Below are positions 1-44,221 of a DNA stretch of 44,221 bases, one piece after another. Source of the stretch: an uncultured Verrucomicrobia subdivision 3 bacterium (GTDB lineage: Bacteria > Verrucomicrobiota > Verrucomicrobiia > Limisphaerales > UBA11358); assembly GCA_903918885.1 (NCBI GenBank), contig CAIXFY010000022.1, positions 1 to 44,221 of the forward strand, in the 5' to 3' direction. Each line of letters starts with the position of its first letter. Within the stretch, counting starts at the first letter, position 1. The notes under the pieces were generated by a model, which saw nothing but the letters and a program-made list of their open reading frames with translations, did not search any database and had not been told where the DNA came from. A program made the translations under genes and the position numbers.

Positions 1-3000
1 AACCAAACGGCGTCGCGGTGAACAGCGGAATGAAACCGTATTCCGAACCCATGCGGTCTTCCGACTTTACGCCGACGTAATAAATCTGACCGTGCGTGGA
101 CGCGGTGGAATAAACAAATTCCACTCCGCCCTGCCCCAGCGCCGCGCCGTTGAACACGCCCGGACTGGCCACACCAGAAAGACAATTGGCAATCGTCACC
201 GGATTCAAATTCGTCAGCCCTGGATCGGTGCTGACATACAAATCAATGTCCGCCTCCGGCCGCGTGGCGTCCGCCGTGCTGTCCGCCAGCGTGCCCATGC
301 GCGGCAGCGCAAGCGTGTAGGGATTGAAGGTGATGAACGCCGCGTTAGTCACATCCGCACTACTGCCCGCGCTGTCGAGACCATTGTTGGTCACCACATA
401 GAAATGCCACTGGTTGGTCTGGCCAATCGTGACTGCGCCGTTGGGTCCCCAAACCGTATTAGCGCCAAGCGCCAAGGTATTTGTGCCCAGCAACGGTGAA
501 CTCGCACCGACCATCTGATTCATCAACGGCGTGTTGGTGGAGACGACAAACGTGATGTTCTGATCGGTTGTCGGCTGGCTAGACACACTTTCCGTTACCG
601 AGGTGATGGCCGACGGTTCCTCGCCTTCGCCGATGCTGACCACCAGCGCATAATCCTGCACCACATTGTTCGTCTGCGCCGTGACGGCATTCACGTTCAC
701 CGCGCGACCGACAACGGTGATGGAATAACTTCCCGCCAGCAGCGGCGGCAAGAGAATTTGCTCCACGTTGTTGATGGAATCCAGATTTGGCAGCGCGTTG
801 GTGGCCGTCGGCAGGTTGTAGCCGAGCTGCGGAGAAATATCATTGCCATAGAAAACCTCGCCGGTGTCTAAGTTGGTGATGACGAGGTCAAGATTGTTGA
901 CCAGCTTGATGGCCGCGTTCGGATTGCCGGGCGGATCCGTCCACACCAGCGTCGCCTGCAATTGGTAATACTGCGCGAAGCTGCTGGCATCGACCGTGAC
1001 GAGATAAGTATGGCTATCGCCGGTGGCCAGCGCAGTCGCCGGATTCTGATCTGCAAAAAACCACGGCGAAGGACTCGTGCCGTTCGGGAGGACACTTAAA
1101 TTGGTTGTCGTCAGCGGCAGCGAATTGCTGATGTTCGCCAGCCCCCAGCCCTGATAGTTGACGCCGTTGGTCAGCGCCAGCGAATAACTACCCACCGTCC
1201 GCGCGCCGTTGATGAGCATCGCTTTCAAAAGCGCCGGACTGGGCGCGACGTGCAGCGTGTTGGTGAAATAACCTTGCATCAAAGCCAACATGCCTGACAC
1301 CTCCGCCGCCGACATGCTCGTGCCAGATTCGTAACGATAATACGGACCAAGGTCGTGGTCGTCCATCCCCAGCAACACCGCATTGATGTCGCTCAAATTA
1401 TTCGTCGTGTAGATGGCCACCGTCACGTCGTAGTTCACCGGCACACTCGCGCTGTTGCCCACCGCAAAGTTGAAACCATTGTTCAAATATGGCGTCAGAC
1501 TGGCATCTCCCGGCATGGCAAAGTTGTCCTTTGCCGTTGAATAATCAAACGTCGATGGCAACTGTGGAAAACCCGACTGCCGCACATAAATCGGTAGGTC
1601 GGACGGAAACACCGTGGAAAATTTGTTCGCCGTGATCGTGATGGTCACTGCCACTGCGTCCGGCGGCACCGACACGCTGTAATCGACCAGCGTATTCGTG
1701 CCCACCACCTGACCGGTGTAAGTCGTTTTGGAAACATTGGTCGGATTCAAAAAAATGTTCGTATCCCACTGCTGTGAACGCGTGGAGACCACGAACGTGC
1801 CCGGCGTAATGACATCCGGCTTGAATCTTCCGTTCACACCTTCCGTGCCCACGCCCACATTGCCACGCGATGAATAATCCGCCACTTGCGTGCTGGTATC
1901 CGTCCGCGGTAGCCAATAGGGACCGGAGTTCGTCACCCCATTGACCACCGTCGACACAAGATTCGTGATGTTGCGCAACTGCTCCAGCGCGCCCACCGTG
2001 ATGACGTTCTTGGCCGTGCCGGGCGATAGCACTGTATCCCCACTGCCGCCCGCGCCGTCCACGTTGCCACCACCGTGATTGCCCGCCGAAAACACAAACA
2101 ACACCGGCTGCGAACCGGTCGTAAACGGGAGCGCATCGCGCGTCGCCGCGTCGTAACTGGAAGCCGTCAAATCGTATTCCGTGTTGCCATTGTCCCAACT
2201 GTTGTTGGAAATCAACGCACCCTGCAACGCCGCGTTGGTCTGCATCGTGTAGTCGGAATTGTTGTATTTGAGGGAAGCAATTTTGGCTAGCGGTGCCAGA
2301 CCTCGGAACTGTCCGGTCACGCCCGGCATGACCGAGCCTTGGGCGGCAGTCACGGTCGTGGATTGCGTGCCGTTGCCCGCGATGATGCCCGCCACATGCG
2401 TGCCATGCCCATCCGTGTCCACCAAATCCCCCGCCAAACCGAGAATACGCGACGCCAAATCGGGATGAATCGCATCCACGCCCGTATCATTCACCGCCAC
2501 CAAAATATTGTGTCCGTCCAGACCCAGAAAATTCGTCGTCGTCTGCGTGTCTGGTGCCAACCCCACTGTGACGCGTGATAAATCATTCGCCACCTCGCGA
2601 CTATGCACCGTTTCCAACGCCTGCACGCCGGGCAATTGCGCCAGTGCCGTCCAATCTTCCGGAGCCAGCACGCGCAGCACGGGGCCGAAAGCCGAACGAT
2701 CGCGGCCAATAATTTTTGCGCCCAACTGTTCCAGTTGCGCCTCCGTCGCTGCCGCAGACGACGCATAAAGCCCCAGATTCAAAGTCGTGCCGGGCACCAA
2801 CGGCTTTTGCTCGACAGCGCGGCCAAGCAAGGCGGGTTGCAATTTGAAATACGGCGCATACGGCAGCACCGTCTGCACCAGTGGACTCTGCGCCAGTTGC
2901 GCCGCGCCCGCCGCTGAAAGCTGGACGAGATACGCGTTGTTTGGGATGTAGGAAACAATCTCTGCGCCTGCGCCCGCAAGCAATGTGCGGAAGGACGGAT

Positions 3001-3391
3001 TGATCACGCCGCGCGCTTGGACGATGAAGGCGCCCGGTTCGCTGCCCGCTTGCAGATGTTTGGGGATGGCGAGATTTAATTTGGTGCCAGTATCCACCAG
3101 CGCGTTTTGCAATAGAATTGCGTGCGGCGTGACCGCCAGTTGACCGATGGTTTTGGTAGTGTTGGAAAGACGGTAGGCGAGCCGATCCGAGTTCGTTGGA
3201 GCCGCTGAAGTGGCCGAGGCAACGGCAACGGTTGGCGAACTATTAGCGGTTGGCAGCGCGGTGATGGCGCGGGCGGATGGCGCGGCGGATTTTTTTGCCG
3301 CTGGCAAAAGGTTTTCGCCGGACGGCCAGAACCGCCACACGAGCGCAAGCGCGACGACGCCCAGCGCTAAAATTTTAAGACGCATCTTCAT
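1..3391 (-). CDS. Secreted subtilisin-like serine protease (S8 family, KP-43-like), C-terminus cut by the window edge
   Basis: No stop codon is reached before the left edge; about 1130 codons are visible. Residues 1-22 form a hydrophobic signal or anchor (MKMRLKILALGVVALALVWR). About 275 residues of propeptide-like sequence follow. The catalytic triad is readable: Asp302 in NDTGVD, His329 in GHGTHVAG and Ser692 in GTSMSAAEVSG, with the oxyanion-hole Asn in VFVFSAGN. Downstream, ATLVWTDPPG and KLVNNLDLVIT match the beta-barrel domain that follows the catalytic domain in KP-43-type subtilases. The distance from KPDV (residue 524) to Ser692 is far longer than usual and holds an extra beta-rich segment. 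The start is ATG 3391; the ATG at 3385 is an alternative because it lies 6 bases from a GATAAT box. The gene lies 93 bases downstream of the giant pilin-like gene on the same strand, so it may be an exported client of that machinery (inference). Confidence 0.9.
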   Translation of the reverse strand, partial: MKMRLKILALGVVALALVWRFWPSGENLLPAAKKSAAPSARAITALPTANSSPTVAVASATSAAPTNSDRLAYRLSNTTKTIGQLAVTPHAILLQNALVDTGTKLNLAIPKHLQAGSEPGAFIVQARGVINPSFRTLLAGAGAEIVSYIPNNAYLVQLSAAGAAQLAQSPLVQTVLPYAPYFKLQPALLGRAVEQKPLVPGTTLNLGLYASSAAATEAQLEQLGAKIIGRDRSAFGPVLRVLAPEDWTALAQLPGVQALETVHSREVANDLSRVTVGLAPDTQTTTNFLGLDGHNILVAVNDTGVDAIHPDLASRILGLAGDLVDTDGHGTHVAGIIAGNGTQSTTVTAAQGSVMPGVTGQFRGLAPLAKIASLKYNNSDYTMQTNAALQGALISNNSWDNGNTEYDLTASSYDAATRDALPFTTGSQPVLFVFSAGNHGGGNVDGAGGSGDTVLSPGTAKNVITVGALEQLRNITNLVSTVVNGVTNSGPYWLPRTDTSTQVADYSSRGNVGVGTEGVNGRFKPDVITPGTFVVSTRSQQWDTNIFLNPTNVSKTTYTGQVVGTNTLVDYSVSVPPDAVAVTITITANKFSTVFPSDLPIYVRQSGFPQLPSTFDYSTAKDNFAMPGDASLTPYLNNGFNFAVGNSASVPVNYDVTVAIYTTNNLSDINAVLLGMDDHDLGPYYRYESGTSMSAAEVSGMLALMQGYFTNTLHVAPSPALLKAMLINGARTVGSYSLALTNGVNYQGWGLANISNSLPLTTTNLSVLPNGTSPSPWFFADQNPATALATGDSHTYLVTVDASSFAQYYQLQATLVWTDPPGNPNAAIKLVNNLDLVITNLDTGEVFYGNDISPQLGYNLPTATNALPNLDSINNVEQILLPPLLAGSYSITVVGRAVNVNAVTAQTNNVVQDYALVVSIGEGEEPSAITSVTESVSSQPTTDQNITFVVSTNTPLMNQMVGASSPLLGTNTLALGANTVWGPNGAVTIGQTNQWHFYVVTNNGLDSAGSSADVTNAAFITFNPYTLALPRMGTLADSTADATRPEADIDLYVSTDPGLTNLNPVTIANCLSGVASPGVFNGAALGQGGVEFVYSTASTHGQIYYVGVKSEDRMGSEYGFIPLFTATPFG

Positions 3392-3420
3392 ATTATCTCA
3401 CATGTTTTGCCGGAAGTCAG
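3392..3420 (-). promoter_or_regulatory. Possible promoter of the subtilase gene
   Basis: On the minus strand CTGACT (3415-3420) and GATAAT (3392-3397) are separated by 17 bases. GATAAT abuts ATG 3391 and ends 6 bases before ATG 3385. If it is used, transcription would begin at about the second ATG and give a leaderless message. This is a consensus match only. Confidence 0.35.
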
Positions 3421-3453
3421 CGGCGGTTCAGACCGAGTGCCAGACTTCTCAAA

Positions 3454-3488
3454 CCACCAGCTCCCAACTTCCAATTTCCAAAATTCAA
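3454..3488. repeat. Degenerate heptanucleotide repeat after the giant pilin-like gene
   Basis: Five successive 7-base units read CCACCAG, CTCCCAA, CTTCCAA, TTTCCAA and AATTCAA on the plus strand. The last unit contains the TGA stop of the gene that ends at 3485. The pattern is like the short tandem heptanucleotide repeats (STRR) known from cyanobacteria. Confidence 0.6.
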
Positions 3489-6400
3489 TTCGGCGGCAGC
3501 ACGTTGTAACTTTCCACCGTGGCCGAGTAATTCGTGACATTGTTGACAACCTTCGCATCCAGCCGGATGACCGCGCGGGCGGCACTCTCCGCCATGATCT
3601 GGTAATTGGTGACTATGCCGAATAAACCCGCGCCGGAACTGGTCACCACGCTGTCTTTGGCTGGTCGCAGCGACTGGCCGTAGCAATAAACCACATAGCG
3701 CGGCGAACTGCTGACGCGCAACAAGCCGAGTGCCTGCTGCGGCAACCATTCGTAAACCTCGTCGCTAATGCCTTTTTGCGCATAGTTCAAATTGAGAAAC
3801 GGGGATCTATCCGAAAGTGCAGATACATTCAAAATATCACCAACATGAGTGAATACTCCCGATGAAAACATGTTGGCATTCGTGCGCGCGGCATTGATGC
3901 CATTGGCTCCGTTCAAAATCTGCCATAGTTGAGAATTAGCCGTATCCACGCCCGCCGGATTGAGGTTATACCAAGTGGTGGACGGGCGAATCGTGTAAGA
4001 CGCCTGTGGATTCACCGCATTATTGGAAAGCACAACCATGCCACCAAACAACGCGGACCACGCCGCCAGATTCTTCTGGTTGACCGAAAGTGTGCCGTGA
4101 GCGGCGTTGTCGTTGAACCGTGTGGTGAACAAATCGAACAAGATTTGATCTTGCAGCGGGGACGCGTTGGTCGCGTCGAAATAATTTTGATTTCCAGTCC
4201 AAGTTGGCCATGTCAAATAGCCAGCAGCGTCTTGTAGAACATTGGTTGCCTTTAGATAAACCGTTTGCCACGGCGTGCCCCGATGGACACGGCCAATCCA
4301 GCCAATCGTCGGATACAGGTTCGTGGGGAAATCCCAATTCTCCGGACACCAGACTAGAGAGTCTTTGAACGCAGTGTTATACGCAGCAGAATCCACATTC
4401 GCCTTGCTTTGCATTTGTTTGCTCCACCCCCACGGTTGATAACGATCACCGACAGAACCCAGAGACGTGGGAGGCAAAGTGAGTTTGTCGCTATTATTCC
4501 AACCTATCGTCCCGGGATCTACATAAGCTAGGTCGCTCCCCATATAGTGCACCAAAGGATCATTCGCTTGCCACACTGCATGATAATAAACCGACCTTGT
4601 AGGCGTGTAAGGAGCCTGCACGACATATTCACCATTTAGGTAAACTTGTTGGTTGTATTGAAAACTGGGCTTGAAGAAACCATCAAAAAAGATCTTCTCG
4701 TCAGCGGGCGTTGAAGAAATTGATGCTGGCATTTGGGGTGGTCTTATCCAGTCCTTTGGATTTGGCGCACTATAGCCAGGCGATCCTCTTGAAACTAAAA
4801 TCTGATCCACAATCCCAAAGGGTGGCAACAGAGATGGCGGTTGATAGGCATTGGTGCTCCACATATAACCCTGCGCAGAATTCTGCGGATAATCCGGGTC
4901 AGCCAGCACTTGGTTGACATTTGTGTGGTCAATCGGTCCACGCAATTGGACGTAATCAATCACTTTGTTACCGTCGAGAATAAATGCTTGCAACGAATTG
5001 GTAATTGAAAGCCCAAGCACTCCCTGATGATCCAAACCCCAAAGCGGCTGATTGGTTTCCCAGGTCTGGCCGCCTGAACTGGGAACCAAATAACCTGTGC
5101 TTAACCGATAGATAGATTCCGGCAACGAGTTAAACGTCCAATTGACAGAATAAAATGAATAGGCATTGGGATTCGGAGCCGCGAAACCGGGTATCGTGTT
5201 ACCGGTTCCGACTCCCCATTTTGACCCCGACCAAGTAGTGATGTTTGTGGTGTAGATAAAATTGGTAGTGCTGACAAAAGGCGATGACGGTTGAAACTGA
5301 AATCCATTCGGAAAAATCTCGTTGGTCAGTGATATTTGAATCGTGTCCGAACCATAAACCGTCACCGGATGGGGATAAGTATTGGAATATGAGTTCCAGA
5401 AAGAAATCCCCAGATTGTTGGTCATGCTCATCACATACATCTGGTTGGTTTTGTAAATCGTGGTAGCGTCTAAATTCGTGTTATTGCGGCTGACCTCCGC
5501 CTTACGCGTCACCTGCAAAAGGTTGTTCATATAAAGTTGATTGAAACTTGGGATATTTTTCTTTGCCCCGATAATCCAAGGCACGCCATAGACGTTGACG
5601 AAAACATTGTTGGCCGTCGGCAGCAACACTTGCGAAGAATCAAACGCGGTCCCTAATTGAACGTCACCAATGCCGGTAACGGTGTCAATGTTGGTGTAGC
5701 CGGCAACGTAGAGATTGCCTAACGTGTCCCGCGTAAATTTCGGCCGGAACACAGAGGGATAAAAACTGTTCGTCGAGGCGTCATACAGATTCGCCGCGAG
5801 CTGGAGCACGCGGTTGACGGCGGGCGAATAGACAAAGTTGCCGTTCACCTGCACCGGAATGTTGGCGATGCCAAAAGCCGGCACCATGTTCGTGCCCAGC
5901 AGCGCATTCGTAAAACCGTAGCCCGTGTGGCGATCCACATAGCCATCGGCATAGTTCATGCCGTAATACGTCAGCAGATAATTCGACGGCCCGGCGGCAA
6001 ACCAGTTGGAGGAATAAGACCGCAACATCCGGTCGGCGGCGTTGGTGAAAAATTCCAGCGGCGACCACGCGAGCAGATTGGTCTCCATGCCGGACACGAC
6101 CGCGCCGTTGGTCATGTTCCGAAAATTCAAATTCATCTTGCCGCCGTCTGCCGAGGAATCCGTGCCGAGCTGATCGAGCAACCGGTAAAAAGTATAACGG
6201 TCGTAGGTGGAGTTGGAGGTGCCCGCCGTCGCGAGATGATAAACGAAATTGGTCGGCACAATTTTGGATGTGTCGAACAAGTCGGACGGCAGCGAGAAAA
6301 AGCGGTTGGTGTTGTCAGCACCAGCCCAAGAAATCGTGCCCGGATGGAGGTCCGCATCCGCCGACGGACTTAAATTCTCGTTGATGTTCGCGCTCGTGAA

Positions 6401-7438
6401 CTGCAGCGGGCCGTCGCTGTAGGCGTCAATATTGTCGTAAGGGAAGACGTTGGCTGCATTCGGGAAAATCTGCGACGCCTTGGCGAGGGAACTGTAGTCG
6501 TTGGCATAACGCCACGCCAAAATTGATTGGGCATCATAAAAGGCAACGCCGTGATTACCGCCGCCTGGATATTGGTAGTAATAGGAAGTGTTGACATTAA
6601 GTGCATCCCCAATTACCTGCCCCCACTGGTTTGTATTCAAGTCCGCCAGAAATGCCGCGAGGTTGATTTCCCACGAGCCCACACCTTGATTACGAAAAAA
6701 CGCATCTGACAAATTATTGTTCACGGTGGTAATGGCGCTATTCCCATCCATAACTTGGTTGTGAATATAATTCAAATCCAACCCATTGCCGATGGGCTGC
6801 GCCATAAACGCATAGCGCGCCACGAAATGGTTGTTGGCACTGTGCGGCTGGTCGGGCCGTTCCAGCACGCCAATCCATTCCGGGTCGCCGACTTGGAATG
6901 AAAAGTTGCCATTGGTAAAGCCGGTGCTGTCCACATCCGCAATCCAGCCGTTCGATTCAAACTGTCCGTTGCGGTTCGCATCCAGATAAAACCGGTAGTC
7001 CGCCGGGCCGTTGTTGTTCGTGATGATATAGACCGGCGCCCGCGGAAGGATGAACAGATTCGTCAGGTCGCCCAAATCACCGAAAGTCAGCGGCAGATAA
7101 TTCGTCGAGACCAACAAATGATAATCGTAAGCCGCCGTGTTGGTCGCAAAGATGCTGGCCGCAATCTGTGCCTGCGCCGCCGCGAGCGCGGAGTCCGCCG
7201 CCAGCCGCGCAACCGCCGTGTCCGTGGTGGTGGCCACCGCGCTGCGTTCGCGCCGCGAGAGCGCCAGAAACGCCACCGCCATGATGAGTGTGACCGACAG
7301 CATGATGAGCGTGATGACCAGCGCTATGCCGCGCTCGCGGCGAGCGGGAGCTGGGAGATAGCAGATAGGAGATAGGCCGGGGGCAATTTTTCTTGCTCCT
7401 GACTTCTGACTTCTGACTTCTGACTTCTGGGTTTTCAT
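3485..7438 (-). CDS. Giant pilin-headed protein, resembles Verru_Chthon cassette protein A / PilX-GspK-like
   Basis: The protein has 1317 residues. A single hydrophobic stretch at about residues 37-60 (RGIALVITLIMLSVTLIMAV) is followed by a basic patch and an Ala-rich amphipathic helix, as in PilX or GspK N-termini. The remaining ~1200 residues are rich in Asn, Thr, Tyr and Trp, have no motif I recognise, and look extracellular. Start ATG 7438 overlaps the stop of the upstream pseudopilin gene as ATGA, which supports this start even though the first ~35 residues are encoded by heptanucleotide repeats. Length, N-terminus and neighbours match what I recall of 'Verru_Chthon cassette protein A', a family named from Verrucomicrobium and Chthoniobacter and without known function. 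Codons 4200-5700 look more AT-rich than the ends, by eye. A tip or surface-display role is inference. Confidence 0.8.
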   Translation of the reverse strand: MKTQKSEVRSQKSGARKIAPGLSPICYLPAPARRERGIALVITLIMLSVTLIMAVAFLALSRRERSAVATTTDTAVARLAADSALAAAQAQIAASIFATNTAAYDYHLLVSTNYLPLTFGDLGDLTNLFILPRAPVYIITNNNGPADYRFYLDANRNGQFESNGWIADVDSTGFTNGNFSFQVGDPEWIGVLERPDQPHSANNHFVARYAFMAQPIGNGLDLNYIHNQVMDGNSAITTVNNNLSDAFFRNQGVGSWEINLAAFLADLNTNQWGQVIGDALNVNTSYYYQYPGGGNHGVAFYDAQSILAWRYANDYSSLAKASQIFPNAANVFPYDNIDAYSDGPLQFTSANINENLSPSADADLHPGTISWAGADNTNRFFSLPSDLFDTSKIVPTNFVYHLATAGTSNSTYDRYTFYRLLDQLGTDSSADGGKMNLNFRNMTNGAVVSGMETNLLAWSPLEFFTNAADRMLRSYSSNWFAAGPSNYLLTYYGMNYADGYVDRHTGYGFTNALLGTNMVPAFGIANIPVQVNGNFVYSPAVNRVLQLAANLYDASTNSFYPSVFRPKFTRDTLGNLYVAGYTNIDTVTGIGDVQLGTAFDSSQVLLPTANNVFVNVYGVPWIIGAKKNIPSFNQLYMNNLLQVTRKAEVSRNNTNLDATTIYKTNQMYVMSMTNNLGISFWNSYSNTYPHPVTVYGSDTIQISLTNEIFPNGFQFQPSSPFVSTTNFIYTTNITTWSGSKWGVGTGNTIPGFAAPNPNAYSFYSVNWTFNSLPESIYRLSTGYLVPSSGGQTWETNQPLWGLDHQGVLGLSITNSLQAFILDGNKVIDYVQLRGPIDHTNVNQVLADPDYPQNSAQGYMWSTNAYQPPSLLPPFGIVDQILVSRGSPGYSAPNPKDWIRPPQMPASISSTPADEKIFFDGFFKPSFQYNQQVYLNGEYVVQAPYTPTRSVYYHAVWQANDPLVHYMGSDLAYVDPGTIGWNNSDKLTLPPTSLGSVGDRYQPWGWSKQMQSKANVDSAAYNTAFKDSLVWCPENWDFPTNLYPTIGWIGRVHRGTPWQTVYLKATNVLQDAAGYLTWPTWTGNQNYFDATNASPLQDQILFDLFTTRFNDNAAHGTLSVNQKNLAAWSALFGGMVVLSNNAVNPQASYTIRPSTTWYNLNPAGVDTANSQLWQILNGANGINAARTNANMFSSGVFTHVGDILNVSALSDRSPFLNLNYAQKGISDEVYEWLPQQALGLLRVSSSPRYVVYCYGQSLRPAKDSVVTSSGAGLFGIVTNYQIMAESAARAVIRLDAKVVNNVTNYSATVESYNVLPPN
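7348..7429. repeat. Two heptanucleotide repeat tracts inside the 5' end of the giant pilin-like gene
   Basis: Positions 7348-7375 read GAGCTGG, GAGATAG, CAGATAG, GAGATAG. Positions 7395-7429 read GCTCCTG followed by ACTTCTG four times. Both tracts have a strict 7-base period and are translated, giving SEVRSQKS-type residues between the start codon and the membrane segment. Confidence 0.85.
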
Positions 7439-8328
7439 TGGTAGGCCGTGCGGTCAACATTCGGGATGCTCACGCGCTGACGAAACACATGGACAGCGCC
7501 GGATTGTCCCGCAAGATAATTAGATTGGGTAATTGACGGAAAGGTCAGCGATTCGGCTCGCGCCAAGACCTGATCTTCCAGCACGCCCAGTTCCAATTCC
7601 ACAGCAGCCGGAACCGCGTTGCTATACATATAAAACGCCGTCTCACCATAGGCGGATTGATTGTAATAGGGGACAAACATGGGCGCAGCGGCGGTGGGAT
7701 AAAAAGTGTTCAGCCAAAATCCGTTCTTGTCATAGGCGCGCAAAGTGAGGTGCACCACGCCGTCAATGATGTGACTCAAGGAGCTGTTGGTCCAGCGGCC
7801 ATTGAAAACCTGATTGGTGAAGTCATTGAACAACGCCCGCGGATCCGCCGTGATGTTCGTAAAACTGTAATACCGGTAAAGCGAGAACAGCGGGCTGGCG
7901 TCCGTGGCATCCACGGCGTAGCCGATGCCAATCCACCGGGTGTTTTCCCGGCTCAAACTGAAAAAATAGTTCAACACATTCGTCCGTTGGACGATTGGAT
8001 AACTTCCCGGCAGACTCTGCTGCAACGGAGAGTAAGCGTAATAAATCGGGCCGACCGTTAAATTCACCGGACCGTTGCTCGCGCCGCCGGATGGCGTCAT
8101 GTTATGGAGGTCGGTGGCAATCAAATCCATTGCCGCGCGGCTGCCTTCCAGCACGTCCGCCTGCGTGGCCGCCGCGCGAAACGCGCGCTGCGTGCTGCTG
8201 AACACCTGCATCAATGCCAGCACGATGAGCGACAGCAGCGACACCACCACCAAAACTTCCAAAAGCGTGAACGCGCCGACCGAGCGGCGGCTCACGGACA
8301 ATTTAAAATTGGAAATTGGAAATTTCAC
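7435..8328 (-). CDS. GspJ-like pseudopilin, resembles Verru_Chthon cassette protein C
   Basis: The prepilin signature GAFTLLEVLVVVSLLSLIVL puts cleavage after Ala19, with Glu at mature +5. A helix (RAFRAAATQADVLEGSRAAM) and a large periplasmic domain follow, 297 residues in all, consistent with GspJ-type minor pseudopilins. The frame is open further upstream to 8457, but GTG 8328 overlaps the stop of the upstream gene as GTGA and matches the coupling seen at neighbouring junctions. The leader (KFPISNFKLS) is encoded by a 7-base repeat. In type II secretion, minor pseudopilins I, J and K form the pseudopilus tip; the order here (I-like, J-like, giant protein) fits that role by inference. Confidence 0.8.
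   Translation of the reverse strand: MKFPISNFKLSVSRRSVGAFTLLEVLVVVSLLSLIVLALMQVFSSTQRAFRAAATQADVLEGSRAAMDLIATDLHNMTPSGGASNGPVNLTVGPIYYAYSPLQQSLPGSYPIVQRTNVLNYFFSLSRENTRWIGIGYAVDATDASPLFSLYRYYSFTNITADPRALFNDFTNQVFNGRWTNSSLSHIIDGVVHLTLRAYDKNGFWLNTFYPTAAAPMFVPYYNQSAYGETAFYMYSNAVPAAVELELGVLEDQVLARAESLTFPSITQSNYLAGQSGAVHVFRQRVSIPNVDRTAYQ
8301..8328. repeat. Heptanucleotide repeat at the start of the GspJ-like gene
   Basis: Four 7-base units, ATTTAAA, ATTGGAA, ATTGGAA and ATTTCAC, lie immediately after (in minus-strand sense) the GTG start and encode the prepilin leader peptide. Confidence 0.65.
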
Positions 8329-9083
8329 GGCACGTTGGTGAACGATTGCGACTGGTAATAAAAATAATTGAGATTCGTCTGCACTAATTGTCCGGCGACG
8401 AGCGTGCGGAACGTCTGGCGACCGCTGCCAAGGTTGCCGTTGGGGAGTTGCGGCCAAAGGAACGTGAGGCGCAATTCATGTTGGTTCGCCGCCAAATGTT
8501 TGGCAAAACCCACGAGCTTGCCACTGTTATCCGCCGCCATCGGGGCGTTAACACACAGCAAACGATAGGTGAAAGAATCTTCCACCATGATCTGATTGTT
8601 TTGCGGCGGTTTTTCCGCCGCCAATCCGTTGAGCGAACGAACGTAGGCGACGATGTGATTGCTGTAACCCTTGTTGTTCCAGTCATTATTAATCGGATAG
8701 AATTCCGGATCCGTCGTAAACTCCGGCGTGCTCAAGATGCCAATGATTTTTGCGCCGGTGTCCATCAATGACGGCGAGAAACCTTTGGTATTTATTTGTG
8801 GCGGATTGCCCGGCTTAAACAGCACCTGAAAGTTGGTGATGGCATAGACATAGTTCGTCAAATCATCCGCGCCGCGCGAGCCGCTGCGGATGGTTTCCAG
8901 CAGCATGGTGGCTTCCTGATTGATGATGGTTTCTTCGCGGTTGTCGCGCTGGGTGTTCAAGCCGATGGGCAACACGCCGATGATGGCCACGAGCGCAAAG
9001 CCAATGATGGCCAGACAAATCGCAATCTCCATCATCGTGAAGGCAGCGATCGGGCGCGCGGGTTGTGTGGCGGAAAATTTCAT
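8325..9083 (-). CDS. GspI-like pseudopilin, resembles Verru_Chthon cassette protein B
   Basis: The protein has 252 residues. The prepilin site is AA|FTMMEIAICLAIIGFALV with Ala14 at -1 and Glu at +5. The following IGVLPIGLNTQRDNREETI and an amphipathic helix (INQEATMLLETIRSG) match what I recall of Verru_Chthon protein B and, more loosely, GspI/PilV. ATG 9083 overlaps the upstream stop as ATGA, and its own stop overlaps the next start as GTGA, so translation of the set is probably coupled. It would be processed by a prepilin peptidase, which is not encoded in this window. Confidence 0.8.
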   Translation of the reverse strand: MKFSATQPARPIAAFTMMEIAICLAIIGFALVAIIGVLPIGLNTQRDNREETIINQEATMLLETIRSGSRGADDLTNYVYAITNFQVLFKPGNPPQINTKGFSPSLMDTGAKIIGILSTPEFTTDPEFYPINNDWNNKGYSNHIVAYVRSLNGLAAEKPPQNNQIMVEDSFTYRLLCVNAPMAADNSGKLVGFAKHLAANQHELRLTFLWPQLPNGNLGSGRQTFRTLVAGQLVQTNLNYFYYQSQSFTNVP

Positions 9084-9913
9084 TGCATCCTGAAATGTTG
9101 CAGCTTCGCGCGGCCGGTTTGCGGGTTGATGTCAATGACGTTGTAGGAAATGTTCGTGCTGTTGCCGGGCGGATTTTCGGTGATGTCGCTGGCGGTCAAC
9201 GGCGTCACCGGAATGGTGGGCAGCTTCGTTGTTTGGTCCACACCAAAACTCACCGTTCCCTGCGCCAGCGGAATGTAGGCGTGCTGAAAATTATTTCCGT
9301 CAGCCGTTTCCGAAATCAGCCGGCCCAAATAATCAAAGGCGATGCAAGGCAGCGACACCGCCGCCGATGACTCGGTGGGAAACGGAATTGGCGTCCGCGC
9401 AAAGCCGTAGATTTGCGTCCGTGGATTTTGCCAGTTATCAATTTGCCCTGCATTGTCCGACGTCCACTGCGGAATGGTCATGGAGTAGTTTGTCCCTTGA
9501 AATTTCGCGGCGGCGATGAACGCACCTTCCGGCAACGACTGCCAGTCGGCCAAATAATGCCAAACGTGCTGTCCCGGTTGGTCGCCAACCTTGCCGTAGG
9601 AAATGAAATTGTAGGCGGCCAGTTGCTTGTCCAACAGATTGGTGACGACAGAAGCATTGGTGGTTGTGATGAACGTCGCGAAGGAAAAATTTGTCGGCAC
9701 AAAAACCATGTAAACCGTCGTGCGCTGGCTGATGGCAAGCTGGCGCGCCCGGCCGATGTCATCCAGCAACTGCCGCGAGGCGCTGACTTGGAGGTTGGAT
9801 TTGCCGAGGTTCTTGAGCGCCGGCACGGCCAACGCAGCGAGGATGCCGAGGATCGAAATGACCACGAGCAACTCGATGAGCGTAAAGGCAAATTGGCGGC
9901 GGACGCGTTTCAC
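9080..9913 (-). CDS. GspH/FimT-like pseudopilin, resembles Verru_Chthon cassette protein D
   Basis: The protein has 277 residues with a short basic leader and prepilin site QFA|FTLIELLVVISILGILAAL (Ala9 at -1, Glu at +5). The segment VSASRQLLDDIGRARQLAIS followed by QRTTVYMVF is typical of GspH/FimT minor pseudopilins. It ends in an ATGA overlap with the GspI-like gene and starts 8 bases after the upstream GspG-like gene, so it is clearly in one operon. Beyond the N-terminal 60 residues the sequence is not recognisable. Confidence 0.82.
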   Translation of the reverse strand: MKRVRRQFAFTLIELLVVISILGILAALAVPALKNLGKSNLQVSASRQLLDDIGRARQLAISQRTTVYMVFVPTNFSFATFITTTNASVVTNLLDKQLAAYNFISYGKVGDQPGQHVWHYLADWQSLPEGAFIAAAKFQGTNYSMTIPQWTSDNAGQIDNWQNPRTQIYGFARTPIPFPTESSAAVSLPCIAFDYLGRLISETADGNNFQHAYIPLAQGTVSFGVDQTTKLPTIPVTPLTASDITENPPGNSTNISYNVIDINPQTGRAKLQHFRMQ

Positions 9914-9921
9914 AAAAAAAG

Positions 9922-10716
9922 TTACCAGCTCACGACGTTGTCTTTGTTCAAACCGACCGTGGCGTTGGCGTTAGGATCAACCTGTTTATCTGGCCCGGCG
10001 GACCAGACCATGACTTTGCCGTGGTAGAGGAAATGGTCGCCGTTGCCGTTGTTATCAACCGGATTGAAGAGGCCATTATAGCCAGCGGTTCCACTTTGCT
10101 GGGAAACATTTTTGGTCGAGTAGAAAAAATCTTTCGTGCCCTGCTCGTTGTAGCTGGAATTCATCGTGATGACGTAAGGATTACCCCACGGATCACGGTA
10201 AATGCCGTTGTTGTCCACTCCGCCCAGCGGCTGGCTACCCGTGCCCGGATCACCAGACAGTTTGGCGTTGAGATATTTTACCTGCTTGGGATTTTTTTGA
10301 TGGTTGATGTTTTGCGTCGGCAAACCGTTGGGATAGGTTGTCAAATCCATGAGGATGGCCACGACGTTGCTATTGTTGCCATAAGTCCATCCTGAATTAA
10401 TTCCCAGCCAGGTGACGCCCGTCTGCGGATTCTGAACATAACCACAGGTGAAATCATTCGTTCCAGCAAAATATTGCTCGCTACCCGCTCCCGACGTCAT
10501 GGGAAATCTTCCATAGTCGGTATCGTAGGCATTGATGGCGTTGACGAGGTCAGCCATCTCGGCCTTGGCCTTCATCTTCTTTGCTTTGTCTGGAACTTTT
10601 GCCAGCACCGGCAGCAGCATGCCCGCCAGAATGCCGATGATGGCGATGACGACGAGCAGTTCGGTGAGGGTAAAACCTCCGCGCGAAAGGCGGGGTGATG
10701 AAAGTTTAGTTTTCAT
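9922..10716 (-). CDS. GspG-like major pseudopilin
   Basis: The protein has 264 residues. Cleavage is predicted at GG|FTLTELLVVIAIIGILAGM (Gly14, Glu at +5). The helix KKMKAKAEMADLVNAINAY with DTDYGRFP and the later DPWGNPYVITM match GspG-type pseudopilins, which carry a conserved W-GNPY loop. The C-terminus (KVMVWSAGPDKQVDPN) resembles the calcium-binding end of GspG (SAGPDG). It is longer than classic GspG (about 145 residues), which is usual for this phylum. A 66-base gap separates it from the upstream pilin gene. Confidence 0.85.
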   Translation of the reverse strand: MKTKLSSPRLSRGGFTLTELLVVIAIIGILAGMLLPVLAKVPDKAKKMKAKAEMADLVNAINAYDTDYGRFPMTSGAGSEQYFAGTNDFTCGYVQNPQTGVTWLGINSGWTYGNNSNVVAILMDLTTYPNGLPTQNINHQKNPKQVKYLNAKLSGDPGTGSQPLGGVDNNGIYRDPWGNPYVITMNSSYNEQGTKDFFYSTKNVSQQSGTAGYNGLFNPVDNNGNGDHFLYHGKVMVWSAGPDKQVDPNANATVGLNKDNVVSW

Positions 10717-10782
10717 ATTTTTACAAGATTTTGAGGCCGATAGGATGCTTTATTTGGGCAGCTTGGGGCAATGGTTTTATGG

Positions 10783-11496
10783 TTATGGCACGGAGGTGTC
10801 GTTGATTGGCACTTGCCGGGTCCAGTTGCAAATCAAGTGGTTCTTTCCATTAACACTCAACTGCACCCACAAGTCATAAGAACCGGGATTTTTGATGCCG
10901 GGATACCGGTGGCGAATGGGGTTCAGGCCAGAGGTAATCAAGGGCTGGTAACTATCATCCGGCCCACCAACGGAAGTCACGAGAACGGTGGTGGCGACTC
11001 CATTGTTGGTCACAAGATTATACACTTGCTTCTGCCGTATGCCGGTCAGGAAATTTTTCGCCTTGATGTCATCGTCACCGCTGCCTTTGGTGCAATTAAT
11101 AAAACCACTAACGCCATAGGCACTCGGCACATCGACCGCCTTGATGCTGGTGCTGCCGTCCAGCGTTTGAAAACCCGGAGCGCCACCAACGGTCGCCGCT
11201 TCCATACCGGACAATTCATAGTAGAGTTGGGGGAGCAGTTGAAAGAACGCAGCGTTCGTATTCATATTACTCGGCGGATAAAAACCAAACTTGGCCTTAT
11301 AATTTTCCAGTGCGGTTTCGATGAATTCCAGTTCGCCACGCGCGACTTTTTTGTATTGGACCGCCTTGACGGATCTCAACACGGGTATGGTGAAGCCCGC
11401 CAGCACGCCGATTATAGAGATGACGACGAGCAGCTCGACCAGCGTGAAGCCTAGGCCACCGCCGGTTTTCAATTTAGTATTTCCGTTTGTTCTCAT
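10783..11496 (-). CDS. Second GspG-like prepilin
   Basis: The prepilin site is LG|FTLVELLVVISIIGVLAGF (Gly16, Glu at +5). The helix KKVARGELEFIETALENYKA followed by KFGFYPPSN is characteristic of GspG-type pilins, and the end (KNPGSYDLWVQLSV) corresponds to the usual C-terminal loop. The frame is open to 11529, but ATG 11496 overlaps the antitoxin stop as ATGA, and this start gives a normal leader. The protein therefore has 237 residues. Its translational coupling to an antitoxin gene is odd for a structural pilin. Confidence 0.82.
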   Translation of the reverse strand: MRTNGNTKLKTGGGLGFTLVELLVVISIIGVLAGFTIPVLRSVKAVQYKKVARGELEFIETALENYKAKFGFYPPSNMNTNAAFFQLLPQLYYELSGMEAATVGGAPGFQTLDGSTSIKAVDVPSAYGVSGFINCTKGSGDDDIKAKNFLTGIRQKQVYNLVTNNGVATTVLVTSVGGPDDSYQPLITSGLNPIRHRYPGIKNPGSYDLWVQLSVNGKNHLICNWTRQVPINDTSVP

Positions 11497-11762
11497 TTCA
11501 ATTCCTGTTCCATGCGTTCGCTCAACCATTGCTTGATCATGCTCTGGTAATTCAAAAACCGCATCCGCGCCAGCCGCTTGATGCGTGCCAGCATCCGCGG
11601 GTCAATCCGCAGCGTGATGGTCACCGACTCGGATGATTCCATGCTGCCGGAGACCGCCGCCTCCATCAGCCGCAGGTCGGGACGGTTCTCCAACCAAAAA
11701 CTGGCCTCAGCCAATTCGCTGTCGAACAGTGGCACGTCTTCCCAGTTGGCAAAAGTTTGCAC
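11493..11762 (-). CDS. CopG/ribbon-helix-helix antitoxin (BrnA-like)
   Basis: The protein has 89 residues and starts with GTG 15 bases after the toxin stop. The C-terminal half, SVTITLRIDPRMLARIKRLA then RMRFLNYQSMIKQWLSERM, is a ribbon-helix-helix fold of the CopG-antitoxin type: a beta strand (TITLRI), two helices and the conserved YQS-IK-WL motif. The N-terminal half (NWEDVPLFDSELAEASFW) would be the toxin-binding part. Antitoxins of this kind neutralise the toxin and repress their own promoter. Its stop overlaps the start of a pilin gene (ATGA), so pilin translation may depend on antitoxin translation. Confidence 0.82.
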   Translation of the reverse strand: MQTFANWEDVPLFDSELAEASFWLENRPDLRLMEAAVSGSMESSESVTITLRIDPRMLARIKRLARMRFLNYQSMIKQWLSERMEQELK

Positions 11763-11777
11763 GGTAAAATCAGTTCA

Positions 11778-12059
11778 CTACGCGAGGGTTTGATCCATTT
11801 TGCGTTGATAGAAGAAGCGTTCTTCCGGCTCGAATGGCCGCGCCAGCAGCACCCGCACTTGTTTTCCGTTGGTGCGATAAACGCTGTAAACTCCGATGCC
11901 GGCGGCCGACATGCCGAGGTTGAAAAACCGCGCCTGCACGCCAAAACGCGGCGTGTCCGGCATCAGCCGCACAGCGAACGGATCTTCAAACGACTCTTCT
12001 ATTTCCCGCTGGGTCAAAGAACCAAGCTCAAAAGGCGGGTTATTCCAATCGAACTCCAT
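11778..12059 (-). CDS. BrnT-like toxin of a type II toxin-antitoxin pair
   Basis: The protein has 93 residues. The pattern MEFDWNNPP, FEDPFAVRLMPD, ARFFNLGMSAAG, VYSVYRTNGKQVRVLLAR and PFEPEERFFYQRK follows the BrnT ribonuclease layout (FEWD, a FxDP segment, a YTxxG strand, R-ISAR and a final ERxxYE). Toxin first and antitoxin second is the usual brnT-brnA order. BrnT is an RNase toxin of the RelE-like fold; catalytic residues cannot be assigned here by eye. It lies between gspF and the pilin genes, behind its own promoter-like sequence. Assignment to BrnT rather than another small RelE-fold toxin is moderately sure. Confidence 0.7.
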   Translation of the reverse strand: MEFDWNNPPFELGSLTQREIEESFEDPFAVRLMPDTPRFGVQARFFNLGMSAAGIGVYSVYRTNGKQVRVLLARPFEPEERFFYQRKMDQTLA

Positions 12060-12091
12060 AACGGGTTAGTTGTAAATAATTCGCCCATGCT

Positions 12092-12114
12092 TTGTGAATA
12101 CATTGTATTTACAA
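12092..12114. promoter_or_regulatory. Operator-like palindrome of the toxin-antitoxin promoter
   Basis: TTGTGAATAC and GTATTTACAA are inverted repeats with one mismatch in ten and a 3-base centre. The palindrome covers the predicted -10 box. A further half-site, TTGTAAATA, lies at 12070-12078 between the promoter and the toxin start. This is the expected layout for autorepression by a ribbon-helix-helix antitoxin. Confidence 0.6.
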
Positions 12115-12134
12115 TCAAGGGCAAAAATTGTCAA
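12106..12134 (-). promoter_or_regulatory. Promoter ahead of the toxin-antitoxin / pilin genes
   Basis: On the minus strand a perfect TTGACA (12129-12134) and TAAATA (12106-12111) are 17 bases apart. Predicted transcription starts near 12099, leaving a leader of about 40 bases to ATG 12059. Confidence 0.55.
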
Positions 12135-12167
12135 GTTTTGGTCGTAAGTAATGAATTTGAACGGGTT

Positions 12168-13484
12168 TTAGTCTTTTCCGCCTTTTGAACCGCCCTCACC
12201 GCTCAAGTTGGTGATCATGGCAATCAGGGGCAAAAACATCGCGATCACGATACTGCCGACGATTACCGCCAGAAAAACAATCATGATCGGTTCCAAAAGC
12301 GAAGTCATCGCCTCGACGGCATTATCCACTTCTTCGTCGTAGTTATCAGCGATCTTCAGGAGCATTTCGGGCAACGCGCCAGTTTGTTCACCGACGTCCA
12401 CCATGCTGACGACCATCGGCGGGAATACCCGCGACGCTTCGAGCGGCGCAGTAATGGTTTCACCTTCCTTCACGCTTTCATGAATGGAATTGACGGCGTT
12501 GGCGATGATGACATTGCCGGCGGTCTCCTTGACGATGGTCAACGCCTGCAAAATCGGCACGCCGCTGCTGACGAGCGTGCCTAGCGTGCGCGTAAAACGA
12601 GAGATCGAAACTTTGGTCACCACACCACCGGTCGGCGGCATGACGAGTTTTACTTTGTCCCAAACATGGCGGCCAAATTTCGTTTTGATGAACAGCAAAA
12701 AAATGACCACGACCACCGCCACCGCGCCCATGGTGCCGAGAATGTTGTTTTTAATCGTGTCGCTGAGCCACAAAACAAACAATGTGAATCCCGGCATCGT
12801 GATGCCCATGCCGCTGAACACATCCTTGAACTTGGGAACTACGAAACACATCAGCAAAATCATGATGCCGACGGCGACAATCAAAACAGCGACGGGATAG
12901 AATAACGCCGCTTTGACCTTACCCTTGATCTTCTGCGCCTTTTCAGAAAACTCCGCGAGACGCTTCAAGACGACTTCCAGCACACCGCCTAATTCGCCGG
13001 CCTTAACCATGTTGACGAACAGCCGGTTAAAAACTTTCGGATGTTGCGCGAGCGCCTCGGAAAAAGTGCTGCCCCCTTCGATGGCGGTGGCAAGTTCGGC
13101 CAGAATTCTTTTCAGGTTCGCATTGCGCTCCTGTTTTTCCAAAACACGCAAACCCCGCAGCAAAGGCAAACCGGCGTCCACCAGCGTCGCCAACTGGCGA
13201 GTAAAAGTCGTCAACACCTTGGGCTTCACCCCCCCGCCAAGACCGGGAATCTTGATGTTGAGATTCATGCCGCCTTTTTTCCCACCCGCTTTCGGTTTGG
13301 CGGTGGGTTTGCCCTTGGTCTTTTTGGCGGCGGATTTTTCTTCCTTGTCTGCCTCGACAATTTTCGTCGGAAACAACTGCATTTCCTTCACGCGGCCGAT
13401 GGCCTCGTTCTGGCTGCCGGCTTCAATCGTGCCCTTGGATTCACTGCCACGAGCATCAAGAGCTACATAATTATATCTAGGCAT
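12168..13484 (-). CDS. GspF/PilC inner-membrane platform protein
   Basis: The protein has 438 residues. It starts with the usual MPRYNYVALDARG segment and has two GspF domains: TTFTRQLATLVDAGLPLLRG at about 93-112, and a second repeat with SRFTRTLGTLVSSGVPILQA. Hydrophobic segments include LFYPVAVLIVAVGIMILLMC, the segment around MGAVAVVVVIFLLF, and the C-terminal PIMIVFLAVIVGSIVIAMFL. It anchors the assembly ATPase at the inner membrane. A Lys-rich stretch (about 45-72, EEKSAAKKTKGKPTAKPKAG) between the N-terminus and the first domain is an unusual insert. It lies 12 bases downstream of the ATPase gene. Confidence 0.95.
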   Translation of the reverse strand: MPRYNYVALDARGSESKGTIEAGSQNEAIGRVKEMQLFPTKIVEADKEEKSAAKKTKGKPTAKPKAGGKKGGMNLNIKIPGLGGGVKPKVLTTFTRQLATLVDAGLPLLRGLRVLEKQERNANLKRILAELATAIEGGSTFSEALAQHPKVFNRLFVNMVKAGELGGVLEVVLKRLAEFSEKAQKIKGKVKAALFYPVAVLIVAVGIMILLMCFVVPKFKDVFSGMGITMPGFTLFVLWLSDTIKNNILGTMGAVAVVVVIFLLFIKTKFGRHVWDKVKLVMPPTGGVVTKVSISRFTRTLGTLVSSGVPILQALTIVKETAGNVIIANAVNSIHESVKEGETITAPLEASRVFPPMVVSMVDVGEQTGALPEMLLKIADNYDEEVDNAVEAMTSLLEPIMIVFLAVIVGSIVIAMFLPLIAMITNLSGEGGSKGGKD

Positions 13485-13496
13485 GGCGTGAGAAGA

Positions 13497-15197
13497 TTAG
13501 GTGTATTTGACGACTTCTTCGATGGTTGTATCACCATCAAAAATGCTGCGCAAGCCGTCTTCGCGCAGCGTGACCATGCCGAGTTCCACGGCTTTCTGGC
13601 GCACCACCACAGTCGGCGCGCGTTCGTTGATGAGATTGCGAATGGCATCAGAGACCACCAGCAATTCGTAAATTCCTTTGCGCCCCTTGTAGCCAGTGTC
13701 GTTGCAAGTCGAGCAGCCGCGACCGTAATGAAACATCTTGTCGCCCAAATCATGTGGTGAAAGGCCGAGCAACGCGAGCTGCTGTTCGGTCGGCTCAAAC
13801 GGCGTCCGGCAATTTTTGCAAACTGTCCGCACCAGCCGCTGACCCAGCACCGCCATCAGCGTCGTCGAAATCAAAAACGGTTCCACCCCCATGTCCACGA
13901 GACGCGTCACCGCGCCGGGCGAATCGTTCGTGTGCAGCGTGCTCAAGACCAAGTGCCCCGTCAGCGAGGCCTGAATGGAAATCTGCGCCGTCTGCAAATC
14001 GCGCATTTCTCCGACCATGATGATGTCCGGATCCTGCCGCAAAAAGGATTTCAGCGCCTTGGCAAACGTCATACCCAGCGCCTCGTTCACCGCTACCTGC
14101 ATGATGCCTTCGATGTCGAATTCCACCGGGTCTTCCGCCGTGAGTAGCTTGGAATCAATCGCATTCACACGGCGCAGACAGGAATACAGCGTCGTCGTCT
14201 TGCCGCAACCGGTCGGGCCAGTGACAACGAAAATTCCGTTCGGCCGCTGGATGACTTCCGAAACGAAATCAAAAACGTATTTGGGAAAACCCAGCGATTC
14301 GAGTTCCAGGTTTACCGAGCCGCGATCCAACACGCGCAGCACGATGGATTCGCCGAAGGCCGTCGGCAGGGTGCTCACGCGCAGGTCAATCTGCTTGCCT
14401 GCCACTGTCACATTGATACGCCCGTCTTGGGGCATGCGCTTTTCCGAAATATTCAAGCCCGCCATGACCTTGATGCGCGAAGCCACCGGCAGCGCGAGGT
14501 GCTTCGGCGGCGGCGCCATTTCGTAAAGCGCACCGTCCACGCGGTAGCGAATCTGGAAGCTCGACTCAAATGGCTCAAAGTGAATATCGCTCGCCCGATC
14601 CTGCACCGCTTGCTGCAATACCAGATTTACAAACTTGACGATGGGAATCTCATTCGCCAACGCCTCGGCTGCCGCCGCATCATCGCCGGCAGCGGTGATT
14701 TCCTTGGTGATTTTTTCGTCGCCCAGTTCTTTCAGGATTTCCGCGAAGCTTTCATTCTCCTCTTGACCGTAAAAACGTTCGATGCCGCGCTGAATGTCGC
14801 CAGGGTCGGACACCACAATCAACACATCGCGCTTCGCCGCGAACTGGATTTCATCCGCCACCTGCGGATTCAGCGGATCAGCCAAAGCCACCTGCAACAT
14901 GCCGTCCTGAAAACCCACCGGCAGACATTTATACATCTGCGCCACCTTCGCCGGAATCAGACTCAACACATCTTTGGGAATCTCCCGATCCTTCAATGAC
15001 ACCACCGCCGTGCCCAGCGACGACGCCACCACCTGCAGGATGGCGTCCAGTTTCATGATGCCAAAATCCTGCAGCACCTGCATGGCTGGCGCGGCATTGC
15101 GCTTCAGCTCCGCCAGCACTTCCTCGTATTGCAGGTCGTCAATCAGACCCTGTCCGTGGATGAGCGATAGCAGTGGATTGGAAATATCTTCAGACAT
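13497..15197 (-). CDS. Type II secretion / type IV pilus assembly ATPase (GspE/PilB), second copy
   Basis: The protein has 566 residues. The N-terminal MshEN-like domain is followed by the N2 domain ([20 protein letters not shown]), Walker [11 protein letters not shown] at about 327, an Asp box ([15 protein letters not shown]), Walker B ([13 protein letters not shown]) and the His box ([12 protein letters not shown]). Zinc-binding CxxC pairs are present (CKNCRTPF and [11 protein letters not shown]). It drives pseudopilus or pilus extension from the cytoplasm with GspF as partner, whose gene follows directly. It is a clear paralogue of the ATPase encoded at 16323-18026, with pilT between them. 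Confidence 0.95.
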
Positions 15198-15206
15198 GAA
15201 ACAAAA

Positions 15207-16316
15207 TTATTTCTTTTTGCCGCCGCCCTTGTCGACCGCCTGCGCCAAATCCATTTCCTGCAACTTGGCCATGATGGTTGTTGGATCCTGCGACTTGTTG
15301 ATGACTTCCTCGCGGGCAATCATCCCCTTCTCATATTTTTCAATCAGGCACGCATCCAACGTCACCATGCCGTATTTCATGCCCGTCTGGATGTCCGACT
15401 GGATGCGGAACGTTTTGTTATCGCGGATGAGCGCGGCGATGGACGGCGTGTTAATCATGATCTCAAATGCCGCCACGCGGCCCGGCTTGTCCACACGCGG
15501 AATCAACAACTGCGAAATCACCGCCTGCAACACCGTCGAAAGCTGGATGCGCACCATTTCCTGCTGGTTCGAGGGAAACGCGTTCGTCAAACGATCAATC
15601 GTCTTCGCCGCGCCCGTCGTGTGCAGCGTGCCAAAGACCAAGTGGCCTGTTTCCGCCGCCGTGATGGCCGCCTCGATGGTTTCCAAGTCGCGCATTTCGC
15701 CGACCAGAATCATGTCCGGATCTTGGCGCAGCGCGCGGCGCAACGCCTCGGCAAAATTCGGCACATCCACATGCACTTCACGCTGCGTGATGAGCGCCTT
15801 CTTCTGCTTGTGGTAATATTCAATTGGATCTTCCACCGTGATGAGATGCACTTCCTCGCGCGTCTCATTGACGAGGTTCAGCAGCGACGCGAGCGTCGTG
15901 GTCTTGCCGGAACCCGTCGGGCCGGTGACGAGAATCAGCCCGCGCGGCTTGAACAAAAGTTCCTTCACCGATTCCGGCAAACCAATTTGCTCAAACGTGA
16001 GCATCTTGCTCGGAATCTGCCGCAGCACCATGCCGAAATTTCCCTTTTCCTTGAACACGCTCACGCGGAAGCGCGCTGCCTCGCCAAACGCAAACGCAAA
16101 ATCCGCGCCGCCGCGTTCACGCACCTGCTGGATGTGTTCCTCGCTCGTGATGGAGCGCATCAATTCCTCCGAAGTCTCCGGCGTCAGCGGCGGGCCTTCC
16201 ACGCGGTGCAGCGTGCCGTGAACGCGGATGGTCGGCGATGTGCCGACGCGCGTGTGCAAGTCAGAAGCGCCTTCCGACACCACCAACTGCAACAAGTCTG
16301 ACATGGCGTATGACAT
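15207..16316 (-). CDS. pilT: PilT-type twitching/retraction ATPase
   Basis: The protein has 369 residues. It begins with the short PilT N-terminus (DLLQLVVSEGASDLHTRVG) rather than an MshEN domain. Walker A GPTGSGKTTT is at about 132, Walker B at QDPDMILVGEMRDLET, and the His box is GHLVFGTLHTTGA. The C-terminal SIAALIRDNKTFRIQS corresponds to the AIRNLIRE region needed for retraction in PilT. There is no zinc tetracysteine motif, as expected for PilT. Its presence suggests a retractable fibre rather than a pure type II secretion system. ATG 16316 is 6 bases after the upstream stop; ATG 16304 is an alternative start. Confidence 0.93.
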   Translation of the reverse strand: MSYAMSDLLQLVVSEGASDLHTRVGTSPTIRVHGTLHRVEGPPLTPETSEELMRSITSEEHIQQVRERGGADFAFAFGEAARFRVSVFKEKGNFGMVLRQIPSKMLTFEQIGLPESVKELLFKPRGLILVTGPTGSGKTTTLASLLNLVNETREEVHLITVEDPIEYYHKQKKALITQREVHVDVPNFAEALRRALRQDPDMILVGEMRDLETIEAAITAAETGHLVFGTLHTTGAAKTIDRLTNAFPSNQQEMVRIQLSTVLQAVISQLLIPRVDKPGRVAAFEIMINTPSIAALIRDNKTFRIQSDIQTGMKYGMVTLDACLIEKYEKGMIAREEVINKSQDPTTIMAKLQEMDLAQAVDKGGGKKK

Positions 16317-16322
16317 AAAAAA

Positions 16323-18026
16323 TCAAGCTTCGTCTCCAACCGTCGCGCGGATTACTTCGTCTGGCGTGGTCAAACCAGCCAACACCTTGCGGATGCCATC
16401 TTCGCGCAGCGTGCGCATGCCCATTTCGCGGGCGCGCTGGCGCAACACGGTCGTCGGCACCTGATCGTAAATCAATTTCCGAGCCTCGTCTTCAATCACA
16501 AAAATTTCAAAAATGCCAAAGCGCCCACGGTTGCCGGTGTTATTGCAATTCTGACAGCCGCGGCCTTTCTGGATGTTGGCATTTTTCACATCCTCCATTG
16601 TCAGTCCCAACGCGCGCATTTCCGCTTCGGTCGGCGTGTAGGGCGCCATGCACTTTTTGCAAATCTTGCGGACGAGCCGTTGCGCCATCAGACAGCGCGT
16701 GGACGACGCTACCAAAAACGGTTTCACGCCAATATCCACGAGACGCGTGACGGCACCGGGCGCGTCGTTCGTGTGCAAAGTGGAAAAAACCAAATGGCCG
16801 GTGAGCGACGCGTTGATGGCGATGGAGCCGGTTTCGATATCGCGAATTTCCCCGATCATCACGATGTTCGGTGCCTGACGCAGAATCGCGCGCAAGGCCG
16901 TCGCAAACGTGAAGCCAACTTGTTCATGCACCTGCACCTGGTTGATGCCCGACAAAACATATTCCACCGGGTCTTCCACGGTGATGATTTTGCGGTCAGG
17001 GCGGTTGATGAAATTCAGGCACGAATAAAGCGTCGTGGTTTTTCCGGAACCCGTCGGGCCGGTCACCAATAAAATTCCATCTGGCAGCGCAATAATCCGC
17101 TCGAAGGTCTGTTGGTCGTCCGTCAAGAAACCCAATTCCGGCAGACCGAGGCGGAGACCTTCCTTGTCCAAAATACGCATCACGATGCTTTCGCCGTGGT
17201 TCGTGGGCAAACAGGAAACACGCAAATCAATTAGCTTGTTGCCGATTTTCGTCTGGATGCGTCCGTCCTGCGGCACGCGATGCTCGGAAATGACCATGCC
17301 CGCCTGGATTTTCAGACGCGCGATGACCGGTGCCTGCAGGCGTTTCGGCGGCGATTTCATCTCCTGCAACATGCCGTCAATTCGGTAGCGCAGTCGAAAG
17401 CGTTTTTCCAGCGGCTCAAGATGGATATCTGACGCGCGCAGTTTGAACGCGTCCACGACAATTTGATTCACCAACCGGATGAGCGGCGCATCGGTTTCCA
17501 GTTCACCACCATCTTCGACGACGACTTCCTGATTGCTGACAGCAAGCTCGTCAATGACGTCTTTGAAGACGCCAGCGTCCATGGATTTTTTCTCGCCGCC
17601 GTAGTAGCTGGCCAGTGCTGCTTCGATGTCCGAATCGGAGGCCACGCGTGGCTCAATTTCTGCGTTGAGCAAATGCTGCAATGTATCCAGCGTGTTCAAG
17701 TCGGACGGATCGGCGATGGCAATGCCGACTTTGCCTTCAGCTTTGAAAACGGGGATGACGCGGTATTTTTTGGCGATGTCGCGCGAGACGAGCGAAATGA
17801 CTTCGTCGTCTATCTTCATGTTCGTGAGATGAACGACTTCTGCGCCGAACTGCGCAGCCTTGGCCTGTGTTACATCGCCGGGGCGGATGATTTTGTTGGC
17901 TACCAAAAAATCCACGACGCCCACGCCGGCGGCGCTGGCTTCCTCGCGAGCCTTGGCTACCTGCTCGGCGTCGGTGAAGCCCAGGTCAACCAGCAGGTCC
18001 AATAAATAATCGTCTTTTTCTGCCAC
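16323..18026 (-). CDS. Type IV pilus assembly ATPase (PilB/GspE), first copy
   Basis: The protein has 567 residues and a GTG start. An MshEN domain (LLVDLGFTDAEQVAKA and an AQFGAEVVHL region) is followed by ASDIHLEPLEKRFRLRYRID, Walker A GPTGSGKTTT at about 323, TVEDPVEYVLSGINQVQV, IVMIGEIRDIETG and GHLVFSTLHTNDAPGA. The zinc motifs are CKKCMAPY and CQNCNNTGNRG. It powers fibre extension. It is the first gene of the minus-strand operon; no convincing promoter was found in the 123 bases upstream (18027-18149). Confidence 0.95.
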   Translation of the reverse strand: MAEKDDYLLDLLVDLGFTDAEQVAKAREEASAAGVGVVDFLVANKIIRPGDVTQAKAAQFGAEVVHLTNMKIDDEVISLVSRDIAKKYRVIPVFKAEGKVGIAIADPSDLNTLDTLQHLLNAEIEPRVASDSDIEAALASYYGGEKKSMDAGVFKDVIDELAVSNQEVVVEDGGELETDAPLIRLVNQIVVDAFKLRASDIHLEPLEKRFRLRYRIDGMLQEMKSPPKRLQAPVIARLKIQAGMVISEHRVPQDGRIQTKIGNKLIDLRVSCLPTNHGESIVMRILDKEGLRLGLPELGFLTDDQQTFERIIALPDGILLVTGPTGSGKTTTLYSCLNFINRPDRKIITVEDPVEYVLSGINQVQVHEQVGFTFATALRAILRQAPNIVMIGEIRDIETGSIAINASLTGHLVFSTLHTNDAPGAVTRLVDIGVKPFLVASSTRCLMAQRLVRKICKKCMAPYTPTEAEMRALGLTMEDVKNANIQKGRGCQNCNNTGNRGRFGIFEIFVIEDEARKLIYDQVPTTVLRQRAREMGMRTLREDGIRKVLAGLTTPDEVIRATVGDEA

Positions 18027-18149
18027 GAGATTTTATCCGGCCAACTTACTATTGAATTCAGGCGGCGCGGGACAGAAAGTTTTCATTTGCAGGCCTAAAA
18101 GTCAATGCTGACCGCGAAACATTTGGCGGGTGCGGTGGGTAATTTTTAA

Positions 18150-18560
18150 TCACCCCGCCACAAGCAACTTCAGTTTCTCCACTAATTCCGGCGGCAACCG
18201 TTTCGGCCTTTCATCCCGGCTGGTGCAGCAGTGAAATGTTTCCGCCTCCAAAATCAGTTTGCCGTCCTGATTCAGAATCCGGTGGCCGAAATTCAGCCGC
18301 ACACGCTCGACCAGCGTGGGGCGGACTTCAATCGTCAGCAAGTCATCGTAACGCGCGGGAAATTTGTAGCTCAACCGAGCCTCAATCACCGGAAAAATAT
18401 AATCCGCATCCTGTAACGACAGCACCGTCGTGCCAAGCGAACGCAAAAACTCGCCGCGCGCCGCCTCCAGCAAATCGAGATAGCGCGAATGGTAGATGTG
18501 GTTGCCGACGGTGCATTCGGCGTAACTGACGCGGTGGTGATGACAAAACGGTTCAGCCAT
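18150..18560 (-). CDS. Acyl-CoA thioesterase, YbgC/4HBT hot-dog family
   Basis: The protein has 136 residues from ATG 18560, which gives the normal N-terminus; the frame is open to 18587. The hot-dog helix VGNHIYHSRYLDLLEAARGEF and the strands ARLSYKFPARYDDLLTIEVR and HRILNQDGKLILEAETFHCC are typical of YbgC-like thioesterases. In the common pattern YAETDxxGxxYH the Asp is catalytic; here the segment is YAECTVGNHIYH, with Thr at that position, so the mechanism or substrate may differ. The helix Glu (LLEAAR) is kept. It stands alone, divergent from the small Cys-rich gene. Confidence 0.8.
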   Translation of the reverse strand: MAEPFCHHHRVSYAECTVGNHIYHSRYLDLLEAARGEFLRSLGTTVLSLQDADYIFPVIEARLSYKFPARYDDLLTIEVRPTLVERVRLNFGHRILNQDGKLILEAETFHCCTSRDERPKRLPPELVEKLKLLVAG

Positions 18561-18562
18561 GC

Positions 18563-18585
18563 GGGCAGCGTAGCGGAAGCTGCCC
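18563..18585. repeat. Short inverted repeat abutting the thioesterase start
   Basis: GGGCAGC (18563-18569) and GCTGCCC (18579-18585) form a 7-base stem with a 9-base loop, two bases upstream of ATG 18560. It could hinder ribosome access or be incidental. Confidence 0.4.
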
Positions 18586-18608
18586 AAGTTTCACGCTGAA
18601 AATTCCAT

Positions 18609-18636
18609 TTGCGCGATTCGGGTTTGCGGCTATGTT
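18609..18636 (+). promoter_or_regulatory. Possible promoter giving a leaderless message
   Basis: TTGCGC (18609-18614), 16 bases, then TATGTT (18631-18636), which ends 6 bases before ATG 18643. The -10 spacing would put the transcript start on the start codon. Confidence 0.35.
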
Positions 18637-18642
18637 GCCGTC

Positions 18643-18801
18643 ATGAACTGGCAGGAAATTCTTCCGTTGATCATCGTCTTGTCCGTGGCGGCAATATTCG
18701 TCTGGCGCAGTTCCAGCCCGGACAAACATGAACACAGTTGCAATTGCGACTGCCACCATGGCCACGAGGAAAAATCAAATAAAGAAACCCCCGTCCGCTG
18801 A
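18643..18801 (+). CDS. Tiny Cys/His-rich membrane protein (FeoB-associated Cys-rich type)
   Basis: The protein has 52 residues: an N-terminal segment MNWQEILPLIIVLSVAAIFV that spans the membrane once, then a short tail with CNCDCHHGHEE. This layout (MNWQ, one helix, Cys cluster) resembles the FeoB-associated Cys-rich membrane protein family, which is thought to bind metal; no feoB is in this window. It lies 35 bases before hsp20 on the same strand. The tail would bind a soft metal or be redox active (inference). Confidence 0.6.
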   Translation: MNWQEILPLIIVLSVAAIFVWRSSSPDKHEHSCNCDCHHGHEEKSNKETPVR

Positions 18802-18836
18802 ATTGGCAAAGCCGAACGCGCAAAAACATTTTCATC

Positions 18837-19247
18837 ATGGCTGTCACCAAAGTCAGTTCCACCACGCATTTCTTCCACCGCCAAGGTGGAGGCGAACCCA
18901 CCACCGGACAATGGACGCCCAACGCGGACATCTATGTGAAGGACGACGGTCTCGTCATCAAAGTCGAGCTCGCCGGCATGAAGAGCGACAGCCTTGAAAT
19001 AACGGTCGAAGGCCAGCGCCTCCGCATCAACGGCGTCCGCCCCGACTGCTGCCGCTCGCCGAACTGCAGTTTTTTGGTGATGGAAATCAGCTACGGCCCG
19101 TTTGAAACCACTTTGGATTTGCCGCCCGGCTACGACTTAAGCCAGGCCAAGGCGATTTATGTTAACGGCTTTCTGCGCATTGATGTGCCACCCGCACGTC
19201 AGCCAAAAACCAAAACCACCAAAGTTCCCATCAGTGAAGGAGTTTGA
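18837..19247 (+). CDS. Small heat-shock protein, Hsp20/alpha-crystallin family
   Basis: The protein has 136 residues. The alpha-crystallin domain runs from about residue 28 to 125: WTPNADIYVKDDGLVIKVEL, AGMKSDSLEITVEGQRLRI, then SYGPFETTLDLPPGYDLSQA and KAIYVNGFLRIDVPP. The usual L-I-P A-DGVL motif appears as YVNGFLRIDVP. A loop with Cys71, Cys72 and Cys77 (PDCCRSPNC) replaces the common charged GER/YHRVE region, which is unusual and might allow redox or zinc control. ATP-independent holdase activity is the family role. It lies just upstream of lon, so the two likely form a protein-quality-control group. Confidence 0.9.
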   Translation: MAVTKVSSTTHFFHRQGGGEPTTGQWTPNADIYVKDDGLVIKVELAGMKSDSLEITVEGQRLRINGVRPDCCRSPNCSFLVMEISYGPFETTLDLPPGYDLSQAKAIYVNGFLRIDVPPARQPKTKTTKVPISEGV

Positions 19248-19279
19248 CCCCGTCTGAACTTTTTGGACGCGGCACTGTT

Positions 19280-19285
19280 TATAAT
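19280..19285 (+). promoter_or_regulatory. -10-like box before lon
   Basis: A perfect TATAAT ends 13 bases before ATG 19299. No -35 hexamer is found at 16-18 bases, so this is either an extended or sigma-factor-specific promoter or chance; lon may also be read from the hsp20 promoter. Confidence 0.3.
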
Positions 19286-19298
19286 TTGCGGGAATGCG

Positions 19299-21695
19299 AT
19301 GAGCACACAGGAAACAGAATTTGTCAGCATCCTCGGAACCGGTGAAAAAACCGGCTTACCCGGGCGTGTCTCCTCGCGTTCACTGCCGGAAACGCTGCCC
19401 ATCCTTGGCCTCTCGGACATCGTCATTTTTCCCGGTGCCATCGTGCCATTGCTCGTTGAGACCGGTCCGAGCATAAAACTCGTGGACGACCTCGTTGCGG
19501 GCGACCGACTGCTCGGCGCGGTGCTTCAGAAAAACGCCGATGTCCCCGAACCTGGCCCGGACGATCTTCATCCGGTCGGCTGCGTCGCGCGACTGAACAA
19601 GATGGTGAAATTTCCCGACGGCACCGTGCGCATTCTCGTTGAAGGACTCTGGCGCATCCGCCTCAATTCCTACCTACCGCCCGCGCCGTATCTGCGCGCC
19701 AAATTTGAGCTACTCCGCGACGAAACCGAAGAATCCGTCGAATTGCAAGCCATGCTGCGCAACGCGCACAAGCAGTTCGAGGAAATCGCCAAAACATCCA
19801 ACTCCCTTTCCGAGCAGGTAAAAATTGCCGCGCTTAACACCGAGCATCCCGGCCATTTCGCCGACCTCATCGCCGCGAACCTCGGGCTGCCGCTCGACGA
19901 CAAGCAGAAACTGCTTGAGACTATTTCCGTCCGCGAGCGACTGCAAAAACTCCTGCCGCTGCTCAACCGCGAACAGGAGGTGCTCAATTTAAGCTCCAAA
20001 ATCCAGAACGACGTCGCCTCCAACATCGCCAAGACCCAGCGCGATTTTTTCCTGCGCGAACAGATGCGCGTCATCCAGCGCGAACTTGGCGACACCGACC
20101 CGAACGCCAACGAAATCCGCACGCTCCGCGAAAAAATTGAGAAGGCAAAATTGCCCGACGACGCGCGCAAGGCGGCGAATCAAGAACTTGATCGGATGCA
20201 GCAGACCTCGCCTGCCGCCGCCGAATACGGCGTCTCGCGCAATTATCTCGATTGGATTCTCGCGCTGCCGTGGGAAACGGAAACCGAGGATAAATTAAAT
20301 CTCAAAGCGGCGGAAAAGATTCTCAACGAGCAGCACTTCGGCTTGGAAAAAGTCAAAGACCGGCTGATTGAATTTCTCGCCGTGCTCCAGCGCCGGAAGG
20401 AAATCAAAGGCCCGATTCTCTGCCTCGTTGGCCCGCCCGGCGTCGGCAAAACCTCGCTCGGCAAAAGCGTTGCCGACGCGCTTGGTCGCAAATTCGCCCG
20501 GATTTCATTGGGCGGAATGCGCGACGAAGCCGAGATTCGCGGTCATCGCCGCACTTACGTTGGCGCGCTGCCGGGACGGATTTTGCAGACACTCCGCCGC
20601 GTCGAGAGCCGCAATCCCGTCATCCTACTCGATGAGTTGGATAAGATTGGTTCCGATTTTCGCGGCGATCCGGCGTCTGCGCTGCTCGAAGTTTTGGATC
20701 CGGCGCAGAACCACACGTTCACCGATCATTATCTGGATTTGCCGTTCGATTTGTCACGCGTGCTGTTCATCGCCACCGCGAACTGGCTCGACCCGATTCA
20801 TCCCGCGTTGCGCGACCGTTTGGAAGTCATCGAACTGCCGAGTTACACCGAGACGGAAAAATTGCAGATTGCCAAACGCTACCTCGTGCCGCGCCAGTTG
20901 GAGGAACACGGCCTGACGCGCAGCGATGTGAAATTTTCCGATGCCGCGCTGCGCGAACTCATCCGCGAATACACGCGCGAAGCCGGCGTGCGCCAGCTTG
21001 AACGCGAGATCGCCGCGCTCTCGCGCAAGGCCGCGCGCAAAATCGTCGCTAAGAACGGTGCGGCGCAGATGATCAAGCTGGAGCCGAAGGACGTGAAGGA
21101 TTATCTCGGCCACGCGAAATTCGTTCTGGAAAGCGCGGAGAAAATTTCCGAGATCGGCATCGCCACCGGCCTCGCGTGGACGCCCGTGGGCGGCGATGTG
21201 CTGTTCATCGAAGCCACGCGGATGCGCGGGCGCGGCAGTTTGATTCTGACCGGTTCGCTCGGTGAAGTGATGAAGGAAAGCGCGCAGACGGCCGTGAGTT
21301 ATCTGCGTTCTCAGGCGAAGAAGCTCGACCTCGATTTTGACGACTACGGCAAATTCGATTTGCACATCCATGTGCCTGCCGGCGCGACGCCGAAGGACGG
21401 GCCGAGCGCGGGCGTGACGATTTGCGCGGCGCTGGCGAGCCTGATGAGCAAGCGGCGCGTGCGTTCCGACGTGGCGATGACCGGCGAAATCAGTTTGCGC
21501 GGCCGCGTGATGCGCGTGGGCGGCATCAAGGAAAAGGTGATCGCCGCGTCACGCTTCGGCGTAAAGCAGGTGATTTTGCCGGAAGGTAACAACCCCGATT
21601 GGGAAGACGTGCCGGCGGAAGTGCGCGCGAAATTGAAGGTGCATTTCGTGAAGCAAATTTCCGAAGTCCTGCAACTGGCACTCGCGGCCAAGTGA
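19299..21695 (+). CDS. lon: ATP-dependent Lon protease
   Basis: The protein has 798 residues from ATG 19299; an in-frame TTG at 19263 is less likely. The N-terminal substrate domain starts LPILGLSDIVIFPGAIVPLL. Next come the AAA+ module with Walker A GPPGVGKTSLGKS at 378 and Walker B NPVILLDELDKIG, and the Lon protease domain with catalytic Ser703 in PKDGPSAGVT and Lys746 in GGIKEKVIAA. Length and order are standard for bacterial LonA. It degrades misfolded and regulatory proteins in the cytoplasm. It follows hsp20 by 51 bases. Confidence 0.97.
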   Translation: MSTQETEFVSILGTGEKTGLPGRVSSRSLPETLPILGLSDIVIFPGAIVPLLVETGPSIKLVDDLVAGDRLLGAVLQKNADVPEPGPDDLHPVGCVARLNKMVKFPDGTVRILVEGLWRIRLNSYLPPAPYLRAKFELLRDETEESVELQAMLRNAHKQFEEIAKTSNSLSEQVKIAALNTEHPGHFADLIAANLGLPLDDKQKLLETISVRERLQKLLPLLNREQEVLNLSSKIQNDVASNIAKTQRDFFLREQMRVIQRELGDTDPNANEIRTLREKIEKAKLPDDARKAANQELDRMQQTSPAAAEYGVSRNYLDWILALPWETETEDKLNLKAAEKILNEQHFGLEKVKDRLIEFLAVLQRRKEIKGPILCLVGPPGVGKTSLGKSVADALGRKFARISLGGMRDEAEIRGHRRTYVGALPGRILQTLRRVESRNPVILLDELDKIGSDFRGDPASALLEVLDPAQNHTFTDHYLDLPFDLSRVLFIATANWLDPIHPALRDRLEVIELPSYTETEKLQIAKRYLVPRQLEEHGLTRSDVKFSDAALRELIREYTREAGVRQLEREIAALSRKAARKIVAKNGAAQMIKLEPKDVKDYLGHAKFVLESAEKISEIGIATGLAWTPVGGDVLFIEATRMRGRGSLILTGSLGEVMKESAQTAVSYLRSQAKKLDLDFDDYGKFDLHIHVPAGATPKDGPSAGVTICAALASLMSKRRVRSDVAMTGEISLRGRVMRVGGIKEKVIAASRFGVKQVILPEGNNPDWEDVPAEVRAKLKVHFVKQISEVLQLALAAK

Positions 21696-21699
21696 GTGC

Positions 21700-22617
21700 T
21701 TGCGCACGGCCACAATTTTTATTTTGAACCTATTTCCGCAAATCAAATCGGCTTGGGCGCGCTTGATTCTGGCGCTGGTTTTATTTTTGGCCGTGGGCGC
21801 GACGGCGGAGACCACGAATGATTCGGTTGAAGCAATTATTCAAGGACGTAAGTTGGCATTGCAACTCCTTGAACAACGCCCTGCTGAAAACGCCACCCAG
21901 ACCGGGCTTTTGAAAATCCGCGATGCAGAAGGAAACCGTCTGGAAATCCCGATAAAAATTGAAGTCTTGTTCACCTCGACTAATTGGCAAAGCATTTATG
22001 AGGTGCTACGCACAAACGCAACGGAAATACTAACAGTCACCCATTATTGCTTCCCAAGACAACCACTTGAAGGTGATTTCCCAAGTTTAGAGACACAAAA
22101 ACCTGAGAACAGCTTTCCTGAGAATGGTGGCAATCAAAGACGATATATTATCGGGTTGAAAAATATCTTGGTTGGAACTCCAAATACATATAGTTACAGT
22201 TTTCCGAGTAAAAAACATGAATTGGCGGTTAAAGAATTATGGAAAGACCATCTGATTCCATTTGCTCAATCAGACTTTTGGCAATGCGACCTCGGATTGG
22301 AATTTTTTCACTGGCCGCAACAAAAGGTTTTGCCGAAGACGACGAACTTGAAACGCGGGCGCGATTACACGCTTTTGGAAAGCACCAATCCAAATCCAGC
22401 CACGAACGGCTATTCGCGCGTGCTGTCGTGGATTGATAAGGAAAGCGGCGGCATCCTCGAAGCCGAGGCATACGACGCACAAAGCAAATTGCTGAAAGTT
22501 TTCGAACCGAAGTCGTTCAAGAAGGTCAACGGCCAGTGGGAACTTCAGGAGATGGAAATCCGCAACGTCCAGACCGACTCGCGCACGCGACTGGAGTTTG
22601 ACCTCGGCTCCAAGTAA
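21700..22617 (+). CDS. Periplasmic LolA-like / outer-membrane lipoprotein-sorting-like protein
   Basis: The frame has no ATG at its 5' end; TTG 21700, 4 bases after the lon stop, is the best start, giving 305 residues. A signal peptide ends near residue 36 (LILALVLFLAVGATA|E). The C-terminal part (SRVLSWIDKESGGILEAEAY, KLLKVFEPKSFKKVNGQWEL, EMEIRNVQTDSRTRLEFDL) follows the pattern of the LolA-like 'outer membrane lipoprotein-sorting protein' family, where a mostly beta half-barrel holds lipid. The middle (about 21950-22260) is visibly more AT-rich than its neighbours. The function is probably lipid or lipoprotein carriage, inferred from the family only. Confidence 0.65.
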   Translation: MRTATIFILNLFPQIKSAWARLILALVLFLAVGATAETTNDSVEAIIQGRKLALQLLEQRPAENATQTGLLKIRDAEGNRLEIPIKIEVLFTSTNWQSIYEVLRTNATEILTVTHYCFPRQPLEGDFPSLETQKPENSFPENGGNQRRYIIGLKNILVGTPNTYSYSFPSKKHELAVKELWKDHLIPFAQSDFWQCDLGLEFFHWPQQKVLPKTTNLKRGRDYTLLESTNPNPATNGYSRVLSWIDKESGGILEAEAYDAQSKLLKVFEPKSFKKVNGQWELQEMEIRNVQTDSRTRLEFDLGSK

Positions 22618-22630
22618 ACCGCTTTTGCGT

Positions 22631-22659
22631 TTGCCATGTTTCTTCCGGCCAGCTAGGCT
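22631..22659 (+). promoter_or_regulatory. Possible promoter of the PpiD-like gene
   Basis: TTGCCA (22631-22636) and TAGGCT (22654-22659) with a 17-base spacer; the predicted start near 22666 lies about 14 bases before ATG 22680. Confidence 0.35.
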
Positions 22660-22679
22660 GCGCGTTCACTTTTTTCACT

Positions 22680-24350
22680 ATGATTGGATCAATTCGCAAA
22701 CATTCCGCGTGGCTCTGGTGGGTTATCGCCGGCCTCACGATTATTTCCTTTGTGGTTTTCATGGGCTCCGGCCCGGCTCGCAACACCGGCGGCACGCGCG
22801 CGGTGGGCGACTATGGCACGATTTACGGCCACGCGGTGACGGCGGCGGAATTCGCGCGAGCGCAGCGGGAATTTTACATCTACTACTGGATGCGGAACGG
22901 CCAGTGGCCCAACAAAGGCGCGGCGGTTTCGGCAGAAGACATGGAACGCGAGACCTACATCCGCCTGCTGCTGTCGCAAAAGGCCACCAAGCTCGGGATT
23001 GAAATCGGTGAAGATTCGCTGGTGACGGCGGCCAGTGAATTCCTCCGCTCCCTCGGCCGCAACGGCCAATCCGTGCCGATGGACAAATTCGCGGAACAGG
23101 TGCTGACGCCTGAAGGTCTGACGGCGGCGGATTTGCAGAATTTCCTCCGCGACGAATTGGTCGTCCAGCAGATGATTCAATCGCTCGGTCTGGCCGGCGC
23201 GCTCGTCACGCCGCAGGACGCGGGTTTGATTTACGACCGCGAAAATCAGGAGATTTCTGCGCAGGCGGTATTCTTCACCGCGTCAAATTATCTGGCGCAA
23301 GTCGCCATCACGCCGGCGGCAGTCGCGCAATTTTACACGAACTACATGGCCGCTTATCGCGAGCCGGATCGCGTGCAGGTGAATTACGTTTTTTTTGAAC
23401 TCTCGAACCAGCTCGCCGCCGCCGAATTGAAAATCGGCAAGACGAATCTCGATGCGCAGGTGGAAACGCTGTTCGCCCAACACGGCATGGACACCGTGCC
23501 CGGCGCGAAAACGCCCGCCGAGGAAAAGGGCAAAATCCGCGACGCGCTCATCAAGCAGGAAGCCGCTGGCACAGTTCGCAAACTGGCGAATGATTTCGCG
23601 AATGCACTGTATGCGGTTGAACCGGCCAAGCCGGAAAACCTCGCCACGCTTGCGAAGCAGAAGGGGCTGACGCTGCGCGCCACCGCGCCGTTTGCGGCTA
23701 ATCTTGGACCTTCAGAATTCGGCGCGTCAGCAGCCTTTGTCAAGGCGGCGTTTGAATTGACGGCCGACGAACCGCTGGCTGGCCCGCTCGCCGGTGCGGA
23801 CGGTTACTATGTCATCGCCTTGGCTAGGCAGTTGCCGAGCGTAATTCCATCGCTCGACGAGATTCGCGGCCGCGTCACGCAAGATTTTCAAAATCGCACG
23901 GCGGTGTCGCTGGCCCAGCAGGCGGGCGCCAATTTTTACAACACCGTCAGCCAAAAGCTGGCCACCGGCCAGAGCTTTGCCAAGACCGCCATTGCCGCCG
24001 GACAATCGCCGCTGGTGTTACCCGCGTTTTCGTTGAGCACCACGGAACTACCGGAGATTGAAGGCCGCGCCAGCATTGGCCAAATCAAGCAGGCGGCGTT
24101 CACCACGGCGGTCGGGCACGCCGGCAATTTTGTGCCAACGGCGGACGGCGGCTTCGTTCTCTTCGTTCAGGAATTGCTGCCGATCAATCAGCAGTTGAAA
24201 AATCAGGCGTTGCCGCAATTCGTCGGGCAAGTCCGCCGCGCGCGCCAGAACGAAGCTTTCAACCTCTGGCTGCAGGGCGAAGCCAACCGCGAACTGCGCA
24301 ACACGCCGTTCTTCCAAAAACAGACGGCCGGCGCGGCGAAACAGCCGTGA
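22680..24350 (+). CDS. Membrane-anchored periplasmic folding factor, PpiD/SurA-like
   Basis: The protein has 556 residues. A single N-terminal membrane segment (about 11-28, WLWWVIAGLTIISFVVFM) follows MIGSIRKHS, the usual PpiD start. A SurA-N-type helical domain (ETYIRLLLSQKATKLGIEIG, ELVVQQMIQSLGL) is followed by a region in which two copies of a parvulin-like half can be seen, one around GPLAGADGYYVIALARQLPS and one around FVPTADGGFVLFVQELLPI. A complete active parvulin site is not obvious, so chaperone activity is more likely than prolyl isomerisation (inference). Its stop overlaps the next start as GTGA. Confidence 0.85.
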   Translation: MIGSIRKHSAWLWWVIAGLTIISFVVFMGSGPARNTGGTRAVGDYGTIYGHAVTAAEFARAQREFYIYYWMRNGQWPNKGAAVSAEDMERETYIRLLLSQKATKLGIEIGEDSLVTAASEFLRSLGRNGQSVPMDKFAEQVLTPEGLTAADLQNFLRDELVVQQMIQSLGLAGALVTPQDAGLIYDRENQEISAQAVFFTASNYLAQVAITPAAVAQFYTNYMAAYREPDRVQVNYVFFELSNQLAAAELKIGKTNLDAQVETLFAQHGMDTVPGAKTPAEEKGKIRDALIKQEAAGTVRKLANDFANALYAVEPAKPENLATLAKQKGLTLRATAPFAANLGPSEFGASAAFVKAAFELTADEPLAGPLAGADGYYVIALARQLPSVIPSLDEIRGRVTQDFQNRTAVSLAQQAGANFYNTVSQKLATGQSFAKTAIAAGQSPLVLPAFSLSTTELPEIEGRASIGQIKQAAFTTAVGHAGNFVPTADGGFVLFVQELLPINQQLKNQALPQFVGQVRRARQNEAFNLWLQGEANRELRNTPFFQKQTAGAAKQP

Positions 24351-25195
24351 GTCTACCCGTAAAACTCTCGTCGCCTGCCACCAAGGAATTTTGGGAAATC
24401 CCCGTTCTCTTTGAGGACGAGCATCTGTTCGCGCTCGACAAGCCGAGCGGTTTGCAGCTGACGCCCGACGCCGATCAGCCCGAACAACCCAGCCTCCTGG
24501 CGTTATTGCACGCCGCCATCGCCGCCGGCAAACCGTGGGCGAAGGAACGCGACCTAGCTTACCTGAACCAAGCGCACCGGCTGGATTTTGAAACGAGCGG
24601 CGTCCTGCTCCTCGCGAAAACCAAACCGGCATTTGTCGCCCTGGCGGATTTATTCGGCGTAGAAAAACCGGCTAGAAAATACCTCACCCTCGCTTGGGGA
24701 AACCCGCCCGCAAAAAATTTCGCCGTGGACGCCAAGCTCGCGCCGCATCCGATTCGCGCGGGTCACATGCGCGTGGATCCAGATAACGGCAAGCGTGCGC
24801 ACACGGATTTTGAAGTGCTAGAGCAGTTTTCCGACTGGTGCCTGCTGCGCTGCTCGCCGGTGACGGAGCGCGTCCACCAAGTGCGGATTCATTTGAAGCA
24901 CGCTGGATTTCCGATTGTCGGCGACGAACTTTACGGCGGTAAAAAACTTTGGCTTTCGCGCATCAAAAAAGATTTTCGCCTCAAAGAAGGCCGCGAGGAA
25001 CGTCCGCTCTTTGCCCGCTCCGCACTACATCTAGAAGAATTGGTTTTCCCGCATCCGGTCACGCATGAAGCGCTCACAATCAAAAGCGAGTGGCCAAAGG
25101 ACTTTAAAGTCGCCGTGAAATACTTGCGTCAATACGCGACCGGTCCCAGCCGTCGCGGCCATCAAGACGAAGAAACAGAATTCGAGCAGAAATAA
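24347..25195 (+). CDS. RluA-family RNA pseudouridine synthase
   Basis: The protein has 282 residues with a GTG start overlapping the previous stop. The motif AHRLDFETSGVLLLAKT holds the catalytic Asp80 of HRLDxxTSG. Other RluA signatures are LFALDKPSGLQLTP, ERVHQVRIHLKHAGFPIVGD and the final ARSALHLEELVFPHP. There is no S4 domain at the N-terminus. It converts specific uridines in rRNA or tRNA to pseudouridine; which site cannot be told from the sequence. It converges on argF. Confidence 0.93.
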   Translation: MSLPVKLSSPATKEFWEIPVLFEDEHLFALDKPSGLQLTPDADQPEQPSLLALLHAAIAAGKPWAKERDLAYLNQAHRLDFETSGVLLLAKTKPAFVALADLFGVEKPARKYLTLAWGNPPAKNFAVDAKLAPHPIRAGHMRVDPDNGKRAHTDFEVLEQFSDWCLLRCSPVTERVHQVRIHLKHAGFPIVGDELYGGKKLWLSRIKKDFRLKEGREERPLFARSALHLEELVFPHPVTHEALTIKSEWPKDFKVAVKYLRQYATGPSRRGHQDEETEFEQK

Positions 25196-25199
25196 TCTT

Positions 25200-25225
25200 C
25201 TCTGTGCACTCTGTGCCTCTGTGGC
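25200..25225. repeat. Single arm of a GCCACAGAG-type repeat
   Basis: Three units of 8-9 bases, CTCTGTGCA, CTCTGTGC and CTCTGTGG, end in C and lie between the convergent rluA-like and argF genes. They match one arm of the inverted repeat before nadB. The opposite arm is missing here. Confidence 0.6.
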
Positions 25226-25229
25226 TTGT

Positions 25230-26126
25230 TTAAGAAACCGCCCAGTTCAAAATCGATTTCTGCACATGGAGCCGGTTTTCCGCCTGCGTGAAAATCGTGT
25301 CCGCGTTCGCCTCAAACGTTTCCGCATCAATCTCCTTGCCGCGATATGCAGGCAGACAGTGCATCACCAGCGCGCCCGGTTTGGCGAGTTTCACCAGCGA
25401 CGCATTGATCTTATAACCATTGAAGATTTTGATGCGCTCAGCCGCTTCCGCTTCCTTCCCCATCGAAACCCAAACGTCGGTGTAAAGCATGTCCGCGCCC
25501 GCCGCAGCGGATTTCAAATCTTCCGTGACCACAATTTTTCCGCCCGCTCGTTTCAAAATTTCCGCGCTCGGCTGAAATTCCTTCGGCGCGGCAATGCGAA
25601 GTTCAAAACCCAATTTCGCCGCCGCAAAAATCCATGACACCGGCATATTGCACGCGCCGTCGCCGATGAAGGTGACGACTTTGCCCACGATGGAACCGCA
25701 CATTTCTTTAAAAGTGAAAATGTCCGTCAAGACTTGGCACGGATGCTCGTCGTCCGTCAGCGCATTGATGGTCGGGATTTTAGAAAACTCCGCGAACGTC
25801 TCCACGTCGCTCTGTGCGTAGGTGCGGATGACCGCGCCGTGGGCCATGCGCCCGATGACGCGCGCCGTGTCCTGAATCGGTTCGCCGCGTCCGAGTTGAA
25901 TGTCGTTCGCGTTGAGAAACATCGCGTTGCCGCCGAGTTCAGAAATCCCCACTTCAAACGAAACCCGCGTCCGCGTTGACGATTTCGAGAACATCATTGC
26001 CCACGTCTGACCTTTGAGCGGCTGCGTTTTGTGCGCGCCGCGTTCCTTTTTGAAAACTATCGCGTCGCGCAAAATCGTTTCAAAATCCGCGCGCGACAAT
26101 TTTTCCAATGACAATAGATGTTTCAT
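25230..26126 (-). CDS. argF: Ornithine carbamoyltransferase
   Basis: The protein has 298 residues from ATG 26126; the frame is open further upstream, but that would overlap the upstream gene and add a non-homologous tail. Carbamoyl-phosphate binding is shown by SKSSTRTRVSFE (STRTR at 50-54), HPCQ at 128-131 and the ornithine loop DVWVSMG at 217-223. HCLPAYRG at 256-263 holds the ornithine-binding Cys257. It makes citrulline from ornithine and carbamoyl phosphate in arginine synthesis. It is the last gene of the arg cluster on this strand. Confidence 0.97.
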   Translation of the reverse strand: MKHLLSLEKLSRADFETILRDAIVFKKERGAHKTQPLKGQTWAMMFSKSSTRTRVSFEVGISELGGNAMFLNANDIQLGRGEPIQDTARVIGRMAHGAVIRTYAQSDVETFAEFSKIPTINALTDDEHPCQVLTDIFTFKEMCGSIVGKVVTFIGDGACNMPVSWIFAAAKLGFELRIAAPKEFQPSAEILKRAGGKIVVTEDLKSAAAGADMLYTDVWVSMGKEAEAAERIKIFNGYKINASLVKLAKPGALVMHCLPAYRGKEIDAETFEANADTIFTQAENRLHVQKSILNWAVS

Positions 26127-26157
26127 TTCCAGTTGGGAATTTACGTCCAAAGAAAAT

Positions 26158-26186
26158 TTTATATCCGAATCAAAAGCCCGCGTCAC
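26158..26186 (-). promoter_or_regulatory. Possible internal promoter of argF
   Basis: On the minus strand GTGACG (26181-26186) and TATAAA (26158-26163) with exactly 17 bases between. It overlaps the 3' end of the glycosylase gene and would give a leader of about 25 bases. Confidence 0.4.
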
Positions 26187-26815
26187 TTCTTTTTCTTGGC
26201 CAGCTTCGCCGCGTCCGCCGCGCGCCAGAGATACCACGCCGCCGTCGTCGCGTGCGGACGCCAGCGTTCGCCGAACTTGAGCAGGTCGCGCGGCTTCGGC
26301 ATTTCGCGTTTTTTGTAGGCCACGCGAAAACCGCTGCGGACGCCAAAATCATCGGCGGGCAAAACGTTTTCGCGTCCGAGTTGAAAAATCAAAAGCATCT
26401 CCACCGTCCAACGCCCAACGCCGCGCGCCGCGGTGAGGCGCTCAATGATTTCCTCATCCGTCAGCTTTTCGATTTGCCGTGACGATGGAATCGTCCCGTC
26501 CAAGGTTTTCGCCGCGATGTCGCGGATCGCGGCAATCTTGGCGAAGGAAAAACCGCAGGCGCGGATTTGTTCGTCGGTGACGCTTGCCAAATCTTCCGGC
26601 TTCGGAAACCGGCGCTTCGGAAACAGTTTTTTGAACCGCGTGAGAATGGTATTGGCCGCCGTGCCGTTGAGCTGCTGGTGGGCGACGGCCTGCACCAGTG
26701 ATTGAAACGGCGAGCGCCACGGTTCGTGTTCCAGCTTGCACGGGCCATGCTCGGCGATGAGGTTTTTCATCGCTGGATCGGCGGCAGAGAGGTGTTTGAG
26801 CGCGGCGGCGGTCAT
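26183..26815 (-). CDS. DNA-3-methyladenine glycosylase II, AlkA-like HhH-GPD family
   Basis: The protein has 210 residues. The helix-hairpin-helix-GPD core is clear: LTAARGVGRWTVEMLLIF (hairpin at about 127-144) followed by VLPADDFGVRSG with the catalytic Asp156. The segment SLVQAVAHQQLNGTAANTI is the usual first helix of the AlkA core. It lacks the N-terminal beta domain of E. coli AlkA, as in many short bacterial forms, and has no iron-sulphur Cys cluster. It removes alkylated purines in base-excision repair. It sits between argD and argF, which are unrelated in function. Confidence 0.92.
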   Translation of the reverse strand: MTAAALKHLSAADPAMKNLIAEHGPCKLEHEPWRSPFQSLVQAVAHQQLNGTAANTILTRFKKLFPKRRFPKPEDLASVTDEQIRACGFSFAKIAAIRDIAAKTLDGTIPSSRQIEKLTDEEIIERLTAARGVGRWTVEMLLIFQLGRENVLPADDFGVRSGFRVAYKKREMPKPRDLLKFGERWRPHATTAAWYLWRAADAAKLAKKKK

Positions 26816-26831
26816 GGTTTCAAAAGAGATG

Positions 26832-26885
26832 CTGTAGCGGCGCTCTGTGAGCGCCGTTTTCGGCGGTCACAGACCGCCGCTACAG
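26832..26885. repeat. Two-hairpin palindromic element (CTGTAGC type)
   Basis: Outer arms CTGTAGC and GCTACAG enclose two perfect 7-base-stem hairpins: GGCGCTC-TGT-GAGCGCC and GGCGGTC-ACA-GACCGCC, joined by GTTTTC. The whole 54 bases are also one long imperfect palindrome. The two hairpins differ by a paired change (C/G against G/C), so each stem stays perfect. It fills the gap between argD and the glycosylase gene. It resembles a REP or small MITE element. Confidence 0.75.
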
Positions 26886-26888
26886 AAA

Positions 26889-28172
26889 TTAGGCAAGCGA
26901 CTTGACGACCTCCTCAATCTTGGCAATGCCTTCGCCCGCTTCATACGAACTGAGATTTAGCGGCGGCAGCAACCGGATGATTTGATTCCCCGCCGGCACG
27001 GTTAGCACGCCCGCTGCGTGCAGCCGGTTGACGAATTGCAGCGCGGGTGTCTTGTCGCTCGCGGCAAACGCGGGGATGTTCTCCGCCAGTTCGAGGCCGA
27101 GAATAAAGCCCATGCCGCGCGCGGATTTCACGACCGTCGGACAAGTTTTCGCCAACCGTTCAATTTCTGATTTCAGCCACGCACCTAGTTTCCGGGCTTG
27201 CTCGGCGAGATTTTCTTTTTCGATTACCTCGAGAATTGCCAGCGCCACAGCGCAGGCGAGCGGTGTGCCGCCGTAGGTCGTGCCGTGCGTGCCGGCGCTG
27301 AGCGAATCCTGATACGGCGACCGCACCCAGAACGCACCGATGGGAAAGCCGCCGCCGAGTGACTTGGCCATCGAAAGGCCGTCGGGCAAAAACTTGTCAC
27401 CGCCGGCAACGCCTTCGAGAATTTTCTGAAAGCTTTGGAATTTTCCCGTCCGGTAATGACCGCACTGGACGCCGTCTATGAGCAGGAGCATTTTCTTCTC
27501 GTCGCACAATGCGCGGAGGCCGAGCAGATATTCCGGCGTGGCGGGCGTGACGCCGCCTTCGCCTTGCACGCCTTCGATCATGATGGCGACCGTCGCCGGC
27601 GAAATCGCGGCGCGCGCGGCTTCCAAATCGTTGTAAGGAATGTGCCGGAAACCCGGCATCATTGGCTCAAAACCTTTTTTGACTTTGTCCTGACCGGTGG
27701 CGGCGATGCCGGCCAGCGTGCGGCCGTGAAAGGAATTGGTCGCGGTCAGAATTTCAAACCGGCCTTCGTCGTGGCCGAATTTGCGCGCGAGCTTGAACAG
27801 GCCTTCGTTCGCCTCCGCGCCGCTGTTGGCAAAAAAGCATTTGCCCGCGCCAATGCGCTTGACGATTTCGGCGGCAAGCCGGCCCTGCGGTTCGGTGAAA
27901 TAGAGATTCGAGACGTGAATCAATTTTTTTGATTGCTCGCCGAGCGCTTCGGTGATGGCCGGATGCGCGTGACCCAGCGAGCAGACGGCGATGCCGCTGC
28001 CGAGATCGAGATAGCGCTTGCCGGTGACGTCGAACAGATAGCTGCCCGCGCCGTGGCTCAACACGATTTCAAAACGGCCGTAGCTCGGCACGACGTTTTT
28101 CGCAAACAGTTCGCGGATGGATTCGTAGTCGTTGCGGACAATCGCCGGCGGCGCAGGAACAATTTCTTTCAT
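26889..28172 (-). CDS. argD: Acetylornithine aminotransferase
   Basis: The protein has 427 residues, a class III PLP aminotransferase. The PLP lysine is Lys270 in DGLSMAKSLGGGFPIGA. Asp233 in LLLIDGVQCGHYRTG replaces the common DEVQTGxGRTG context but keeps the Asp that holds the pyridine nitrogen. The phosphate-binding region is ANSGAEANEGLFKLAR. It converts N-acetylglutamate semialdehyde to N-acetylornithine; many ArgD enzymes also act in lysine synthesis. It lies downstream of argB, separated by an inverted repeat. Confidence 0.93.
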   Translation of the reverse strand: MKEIVPAPPAIVRNDYESIRELFAKNVVPSYGRFEIVLSHGAGSYLFDVTGKRYLDLGSGIAVCSLGHAHPAITEALGEQSKKLIHVSNLYFTEPQGRLAAEIVKRIGAGKCFFANSGAEANEGLFKLARKFGHDEGRFEILTATNSFHGRTLAGIAATGQDKVKKGFEPMMPGFRHIPYNDLEAARAAISPATVAIMIEGVQGEGGVTPATPEYLLGLRALCDEKKMLLLIDGVQCGHYRTGKFQSFQKILEGVAGGDKFLPDGLSMAKSLGGGFPIGAFWVRSPYQDSLSAGTHGTTYGGTPLACAVALAILEVIEKENLAEQARKLGAWLKSEIERLAKTCPTVVKSARGMGFILGLELAENIPAFAASDKTPALQFVNRLHAAGVLTVPAGNQIIRLLPPLNLSSYEAGEGIAKIEEVVKSLA

Positions 28173-28183
28173 GAAAGGATTTA

Positions 28184-28252
28184 TTTAACCGCAAAGGAAC
28201 GCAAAGAACACAAAAAAGTTTCTTTGCGCTCTTTGCGTTCTCTGCGGTTAAA
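28184..28252. repeat. Inverted repeat of AACGCAAAG units between argB and argD
   Basis: The left arm starts TTTAACCGCA (28184) and runs through AACGCAAAGAACACAAA. The right arm (28219-28252) ends TGCGGTTAAA and is its complement with few changes. Each arm is about three 10-base degenerate units. Transcribed, it would form a long hairpin in the 88-base gap. Confidence 0.75.
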
Positions 28253-28260
28253 ATTCGGTT

Positions 28261-29142
28261 TCAAAGCACAACTTCGGTGCCGACGCCCTGATCGGTGAAA
28301 ATTTCCAGCAGCACGGAATGCGGCACGCGGCCGTCCACAAACGAAACTTTTTCCACGCCGGATTTGATGGCCGCCACGGCGCTGTCCACTTTCGGAATCA
28401 TGCCTTTGTCCACGATGCCGGCGGCTTTGAGCGCGGGGACTTCGCTGATCTGCAAATGGGCGATGAGCGTGGTCGGGTCTTTGAAATCGCGCATCAAACC
28501 GGGCACATCGCTCATAAACACGAGCCGTTTGGCGTTGAGCGCGATGGCGCACATCGCGGCGGCGACGTCTGCGTTGCAGTTGTAAATTTTTCCGTCCTCG
28601 CCGCGCGCCGTCGGGCTGATGACCGGCGTGTGGCCGCACCAGATGCATTCTTTCAACGGCGCGACGTTCACCTCGATGACTTCGCCGACGTAGCCGATAT
28701 CAATTTTCTGTCCGAGGTTTTCCTTGTCGTCGAGATAAAGTTTTCTGCATTTAAAAATGTCCGGCCCGGCAAAACCCACGGCCTGGCCGCCAAGCGCGTT
28801 GATGGTTTTGACGACTTCGGGATTGATTTCGCGCGACAAAACGTCGTCCACGATTTTCACCGTGGCTTCGTCCGTGACGCGCTGGCCTTGAATGAAGTTG
28901 GCGATTAAACCAGCTTTTTCCATCGCGCGGGTGATGGCTTTGCCGCCGCCGTGGACGACGACGGGATTGATTTCCACGGCTTCGAGAAAAACAATGTCGC
29001 GCGCGACGCCTTCGCGAACGGACGCATCGGGCGAGTCCATGAAACTGCCGCCGTATTTGACGACGAAGGTTTCGCCGGAAAACTTCTGGATATACGGCAG
29101 CGCCTCGAGGAGCGTGGCGGCTTTGGCAATCAGGTCTTGCAT
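28261..29142 (-). CDS. argB: Acetylglutamate kinase
   Basis: The protein has 293 residues. The N-terminal VVKYGGSFM is the ATP-binding Lys/Gly loop, and VVVHGGGKAITRAMEKAGL is the acetylglutamate loop. NADVAAAMCAIALNAKRLVFMSDVPGL is the family signature, and VDKGMIPKVDSAVAAIKSGV closes the active site. It phosphorylates N-acetylglutamate, the usual control step of arginine synthesis. The N-terminal helix (DLIAKAATLLEALPYIQKF) is the type found in arginine-sensitive hexameric enzymes, which suggests feedback inhibition (inference). First gene of the arg group and divergent from the ThuA-like gene. Confidence 0.95.
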   Translation of the reverse strand: MQDLIAKAATLLEALPYIQKFSGETFVVKYGGSFMDSPDASVREGVARDIVFLEAVEINPVVVHGGGKAITRAMEKAGLIANFIQGQRVTDEATVKIVDDVLSREINPEVVKTINALGGQAVGFAGPDIFKCRKLYLDDKENLGQKIDIGYVGEVIEVNVAPLKECIWCGHTPVISPTARGEDGKIYNCNADVAAAMCAIALNAKRLVFMSDVPGLMRDFKDPTTLIAHLQISEVPALKAAGIVDKGMIPKVDSAVAAIKSGVEKVSFVDGRVPHSVLLEIFTDQGVGTEVVL

Positions 29143-29156
29143 TTGTCAGGCAAATT

Positions 29157-29194
29157 TAGCCACAGATGGAACACGGATGAAACACTGATTTTTC
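29157..29194. repeat. Single arm of a GCCACAGAT-type repeat
   Basis: TAGCCACAGAT, GGAACACGGAT and GAAACACTGAT are three 11-base units in the argB / ThuA intergenic region. They match the left arm of the element before fabG; no right arm is present. Confidence 0.65.
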
Positions 29195-29210
29195 AAAATT
29201 AAAGAAAGAA

Positions 29211-29238
29211 TTGTTTCGTAACCGGGTTCGGCGATAAT
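29211..29238 (+). promoter_or_regulatory. Possible promoter of the ThuA-DUF1080 gene
   Basis: TTGTTT (29211-29216), 16 bases, GATAAT (29233-29238). The predicted start is near 29245, 13 bases before ATG 29258. Confidence 0.4.
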
Positions 29239-29257
29239 CCGTCCAATTCCAAATCAA

Positions 29258-30904
29258 ATGAAAACCTTCAAAGTCTCTGCACTGGTTGCCATCATCGCCA
29301 CCCTGTTTTTCGCCGCCGGGTTCACCGCCTCGGCCGCGCCGAAGAAAGTTTTATTCTTCAGCAAATCCAGCGGCTTCGAGCACGCGGTCATTTCGTGGAA
29401 GAATGGCCAGCCAAGCTATGTGGAAAAAATCTTGCTCGACCTCGGCGCGAAGAACGGCTGGGAATTCACTTTTTCCAAGGACGGTTCGAAATTCAGCCCG
29501 GAGTATCTCGCGCAGTTTGACGCCGTGTTTTTTTACACGACCGGCGATCTGTGCAGTGAGGGCAACGATAAGCAGCCAGCGATGACGCCCGCGGGCAAGC
29601 AGGCGCTATTTGATTATGTGCGCGGCGGTAAAGGGTTCGTCGGCACACATTCGGCGACCGACACGTTTCACACCGGCAACGAGTCGGGGAAAGGCCCGGA
29701 TCGCTATGTAAATCACGGCAAGGATGCCGATCCGTATGCGTGTTTCATTGGCGGTGAATTTATCATCCACGGCTCGCAGCAGGTCGGAACGAATACGGTG
29801 ATTGACCCGAAATTTCCCGGCTTTGAAAACGTCGGTGATAGTTTTGCGTTTCAGGAGGAATGGTATTCGCTCAAGGATTTTGCGCCGAATGACCATGTGT
29901 TGACGGTGATGAACGCGCCGCACATGAAAGGCCCGATGTATGAGCGCCCCGCTTACCCGAACACATGGGCGCGCGCCGAGGGTAAGGGGCGCGTGTTTTA
30001 CACCGCAATGGGTCATCGCGAGGATGTGTGGACGAATCCGACCTTTCAGCAAATCCTGATCGGCGGCGTCAAGTGGGCGCTCGGCGAAGTTTCAGCCGAT
30101 GTGACGCCGAATATCCAGACCGCCGCGCCCGGCGCTTACACGAATCCGAAATACGTCGAAACTAAGGCGGCATCCCCAAAAAAAAGTAAAACTAACGAAT
30201 CCGCAGCCAACACACTGACCGCGGAGGAAAAGGCGGCGGGCTGGCAGCTTTTGTGGAATGGCAAAAATTCCGACGGTTGGCGGAGCGCGAAGTCGGAGGA
30301 ATTTCCCAAGGAAGGCTGGACGATCCACGGCGGCGTGCTGACCGTCCATGAAAATGGCGGCGAGGAATCGGCTGCCGGCGGCGACATCATCACGCGCCAA
30401 CGCTATGCGAACTTTGAGCTGACGGCGGATTTCAAGATCACGCCCGGCGCGAACAGCGGCATCAAAATTTTTGTGCAACCAAACCTTTCGCCGATTGACA
30501 AAAAGACCGGCAAACCAACCGGCAAAGGCTCCGCCATTGGTCTGGAATTTCAGATTCTTGATGACGCGAAACATCCCGACGCCAAGCTGGGCAAAGACGG
30601 CGACCGCACCATCGGCTCGCTCTATGATTTGATGCCCGCGCCGAAGGATAAAAAAGTTCTGCCCATCGGCGAATGGAATCACGCGCGGATTTTGTCGCAG
30701 GGCCAGCACGTCACGTTCTGGTTGAACGGCGAGAAGACGGTGGAATTTGAGCGCGGCTCGCCACCATTCCGCGCGGCAGTCGCGGCCAGCAAATACCACA
30801 ACATTCCTGATTTTGGCGAATGGAAAGACGGACACATTTTGTTGCAAGATCACGGCAACGAAGTTTCCTTCCGCAACGTGAAGCTTCGCGAACTGGCTAA
30901 TTAA
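29258..30904 (+). CDS. Secreted ThuA-like / DUF1080 (3-keto-glycoside hydrolase) fusion
   Basis: The protein has 548 residues. A signal peptide (MKTFKVSALVAIIATLFFAA, cleavage near residue 27) is followed by a ThuA-like glutamine-amidotransferase-fold domain at about 29-275 (KKVLFFSKSSGFEHAVISW, GGKGFVGTHSATDTFH, GRVFYTAMGHREDVW). A linker and a DUF1080 concanavalin-like domain follow at about 325-546 (GWQLLWNGKNSDGWRS, YANFELTADFKITPGANSGI, GLEFQILDD, LPIGEWNHARI, VTFWLNGEKTVEF). DUF1080 members hydrolyse 3-keto-glycosides, and ThuA-like domains occur in the same pathways. The next gene is a likely sugar oxidoreductase, so the pair probably handles oxidised disaccharides in the periplasm (inference). 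Confidence 0.9.
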   Translation: MKTFKVSALVAIIATLFFAAGFTASAAPKKVLFFSKSSGFEHAVISWKNGQPSYVEKILLDLGAKNGWEFTFSKDGSKFSPEYLAQFDAVFFYTTGDLCSEGNDKQPAMTPAGKQALFDYVRGGKGFVGTHSATDTFHTGNESGKGPDRYVNHGKDADPYACFIGGEFIIHGSQQVGTNTVIDPKFPGFENVGDSFAFQEEWYSLKDFAPNDHVLTVMNAPHMKGPMYERPAYPNTWARAEGKGRVFYTAMGHREDVWTNPTFQQILIGGVKWALGEVSADVTPNIQTAAPGAYTNPKYVETKAASPKKSKTNESAANTLTAEEKAAGWQLLWNGKNSDGWRSAKSEEFPKEGWTIHGGVLTVHENGGEESAAGGDIITRQRYANFELTADFKITPGANSGIKIFVQPNLSPIDKKTGKPTGKGSAIGLEFQILDDAKHPDAKLGKDGDRTIGSLYDLMPAPKDKKVLPIGEWNHARILSQGQHVTFWLNGEKTVEFERGSPPFRAAVAASKYHNIPDFGEWKDGHILLQDHGNEVSFRNVKLRELAN

Positions 30905-30928
30905 TATTTCACCTACCACCACACCAAA

Positions 30929-32341
30929 ATGAAAACTAACAAACAACTCCAAGTCTCCCGTCGCTCATTTCTCAAAGGCTCGCTGGCGCTCGGCGCGGCG
31001 GGCGTGTTCGCGCCACGCCTGCTGCTCGGCGCGGAAAAAAGCTCCAAGATTCGCCTCGCCTGTGTCGGCGTCAGCAATCGTGCCGCCGAAGACATCGCCG
31101 CGTTTCGCAAGACCGGCTTGGTGGAGTTCGTCGCGCTCTGCGACACGGACATGGGTGCGCCGCACACGCTCAAGACGCTGACAATGTTTCCGGACGTGCC
31201 GCGTTTTCAGGATTTCCGCCAGATGTTCGACAAGCTGGGCAAGGACATTGACGCCGTGTGCATCGCCATTCCCGACTTCTCGCACTTTGCCGTGGCCATG
31301 CACGCGATGTCGCTCGGCAAACATGTCTATTGCGAAAAGCCGATGGCGCATAGCTTCCGGCAAATCGAACTGATGATGGCGGCGGAGAAAAAATACAACG
31401 TCGCCGCGCAGATGGGCAATCAAGGACATTCCGACGCGAACTATTTTCAGTTCAAGGCTTGGACCGAGGCGGGCATCATCAAAAACGTCACCAAGATCAC
31501 GGCGTTCATGAACAGCAAACGCCGCTGGCACGGCATGAAAGTTTCGGGACTGCTGCCGGAACAACCCATCCCGGCTACGTTGGATTGGGAAACCTGGCTC
31601 ACGACCGCGCAGGAACACAAATACAACGTCGGCTATACCGACGGCGACTGGCGTTCGTGGTTCGACTTCGGCAACGGCGCGCTCGGCGACTGGGGCGCGC
31701 ACATCTTCGACACCGCGCACGAATTTTTGCAACTCGGTTTGCCGACGGAAGTTGAGGCCGTGAAGCTTGACGGCTACAGCCCGTTCATTTTCCCGCAGGC
31801 TTCCACGCTGGCGTTTCGTTTCCCCGCGCGCGGCACGCAGCCGCCGTGCGAACTCACTTGGTATGACGGTGTGAACAATCTGCCGCCGCTGCCGGAAAAC
31901 ATGGGCGAATCCGTCGTGGACCCGAACATCCCGCCGCCGTCCAAAGGCTCGGTAGACACCTCCAAACGTCCGCCGGGGAAAGTCATTTATGGCGATGGCC
32001 TGACTTTCAAGGGCGGCTCGCATGGTGCGACGCTGGAGATTCTCCCCTCGGAAAAAGCCAAGGAGATTCAAGGCAAACTTCCAATCGTGCCGAAGAGTCC
32101 GTCAAACCATTACGTCAATTTCCTCCGCGCCTGCAAGGGCGAGGAAAAATGCCGCTCCAACTTCGCCGTGGCCGGGCCGCTGTGTCAGGCGATGGCGCTC
32201 GGCGTCATCGCCCAGCGCGTGAACGCCAAACTCGAATTTGATCCCGTGACGAAGCAAATCACGAATCACAAGGTTGCTAATGAACTGCTTGCCGGCGTGT
32301 CGCCGCGCCCGGATTGGGAGCAGTATTACAAACTGGCCTGA
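30929..32341 (+). CDS. Tat-exported Gfo/Idh/MocA-family oxidoreductase
   Basis: The protein has 470 residues. A twin-arginine signal, SRRSFLKGSLALGAAGVFAP, is followed by a Rossmann fold (KIRLACVGVSNRAAEDIAAF, then ALCDTD). The family motif CEKPMAHSFRQIELMM contains the conserved EKP lysine. The C-terminal half has the expected beta-sheet domain (WRSWFDFGNGALGDWGAHIF). Such enzymes oxidise or reduce sugars with NAD(P) and are often exported with a bound cofactor. It lies 24 bases after the ThuA-DUF1080 gene; a 3-keto-sugar reaction is the likely shared pathway (inference). Confidence 0.92.
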   Translation: MKTNKQLQVSRRSFLKGSLALGAAGVFAPRLLLGAEKSSKIRLACVGVSNRAAEDIAAFRKTGLVEFVALCDTDMGAPHTLKTLTMFPDVPRFQDFRQMFDKLGKDIDAVCIAIPDFSHFAVAMHAMSLGKHVYCEKPMAHSFRQIELMMAAEKKYNVAAQMGNQGHSDANYFQFKAWTEAGIIKNVTKITAFMNSKRRWHGMKVSGLLPEQPIPATLDWETWLTTAQEHKYNVGYTDGDWRSWFDFGNGALGDWGAHIFDTAHEFLQLGLPTEVEAVKLDGYSPFIFPQASTLAFRFPARGTQPPCELTWYDGVNNLPPLPENMGESVVDPNIPPPSKGSVDTSKRPPGKVIYGDGLTFKGGSHGATLEILPSEKAKEIQGKLPIVPKSPSNHYVNFLRACKGEEKCRSNFAVAGPLCQAMALGVIAQRVNAKLEFDPVTKQITNHKVANELLAGVSPRPDWEQYYKLA

Positions 32342-32364
32342 ACACGGAAATCATTCTCACGCAT

Positions 32365-32404
32365 CGCCGCTGACCTCACCGGTCGGCGGCGGTTTTCTTT
32401 TCCA
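32365..32404 (+). terminator. Intrinsic terminator after the oxidoreductase gene
   Basis: CGCCGCTGACC (32365-32375), a 5-base loop, GGTCGGCGGCG (32381-32391), then GTTTTCTTTT. The 11-base stem has one G-U-type mismatch and is followed by a T-rich run. Confidence 0.75.
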
Positions 32405-32413
32405 TAATTTCAC

Positions 32414-32442
32414 TTGGACGCGCTCGCGGCATTCACTAGATT
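32414..32442 (+). promoter_or_regulatory. Possible promoter giving a leaderless message
   Basis: TTGGAC (32414-32419), 17 bases, TAGATT (32437-32442), which ends 6 bases before ATG 32449. This places the expected transcript start on the A of the start codon. Confidence 0.4.
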
Positions 32443-32448
32443 GCGGCC

Positions 32449-32853
32449 ATGCCTGAAATTGCCAAGTTCGTTAACAACGGGGCCGCGGCCATCACGCCGG
32501 CACTCGCGGAAAATGTTTTGCGCCATCTGCCGCAGTGGAAGCTGGAGTTCACGCAGATCAACGCGCCAAAATTTCCGCACCTCGTGGACCAGCTTGAATT
32601 TCTCGCCGACGCCGTCGAGGACGCGGTTGAGGGCGCTTACAAGGAACTGCCTTACGTCGCCGTCGCGCAGGCGGTGTTCGCGCTGATTTACGCGCACAAA
32701 AAAACTGGTATCATTCCCAGTGCGATTTTGGAACTAGGCCGCGCCGACGATTCCAGCGTGGTGCGCGCCGTGCTGATCCAGAACGAAAAAGCCTTCGCGA
32801 TTTACGCCGGTAAGCAGGGCGTGGACTGGCGCAAAATCACCAGTCAGGCTTAA
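32449..32853 (+). CDS. Conserved small protein, possible DUF1232-like
   Basis: The protein has 134 residues with no signal peptide. The central part, LPYVAVAQAVFALIYAHKKT followed by GIIPSAILELGRADDSSVVR, resembles the DUF1232 pattern (hydrophobic helix, then IPD.lp.lG..DD..v). The match is by eye and weak, because the helix here is less hydrophobic. No catalytic motif is visible. It lies 16 bases upstream of the double-ACT gene and probably shares its transcript. Function unknown. Confidence 0.7.
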   Translation: MPEIAKFVNNGAAAITPALAENVLRHLPQWKLEFTQINAPKFPHLVDQLEFLADAVEDAVEGAYKELPYVAVAQAVFALIYAHKKTGIIPSAILELGRADDSSVVRAVLIQNEKAFAIYAGKQGVDWRKITSQA

Positions 32854-32868
32854 TTCTATTTCACCATC

Positions 32869-33390
32869 ATGTCGATTCCATTGGTCATAACTCTCGTCGG
32901 CGCAGATCGCACCGGCTTGGTAGAATCAGTGGCGCGCGTCGTGGCGGAACACGATGGCAACTGGCTGGAAAGCCGGATGTGCCGGCTCGGCGGCGAATTC
33001 GCGGGAATTTTGCGCGTCGAAATTCCGGCGGAGAAAAAATCCGCGCTGCTCGCCGCGCTGCAAAAAATTTCCGGCCTGAACGTCGTCATACAGCCAACGC
33101 AATCGGCGGTTGCCGCAACTTCCGGTCGGCAGACAAAGTTGGAAATTGTCGGCAGCGATCGGCCCGGCATCGTCCGTGAAATCACCAGCGCACTTGCGCG
33201 GGCGAACGTGAACGTGGAAGAGTTTTTCAGCGAACTCGTCAGCGCGCCGATGTCCGGCGAAACCTTGTTCAAAGCCAGCGCGCGTTTGCAATTGCCGGAA
33301 CACTGCGACCTCGCCGCGCTGAAGCGTGATCTGGAAAAAATCGCCGCCGACTTGCTGGTGGACGTTTCATTCGCGGAGTTAAAGGCTTGA
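32869..33390 (+). CDS. Double ACT-domain protein, GcvR-like
   Basis: The protein has 173 residues with two ACT domains in tandem. The first (about 5-72) contains LVITLVGADRTGLVESVARV and ESRMCRLGGEFAGILRVEIP. The second (about 89-170) contains KLEIVGSDRPGIVREITSAL and VNVEEFFSELVSAPMSGETLF. This layout is that of GcvR, the regulator of glycine cleavage genes in E. coli, which acts through protein-protein contact and has no DNA-binding domain. Neither gcvA nor gcvTHP genes are in this window, so the target is unknown. Confidence 0.85.
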   Translation: MSIPLVITLVGADRTGLVESVARVVAEHDGNWLESRMCRLGGEFAGILRVEIPAEKKSALLAALQKISGLNVVIQPTQSAVAATSGRQTKLEIVGSDRPGIVREITSALARANVNVEEFFSELVSAPMSGETLFKASARLQLPEHCDLAALKRDLEKIAADLLVDVSFAELKA

Positions 33391-33446
33391 TTTGTTTGAG
33401 TCCTCCGTAAGAAATTCGGGCATCCGTGGCTGGAAGACGTTTCTTT

Positions 33447-35954
33447 ATGATGAAAAAATATTTTCTGGGCATATTCTTTATCCTTTTATGCTTGAGTCTG
33501 GCGACTGCCTGTAGGCGTTCCAACCCATCCGCCAGACACAATCCCGGCGATTATTTTCAGACGCATTTCCAAGACGAATCTCAGTTCATCGTGGAGACCA
33601 TTGCCACGGATCTTGCCGAGCAGGTTTATTTCGCCAAGTTTCACCGGCTGCCAGCGGCTGATGTTTTTTCCGTTACCGCCAGCGAACCGAGCGAGTCACA
33701 ATTTGGTGCGCCGACCTACGATGTGCTGGTGGATTTAGATGCCAAGCACAAAGGGCTGAAAGTTCGGCTAAGCGTCAACGGGCCGATCTGGTCGCCGGAA
33801 ATTTATGATGGCTTGACCGCCAGCCTGTTCAAGGCCGTCGGCCTTGTTCTGGGTGACACGGAGGTTTCAAAAGACACAAAGTTGCTGGCCAAATTGACCG
33901 ATGGCAAGGCCATGACCATTGAATCAGAAAACCAAAAAATCTCAGCGGCGCTGGAAGACAATTTTACAAACCCCAAACTGCATGAAGAAGCGGCATTGCT
34001 TCTGGGCGCATTCATGTTGCGCGAACATTCGGGATATTTTTTTGAAATCCGTTCACCGCTTTGCCGGATGACGGCACATCTGGCGATGGCAAGCTATTTG
34101 GGCAGTGGAAATCCGTCTGCGATCAACAGGCGCATGGCCGAAGCGATGCTGCTGACTATGATGAACAACCAGTCCGATGCCCTTGCCGCGTTGCACGGCA
34201 TCAAGACCGACAACGCCAGCGTAACGTGCTGGGTGCGGGCTTTGATCGCGCGAAATTCAGCCGACTATCGCCCGCTGGAAAAGCTCGACAACCTGTCGCC
34301 GGTGGAATGCGCCGAATGGTTTCACGCCTTGAGCCGGTCGGCCAACTCAGATATCGCCTGGAGCAAATTGAATGATGTGCAGAAAAAAAACATCAGCTTT
34401 GTTCGCATCGCCAGCCAGGGAAATTTTTCGGTGGGCATGGGGCATGAATTGCTTGCCGTCGCCCTGCCGCTGGAATTTGATGAGATTGGCACGGTCTATG
34501 GTCTTTCGCAGTCAAAAAAACTGACGAAGGAAAAATTGGTTTCCGTGTTGAACTCAATGCCGGAGCGGGTCATTTCAGCGGACGCCCAAAATGCCGTTCA
34601 CGCCCACGTCATCGGCTGGGGTTTATGGGCCGGTTTTTTGCAACGGCAGCTATGCCACGCCGTGTGGGTTGATGCCAATTTTCTCCAGTGGAAATGGGGT
34701 GTTCCAGATGAGGCTAAAAAGTTTTCCATGCAGTCAGATGCTTTGTTTTCCAAGTTGCGGCTGTATCCTTTTGTGCGGCGGTTCAAGGCCGTGGATACTG
34801 AAACTTACCATCAATCGGTGGATGACGGTTTCAAGGCAACGGTCGCCACCCCGCAACTCGTTTCACCCCAGTGCTGGAATTATATCTGTTATGACCTCTC
34901 GCCGGGAGAACGTTACCAGCCCAACCCCAACCCGCATGTCAACGAATGGCACAAACATAATCCGCCGCCGGGAACCGCCTATGATCTGTATTCCCGACTG
35001 AACCACCCCAGTTTGGTTGAGAGGGCGGATAAGGATGCGATACTTGACCAATTGCACGACCGCGCGCCCAACGACTCGGATTTGAATTATTACCTGATGA
35101 AATTCCGCTTCAAAAATGCGCCGACGTATTCGCAGGCCACCAGATTTTTTGGCGCGTCCGCCGAATACAATATCCAAGCGATGACTTGGCTGGCTTGGGC
35201 GGTCAAGGATGAACCGGAGAAGTATGAGGTGTTGATGAAGCGGGCGGCCGAAGTGAATCCCGCCGAATACGGCCGGTTGGGCGATTATTTCTCCGAGCGG
35301 AATCAGGACGACAAGGCGGCCAAGTATTACGAGAAAAACTATGGCAACCCCGACCCCGTGGCTGTCTCCCAGCAGTGCGGCTGGCTGGTGCGTTATTATT
35401 TGAAAAAGGGACGGGTGGAAGATGCGCGCCGAGCCGCCGATTTTGGTGGCGAGGTCTATTCATTTGCCGGCCTCAAAGCCAAGGCGGAGTTTTTCGAAGC
35501 GGTGAAAGATTACGCCAGTGCTTATGACTGGTATTTCAAAATTGAAGAGCGTTATGAAGATTCCGGCCCGCTGGTCGGCTTCTGTGTCCGTTACAAAAAT
35601 TTCACCGGCGACACTCGGTATGACGACTTGATTTCCAAAAAATCAAGCAAGGTTTTTCCGAATGACTTTGAAAAGGTCCGGCTGGCTGATTTTACCGCCG
35701 CTCCCGAGGATGGCGTCCAGTTCAAGGGAGCAAGCGATTTGCTCCGAGCGGCGGGAATGAAGTCCGGAGATGTCATTGTGGCCATCTACGGTATTCACGT
35801 TCACAACCAAGCCCAATATGAATTTTTACGCGATAATAACACTAATCCTGAACTTGACCTGATTGTCTGGCAAGGTGATGGCTACCATGAAATTAAGGCG
35901 AGCCCGCCTAATCACCGCTTTGGAGTAGACATTGGTATCTACCGGAAAAAATAG
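33447..35954 (+). CDS. Large predicted lipoprotein with TPR-like middle and C-terminal PDZ domain
   Basis: ATG 33447 (or 33450) gives about 835 residues and places a signal peptide MMKKYFLGIFFILLCLSLAT before Cys (LATAC), a possible lipobox. The upstream GTG 33426 would add a charged tail before the signal and is less likely. The first ~500 residues are unrecognised. A helical repeat region (around EVLMKRAAEVNPAEYGRLGD, QDDKAAKYYEKNYG, KGRVEDARRAADFGG) looks like TPR. The last ~85 residues (GASDLLRAAGMKSGDVIVAI, YGIHVHNQAQYEFLRDN, ELDLIVWQGDGYHEIK) are a PDZ domain with the AGMKSGDVI motif. It is probably an envelope scaffold protein; no enzyme motif was seen. Confidence 0.75.
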   Translation: MMKKYFLGIFFILLCLSLATACRRSNPSARHNPGDYFQTHFQDESQFIVETIATDLAEQVYFAKFHRLPAADVFSVTASEPSESQFGAPTYDVLVDLDAKHKGLKVRLSVNGPIWSPEIYDGLTASLFKAVGLVLGDTEVSKDTKLLAKLTDGKAMTIESENQKISAALEDNFTNPKLHEEAALLLGAFMLREHSGYFFEIRSPLCRMTAHLAMASYLGSGNPSAINRRMAEAMLLTMMNNQSDALAALHGIKTDNASVTCWVRALIARNSADYRPLEKLDNLSPVECAEWFHALSRSANSDIAWSKLNDVQKKNISFVRIASQGNFSVGMGHELLAVALPLEFDEIGTVYGLSQSKKLTKEKLVSVLNSMPERVISADAQNAVHAHVIGWGLWAGFLQRQLCHAVWVDANFLQWKWGVPDEAKKFSMQSDALFSKLRLYPFVRRFKAVDTETYHQSVDDGFKATVATPQLVSPQCWNYICYDLSPGERYQPNPNPHVNEWHKHNPPPGTAYDLYSRLNHPSLVERADKDAILDQLHDRAPNDSDLNYYLMKFRFKNAPTYSQATRFFGASAEYNIQAMTWLAWAVKDEPEKYEVLMKRAAEVNPAEYGRLGDYFSERNQDDKAAKYYEKNYGNPDPVAVSQQCGWLVRYYLKKGRVEDARRAADFGGEVYSFAGLKAKAEFFEAVKDYASAYDWYFKIEERYEDSGPLVGFCVRYKNFTGDTRYDDLISKKSSKVFPNDFEKVRLADFTAAPEDGVQFKGASDLLRAAGMKSGDVIVAIYGIHVHNQAQYEFLRDNNTNPELDLIVWQGDGYHEIKASPPNHRFGVDIGIYRKK

Positions 35955-35973
35955 TTTTCTGAATAATTTTCAT

Positions 35974-37204
<1,231 letters not shown>

Positions 37205-37207
37205 TAG

Positions 37208-37915
37208 ATGAATTGCAATCCCATCATCGTGGCGCTCGATGTGCCGTCAGCGGAACAAGCATTGAAACTTGCGGAACTCGTCGCGCCCGCCGTCGGCGCA
37301 TTCAAGATCGGCAAGGAGCTTTTCGTTTCCGCCGGACCGGACATCGTTCGCCGCGTGCGCGCGACTGGTGCCAGCGTGTTTCTAGATTTGAAATTTCACG
37401 ATATTCCAAACACCGTCGCGAAGGCCGTCGCTGCCGCCACGCGACTGGACGTGCAGATGCTAACGATTCACACCAGCGGTGGTGGCGAGATGATGCGCTC
37501 GGCGGAAAAATCTGCACAGGACACCGCCAAATCACTTGGCTTGGCCGCTCCGCTCGTGCTCGGCGTGACCGTGTTGACGAGTTCGGATGCGAACACGCTC
37601 GCTGAAATCGGTTGTCAGGCGAACGTCGGTCAACAAGTCGAACGGCTCGCGACGCTGGCGGTGAAATCCGGCCTGCGCGGTTTGGTTTGTTCGCCGCTGG
37701 AAATCGCGGACTTGCGGCAGATTCTTCCGCCGGAGATTCAGCTCGTCACGCCCGGCATTCGCACCGGTGCGGAAAAGGCCGACGACCAAAAGCGCACGCT
37801 CTCGCCGCGCGAGGCGATTGCCGCCGGCGCAAGCTGGCTGGTGATCGGCCGCCCGATTTACGCGGCGGAAAATCCACGGCTCGCTGCGGAGAAAATTTTG
37901 GAATCCATTTTTTAA
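37208..37915 (+). CDS. pyrF: Orotidine 5'-phosphate decarboxylase
   Basis: The protein has 235 residues. IIVALDVPSAEQALKLAE is the first barrel strand, AFKIGKELFVSAGPDIV carries the phosphate-side Lys, and VFLDLKFHDIPNTVAKAV is the family signature with the Asp-Lys-Asp catalytic set. GIRTGAEKADDQKRTLSPRE and WLVIGRPIYAAENP close the barrel and bind phosphate. It makes UMP from OMP. The context is mixed pyrimidine genes: thymidine phosphorylase lies nearby on the other strand. Confidence 0.97.
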   Translation: MNCNPIIVALDVPSAEQALKLAELVAPAVGAFKIGKELFVSAGPDIVRRVRATGASVFLDLKFHDIPNTVAKAVAAATRLDVQMLTIHTSGGGEMMRSAEKSAQDTAKSLGLAAPLVLGVTVLTSSDANTLAEIGCQANVGQQVERLATLAVKSGLRGLVCSPLEIADLRQILPPEIQLVTPGIRTGAEKADDQKRTLSPREAIAAGASWLVIGRPIYAAENPRLAAEKILESIF

Positions 37916-37931
37916 CCCCGAACGGCACGAA

Positions 37932-38225
37932 ATGAAAACCATCACCGTCATTGCTATCTTTCAGGCGCGTCCCGGCAAGGAAACGGAATTGAAGCAGGCT
38001 TTGATTGGCCTTGTCGCGCCGACGAGCAAGGAAGCAGGTTGCTTAAATTACGATTTACACGCGGCGCCCGAAGACCCGGCGAAATTTCTCTTCCACGAAA
38101 ATTGGACGAGCAAGGCGCACCTCGACGCACATTTGAAATCAGATCACATCGCCGCGCTGCTGCCGCGCGTGGACGAATTGTGCATCACGTTTCCAGAAAT
38201 AAAAATCTGGGAACGAATCGCCTAG
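37932..38225 (+). CDS. ABM-family (antibiotic biosynthesis monooxygenase-like) small protein
   Basis: The protein has 97 residues. TVIAIFQARPGKETELKQAL, then PTSKEAGCLNYDLHAAPEDP and KFLFHENWTSKAHLDAHLKS followed by DHI, match the dimeric alpha-beta-barrel ABM fold, which includes YgiN-type quinol and heme-degrading enzymes. The conserved NYDLH-type strand and the FHENW motif are present. The substrate cannot be told. It starts 16 bases after pyrF and its TAG stop shares the palindrome CTAG with the stop of the convergent thymidine phosphorylase gene. Confidence 0.88.
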   Translation: MKTITVIAIFQARPGKETELKQALIGLVAPTSKEAGCLNYDLHAAPEDPAKFLFHENWTSKAHLDAHLKSDHIAALLPRVDELCITFPEIKIWERIA

Positions 38226-39559
38226 CGCGAAATGATTTCGAGGACGAGCGGAACCTTGTCAGGACGCTTCGAGGAAATTTCAAAAGCCGTTTTCAGCCGG
38301 GCAATCGCCGTCTTCGCCTGAACGGAATCAGCGGCGTGAACGCGGCACAGAGCGGCTGATTTTTCCAAGCGCTCGCCGGGCTTGGCGATTTGGTCCACGC
38401 CCACGTCGTAATTGATTTTGGAATCTTTCGTCAAACGCCCGCCGCCGAGGTCGCGGATGACTTCGCCGATGATGCGGGCGTCGCACTTGGAAATGAAACC
38501 AGCTTTTTCTGATTTCAATTCAGCGACAACTTTCGCGGTGGAATCCTGCGCGAGTTTTTTGTTGAACGCTTTCAAGTCCGCGCCTTGGGCGACGAGCATT
38601 TCATCCCATTTTTTCCGCGGCTGGCCGGAGTTCAAACACTCCTCGGCCTGCTTGCGCGCGGCGGCGAGCGATTTTGTTTTGTGCGTTTGAACGAGCAGAT
38701 GCGCGGTGGAATCAATGACCAGTTCGCGCAAGTCGCTCGACGCTCGCTGGCTGACCGGCAGGTCAGCCCTACCAGCTTCCAGACATTCGACGCTCTCTTT
38801 GACTTCCAGCCAGTTGCCGGCGGCGCGGCCGAGCGGCGTGTTCATGTCCGTCAACATCGCGCGCGTGTTGGTGCCGCATTGGTTGCCGAGCGCGACCATC
38901 GCCTTGGCCAGTTTGCGCGCGTCGGCTTTGGTTTGCATGAAGGCGGCGCTTCCAAATTTTACATCGAGCATCAACGCTTCCAAATTTTCTGCCAGTTTTT
39001 TGGAAAGGATTGAGGCAACAATTAAGGGAATGCTCGGCACGGTTCCGCTCGCGTCGCGGAGCGCGTAAATTTTTTTATCGGCGGGAACCATCGTGTCCGT
39101 CTGACCGCAGATGACGCAGCCGACGCGCTGCACGAGCTTGGTGATTTGCGCGGCGGGCAACAGCGTTTGGAAGCCGGGAATGGAATCGAGTTTATCAAGC
39201 GTGCCGCCGGTGATGCCGAGGCCGCGCCCGGAAATCATCGGCACGCGGAAGCCAAGGCACGCGAGCAGCGGCGCGAGCGGGAGCGAAACCTTGTCGCCGA
39301 TGCCGCCGGTGGAATGCTTGTCCACGAGCGGGCGCGGGTCGCGCGGAAATTTCAGCACGTCGCCGGAATCGCGCATGGCGAGCGTGAGCGCAGTGGTTTC
39401 GGCGGTGTTGAGGCCGCGAAAATAAATGGCCATGAGCATGGCGGCCATTTGGTAGTCGGGAATGTTTCCGGCGGTGAATTCGCGGATGAATTCTTGAATC
39501 TGCTCCGGCGCGAGAATTTTTCCTTCGCGCTTCGATTCAATGAGCGAGAGAAAGTTCAC
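38222..39559 (-). CDS. Thymidine/pyrimidine-nucleoside phosphorylase
   Basis: GTG 39559 overlaps the upstream stop as GTGA and gives 445 residues with the normal N-terminus NFLSLIESKREGKILAPEQI. Signatures are DKHSTGGIGDKVSLPLAPLL (phosphate site), ISGRGLGITGGTLDKLDSIP (family signature) and DVKFGSAAFMQ. It cleaves thymidine or uridine with phosphate. About nine extra residues (around GRADLPVSQRASS, residues ~258-272) compared with the family pattern coincide with a perfect palindrome in the DNA. It ends tail to tail with the ABM gene. Confidence 0.93.
   Translation of the reverse strand: MNFLSLIESKREGKILAPEQIQEFIREFTAGNIPDYQMAAMLMAIYFRGLNTAETTALTLAMRDSGDVLKFPRDPRPLVDKHSTGGIGDKVSLPLAPLLACLGFRVPMISGRGLGITGGTLDKLDSIPGFQTLLPAAQITKLVQRVGCVICGQTDTMVPADKKIYALRDASGTVPSIPLIVASILSKKLAENLEALMLDVKFGSAAFMQTKADARKLAKAMVALGNQCGTNTRAMLTDMNTPLGRAAGNWLEVKESVECLEAGRADLPVSQRASSDLRELVIDSTAHLLVQTHKTKSLAAARKQAEECLNSGQPRKKWDEMLVAQGADLKAFNKKLAQDSTAKVVAELKSEKAGFISKCDARIIGEVIRDLGGGRLTKDSKINYDVGVDQIAKPGERLEKSAALCRVHAADSVQAKTAIARLKTAFEISSKRPDKVPLVLEIISR
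38749..38768. repeat. Palindrome inserted in the thymidine phosphorylase gene
   Basis: GGCTGACC (38749-38756), GGCA, GGTCAGCC (38761-38768): a perfect 8-base stem. The 9-base direct repeats TCGACGCTC (38737-38745 and 38787-38795) lie on either side. The encoded residues are absent from the usual family alignment. Confidence 0.65.
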
Positions 39560-40128
39560 AATAACACAGGCGGTCTGGCAATGTGCTTTTGCCAATTTTT
39601 AATCAAGTCGTCGGCATCAATGTTTGAAGGTAAAGCTGCTCTTGGAATGCTAAAAATATTATGACCTCCTGATAAAAGATGAATCCCAATTGGTTCGATT
39701 TTTATCTCATCAATTAGTTGCCATTTGTATTCGAGTTTGCGCGCAGGCATTGAAACCTTCAACCATTCTTGATCCCAAGTTACCAATCTTGTGGTTCCCA
39801 ATTTTGCTTGAGCCTTTCGATTTTGTTCCTTGATTCTAACCCGAAGGTTTGTCCTGATAAAATATAGTAAAAGCCAAGTTCCGCCAAAACCCAAAACAAA
39901 ACCAACCAAAGCCGTAATAGTTCTGCCTATCGTTGGGTAATCGTTGCCGCCAATTTGACATTTACCATCACCAGACAGGAACAGCACGGAAACAAAAACA
40001 CCAATTATAGTTGGCAGATGCCAATGTTTTCCCCGAAAGGACTCAATTTGAATTGCCGCCTGTTCAATGGCTAGTTTTTCTGCCAATTCCAGCGGCAACT
40101 GATATTCAAATTTTGTTTCCAAGTTCAC
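39556..40128 (-). CDS. Small membrane protein with YcxB-like C-terminal domain
   Basis: GTG 40128 overlaps the fabF stop (GTGA) and gives 190 residues. The same frame stays open upstream inside fabF, but that part is a shadow of fabF. Two membrane segments are seen: HLPTIIGVFVSVLFLSG at about 43-59 and ITALVGFVLGFGGTWLLLYF. The soluble tail (EYKWQLIDEIKIEPIGIHLL, NIFSIPRAALPSNIDADDLI) resembles YcxB-like domains. The gene is clearly more AT-rich than its neighbours by eye. Its stop overlaps the thymidine phosphorylase start (GTGA). The function is unknown. Confidence 0.75.
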   Translation of the reverse strand: MNLETKFEYQLPLELAEKLAIEQAAIQIESFRGKHWHLPTIIGVFVSVLFLSGDGKCQIGGNDYPTIGRTITALVGFVLGFGGTWLLLYFIRTNLRVRIKEQNRKAQAKLGTTRLVTWDQEWLKVSMPARKLEYKWQLIDEIKIEPIGIHLLSGGHNIFSIPRAALPSNIDADDLIKNWQKHIARPPVLL

Positions 40129-41384
40129 CCCACAAACTTCTTCGCCGCAATCGTCGAGTTGTGGCCGCCGAAGCCGAAGGAGTTGTTGACGATGGCGTTC
40201 ACCGGCATTTCGCGCGCGGTGTTCGGCACATAGTCGAGGTCGCAATCGGGATCGGGCGTGGTGTAGTTGATGGTCGGCGGCACGATGTTGTGCTTGATGG
40301 CCAGCGTGCAGGCGGTCATTTCCACCGCGCCGGCGGCACCGAGCATGTGGCCGGTCGCGCCCTTGGTGGAGCTGACAACGAGCTTGCGCGCGTGGTCGCC
40401 AAAAGTGGTCTTGATGGCCTGCGTTTCGCAGACGTCGCCCTGCGGCGTGGAAGTGCCGTGGGCGTTGATGTAGGAAATATCCGTGAGGTTCAAGCCGCCG
40501 GAGCGGAGCGCCATTTTCATGCAGCGCGCCGCGCCTTCGCCGCCGGGTGAGGGCGCGGTGAGGTGGTGCGCGTCGGCGGTGTTGCCGTAGCCGGAAATTT
40601 CGCAATAGATTTGCGCGCCGCGCTTCTTGGCGTGTTCCAATTCTTCGAGGACGAGGACGCCCGCGCCTTCGCCCATGACAAAGCCGTCGCGGTCTTTGTC
40701 GAACGGACGCGAAGCCTTTTTGGGATCGTCATTGCGCGTGCTCATGGCTTTCATCGCGCAGAAGCCGCCGATGCCGATGGGGATGACGGTGGCTTCCGAG
40801 CCGCCGGCGAACATGACTTGCGCGTCGCCGGCCTTGATGGTGCGCCAGGCTTCGCCGATGGCGTGGTTGGCGGTGGCGCAGGCGGAGCAGGTGGCGAAGT
40901 TCGGGCCGCGCAAATTGAAATACATCGAGATGAGGCCGGACGCCATGTTGCTGATGAGCATCGGAATGGTGAACGGCGACATGCGGCCGGGCCCGCGTTC
41001 GAGCAGGATTTTCAACTGGTCGCTGGTGGTGGCGAGGCCGCCGATGCCGGAACCGAGGAATACGCCGATTTCGTCCGTATTTTCCTTGGCGAGATCGAGG
41101 CCGGAATCCTTCAGCGCGCTCCAAGCGGCATAGACGCCGAATTGCGAGTAGCGGTCGGTGCGGCGGATTTCCTTGGGCGAGGGAAAGGCGGGCGTCGGGT
41201 CGAAGTTTTTCACTTCGCCGGCGATTTGCGTGGCAAAGGCCGACGCGTCGAACGCGGTGATTTTATCAATGCCGCACTGGCCGTTGATGAGGTTTTGCCA
41301 GAAGGTATTGAGGTCGTGGCCGAGCGGCGTGACGACGCCTAAGCCGGTGACCACTACGCGACGGTCAGAATAACTGTTTGCCAT
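40125..41384 (-). CDS. fabF: 3-oxoacyl-[acyl-carrier-protein] synthase II
   Basis: The protein has 419 residues. The Cys-His-His catalytic set is Cys169 in TCSACATANHAIG, His309 in YINAHGTSTPQGD and His346 in KGATGHMLGAAGAVE. The N-terminal RRVVVTGLGVVTPLG and C-terminal NNSFGFGGHNS are standard for FabF. It condenses malonyl-ACP with acyl-ACP in chain elongation. acpP lies directly upstream with a hairpin between them, and fabG is two genes upstream. Confidence 0.97.
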   Translation of the reverse strand: MANSYSDRRVVVTGLGVVTPLGHDLNTFWQNLINGQCGIDKITAFDASAFATQIAGEVKNFDPTPAFPSPKEIRRTDRYSQFGVYAAWSALKDSGLDLAKENTDEIGVFLGSGIGGLATTSDQLKILLERGPGRMSPFTIPMLISNMASGLISMYFNLRGPNFATCSACATANHAIGEAWRTIKAGDAQVMFAGGSEATVIPIGIGGFCAMKAMSTRNDDPKKASRPFDKDRDGFVMGEGAGVLVLEELEHAKKRGAQIYCEISGYGNTADAHHLTAPSPGGEGAARCMKMALRSGGLNLTDISYINAHGTSTPQGDVCETQAIKTTFGDHARKLVVSSTKGATGHMLGAAGAVEMTACTLAIKHNIVPPTINYTTPDPDCDLDYVPNTAREMPVNAIVNNSFGFGGHNSTIAAKKFVG

Positions 41385-41396
41385 AGGAAAATGAAA

Positions 41397-41434
41397 CGGG
41401 GCAGTTCGAGCTGTGTCCAGCCAAAACTGCCCCG
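41397..41434 (-). terminator. Hairpin between acpP and fabF, possible attenuator
   Basis: CGGGGCAGTT (41397-41406) and AACTGCCCCG (41425-41434) form a perfect 10-base stem with an 18-base loop. Reading on the minus strand it is followed by TTTCATTTT. It could end part of the transcripts after acpP. Confidence 0.6.
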
Positions 41435-41450
41435 CCGGTTGAATTTTTGG

Positions 41451-41693
41451 TTATTTCTGGGCTTCTTCGACGTATTTCATGACGTCGCCGACGCTCTGGA
41501 GCTTCTCGGCCTGATCGTCTGGCACTTCGATGCCGAACTCTTCTTCCAGCGCCATGACCAACTCGACGGTGTCGAGCGAGTCAGCACCGAGGTCTTCGAT
41601 AAACTTGGCGGACGGAACGACTTGATCCGGCTTCACACCGAGTTGTTCGACGATGATATCTTTTACGCGTTGTTCGATAGGTTTGTCTGACAT
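41451..41693 (-). CDS. acpP: Acyl carrier protein
   Basis: The protein has 80 residues, acidic, with the phosphopantetheine site at Ser39 in [20 protein letters not shown]. The start [20 protein letters not shown] and the end [13 protein letters not shown] are typical. It carries growing acyl chains for FabF and FabG, whose genes flank it. Confidence 0.97.
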
Positions 41694-41705
41694 AATTTGA
41701 CTGTC

Positions 41706-41735
41706 TTTCTAGCTTGCAACCGCCGTCGGCGTCAA
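41706..41735 (-). promoter_or_regulatory. Possible acpP promoter
   Basis: On the minus strand TTGACG (41730-41735), 18 bases, TAGAAA (41706-41711), ending 12 bases before ATG 41693. Confidence 0.35.
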
Positions 41736-41787
41736 GCCTTGAGTTGAATTTTATTTTGCACGGGGAAACCTTTTTAATTGCCCAAGT

Positions 41788-42531
41788 TCACATCACCATG
41801 CCGCCATCCACCGTCAACACCTGACCGGTGACATAGCGCGCGGACGGACTCGCCAAATAAAGCGCCGCGCCCGCGATGTCGTCCGATTGGCCAAGACAGC
41901 CGAGCGGAATCTGCTTGAGCAGCGCCTCTTTCATCTCCGGCTTCAGCTCCGCCGTCATGTCCGTCTCGATGAAGCCCGGCGCGATGGCGTTCACCGTGAT
42001 GCCGCGCCCGGCCAACTCTTTCGCGCATGACTGCGTGAAGCCGATCAAGCCCGCCTTGCTCGCCGCGTAATTGCACTGGCCTGCGTTGCCGATGAGACCG
42101 ATGACCGAAGAAATATTGATAATCTTACCCGTGCGCGCCTTGATCATCGCGCGGCTGAACGCTTTCGTGACGAGGAACGCGCCCTTGAGATTCGTGTTCA
42201 AGACCGTGTCCCAATCCGCATCGCTCATGCGCATGAGCAAACCATCGCGCGTGACGCCGGCGTTATTCACGAGAATGTCCACTTTGCCGGCCTCTGCCAA
42301 AATTTTCTCGGCGGCGGTGTTCACGGCGGCGGCGTCCGCCACGTCCACGGCGAACGCCCACGCCTTGCGGCCGAGCGCGCGGATTTCCGCCGCGACCTTC
42401 TCGGAGTTTTCCTGCGTGCGCGAAACGACGACGACATCCGCGCCTTCATTGGCGAATTTCAACGCAATGGCGCGGCCGATTCCACGACCCGCACCGGTTA
42501 CAACGGCAATTTGATTGGCAAGTTGGCTCAT
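41788..42531 (-). CDS. fabG: 3-oxoacyl-[acyl-carrier-protein] reductase
   Basis: The protein has 247 residues, a short-chain dehydrogenase/reductase. The cofactor loop is VVTGAGRGIGRAIA and the NNAG motif is ILVNNAGVTRDG. The catalytic set is Ser142, Tyr155 and Lys159 (INISSV, then CNYAASKAG), and the C-terminus YVTGQVLTVDGGMVM is characteristic of FabG. It reduces 3-oxoacyl-ACP with NADPH. It is transcribed towards acpP and fabF, with a 94-base gap that may hold an acpP promoter. Confidence 0.96.
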   Translation of the reverse strand: MSQLANQIAVVTGAGRGIGRAIALKFANEGADVVVVSRTQENSEKVAAEIRALGRKAWAFAVDVADAAAVNTAAEKILAEAGKVDILVNNAGVTRDGLLMRMSDADWDTVLNTNLKGAFLVTKAFSRAMIKARTGKIINISSVIGLIGNAGQCNYAASKAGLIGFTQSCAKELAGRGITVNAIAPGFIETDMTAELKPEMKEALLKQIPLGCLGQSDDIAGAALYLASPSARYVTGQVLTVDGGMVM

Positions 42532-42532
42532 A

Positions 42533-42624
42533 AATTATTTTGTAGCCACAGATGAAACACAGATTGAACACAGATTCAAAGCGTAATTTTTCCATCTGTG
42601 TTTCATCTGTGGCTAAATAATTTG
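42533..42624. repeat. Large inverted repeat of GAACACAGATT units upstream of fabG
   Basis: Arms at 42543-42564 and 42594-42615 are perfect 22-base complements (TAGCCACAGAT at one end, ATCTGTGGCTA at the other). Outside them AAATTATTT (42533-42541) and AAATAATTT (42615-42623) extend the symmetry with a 3-base offset. The left arm consists of 11-base units. It lies between the divergent fabG and glutaredoxin genes. Confidence 0.85.
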
Positions 42625-42650
42625 CCCATCAAACATGGATGTGGCATTAT
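42622..42650 (+). promoter_or_regulatory. Possible promoter of the glutaredoxin gene
   Basis: TTGCCC (42622-42627), 17 bases, CATTAT (42645-42650). The predicted leader to ATG 42683 is about 26 bases. Confidence 0.4.
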
Positions 42651-42682
42651 CTTGTCGTTGTAACAACAAATTTTGTAAAACT

Positions 42683-43009
42683 ATGAGCAAACCAAAAATC
42701 ATCGCTTACTTGAAACCGTCCTGTGGTTGGAGTGCTGGTGTCCGCGCCATCCTCAAAAAATATGATTTGCCGTTTGAAGACCGCGACATCATAAACGATC
42801 CGGCGCAACGCGCGGAGATGATTGAGCGCAGCGGCCAGATGCTGAGCCCGTGCGTCGAAATCAACGGCCACATGCTGCCCGACATCAGCGGCGACGAAGT
42901 CGAAGCGTGGATGATCGCGAACAAGATCGTGACGCCGAATGACCTCGTGCCAGACGCGCCGACCAACGAGGCCTGCAGCAAACACAAACATCTGTTTGCC
43001 GAGGCCTGA
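42683..43009 (+). CDS. Glutaredoxin-like protein with CGWS active site
   Basis: The protein has 108 residues from ATG 42683; the open frame extends upstream to 42635 but would add a non-homologous Cys-rich start. The active site CGWS (residues 14-17, LKPSCGWSAGVRAILKKYDL) resembles the monothiol CGFS type rather than dithiol CPYC. The cis-Pro region is MLSPCVEINGHMLPDISGDE. The tail adds EACSKHKHLFAEA. Monothiol glutaredoxins handle iron-sulphur clusters; whether this one does is inference. An intrinsic terminator follows. Confidence 0.85.
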   Translation: MSKPKIIAYLKPSCGWSAGVRAILKKYDLPFEDRDIINDPAQRAEMIERSGQMLSPCVEINGHMLPDISGDEVEAWMIANKIVTPNDLVPDAPTNEACSKHKHLFAEA

Positions 43010-43031
43010 AATTTTTGGGTGGGGAACAAAC

Positions 43032-43064
43032 GCCGCGCTGGAAAAATTCCGGCGCGGCTTTTTT
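43032..43064 (+). terminator. Intrinsic terminator after the glutaredoxin gene
   Basis: GCCGCGCTGG (43032-43041), a 7-base loop, CCGGCGCGGC (43049-43058), followed by six T. The 10-base stem has one G-U pair. Confidence 0.9.
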
Positions 43065-43104
43065 CTTTCGTGAAATTGCGGCGGAATTCGGTTAAATCAT
43101 TTCC

Positions 43105-43968
43105 ATGCGAATCATCTCCAGTGCCGCCGCCATGCAGAAATTTGCGCTGCAATGGAAAAGCGCTGGTGTCAAAATCGGTTTTGTGCCGACGATGGGCTAT
43201 CTGCACACCGGCCATTTGAGCCTCGTGCGCACGGCGCGCAAACGCGTTGGCCCCAAGGGAAAAGTTGTTGTAAGCATTTACGTCAACCCGACACAGTTTG
43301 CGCCGACTGAAGACCTTTCAAAATATCCGCGCGACTTGAAACGCGATTTGAAACTGTGCCGTGAAGCGGGCGTGGACATCGTATTCACGCCGGGCGATGC
43401 GGAAATGTATCCGGGCAAGGCGGAAGGAAATTACAGCACTTACGTCGTCGAGGAAAATCTGGGGCGCGTGATGGAAGGTGCGTCTCGGCCAACACATTTT
43501 CGCGGCGTGACGACGGTGGTGGCGAAGTTATTTAACATCGTGCTGCCGGATGTTTCCGTGTTCGGGCAAAAAGATTTTCAGCAGGCGGCCATCATCCAGC
43601 GCATGACGCGCGACTTGAATTTTCCGGTGAAAATAATCATCGCGCCGACCTTGCGGGAACGCGACGGGCTGGCGATGAGTTCGCGGAACAAATATCTCAT
43701 GGGCGATTTGCGGCGGCAGGCGACGGTGCTTTGGTGCGCGCTTCAAATCGCCAAATGGCTTGTTGAAAAATCAAAATCAGTTTCGGCGGCGGACTTGAAA
43801 GCGGATTTGAAAAAGCTGATTGAAATCGAGCCGGACGCAAAACTGGATTACGTTGAATTTTTCAATCCGGAAACTTTGCTGCCCATGGCGCAGGTTAAAC
43901 GCGGCACGCACATGGCGCTGGCGGTGTTCGTCGGCAAAACGCGGTTGATTGATAATGCGAAACTATAA
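43105..43968 (+). CDS. panC: Pantothenate synthetase
   Basis: The protein has 287 residues. [20 protein letters not shown] holds the ATP-binding HxGH motif (family PTMGALHEGH). [20 protein letters not shown] and [20 protein letters not shown] are pantoate and ATP sites, and [15 protein letters not shown] is the KMSKS-like loop. It joins pantoate and beta-alanine to make pantothenate for CoA and the ACP prosthetic group. The start ATG 43105 has no clear Shine-Dalgarno sequence. Confidence 0.96.
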
Positions 43969-43971
43969 TCA

Positions 43972-44022
43972 GCCACAGAGGCACAGAGTTTTATTTTCTC
44001 TGCGACTCTGTGACTCTGTGGC
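43972..44022. repeat. Inverted repeat of GCACAGAG units between panC and nadB
   Basis: GCCACAGAGGCACAGAG (43972-43988) pairs with the outer part of the right arm, CTCTGTGACTCTGTGGC (44006-44022), with one mismatch. The inner right unit (CTCTGCGA) lies in the loop. It occupies most of the 61-base gap. Confidence 0.75.
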
Positions 44023-44029
44023 AATCAAA

Positions 44030-44221
44030 ATGAAACAATTTGATTATCTCGTTCTCGGCAGCGGCATCGCGGGGCTGACCTTCGCGCTGAAGGTCGCGCC
44101 GCGCGGGCGCGTGGCCATCGTCACGAAAAAAGATCGCGCGGAGTCGAACACGAATTACGCGCAGGGCGGCATCGCGTCGGTGACGAGCAAGGAGGATTCG
44201 TTCGAGTCGCACGTGCGCGAC
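44030..44221 (+). CDS. nadB: L-aspartate oxidase, N-terminal part (cut by the window edge)
   Basis: 64 residues are visible, running off the right edge. [20 protein letters not shown] is the FAD-binding GxGxxG fold, and [20 protein letters not shown] followed by GIASV is the NadB pattern of the succinate dehydrogenase/fumarate reductase flavoprotein family; the S-N-T-YAQGGIA loop is typical of aspartate oxidase. It would make iminoaspartate for NAD synthesis. ATG 44030 lies 8 bases after the repeat. Confidence 0.9.

Follow-up and report, generated by a model that had tools for sequence, protein, structure and literature searches.

A pilus-type gene set is paired with a giant subtilase across an order of Verrucomicrobiota, suggesting a filament that exports or carries the protease

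Our analysis indicates that a pilus-type gene set and a giant subtilase form a real, conserved and order-wide operon, a hybrid of a type II secretion system (T2SS) and a type IVa pilus with a near-invariant partner protease. The order concerned, Verrucomicrobia subdivision 3, comprises bacteria of soil and water, and the closest named relatives of the genome are records of Verrucomicrobia subdivision 3 / Limisphaerales. The near-constant pairing, within this order, of these genes with a giant protease whose active site is intact suggests that the filament exports or carries the protease. The DNA analysed (the window) is the entire contig C22, 44221 bp long, of a genome of 2.46 Mb that is 91% complete. 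On its minus strand the genes run in the order E1, PilT, E2, GspF, p1, p2, p3, p4, p5, A, S8, which is a T2SS-like order E-T-E-F-G-G-H-I-J-K with the protease last:

16323..18026, minus strand: E1, extension ATPase of the PilB/GspE type carrying an MshEN domain at its N-terminus (narrowly below cut-off for TIGR02538, 621.7 bits, and TIGR02533, 593 bits; PF00437 E 2e-133; PF05157 E 4e-21)
15207..16316, minus strand: PilT/PilU-family retraction ATPase (TIGR01420 443.8 bits against a cut-off of 319.1)
13497..15197, minus strand: E2, second PilB/GspE-type ATPase (narrowly below cut-off for TIGR02538, 614.8 bits, and TIGR02533, 607.7 bits)
12168..13484, minus strand: F, GspF/PilC inner-membrane platform protein (PF00482 E 2.5e-65; TIGR02120 402.5 bits against a cut-off of 424)
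10783..11529, minus strand: p1, GspG-like prepilin with Glu5 (TIGR01710 E 1e-11, below cut-off; PF07963 above cut-off)
9922..10716, minus strand: p2, GspG/PilA-like prepilin, candidate major subunit (PF08334 and PF07963 above cut-off)
9080..9913, minus strand: p3, prepilin resembling GspH and Verru_Chthon D (TIGR02596 E 2.9e-9, below cut-off, with matches in 15/15 relatives)
8325..9083, minus strand: p4, prepilin resembling GspI/PilV and Verru_Chthon B (TIGR02598 E 4.6e-4, below cut-off, with matches in 15/15 relatives)
7435..8328, minus strand: p5, prepilin resembling GspJ/PilW and Verru_Chthon C, GTG start (TIGR01711 E 2.5e-8; TIGR02599 E 2.1e-7, with matches in 15/15 relatives; both below cut-off)
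3485..7438, minus strand: A, giant pilin-headed protein of 1317 aa, GspK/PilX-like and lacking Glu5 (TIGR02600 E 2e-5 over its first 57 positions)
2..3391, minus strand: S8, giant subtilase cut by the contig end, with an N-terminal hydrophobic segment, a prodomain-like region and a catalytic domain (PF00082 E 2e-35)

An earlier, sequence-only reading had described two PilB/GspE ATPases, PilT, GspF, five prepilins, the 1317-residue protein and the subtilase as closely packed on one strand. All of these genes were located on the minus strand and the packing was borne out. Within the motor block the genes are 6, 9 and 12 bp apart, and the cassette has one 8-bp gap plus three 4-bp overlaps; the exception is the stretch of 638 bp that separates gspF from p1, the first pilin. 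The length of 1130+ residues given for the subtilase reflects a gene cut by the contig end, since complete relatives are mostly 1900-3300 aa. A start for p5 at TTG 8457 was rejected, as the GTG at 8328 overlaps the TGA of p4 (GTGA overlap). A BrnT-like identity was considered for the small gene at 11778-12059, for which a Pfam search gave no match.

A chance arrangement is excluded because the whole gene arrangement is conserved throughout the order. With protein A as query, A was found in 53 of the 59 relatives searched, and the series p1-p2-p3-p4-p5-A-S8 recurs in the stretches around long A genes with occasional unrecognised members. Furthermore, a contig scan with a profile of A yielded 80 loci, and S8 directly follows A in 67 of the 68 that have at least 1 kb downstream; these 68 are not independent trials, as some loci are on the same contigs as the stretches around long A genes and all share ancestry. 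The sole locus without S8 beside A (L184) was confirmed by tblastn as a true exception. Outside the order the picture is different: S8 orthologues (E<=1e-30) are present in 22/24 sampled genomes of the order and in 0/117 other genomes of the class, and the window's own genome was the sole match of the A profile among 195 genomes of the phylum, a list that shows no other order member and is mainly a test of outsiders.

Such a pattern could also come from inherited operon structure with no mechanical tie, in which an ordinary type IV pilus or T2SS is merely co-expressed with S8. The origin of all loci in one order and the existence of L184 speak for this explanation. However, the linkage lasts across about 20 families in which A shares 30-40% identity, and S8 stands next to A also where the motor lies elsewhere. 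In addition, of the pairwise distances compared over 44 loci, those of S8 and A were the best correlated (r 0.85, or 0.51 as a partial r once F, E2 and p3 are accounted for), a correlation possibly inflated by shared descent and by the length of both proteins. In these distances S8 is closer to A than to F, E2 or p3, and S8 and A track each other closer than either tracks the motor. We consider mere co-expression improbable.

The motor itself is less tightly bound to the cassette. PilT is 73-96% identical in relatives, and the motor adjoins the cassette in 41 of the 47 loci with room to look in the scan with the profile of A. In several families of the order it lies on a separate contig as an intact E-T-E-F block with unrelated genes next to it, which speaks against a filament that exports or handles S8. 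A motor strictly dedicated to the cassette was rejected on these grounds, the motor being on another contig, with no pilin directly after it, in G036, G041, G046, G038, G039, G050 and G054; apparent losses in G004, G010 and G024 are explained by fragmentation, as the contigs end within or just past the motor or the early pilins. The sequence-only reading had proposed to test whether the neighbourhood gspE-pilT-gspE-gspF-cassette-subtilase is conserved, and had named the unlinking of subtilase and motor in related genomes as evidence against its proposal. The part concerning the cassette and S8 stood, with a near-invariant linkage (67/68), whereas the motor is often, not always, linked.

The locus combines features of two known systems. 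As in a T2SS (Gsp) pseudopilus operon, it has the E-F-G-H-I-J-K order, a K-like subunit without Glu5 and a large exported enzyme as probable client. GspE, GspF and pseudopilins G-K were found in order, H-K by sub-cut-off matches together with order, and GspC, D, L and M were not found in the locus (positions 1-18026). In contrast to a T2SS, which lacks a retraction ATPase, the locus has a PilT over the cut-off, and it also differs in having two GspE-type ATPases, two GspG-like subunits and a K-like subunit of about four times the usual size. With the type IVa pilus (FimU-PilV-PilW-PilX plus PilY1) it shares PilB, PilC and PilT, of which PilB and PilC are near but below the equivalog cut-offs, and a minor-pilin block that ends with a PilX-like gene followed by a large exported protein; it differs in that PilM/N/O/P and the secretin are unlinked from the locus. 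PilY1 had no match in the proteins scanned, and S8 occupies its place after the PilX-like gene.

Glu5 is kept in nearly all p1-p5, and the profile of p2 matches major pilins of solved structure, both GspG and PilA (E values down to 6e-15). In A, residue +5 was never Glu in the 101 sequences read (I 81, V 14, T 5, L 1). This is in line with GspK and PilX, which are without Glu5 and have been proposed as tip subunits contacting T2SS substrates or PilY1 (PMC7541494). Among relatives of A, 12/19 match TIGR02600 and 6/19 match GspK (E<=0.01); the GspK model gave E 0.044 with the A of the window and 9.9e-6 with the best relative. The AlphaFold model of A residues 120-1317 (pLDDT 79.5, pTM 0.82) predicts two smaller parts, one a small region of beta structure and the other helical, as well as a large beta domain, more helices and a beta C-terminus, and a second model covering the head and first domains (residues 36-600) was weak (pTM 0.61). 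Neither model of the body of A matched a solved structure in the PDB at E<=0.001, and structure comparison thus did not back a GspK fold; a profile search of PDB sequences with A returned a spurious hit only. The GspK-like label accordingly stands on sequence, gene order and the missing Glu5, and A is a probable tip subunit of the filament.

S8 belongs to the Peptidase S8 family (PF00082 above cut-off, Asp-His-Ser triad present), and its catalytic residues D302/H329/N396/S692 are invariant (79/79). A short hydrophobic segment is kept at its N-terminus. The four long relatives scanned all contain P-domains, two of them also a PPC domain, and domain searches of the window protein and the long relatives found no PilY1 domain. 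The last ~85 residues of S8 are a module, without a named Pfam or NCBIfam match, that closes about 20 other proteins of the genome: it has 21 occurrences at E<=0.001. Of 20 stretches read it was recovered in 18, and in 17 of these it stops 0-7 residues short of the end of the protein. At E<=1e-5 in the class sample it was detected in 16/16 genomes of the order and 12/78 others, and is thus not confined to the order. It looks like a putative sorting or anchoring domain. Because it is common to about 20 other proteins, S8 is perhaps not the exclusive client of the filament and may not need it at all.

Other components of such a machine are present in the genome. The sequence-only reading had noted that no secretin gene is nearby, so that an outer-membrane pore must lie elsewhere or the fibre works differently. 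The window indeed contains none, and two secretin genes are found in other parts of the genome, on contigs C75 and C27. The C75 secretin is in a cluster, unlinked to the locus, where PilM and the secretin are recognised by Pfam and the N/O/P-like genes by position and sequence; this cluster also carries a second set of I/J/K-like pilins. Four copies of the ~85-residue domain lie within about 22 kb around this PilM-N-O-P-secretin cluster, one of them directly after the secretin. The other secretin is accompanied by its own PilM, in a gene arrangement that is presumably Amuc_1098-1101-like. The genome has one prepilin peptidase gene.

We lean towards the view that S8 is exported, or handled at the tip, by a filament of mixed T2SS and type IVa character that has a retraction ATPase and ends in a giant GspK-like subunit. 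E1 and/or E2 together with F would assemble the filament from the GspG-like p1 and p2. The GspH-, GspI- and GspJ-like p3, p4 and p5 would, together with the giant GspK-like A, prime it and cap its tip, and PilT would retract it. The prepilin peptidase, the PilM/N/O/P-like alignment proteins and a secretin would be borrowed from elsewhere in the genome. S8, as the conserved client, would reach the periplasm via its own N-terminal signal or anchor; there the large head of A could engage it at the tip, and S8 could be pushed through the outer membrane or held at it, resulting in a secreted or a tip- or surface-held protease. The data show the genes and their order, the near-invariant linkage of S8 to A, the intact catalytic residues and the other components in the genome, while the tip position of A, its contact with S8, the direction of transport and the final place of S8 are what we infer. 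In a broader version, to which we give a lower probability, the machine would be characteristic of the order: its filament, retractable and tipped by a giant subunit, would handle an active protease that can reach about 3300 residues, and the ~85-residue C-terminal domain of some 20 exported proteins per genome would direct sorting to this filament or to a sister filament.

S8 is several times larger than the subtilases of Dichelobacter nodosus, the closest parallel to such a role. In that bacterium optimal secretion of the subtilases AprV2, AprV5 and BprV depends on the type IV fimbrial system (PMC3480457, PMC4471445). The subtilase C-terminal extension is not essential for secretion there, and the present locus differs in that the protease gene is linked to the gene of a tip-type subunit. 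If our proposal is true, a tie between subtilases and a retractable type IV system would be known from two cases, the second of them in a distant phylum. No paper joining Verrucomicrobi-, subtilase, type II secretion and pilin was found in the library searched.

Alternatively, S8 could stay on A at the filament tip in the place of PilY1, so that the filament would end in a proteolytic tip that can be retracted and that serves to feed on protein-rich surfaces or to grip them. S8 lies next to a PilX/GspK-like gene, where minor-pilin operons carry pilY1, as in M. xanthus, in which each minor-pilin cluster has pilY1 with fimU/pilV/pilW/pilX (PMC7541494). The presence of PilT within the operon and the unusual size of A also favour tip display, and so do the Tad tips with large pilins that are used against prey (PMC12075869). 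On the other hand, S8 is without a PilY1 domain, and its C-terminal domain is common to many proteins, which speaks for a general route; we regard permanent display at the tip as rather unlikely.

A further explanation is that S8 is an envelope processing protease that matures A, the other pilins or the proteins with the shared domain. In the T9SS, a protease cleaves C-terminal domains. Here a protease with an intact active site is encoded beside filament genes and co-varies with A, and the shared domain terminates about 20 proteins, all of which would suit a maturation role, but S8 itself bears the shared domain and the prepilin peptidase alone suffices in related systems. Such a function for S8 seems to us quite unlikely, and export or tip handling by the filament is the reading that we retain.

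Lastly, the prepilins and A were compared with the Verru_Chthon families, which are names without function in the literature searched; a search for the phrase Verru_Chthon found no paper that names the cassette. The assignment proposed by the sequence-only reading survived in part. For the four adjacent pilin-headed genes the most consistent named relatives are Verru_Chthon D for p3 (15/15), B for p4 (15/15), C for p5 (15/15) and A for the giant A (12/19), one for each family, but none reaches the cut-off: the best A, B, C and D scores were 23.1, 20.4, 30.5 and 37.3 bits against cut-offs of 332.3, 51.4, 256.5 and 70. A match to the full cassette failed, as the similarity lies mainly in the N-terminal parts, the body of A is order-specific and the gene order differs. 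The A profile aligned with true Verru_Chthon A proteins over 69 N-terminal columns (E 5e-9), and the bodies gave weak, collinear matches (P 0.013 and 0.27). Full membership was rejected on cut-offs and gene order, and a distant relationship was kept.

The Verru_Chthon A model exceeded its cut-off in 19/141 genomes of the class, all outside the order. True Verru_Chthon loci are arranged B-C-A-D or A-B-C-D in most readable cases, without motor genes and without S8. They share with our locus one relative each of A-D and a giant pilin-headed A of about 1300 aa; the locus differs in its D-B-C-A order, in being present in about one copy per genome against many for Verru_Chthon, and in adding two GspG-like genes, the motor and S8. 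With an enzyme that almost always accompanies it, and frequently a motor of its own, this Verru_Chthon relative provides an orphan cassette with a hypothesis, export or tip function, that can be tested. In a small sample judged by eye, true Verru_Chthon loci often adjoin varied large proteins with signal-like N-termini or PEP-CTERM-like ends, and such neighbours would fit a cassette-plus-cargo logic.

Both the prepilin cassette and the giant subtilase (S8) are present in genome G048 (locus L063) without a close orthologue of the window's PilT, the best match having 38% identity, which suggests that retraction by this PilT may be dispensable. As a separate observation, five more PilT-family ATPase genes were found in the window's own genome (G000), on contigs C61, C56, C29 and C20.

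The C-termini of S8 at loci L131, L125 and L145, among others, carry an unnamed domain of ~85 aa, whose consensus closes with FYRL.LP and which runs to the stop codon in about 20 proteins per genome. In G000 this domain occurs at 21 places (e.g. C75:34487 and C23:8928), and four proteins bearing it flank the following cluster:

C75:27361-49689 (G000), PilM-N-O-P-like genes, a secretin and I/J/K-like pilins

The ~85-aa domain is a candidate C-terminal sorting domain.

The interval between gspF and the first pilin gene contains one further feature:

11778-12059, minus strand, small gene

This gene recurs in relatives with 36-65% identity; its product had no match in Pfam and, judged by eye only, may be BrnT-like.

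Shorter paralogues (815-972 aa) of the giant pilin-headed protein A were also found in several genomes (loci L077-L080), and S8 and the cassette are both absent beside them. Additionally, several genomes of the order encode a second subtilase at a separate locus; it is about 1700-1760 aa long and shares 33-38% identity with S8:

G145:C131, G006:C99, G079:C5, G050:C186, G046:C9, G041:C175, G132:C22 and G159:C3, second subtilase

What the first reader, a model, noticed from the sequence alone, without database searches (positions are those of the whole stretch)
11493..12134. Toxin-antitoxin pair inserted between gspF and the pilins, with the antitoxin translationally coupled to a pilin
The brnT/brnA-like pair splits an otherwise standard gspF-pilin arrangement, and the antitoxin stop overlaps the GspG-like start as ATGA. 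Pilin synthesis would then depend on antitoxin translation and on antitoxin autorepression. This could be a way to tie fibre assembly to toxin control, or an addiction module that protects the locus from loss. I do not know of a described case of such coupling.
Basis: partly seen in the sequence, partly recalled or inferred. Interest (0 to 1): 0.75.

Follow-up and report, generated by a model that had tools for sequence, protein, structure and literature searches.

The report
Tamed toxin-antitoxin pair heads pilin operon
In a large group of soil and freshwater bacteria, two small genes that descend from a toxin-antitoxin pair, with the toxin's key active-site residues lost, have stayed for a very long time at the head of the genes for a surface fibre, behind one conserved control site, so the pair most likely serves as a built-in switch for making the fibre rather than as a poison.

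Summary
In detail: on the minus strand, between gspF (12168-13484) and a GspG-like pilin (10783-11496), lie a BrnT-like gene (T, 11778-12059) and a CopG/RHH antitoxin gene (A, 11493-11762) whose stop overlaps the pilin start as ATGA. It is not a recent insertion or an ordinary addiction module. T occurs in 123 of 146 relatives (83 of 90 good genomes), while true BrnT is over Pfam's cut-off in 27 of 142. T-A-pilin order holds in all order-level loci where it could be read. T is under strong purifying selection (dN/dS about 0.06) yet lacks the K-H dyad needed for BrnT toxicity in 99 of 99 members. A promoter/operator (TTGACA, 17 nt, then GTAAATACAWTGTA..ACATTGCATGGGCG) lies about 54 nt before T in 67 of 69 loci, essentially once per genome. 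A-pilin gaps have a median of 1 nt. Three loci that lack the pair keep a direct gspF-pilin junction, without the operator. Best reading: a domesticated BrnTA-derived autoregulator controlling pilin transcription, with translational coupling. Toxicity, DNA binding and RNA were not tested. Addiction is disfavoured.

The parts
12168..13484 (-). gspF-like inner-membrane platform protein, upstream of the unit
   Evidence: Pfam T2SSF E 2.5e-65; adjacent in most but not all relatives
12129..12134 (-). -35 hexamer TTGACA, fixed spacing to the operator
   Evidence: sequence; TTGAC found upstream in 63 of 69 loci, spacing nearly always 14-16 nt to the operator start
12106..12111 (-). -10-like hexamer TAAATA, 17 nt after TTGACA, inside the operator
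   Evidence: sequence; position inferred from the fixed spacing
12081..12113 (-). operator-like palindrome TGTAAATACAATGTATTCAC..GCATGGGCG overlapping the -10 region
   Evidence: PWM hit in 67 of 69 order loci at nearly the same distance from T; R1 34 bits, the only site in the window; essentially one site per genome
11778..12059 (-). T: BrnT-fold protein lacking the catalytic Lys-His dyad (pseudo-toxin), 93 aa
   Evidence: one copy in this genome, found in 123 of 146 relatives
11493..11762 (-). A: CopG/RHH antitoxin-family protein, predicted repressor, 89 aa, GTG start
   Evidence: PF12441 E 3.8e-08; 33 of 33 relatives; strongly conserved RHH segment
11493..11496 (-). ATGA overlap of the A stop and the pilin start
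   Evidence: sequence; gap distribution in relatives
10783..11496 (-). P1: GspG-like (pseudo)pilin, first of a run of pilins
   Evidence: N_methyl PF07963; TIGR01710 match below cut-off
9922..10716 (-). P2: second GspG-like pilin
   Evidence: T2SSG and N_methyl
9080..9913 (-). P3: prepilin-like protein
   Evidence: N_methyl
8325..9083 (-). P4: prepilin-like protein, overlaps the P3 stop by 4 nt
   Evidence: ORF with N-terminal FTMMEIAI segment; no Pfam hit
7435..8457 (-). P5: prepilin-like protein (true start probably inside this ORF)
   Evidence: N_methyl just below cut-off
3485..7438 (-). large pilin-associated protein closing the run (1317 aa)
   Evidence: ORF with a hydrophobic N-terminal segment; not searched further

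Best explanation
The pair is a domesticated BrnT/CopG-antitoxin module that has become the cis-linked autoregulator of a pilin operon in Verrucomicrobiota subdivision 3 (Limisphaerales and neighbours). A (RHH), alone or as a T-A complex, binds the palindrome that overlaps the -10 of the promoter in front of T and represses T-A-P1-P2-... transcription. T keeps the BrnT fold but has lost the catalytic Lys-His dyad, so it most likely acts as a partner that tunes A's DNA binding (as toxins do in conditional cooperativity) rather than as a ribonuclease. The near-zero A-P1 gap ties translation of the first pilin to that of A. Shown by sequence: conservation, vertical descent, operator, synteny, dyad loss, purifying selection. 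Inferred: DNA binding, direction of control, role of T, co-transcription.
For: T in 123 of 146 relatives at 50-95% identity, against patchy canonical BrnT, 27 of 142 over cut-off. T-A-P1-P2 in every order-level locus not cut by a contig end, also where gspF is not within 5 kb. T and A about twice as conserved as P1 (mean p-distance 0.33 and 0.29 against 0.60); distances track PilT and GspE, Mantel r 0.70-0.78 for T and 0.50-0.62 for A; dN/dS 0.06 and 0.16. Operator plus TTGACA in 67 of 69 loci, essentially one per genome. A-P1 median gap 1 nt. Strong intrinsic terminators between gspF and the promoter in about 10 of 69 loci and none inside T-A-P1. All 14 T-less genomes tested also lack A; three (G119, G068, G080) join gspF directly to pilins; two of these have no operator match in the genome and the third only weak ones on other contigs. 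Operator seen in 9 of 17 out-of-order loci with pilins nearby and 0 of 11 without (one-sided Fisher about 0.004 by my arithmetic). K-H absent in 99 of 99 T, present in 24 of 28 canonical BrnT.
Against: No binding, RNA or toxicity data. Other class members carry the pair without pilins or operator (L159, L161, L163, L165, L166, L168, L170, L171, L173-L175), so the ancestral job may not concern pilins. T keeps three conserved arginines (R44, R69, R74) and could retain some RNA activity. The palindrome could be bound by another factor. In many loci, the window included, no clear terminator follows gspF, so read-through from gspE/gspF is possible.
Confidence: 0.7

Rival explanations
1. A still active type II toxin-antitoxin addiction or stress module that happens to be fixed upstream of the pilins; T cleaves RNA by other residues and A neutralises it.
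For: BrnT fold and toxin-first order as in brnTA (gene order in PMC13284704); conserved R74 in the ISAR-like motif; pair lost as a unit.
Against: K-H dyad, needed for BrnT and RelS toxicity (PMC13284704), absent in 99 of 99. Near-universal and vertical, unlike canonical BrnT. Clean losses leave pilins in place.
Confidence: 0.13
2. The pair is a class-wide regulator of something else (in other orders it follows a glyoxalase gene or stands alone), and in this order pilins merely sit downstream as passengers of a convenient promoter.
For: Loci without pilins and without operator in other orders with the RHH segment almost unchanged.
Against: Outside the order the operator is seen only in pilin-linked arrangements, and within the order the pilin link is kept across dozens of families even when gspF is elsewhere.
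Confidence: 0.12
3. T and A are accessory parts of the pilus machine (for example binding pilin mRNA or the assembly platform), and the operator belongs to another regulator.
For: Strict linkage and strong conservation.
Against: A is a clear RHH/CopG protein. The operator is missing from genomes that keep the pilins but lack the pair. The pair is dispensable there.
Confidence: 0.05

Closest known systems
BrnT/BrnA type II TA module (Brucella abortus; Pfam PF04365 / PF14384)
   Same: Toxin-first two-gene order, BrnT (RelE-like) fold (fold hits 7vd7 and 3u97), RHH-type antitoxin protein, palindromic site at the module's promoter
   Different: Lys-His dyad lost in 99 of 99; near-universal and vertical; antitoxin is of the PF12441 type; the transcription unit continues into pilin genes
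PF12441 CopG_antitoxin
   Same: A passes the family cut-off in the window and 33 of 33 relatives match
   Different: Unusually conserved and fixed next to pilins
RelS-RelI (M. tuberculosis, PMC13284704)
   Same: Toxin with low similarity to BrnT, toxin-first order
   Different: RelS keeps K9/H10 and is acutely toxic; RelI belongs to no known antitoxin superfamily; no inverted repeat was found upstream there
GspG-type / Verru_Chthon cassette pilin operons
   Same: Pilin run after gspE/pilT/gspF
   Different: Usual descriptions have no TA-derived pair at the head (own knowledge; two literature searches gave none)

Membership tests
BrnTA type II toxin-antitoxin | BrnT fold / homology | tested here: met
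   hhalign 97.6%, E 4.6e-12; Foldseek 7vd7 TM 0.65, and 3u97. The single-sequence Pfam score is below cut-off
BrnTA type II toxin-antitoxin | Catalytic Lys-His dyad (BrnT K16/H17) | tested here: not met
   0 of 99 T have KH in the N-terminal segment, 24 of 28 canonical do; role of K/H from PMC13284704
BrnTA type II toxin-antitoxin | Toxicity neutralised by the partner | not testable with these tools
   needs an expression assay
BrnTA type II toxin-antitoxin | Autoregulated palindromic promoter | tested here: inconclusive
   Conserved palindrome on the -10; binding not tested
BrnTA type II toxin-antitoxin | Patchy distribution typical of such modules | tested here: not met
   123 of 146 genomes, vertical signal; canonical BrnT 27 of 142
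CopG_antitoxin PF12441 | Score over the curated cut-off | tested here: met
   34.4 bits against 28
BrnA PF14384 | Score over the curated cut-off | tested here: not met
   16.7 bits against 26.1

The most novel reading that the evidence does not exclude
T is a sensor rather than a toxin: it senses something about pilus assembly (for example unassembled pilin, pilin mRNA or ribosome state) through the old RNA-binding pocket and changes A's grip on the operator, giving feedback from fibre assembly to pilin transcription.
Probability: 0.15. Interest if true: 0.9.

Novelty: new variant of a known kind. Interest (0 to 1): 0.7.

Why it matters
Chromosomal TA modules are usually patchy and their role is disputed. 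Here a TA-derived pair is core, vertically inherited over dozens of families, has lost the known catalytic dyad, is under strong purifying selection and carries one dedicated, deeply conserved operator in front of a fibre operon. That makes a clear, testable case of a TA module turned into a housekeeping regulator, and gives a handle on pilus control in a large group with few cultured members.

Tried and rejected
Recent insertion: rejected by order-wide synteny and vertical signal. Wider regulon of the operator: no convincing second site in the 59 genomes searched; second matches are mostly the same palindrome read on the other strand. Operator elsewhere in genomes of other orders with an unlinked pair: only weak hits, one before a pilin-associated gene in G207 (L256) and one near a pilin in G217 (L260); not relied on. 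Sequence search of T and A profiles against PDB gave nothing useful. The model of A alone was poor (pLDDT 70) and was not used. Defence-system library: no hits. The generic promoter scan missed the T promoter because its -10 is atypical, and found no good terminator after gspF in the window. Literature: no described TA-pilin coupling found, in an open-licence library only. Heaton 2012 on BrnT was not held, so its residues are taken from PMC13284704.

Full report
Observation. The minus strand reads gspF (12168-13484), a 108-nt gap, T (11778-12059), A (11493-11762), then pilin P1 (10783-11496) with an ATGA overlap, then P2 to P5 and a 1317-aa protein. A is a CopG_antitoxin-family protein over Pfam's cut-off. 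T alone is sub-threshold for BrnT (E 0.033), but 29 of 36 relatives match BrnT, profile-profile comparison with canonical BrnT gives 97.6%, and the AlphaFold2 model (pLDDT 85) hits 7vd7, which a canonical BrnT sequence from the same order also matches, and BrnT 3u97.

Is it a recent insertion? No. T is found in 123 of 146 relatives, 83 of 90 good genomes, at 50-95% identity; the closest named records are Verrucomicrobia subdivision 3 / Limisphaerales, from which I infer the window's taxon. Canonical BrnT is over cut-off in only 27 of 142. In the order-level loci the order T-A-P1-P2 holds wherever the contig allows, also in about 14 loci where gspF is not within 5 kb, so the pair stays with the pilins, not with gspF. 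T and A distances follow PilT and GspE, and dN/dS is about 0.06 for T and 0.16 for A.

Toxin or not? PMC13284704 reports that K16, H17 and R72 contribute to BrnT toxicity and that K9A and H10A severely affect the related RelS. In 99 T proteins none has the KH; 24 of 28 canonical BrnT do. The arginine of the ISAR-like motif (R74), which I take as the counterpart of R72, and R44, R69, E80 and Y84 are kept. So the fold is kept and the known catalytic pair is gone, under purifying selection. This points to a non-toxic function but does not prove it.

Promoter and operator. Upstream of T lies TTGACA, 17 nt, TAAATA, with a palindrome GTRAATACAWTGTATTYAC on the -10 and a conserved ACATTGCATGGGCG tail. 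A PWM finds it in 67 of 69 order loci at a nearly constant distance (54 nt in most), well above shuffled sequence. A model of the 33-nt core finds essentially one site per genome, so the site is dedicated to this operon. About 10 of 69 loci have a strong intrinsic terminator between gspF and this promoter, and none has one inside T-A-P1; the window itself has no clear one. The A-P1 gap is at most a few nt in most loci, median 1, with 33 of 67 overlapping (first possible start, hence permissive). Pilins are therefore most simply read from the T promoter.

Natural experiments. All 14 T-less genomes tested also lack A; several keep a gspF orthologue, and in three (L242, L243, L248) gspF is followed directly by pilins. 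Two of those genomes have no operator match at E up to 10, and the third only weak ones on other contigs. The operator thus goes with the pair, and the pair is dispensable. In other orders of the class the pair also exists; among 28 readable loci the operator was seen in 9 of 17 with pilins nearby and 0 of 11 without. Where pilins are absent the pair often follows a glyoxalase-like gene.

Mechanism. Best reading: A, with T as partner, represses its own promoter and thereby the pilin operon; T probably tunes binding; the tight A-P1 junction keeps A and pilin levels in step. Binding, direction, T's role and co-transcription are inferred. Rivals: live TA (13%), class-wide regulator of something else with pilins as passengers (12%), machine part (5%).

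Membership. It descends from BrnT/CopG-antitoxin modules and works like a TA autoregulator, but should not be filed as a BrnTA toxin-antitoxin system: a defining catalytic feature was tested and not met, and toxicity is untested.

Noticed in passing
L163, L165, L166, L168, L170, L171 (other orders of the class): The T-A pair directly follows a glyoxalase / lactoylglutathione-lyase-like gene and has no operator; the RHH segment of A is almost unchanged, so the pair's ancestral role may be unrelated to pilins.
   Followed up: partly
G010:C14:6029-6496: In one same-genus genome T matches in two pieces about 190 nt apart, as if interrupted by an insertion.
   Followed up: no
L154, +3564 relative to T: A second operator-like site (PWM 12.3) near the end of the last pilin, possibly before the next gene of the cluster.
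   Followed up: no
L256 (G207:C3:111699-111714): Weak operator-like match (E 0.59) just upstream of a pilin-associated membrane protein in a genome whose T-A pair is unlinked; could mean control in trans.
   Followed up: partly
window 13497-15197 and 16323-18026: Two GspE/PilB-like ATPases flank a PilT-like ATPase (15207-16316) upstream of gspF.
   Followed up: no
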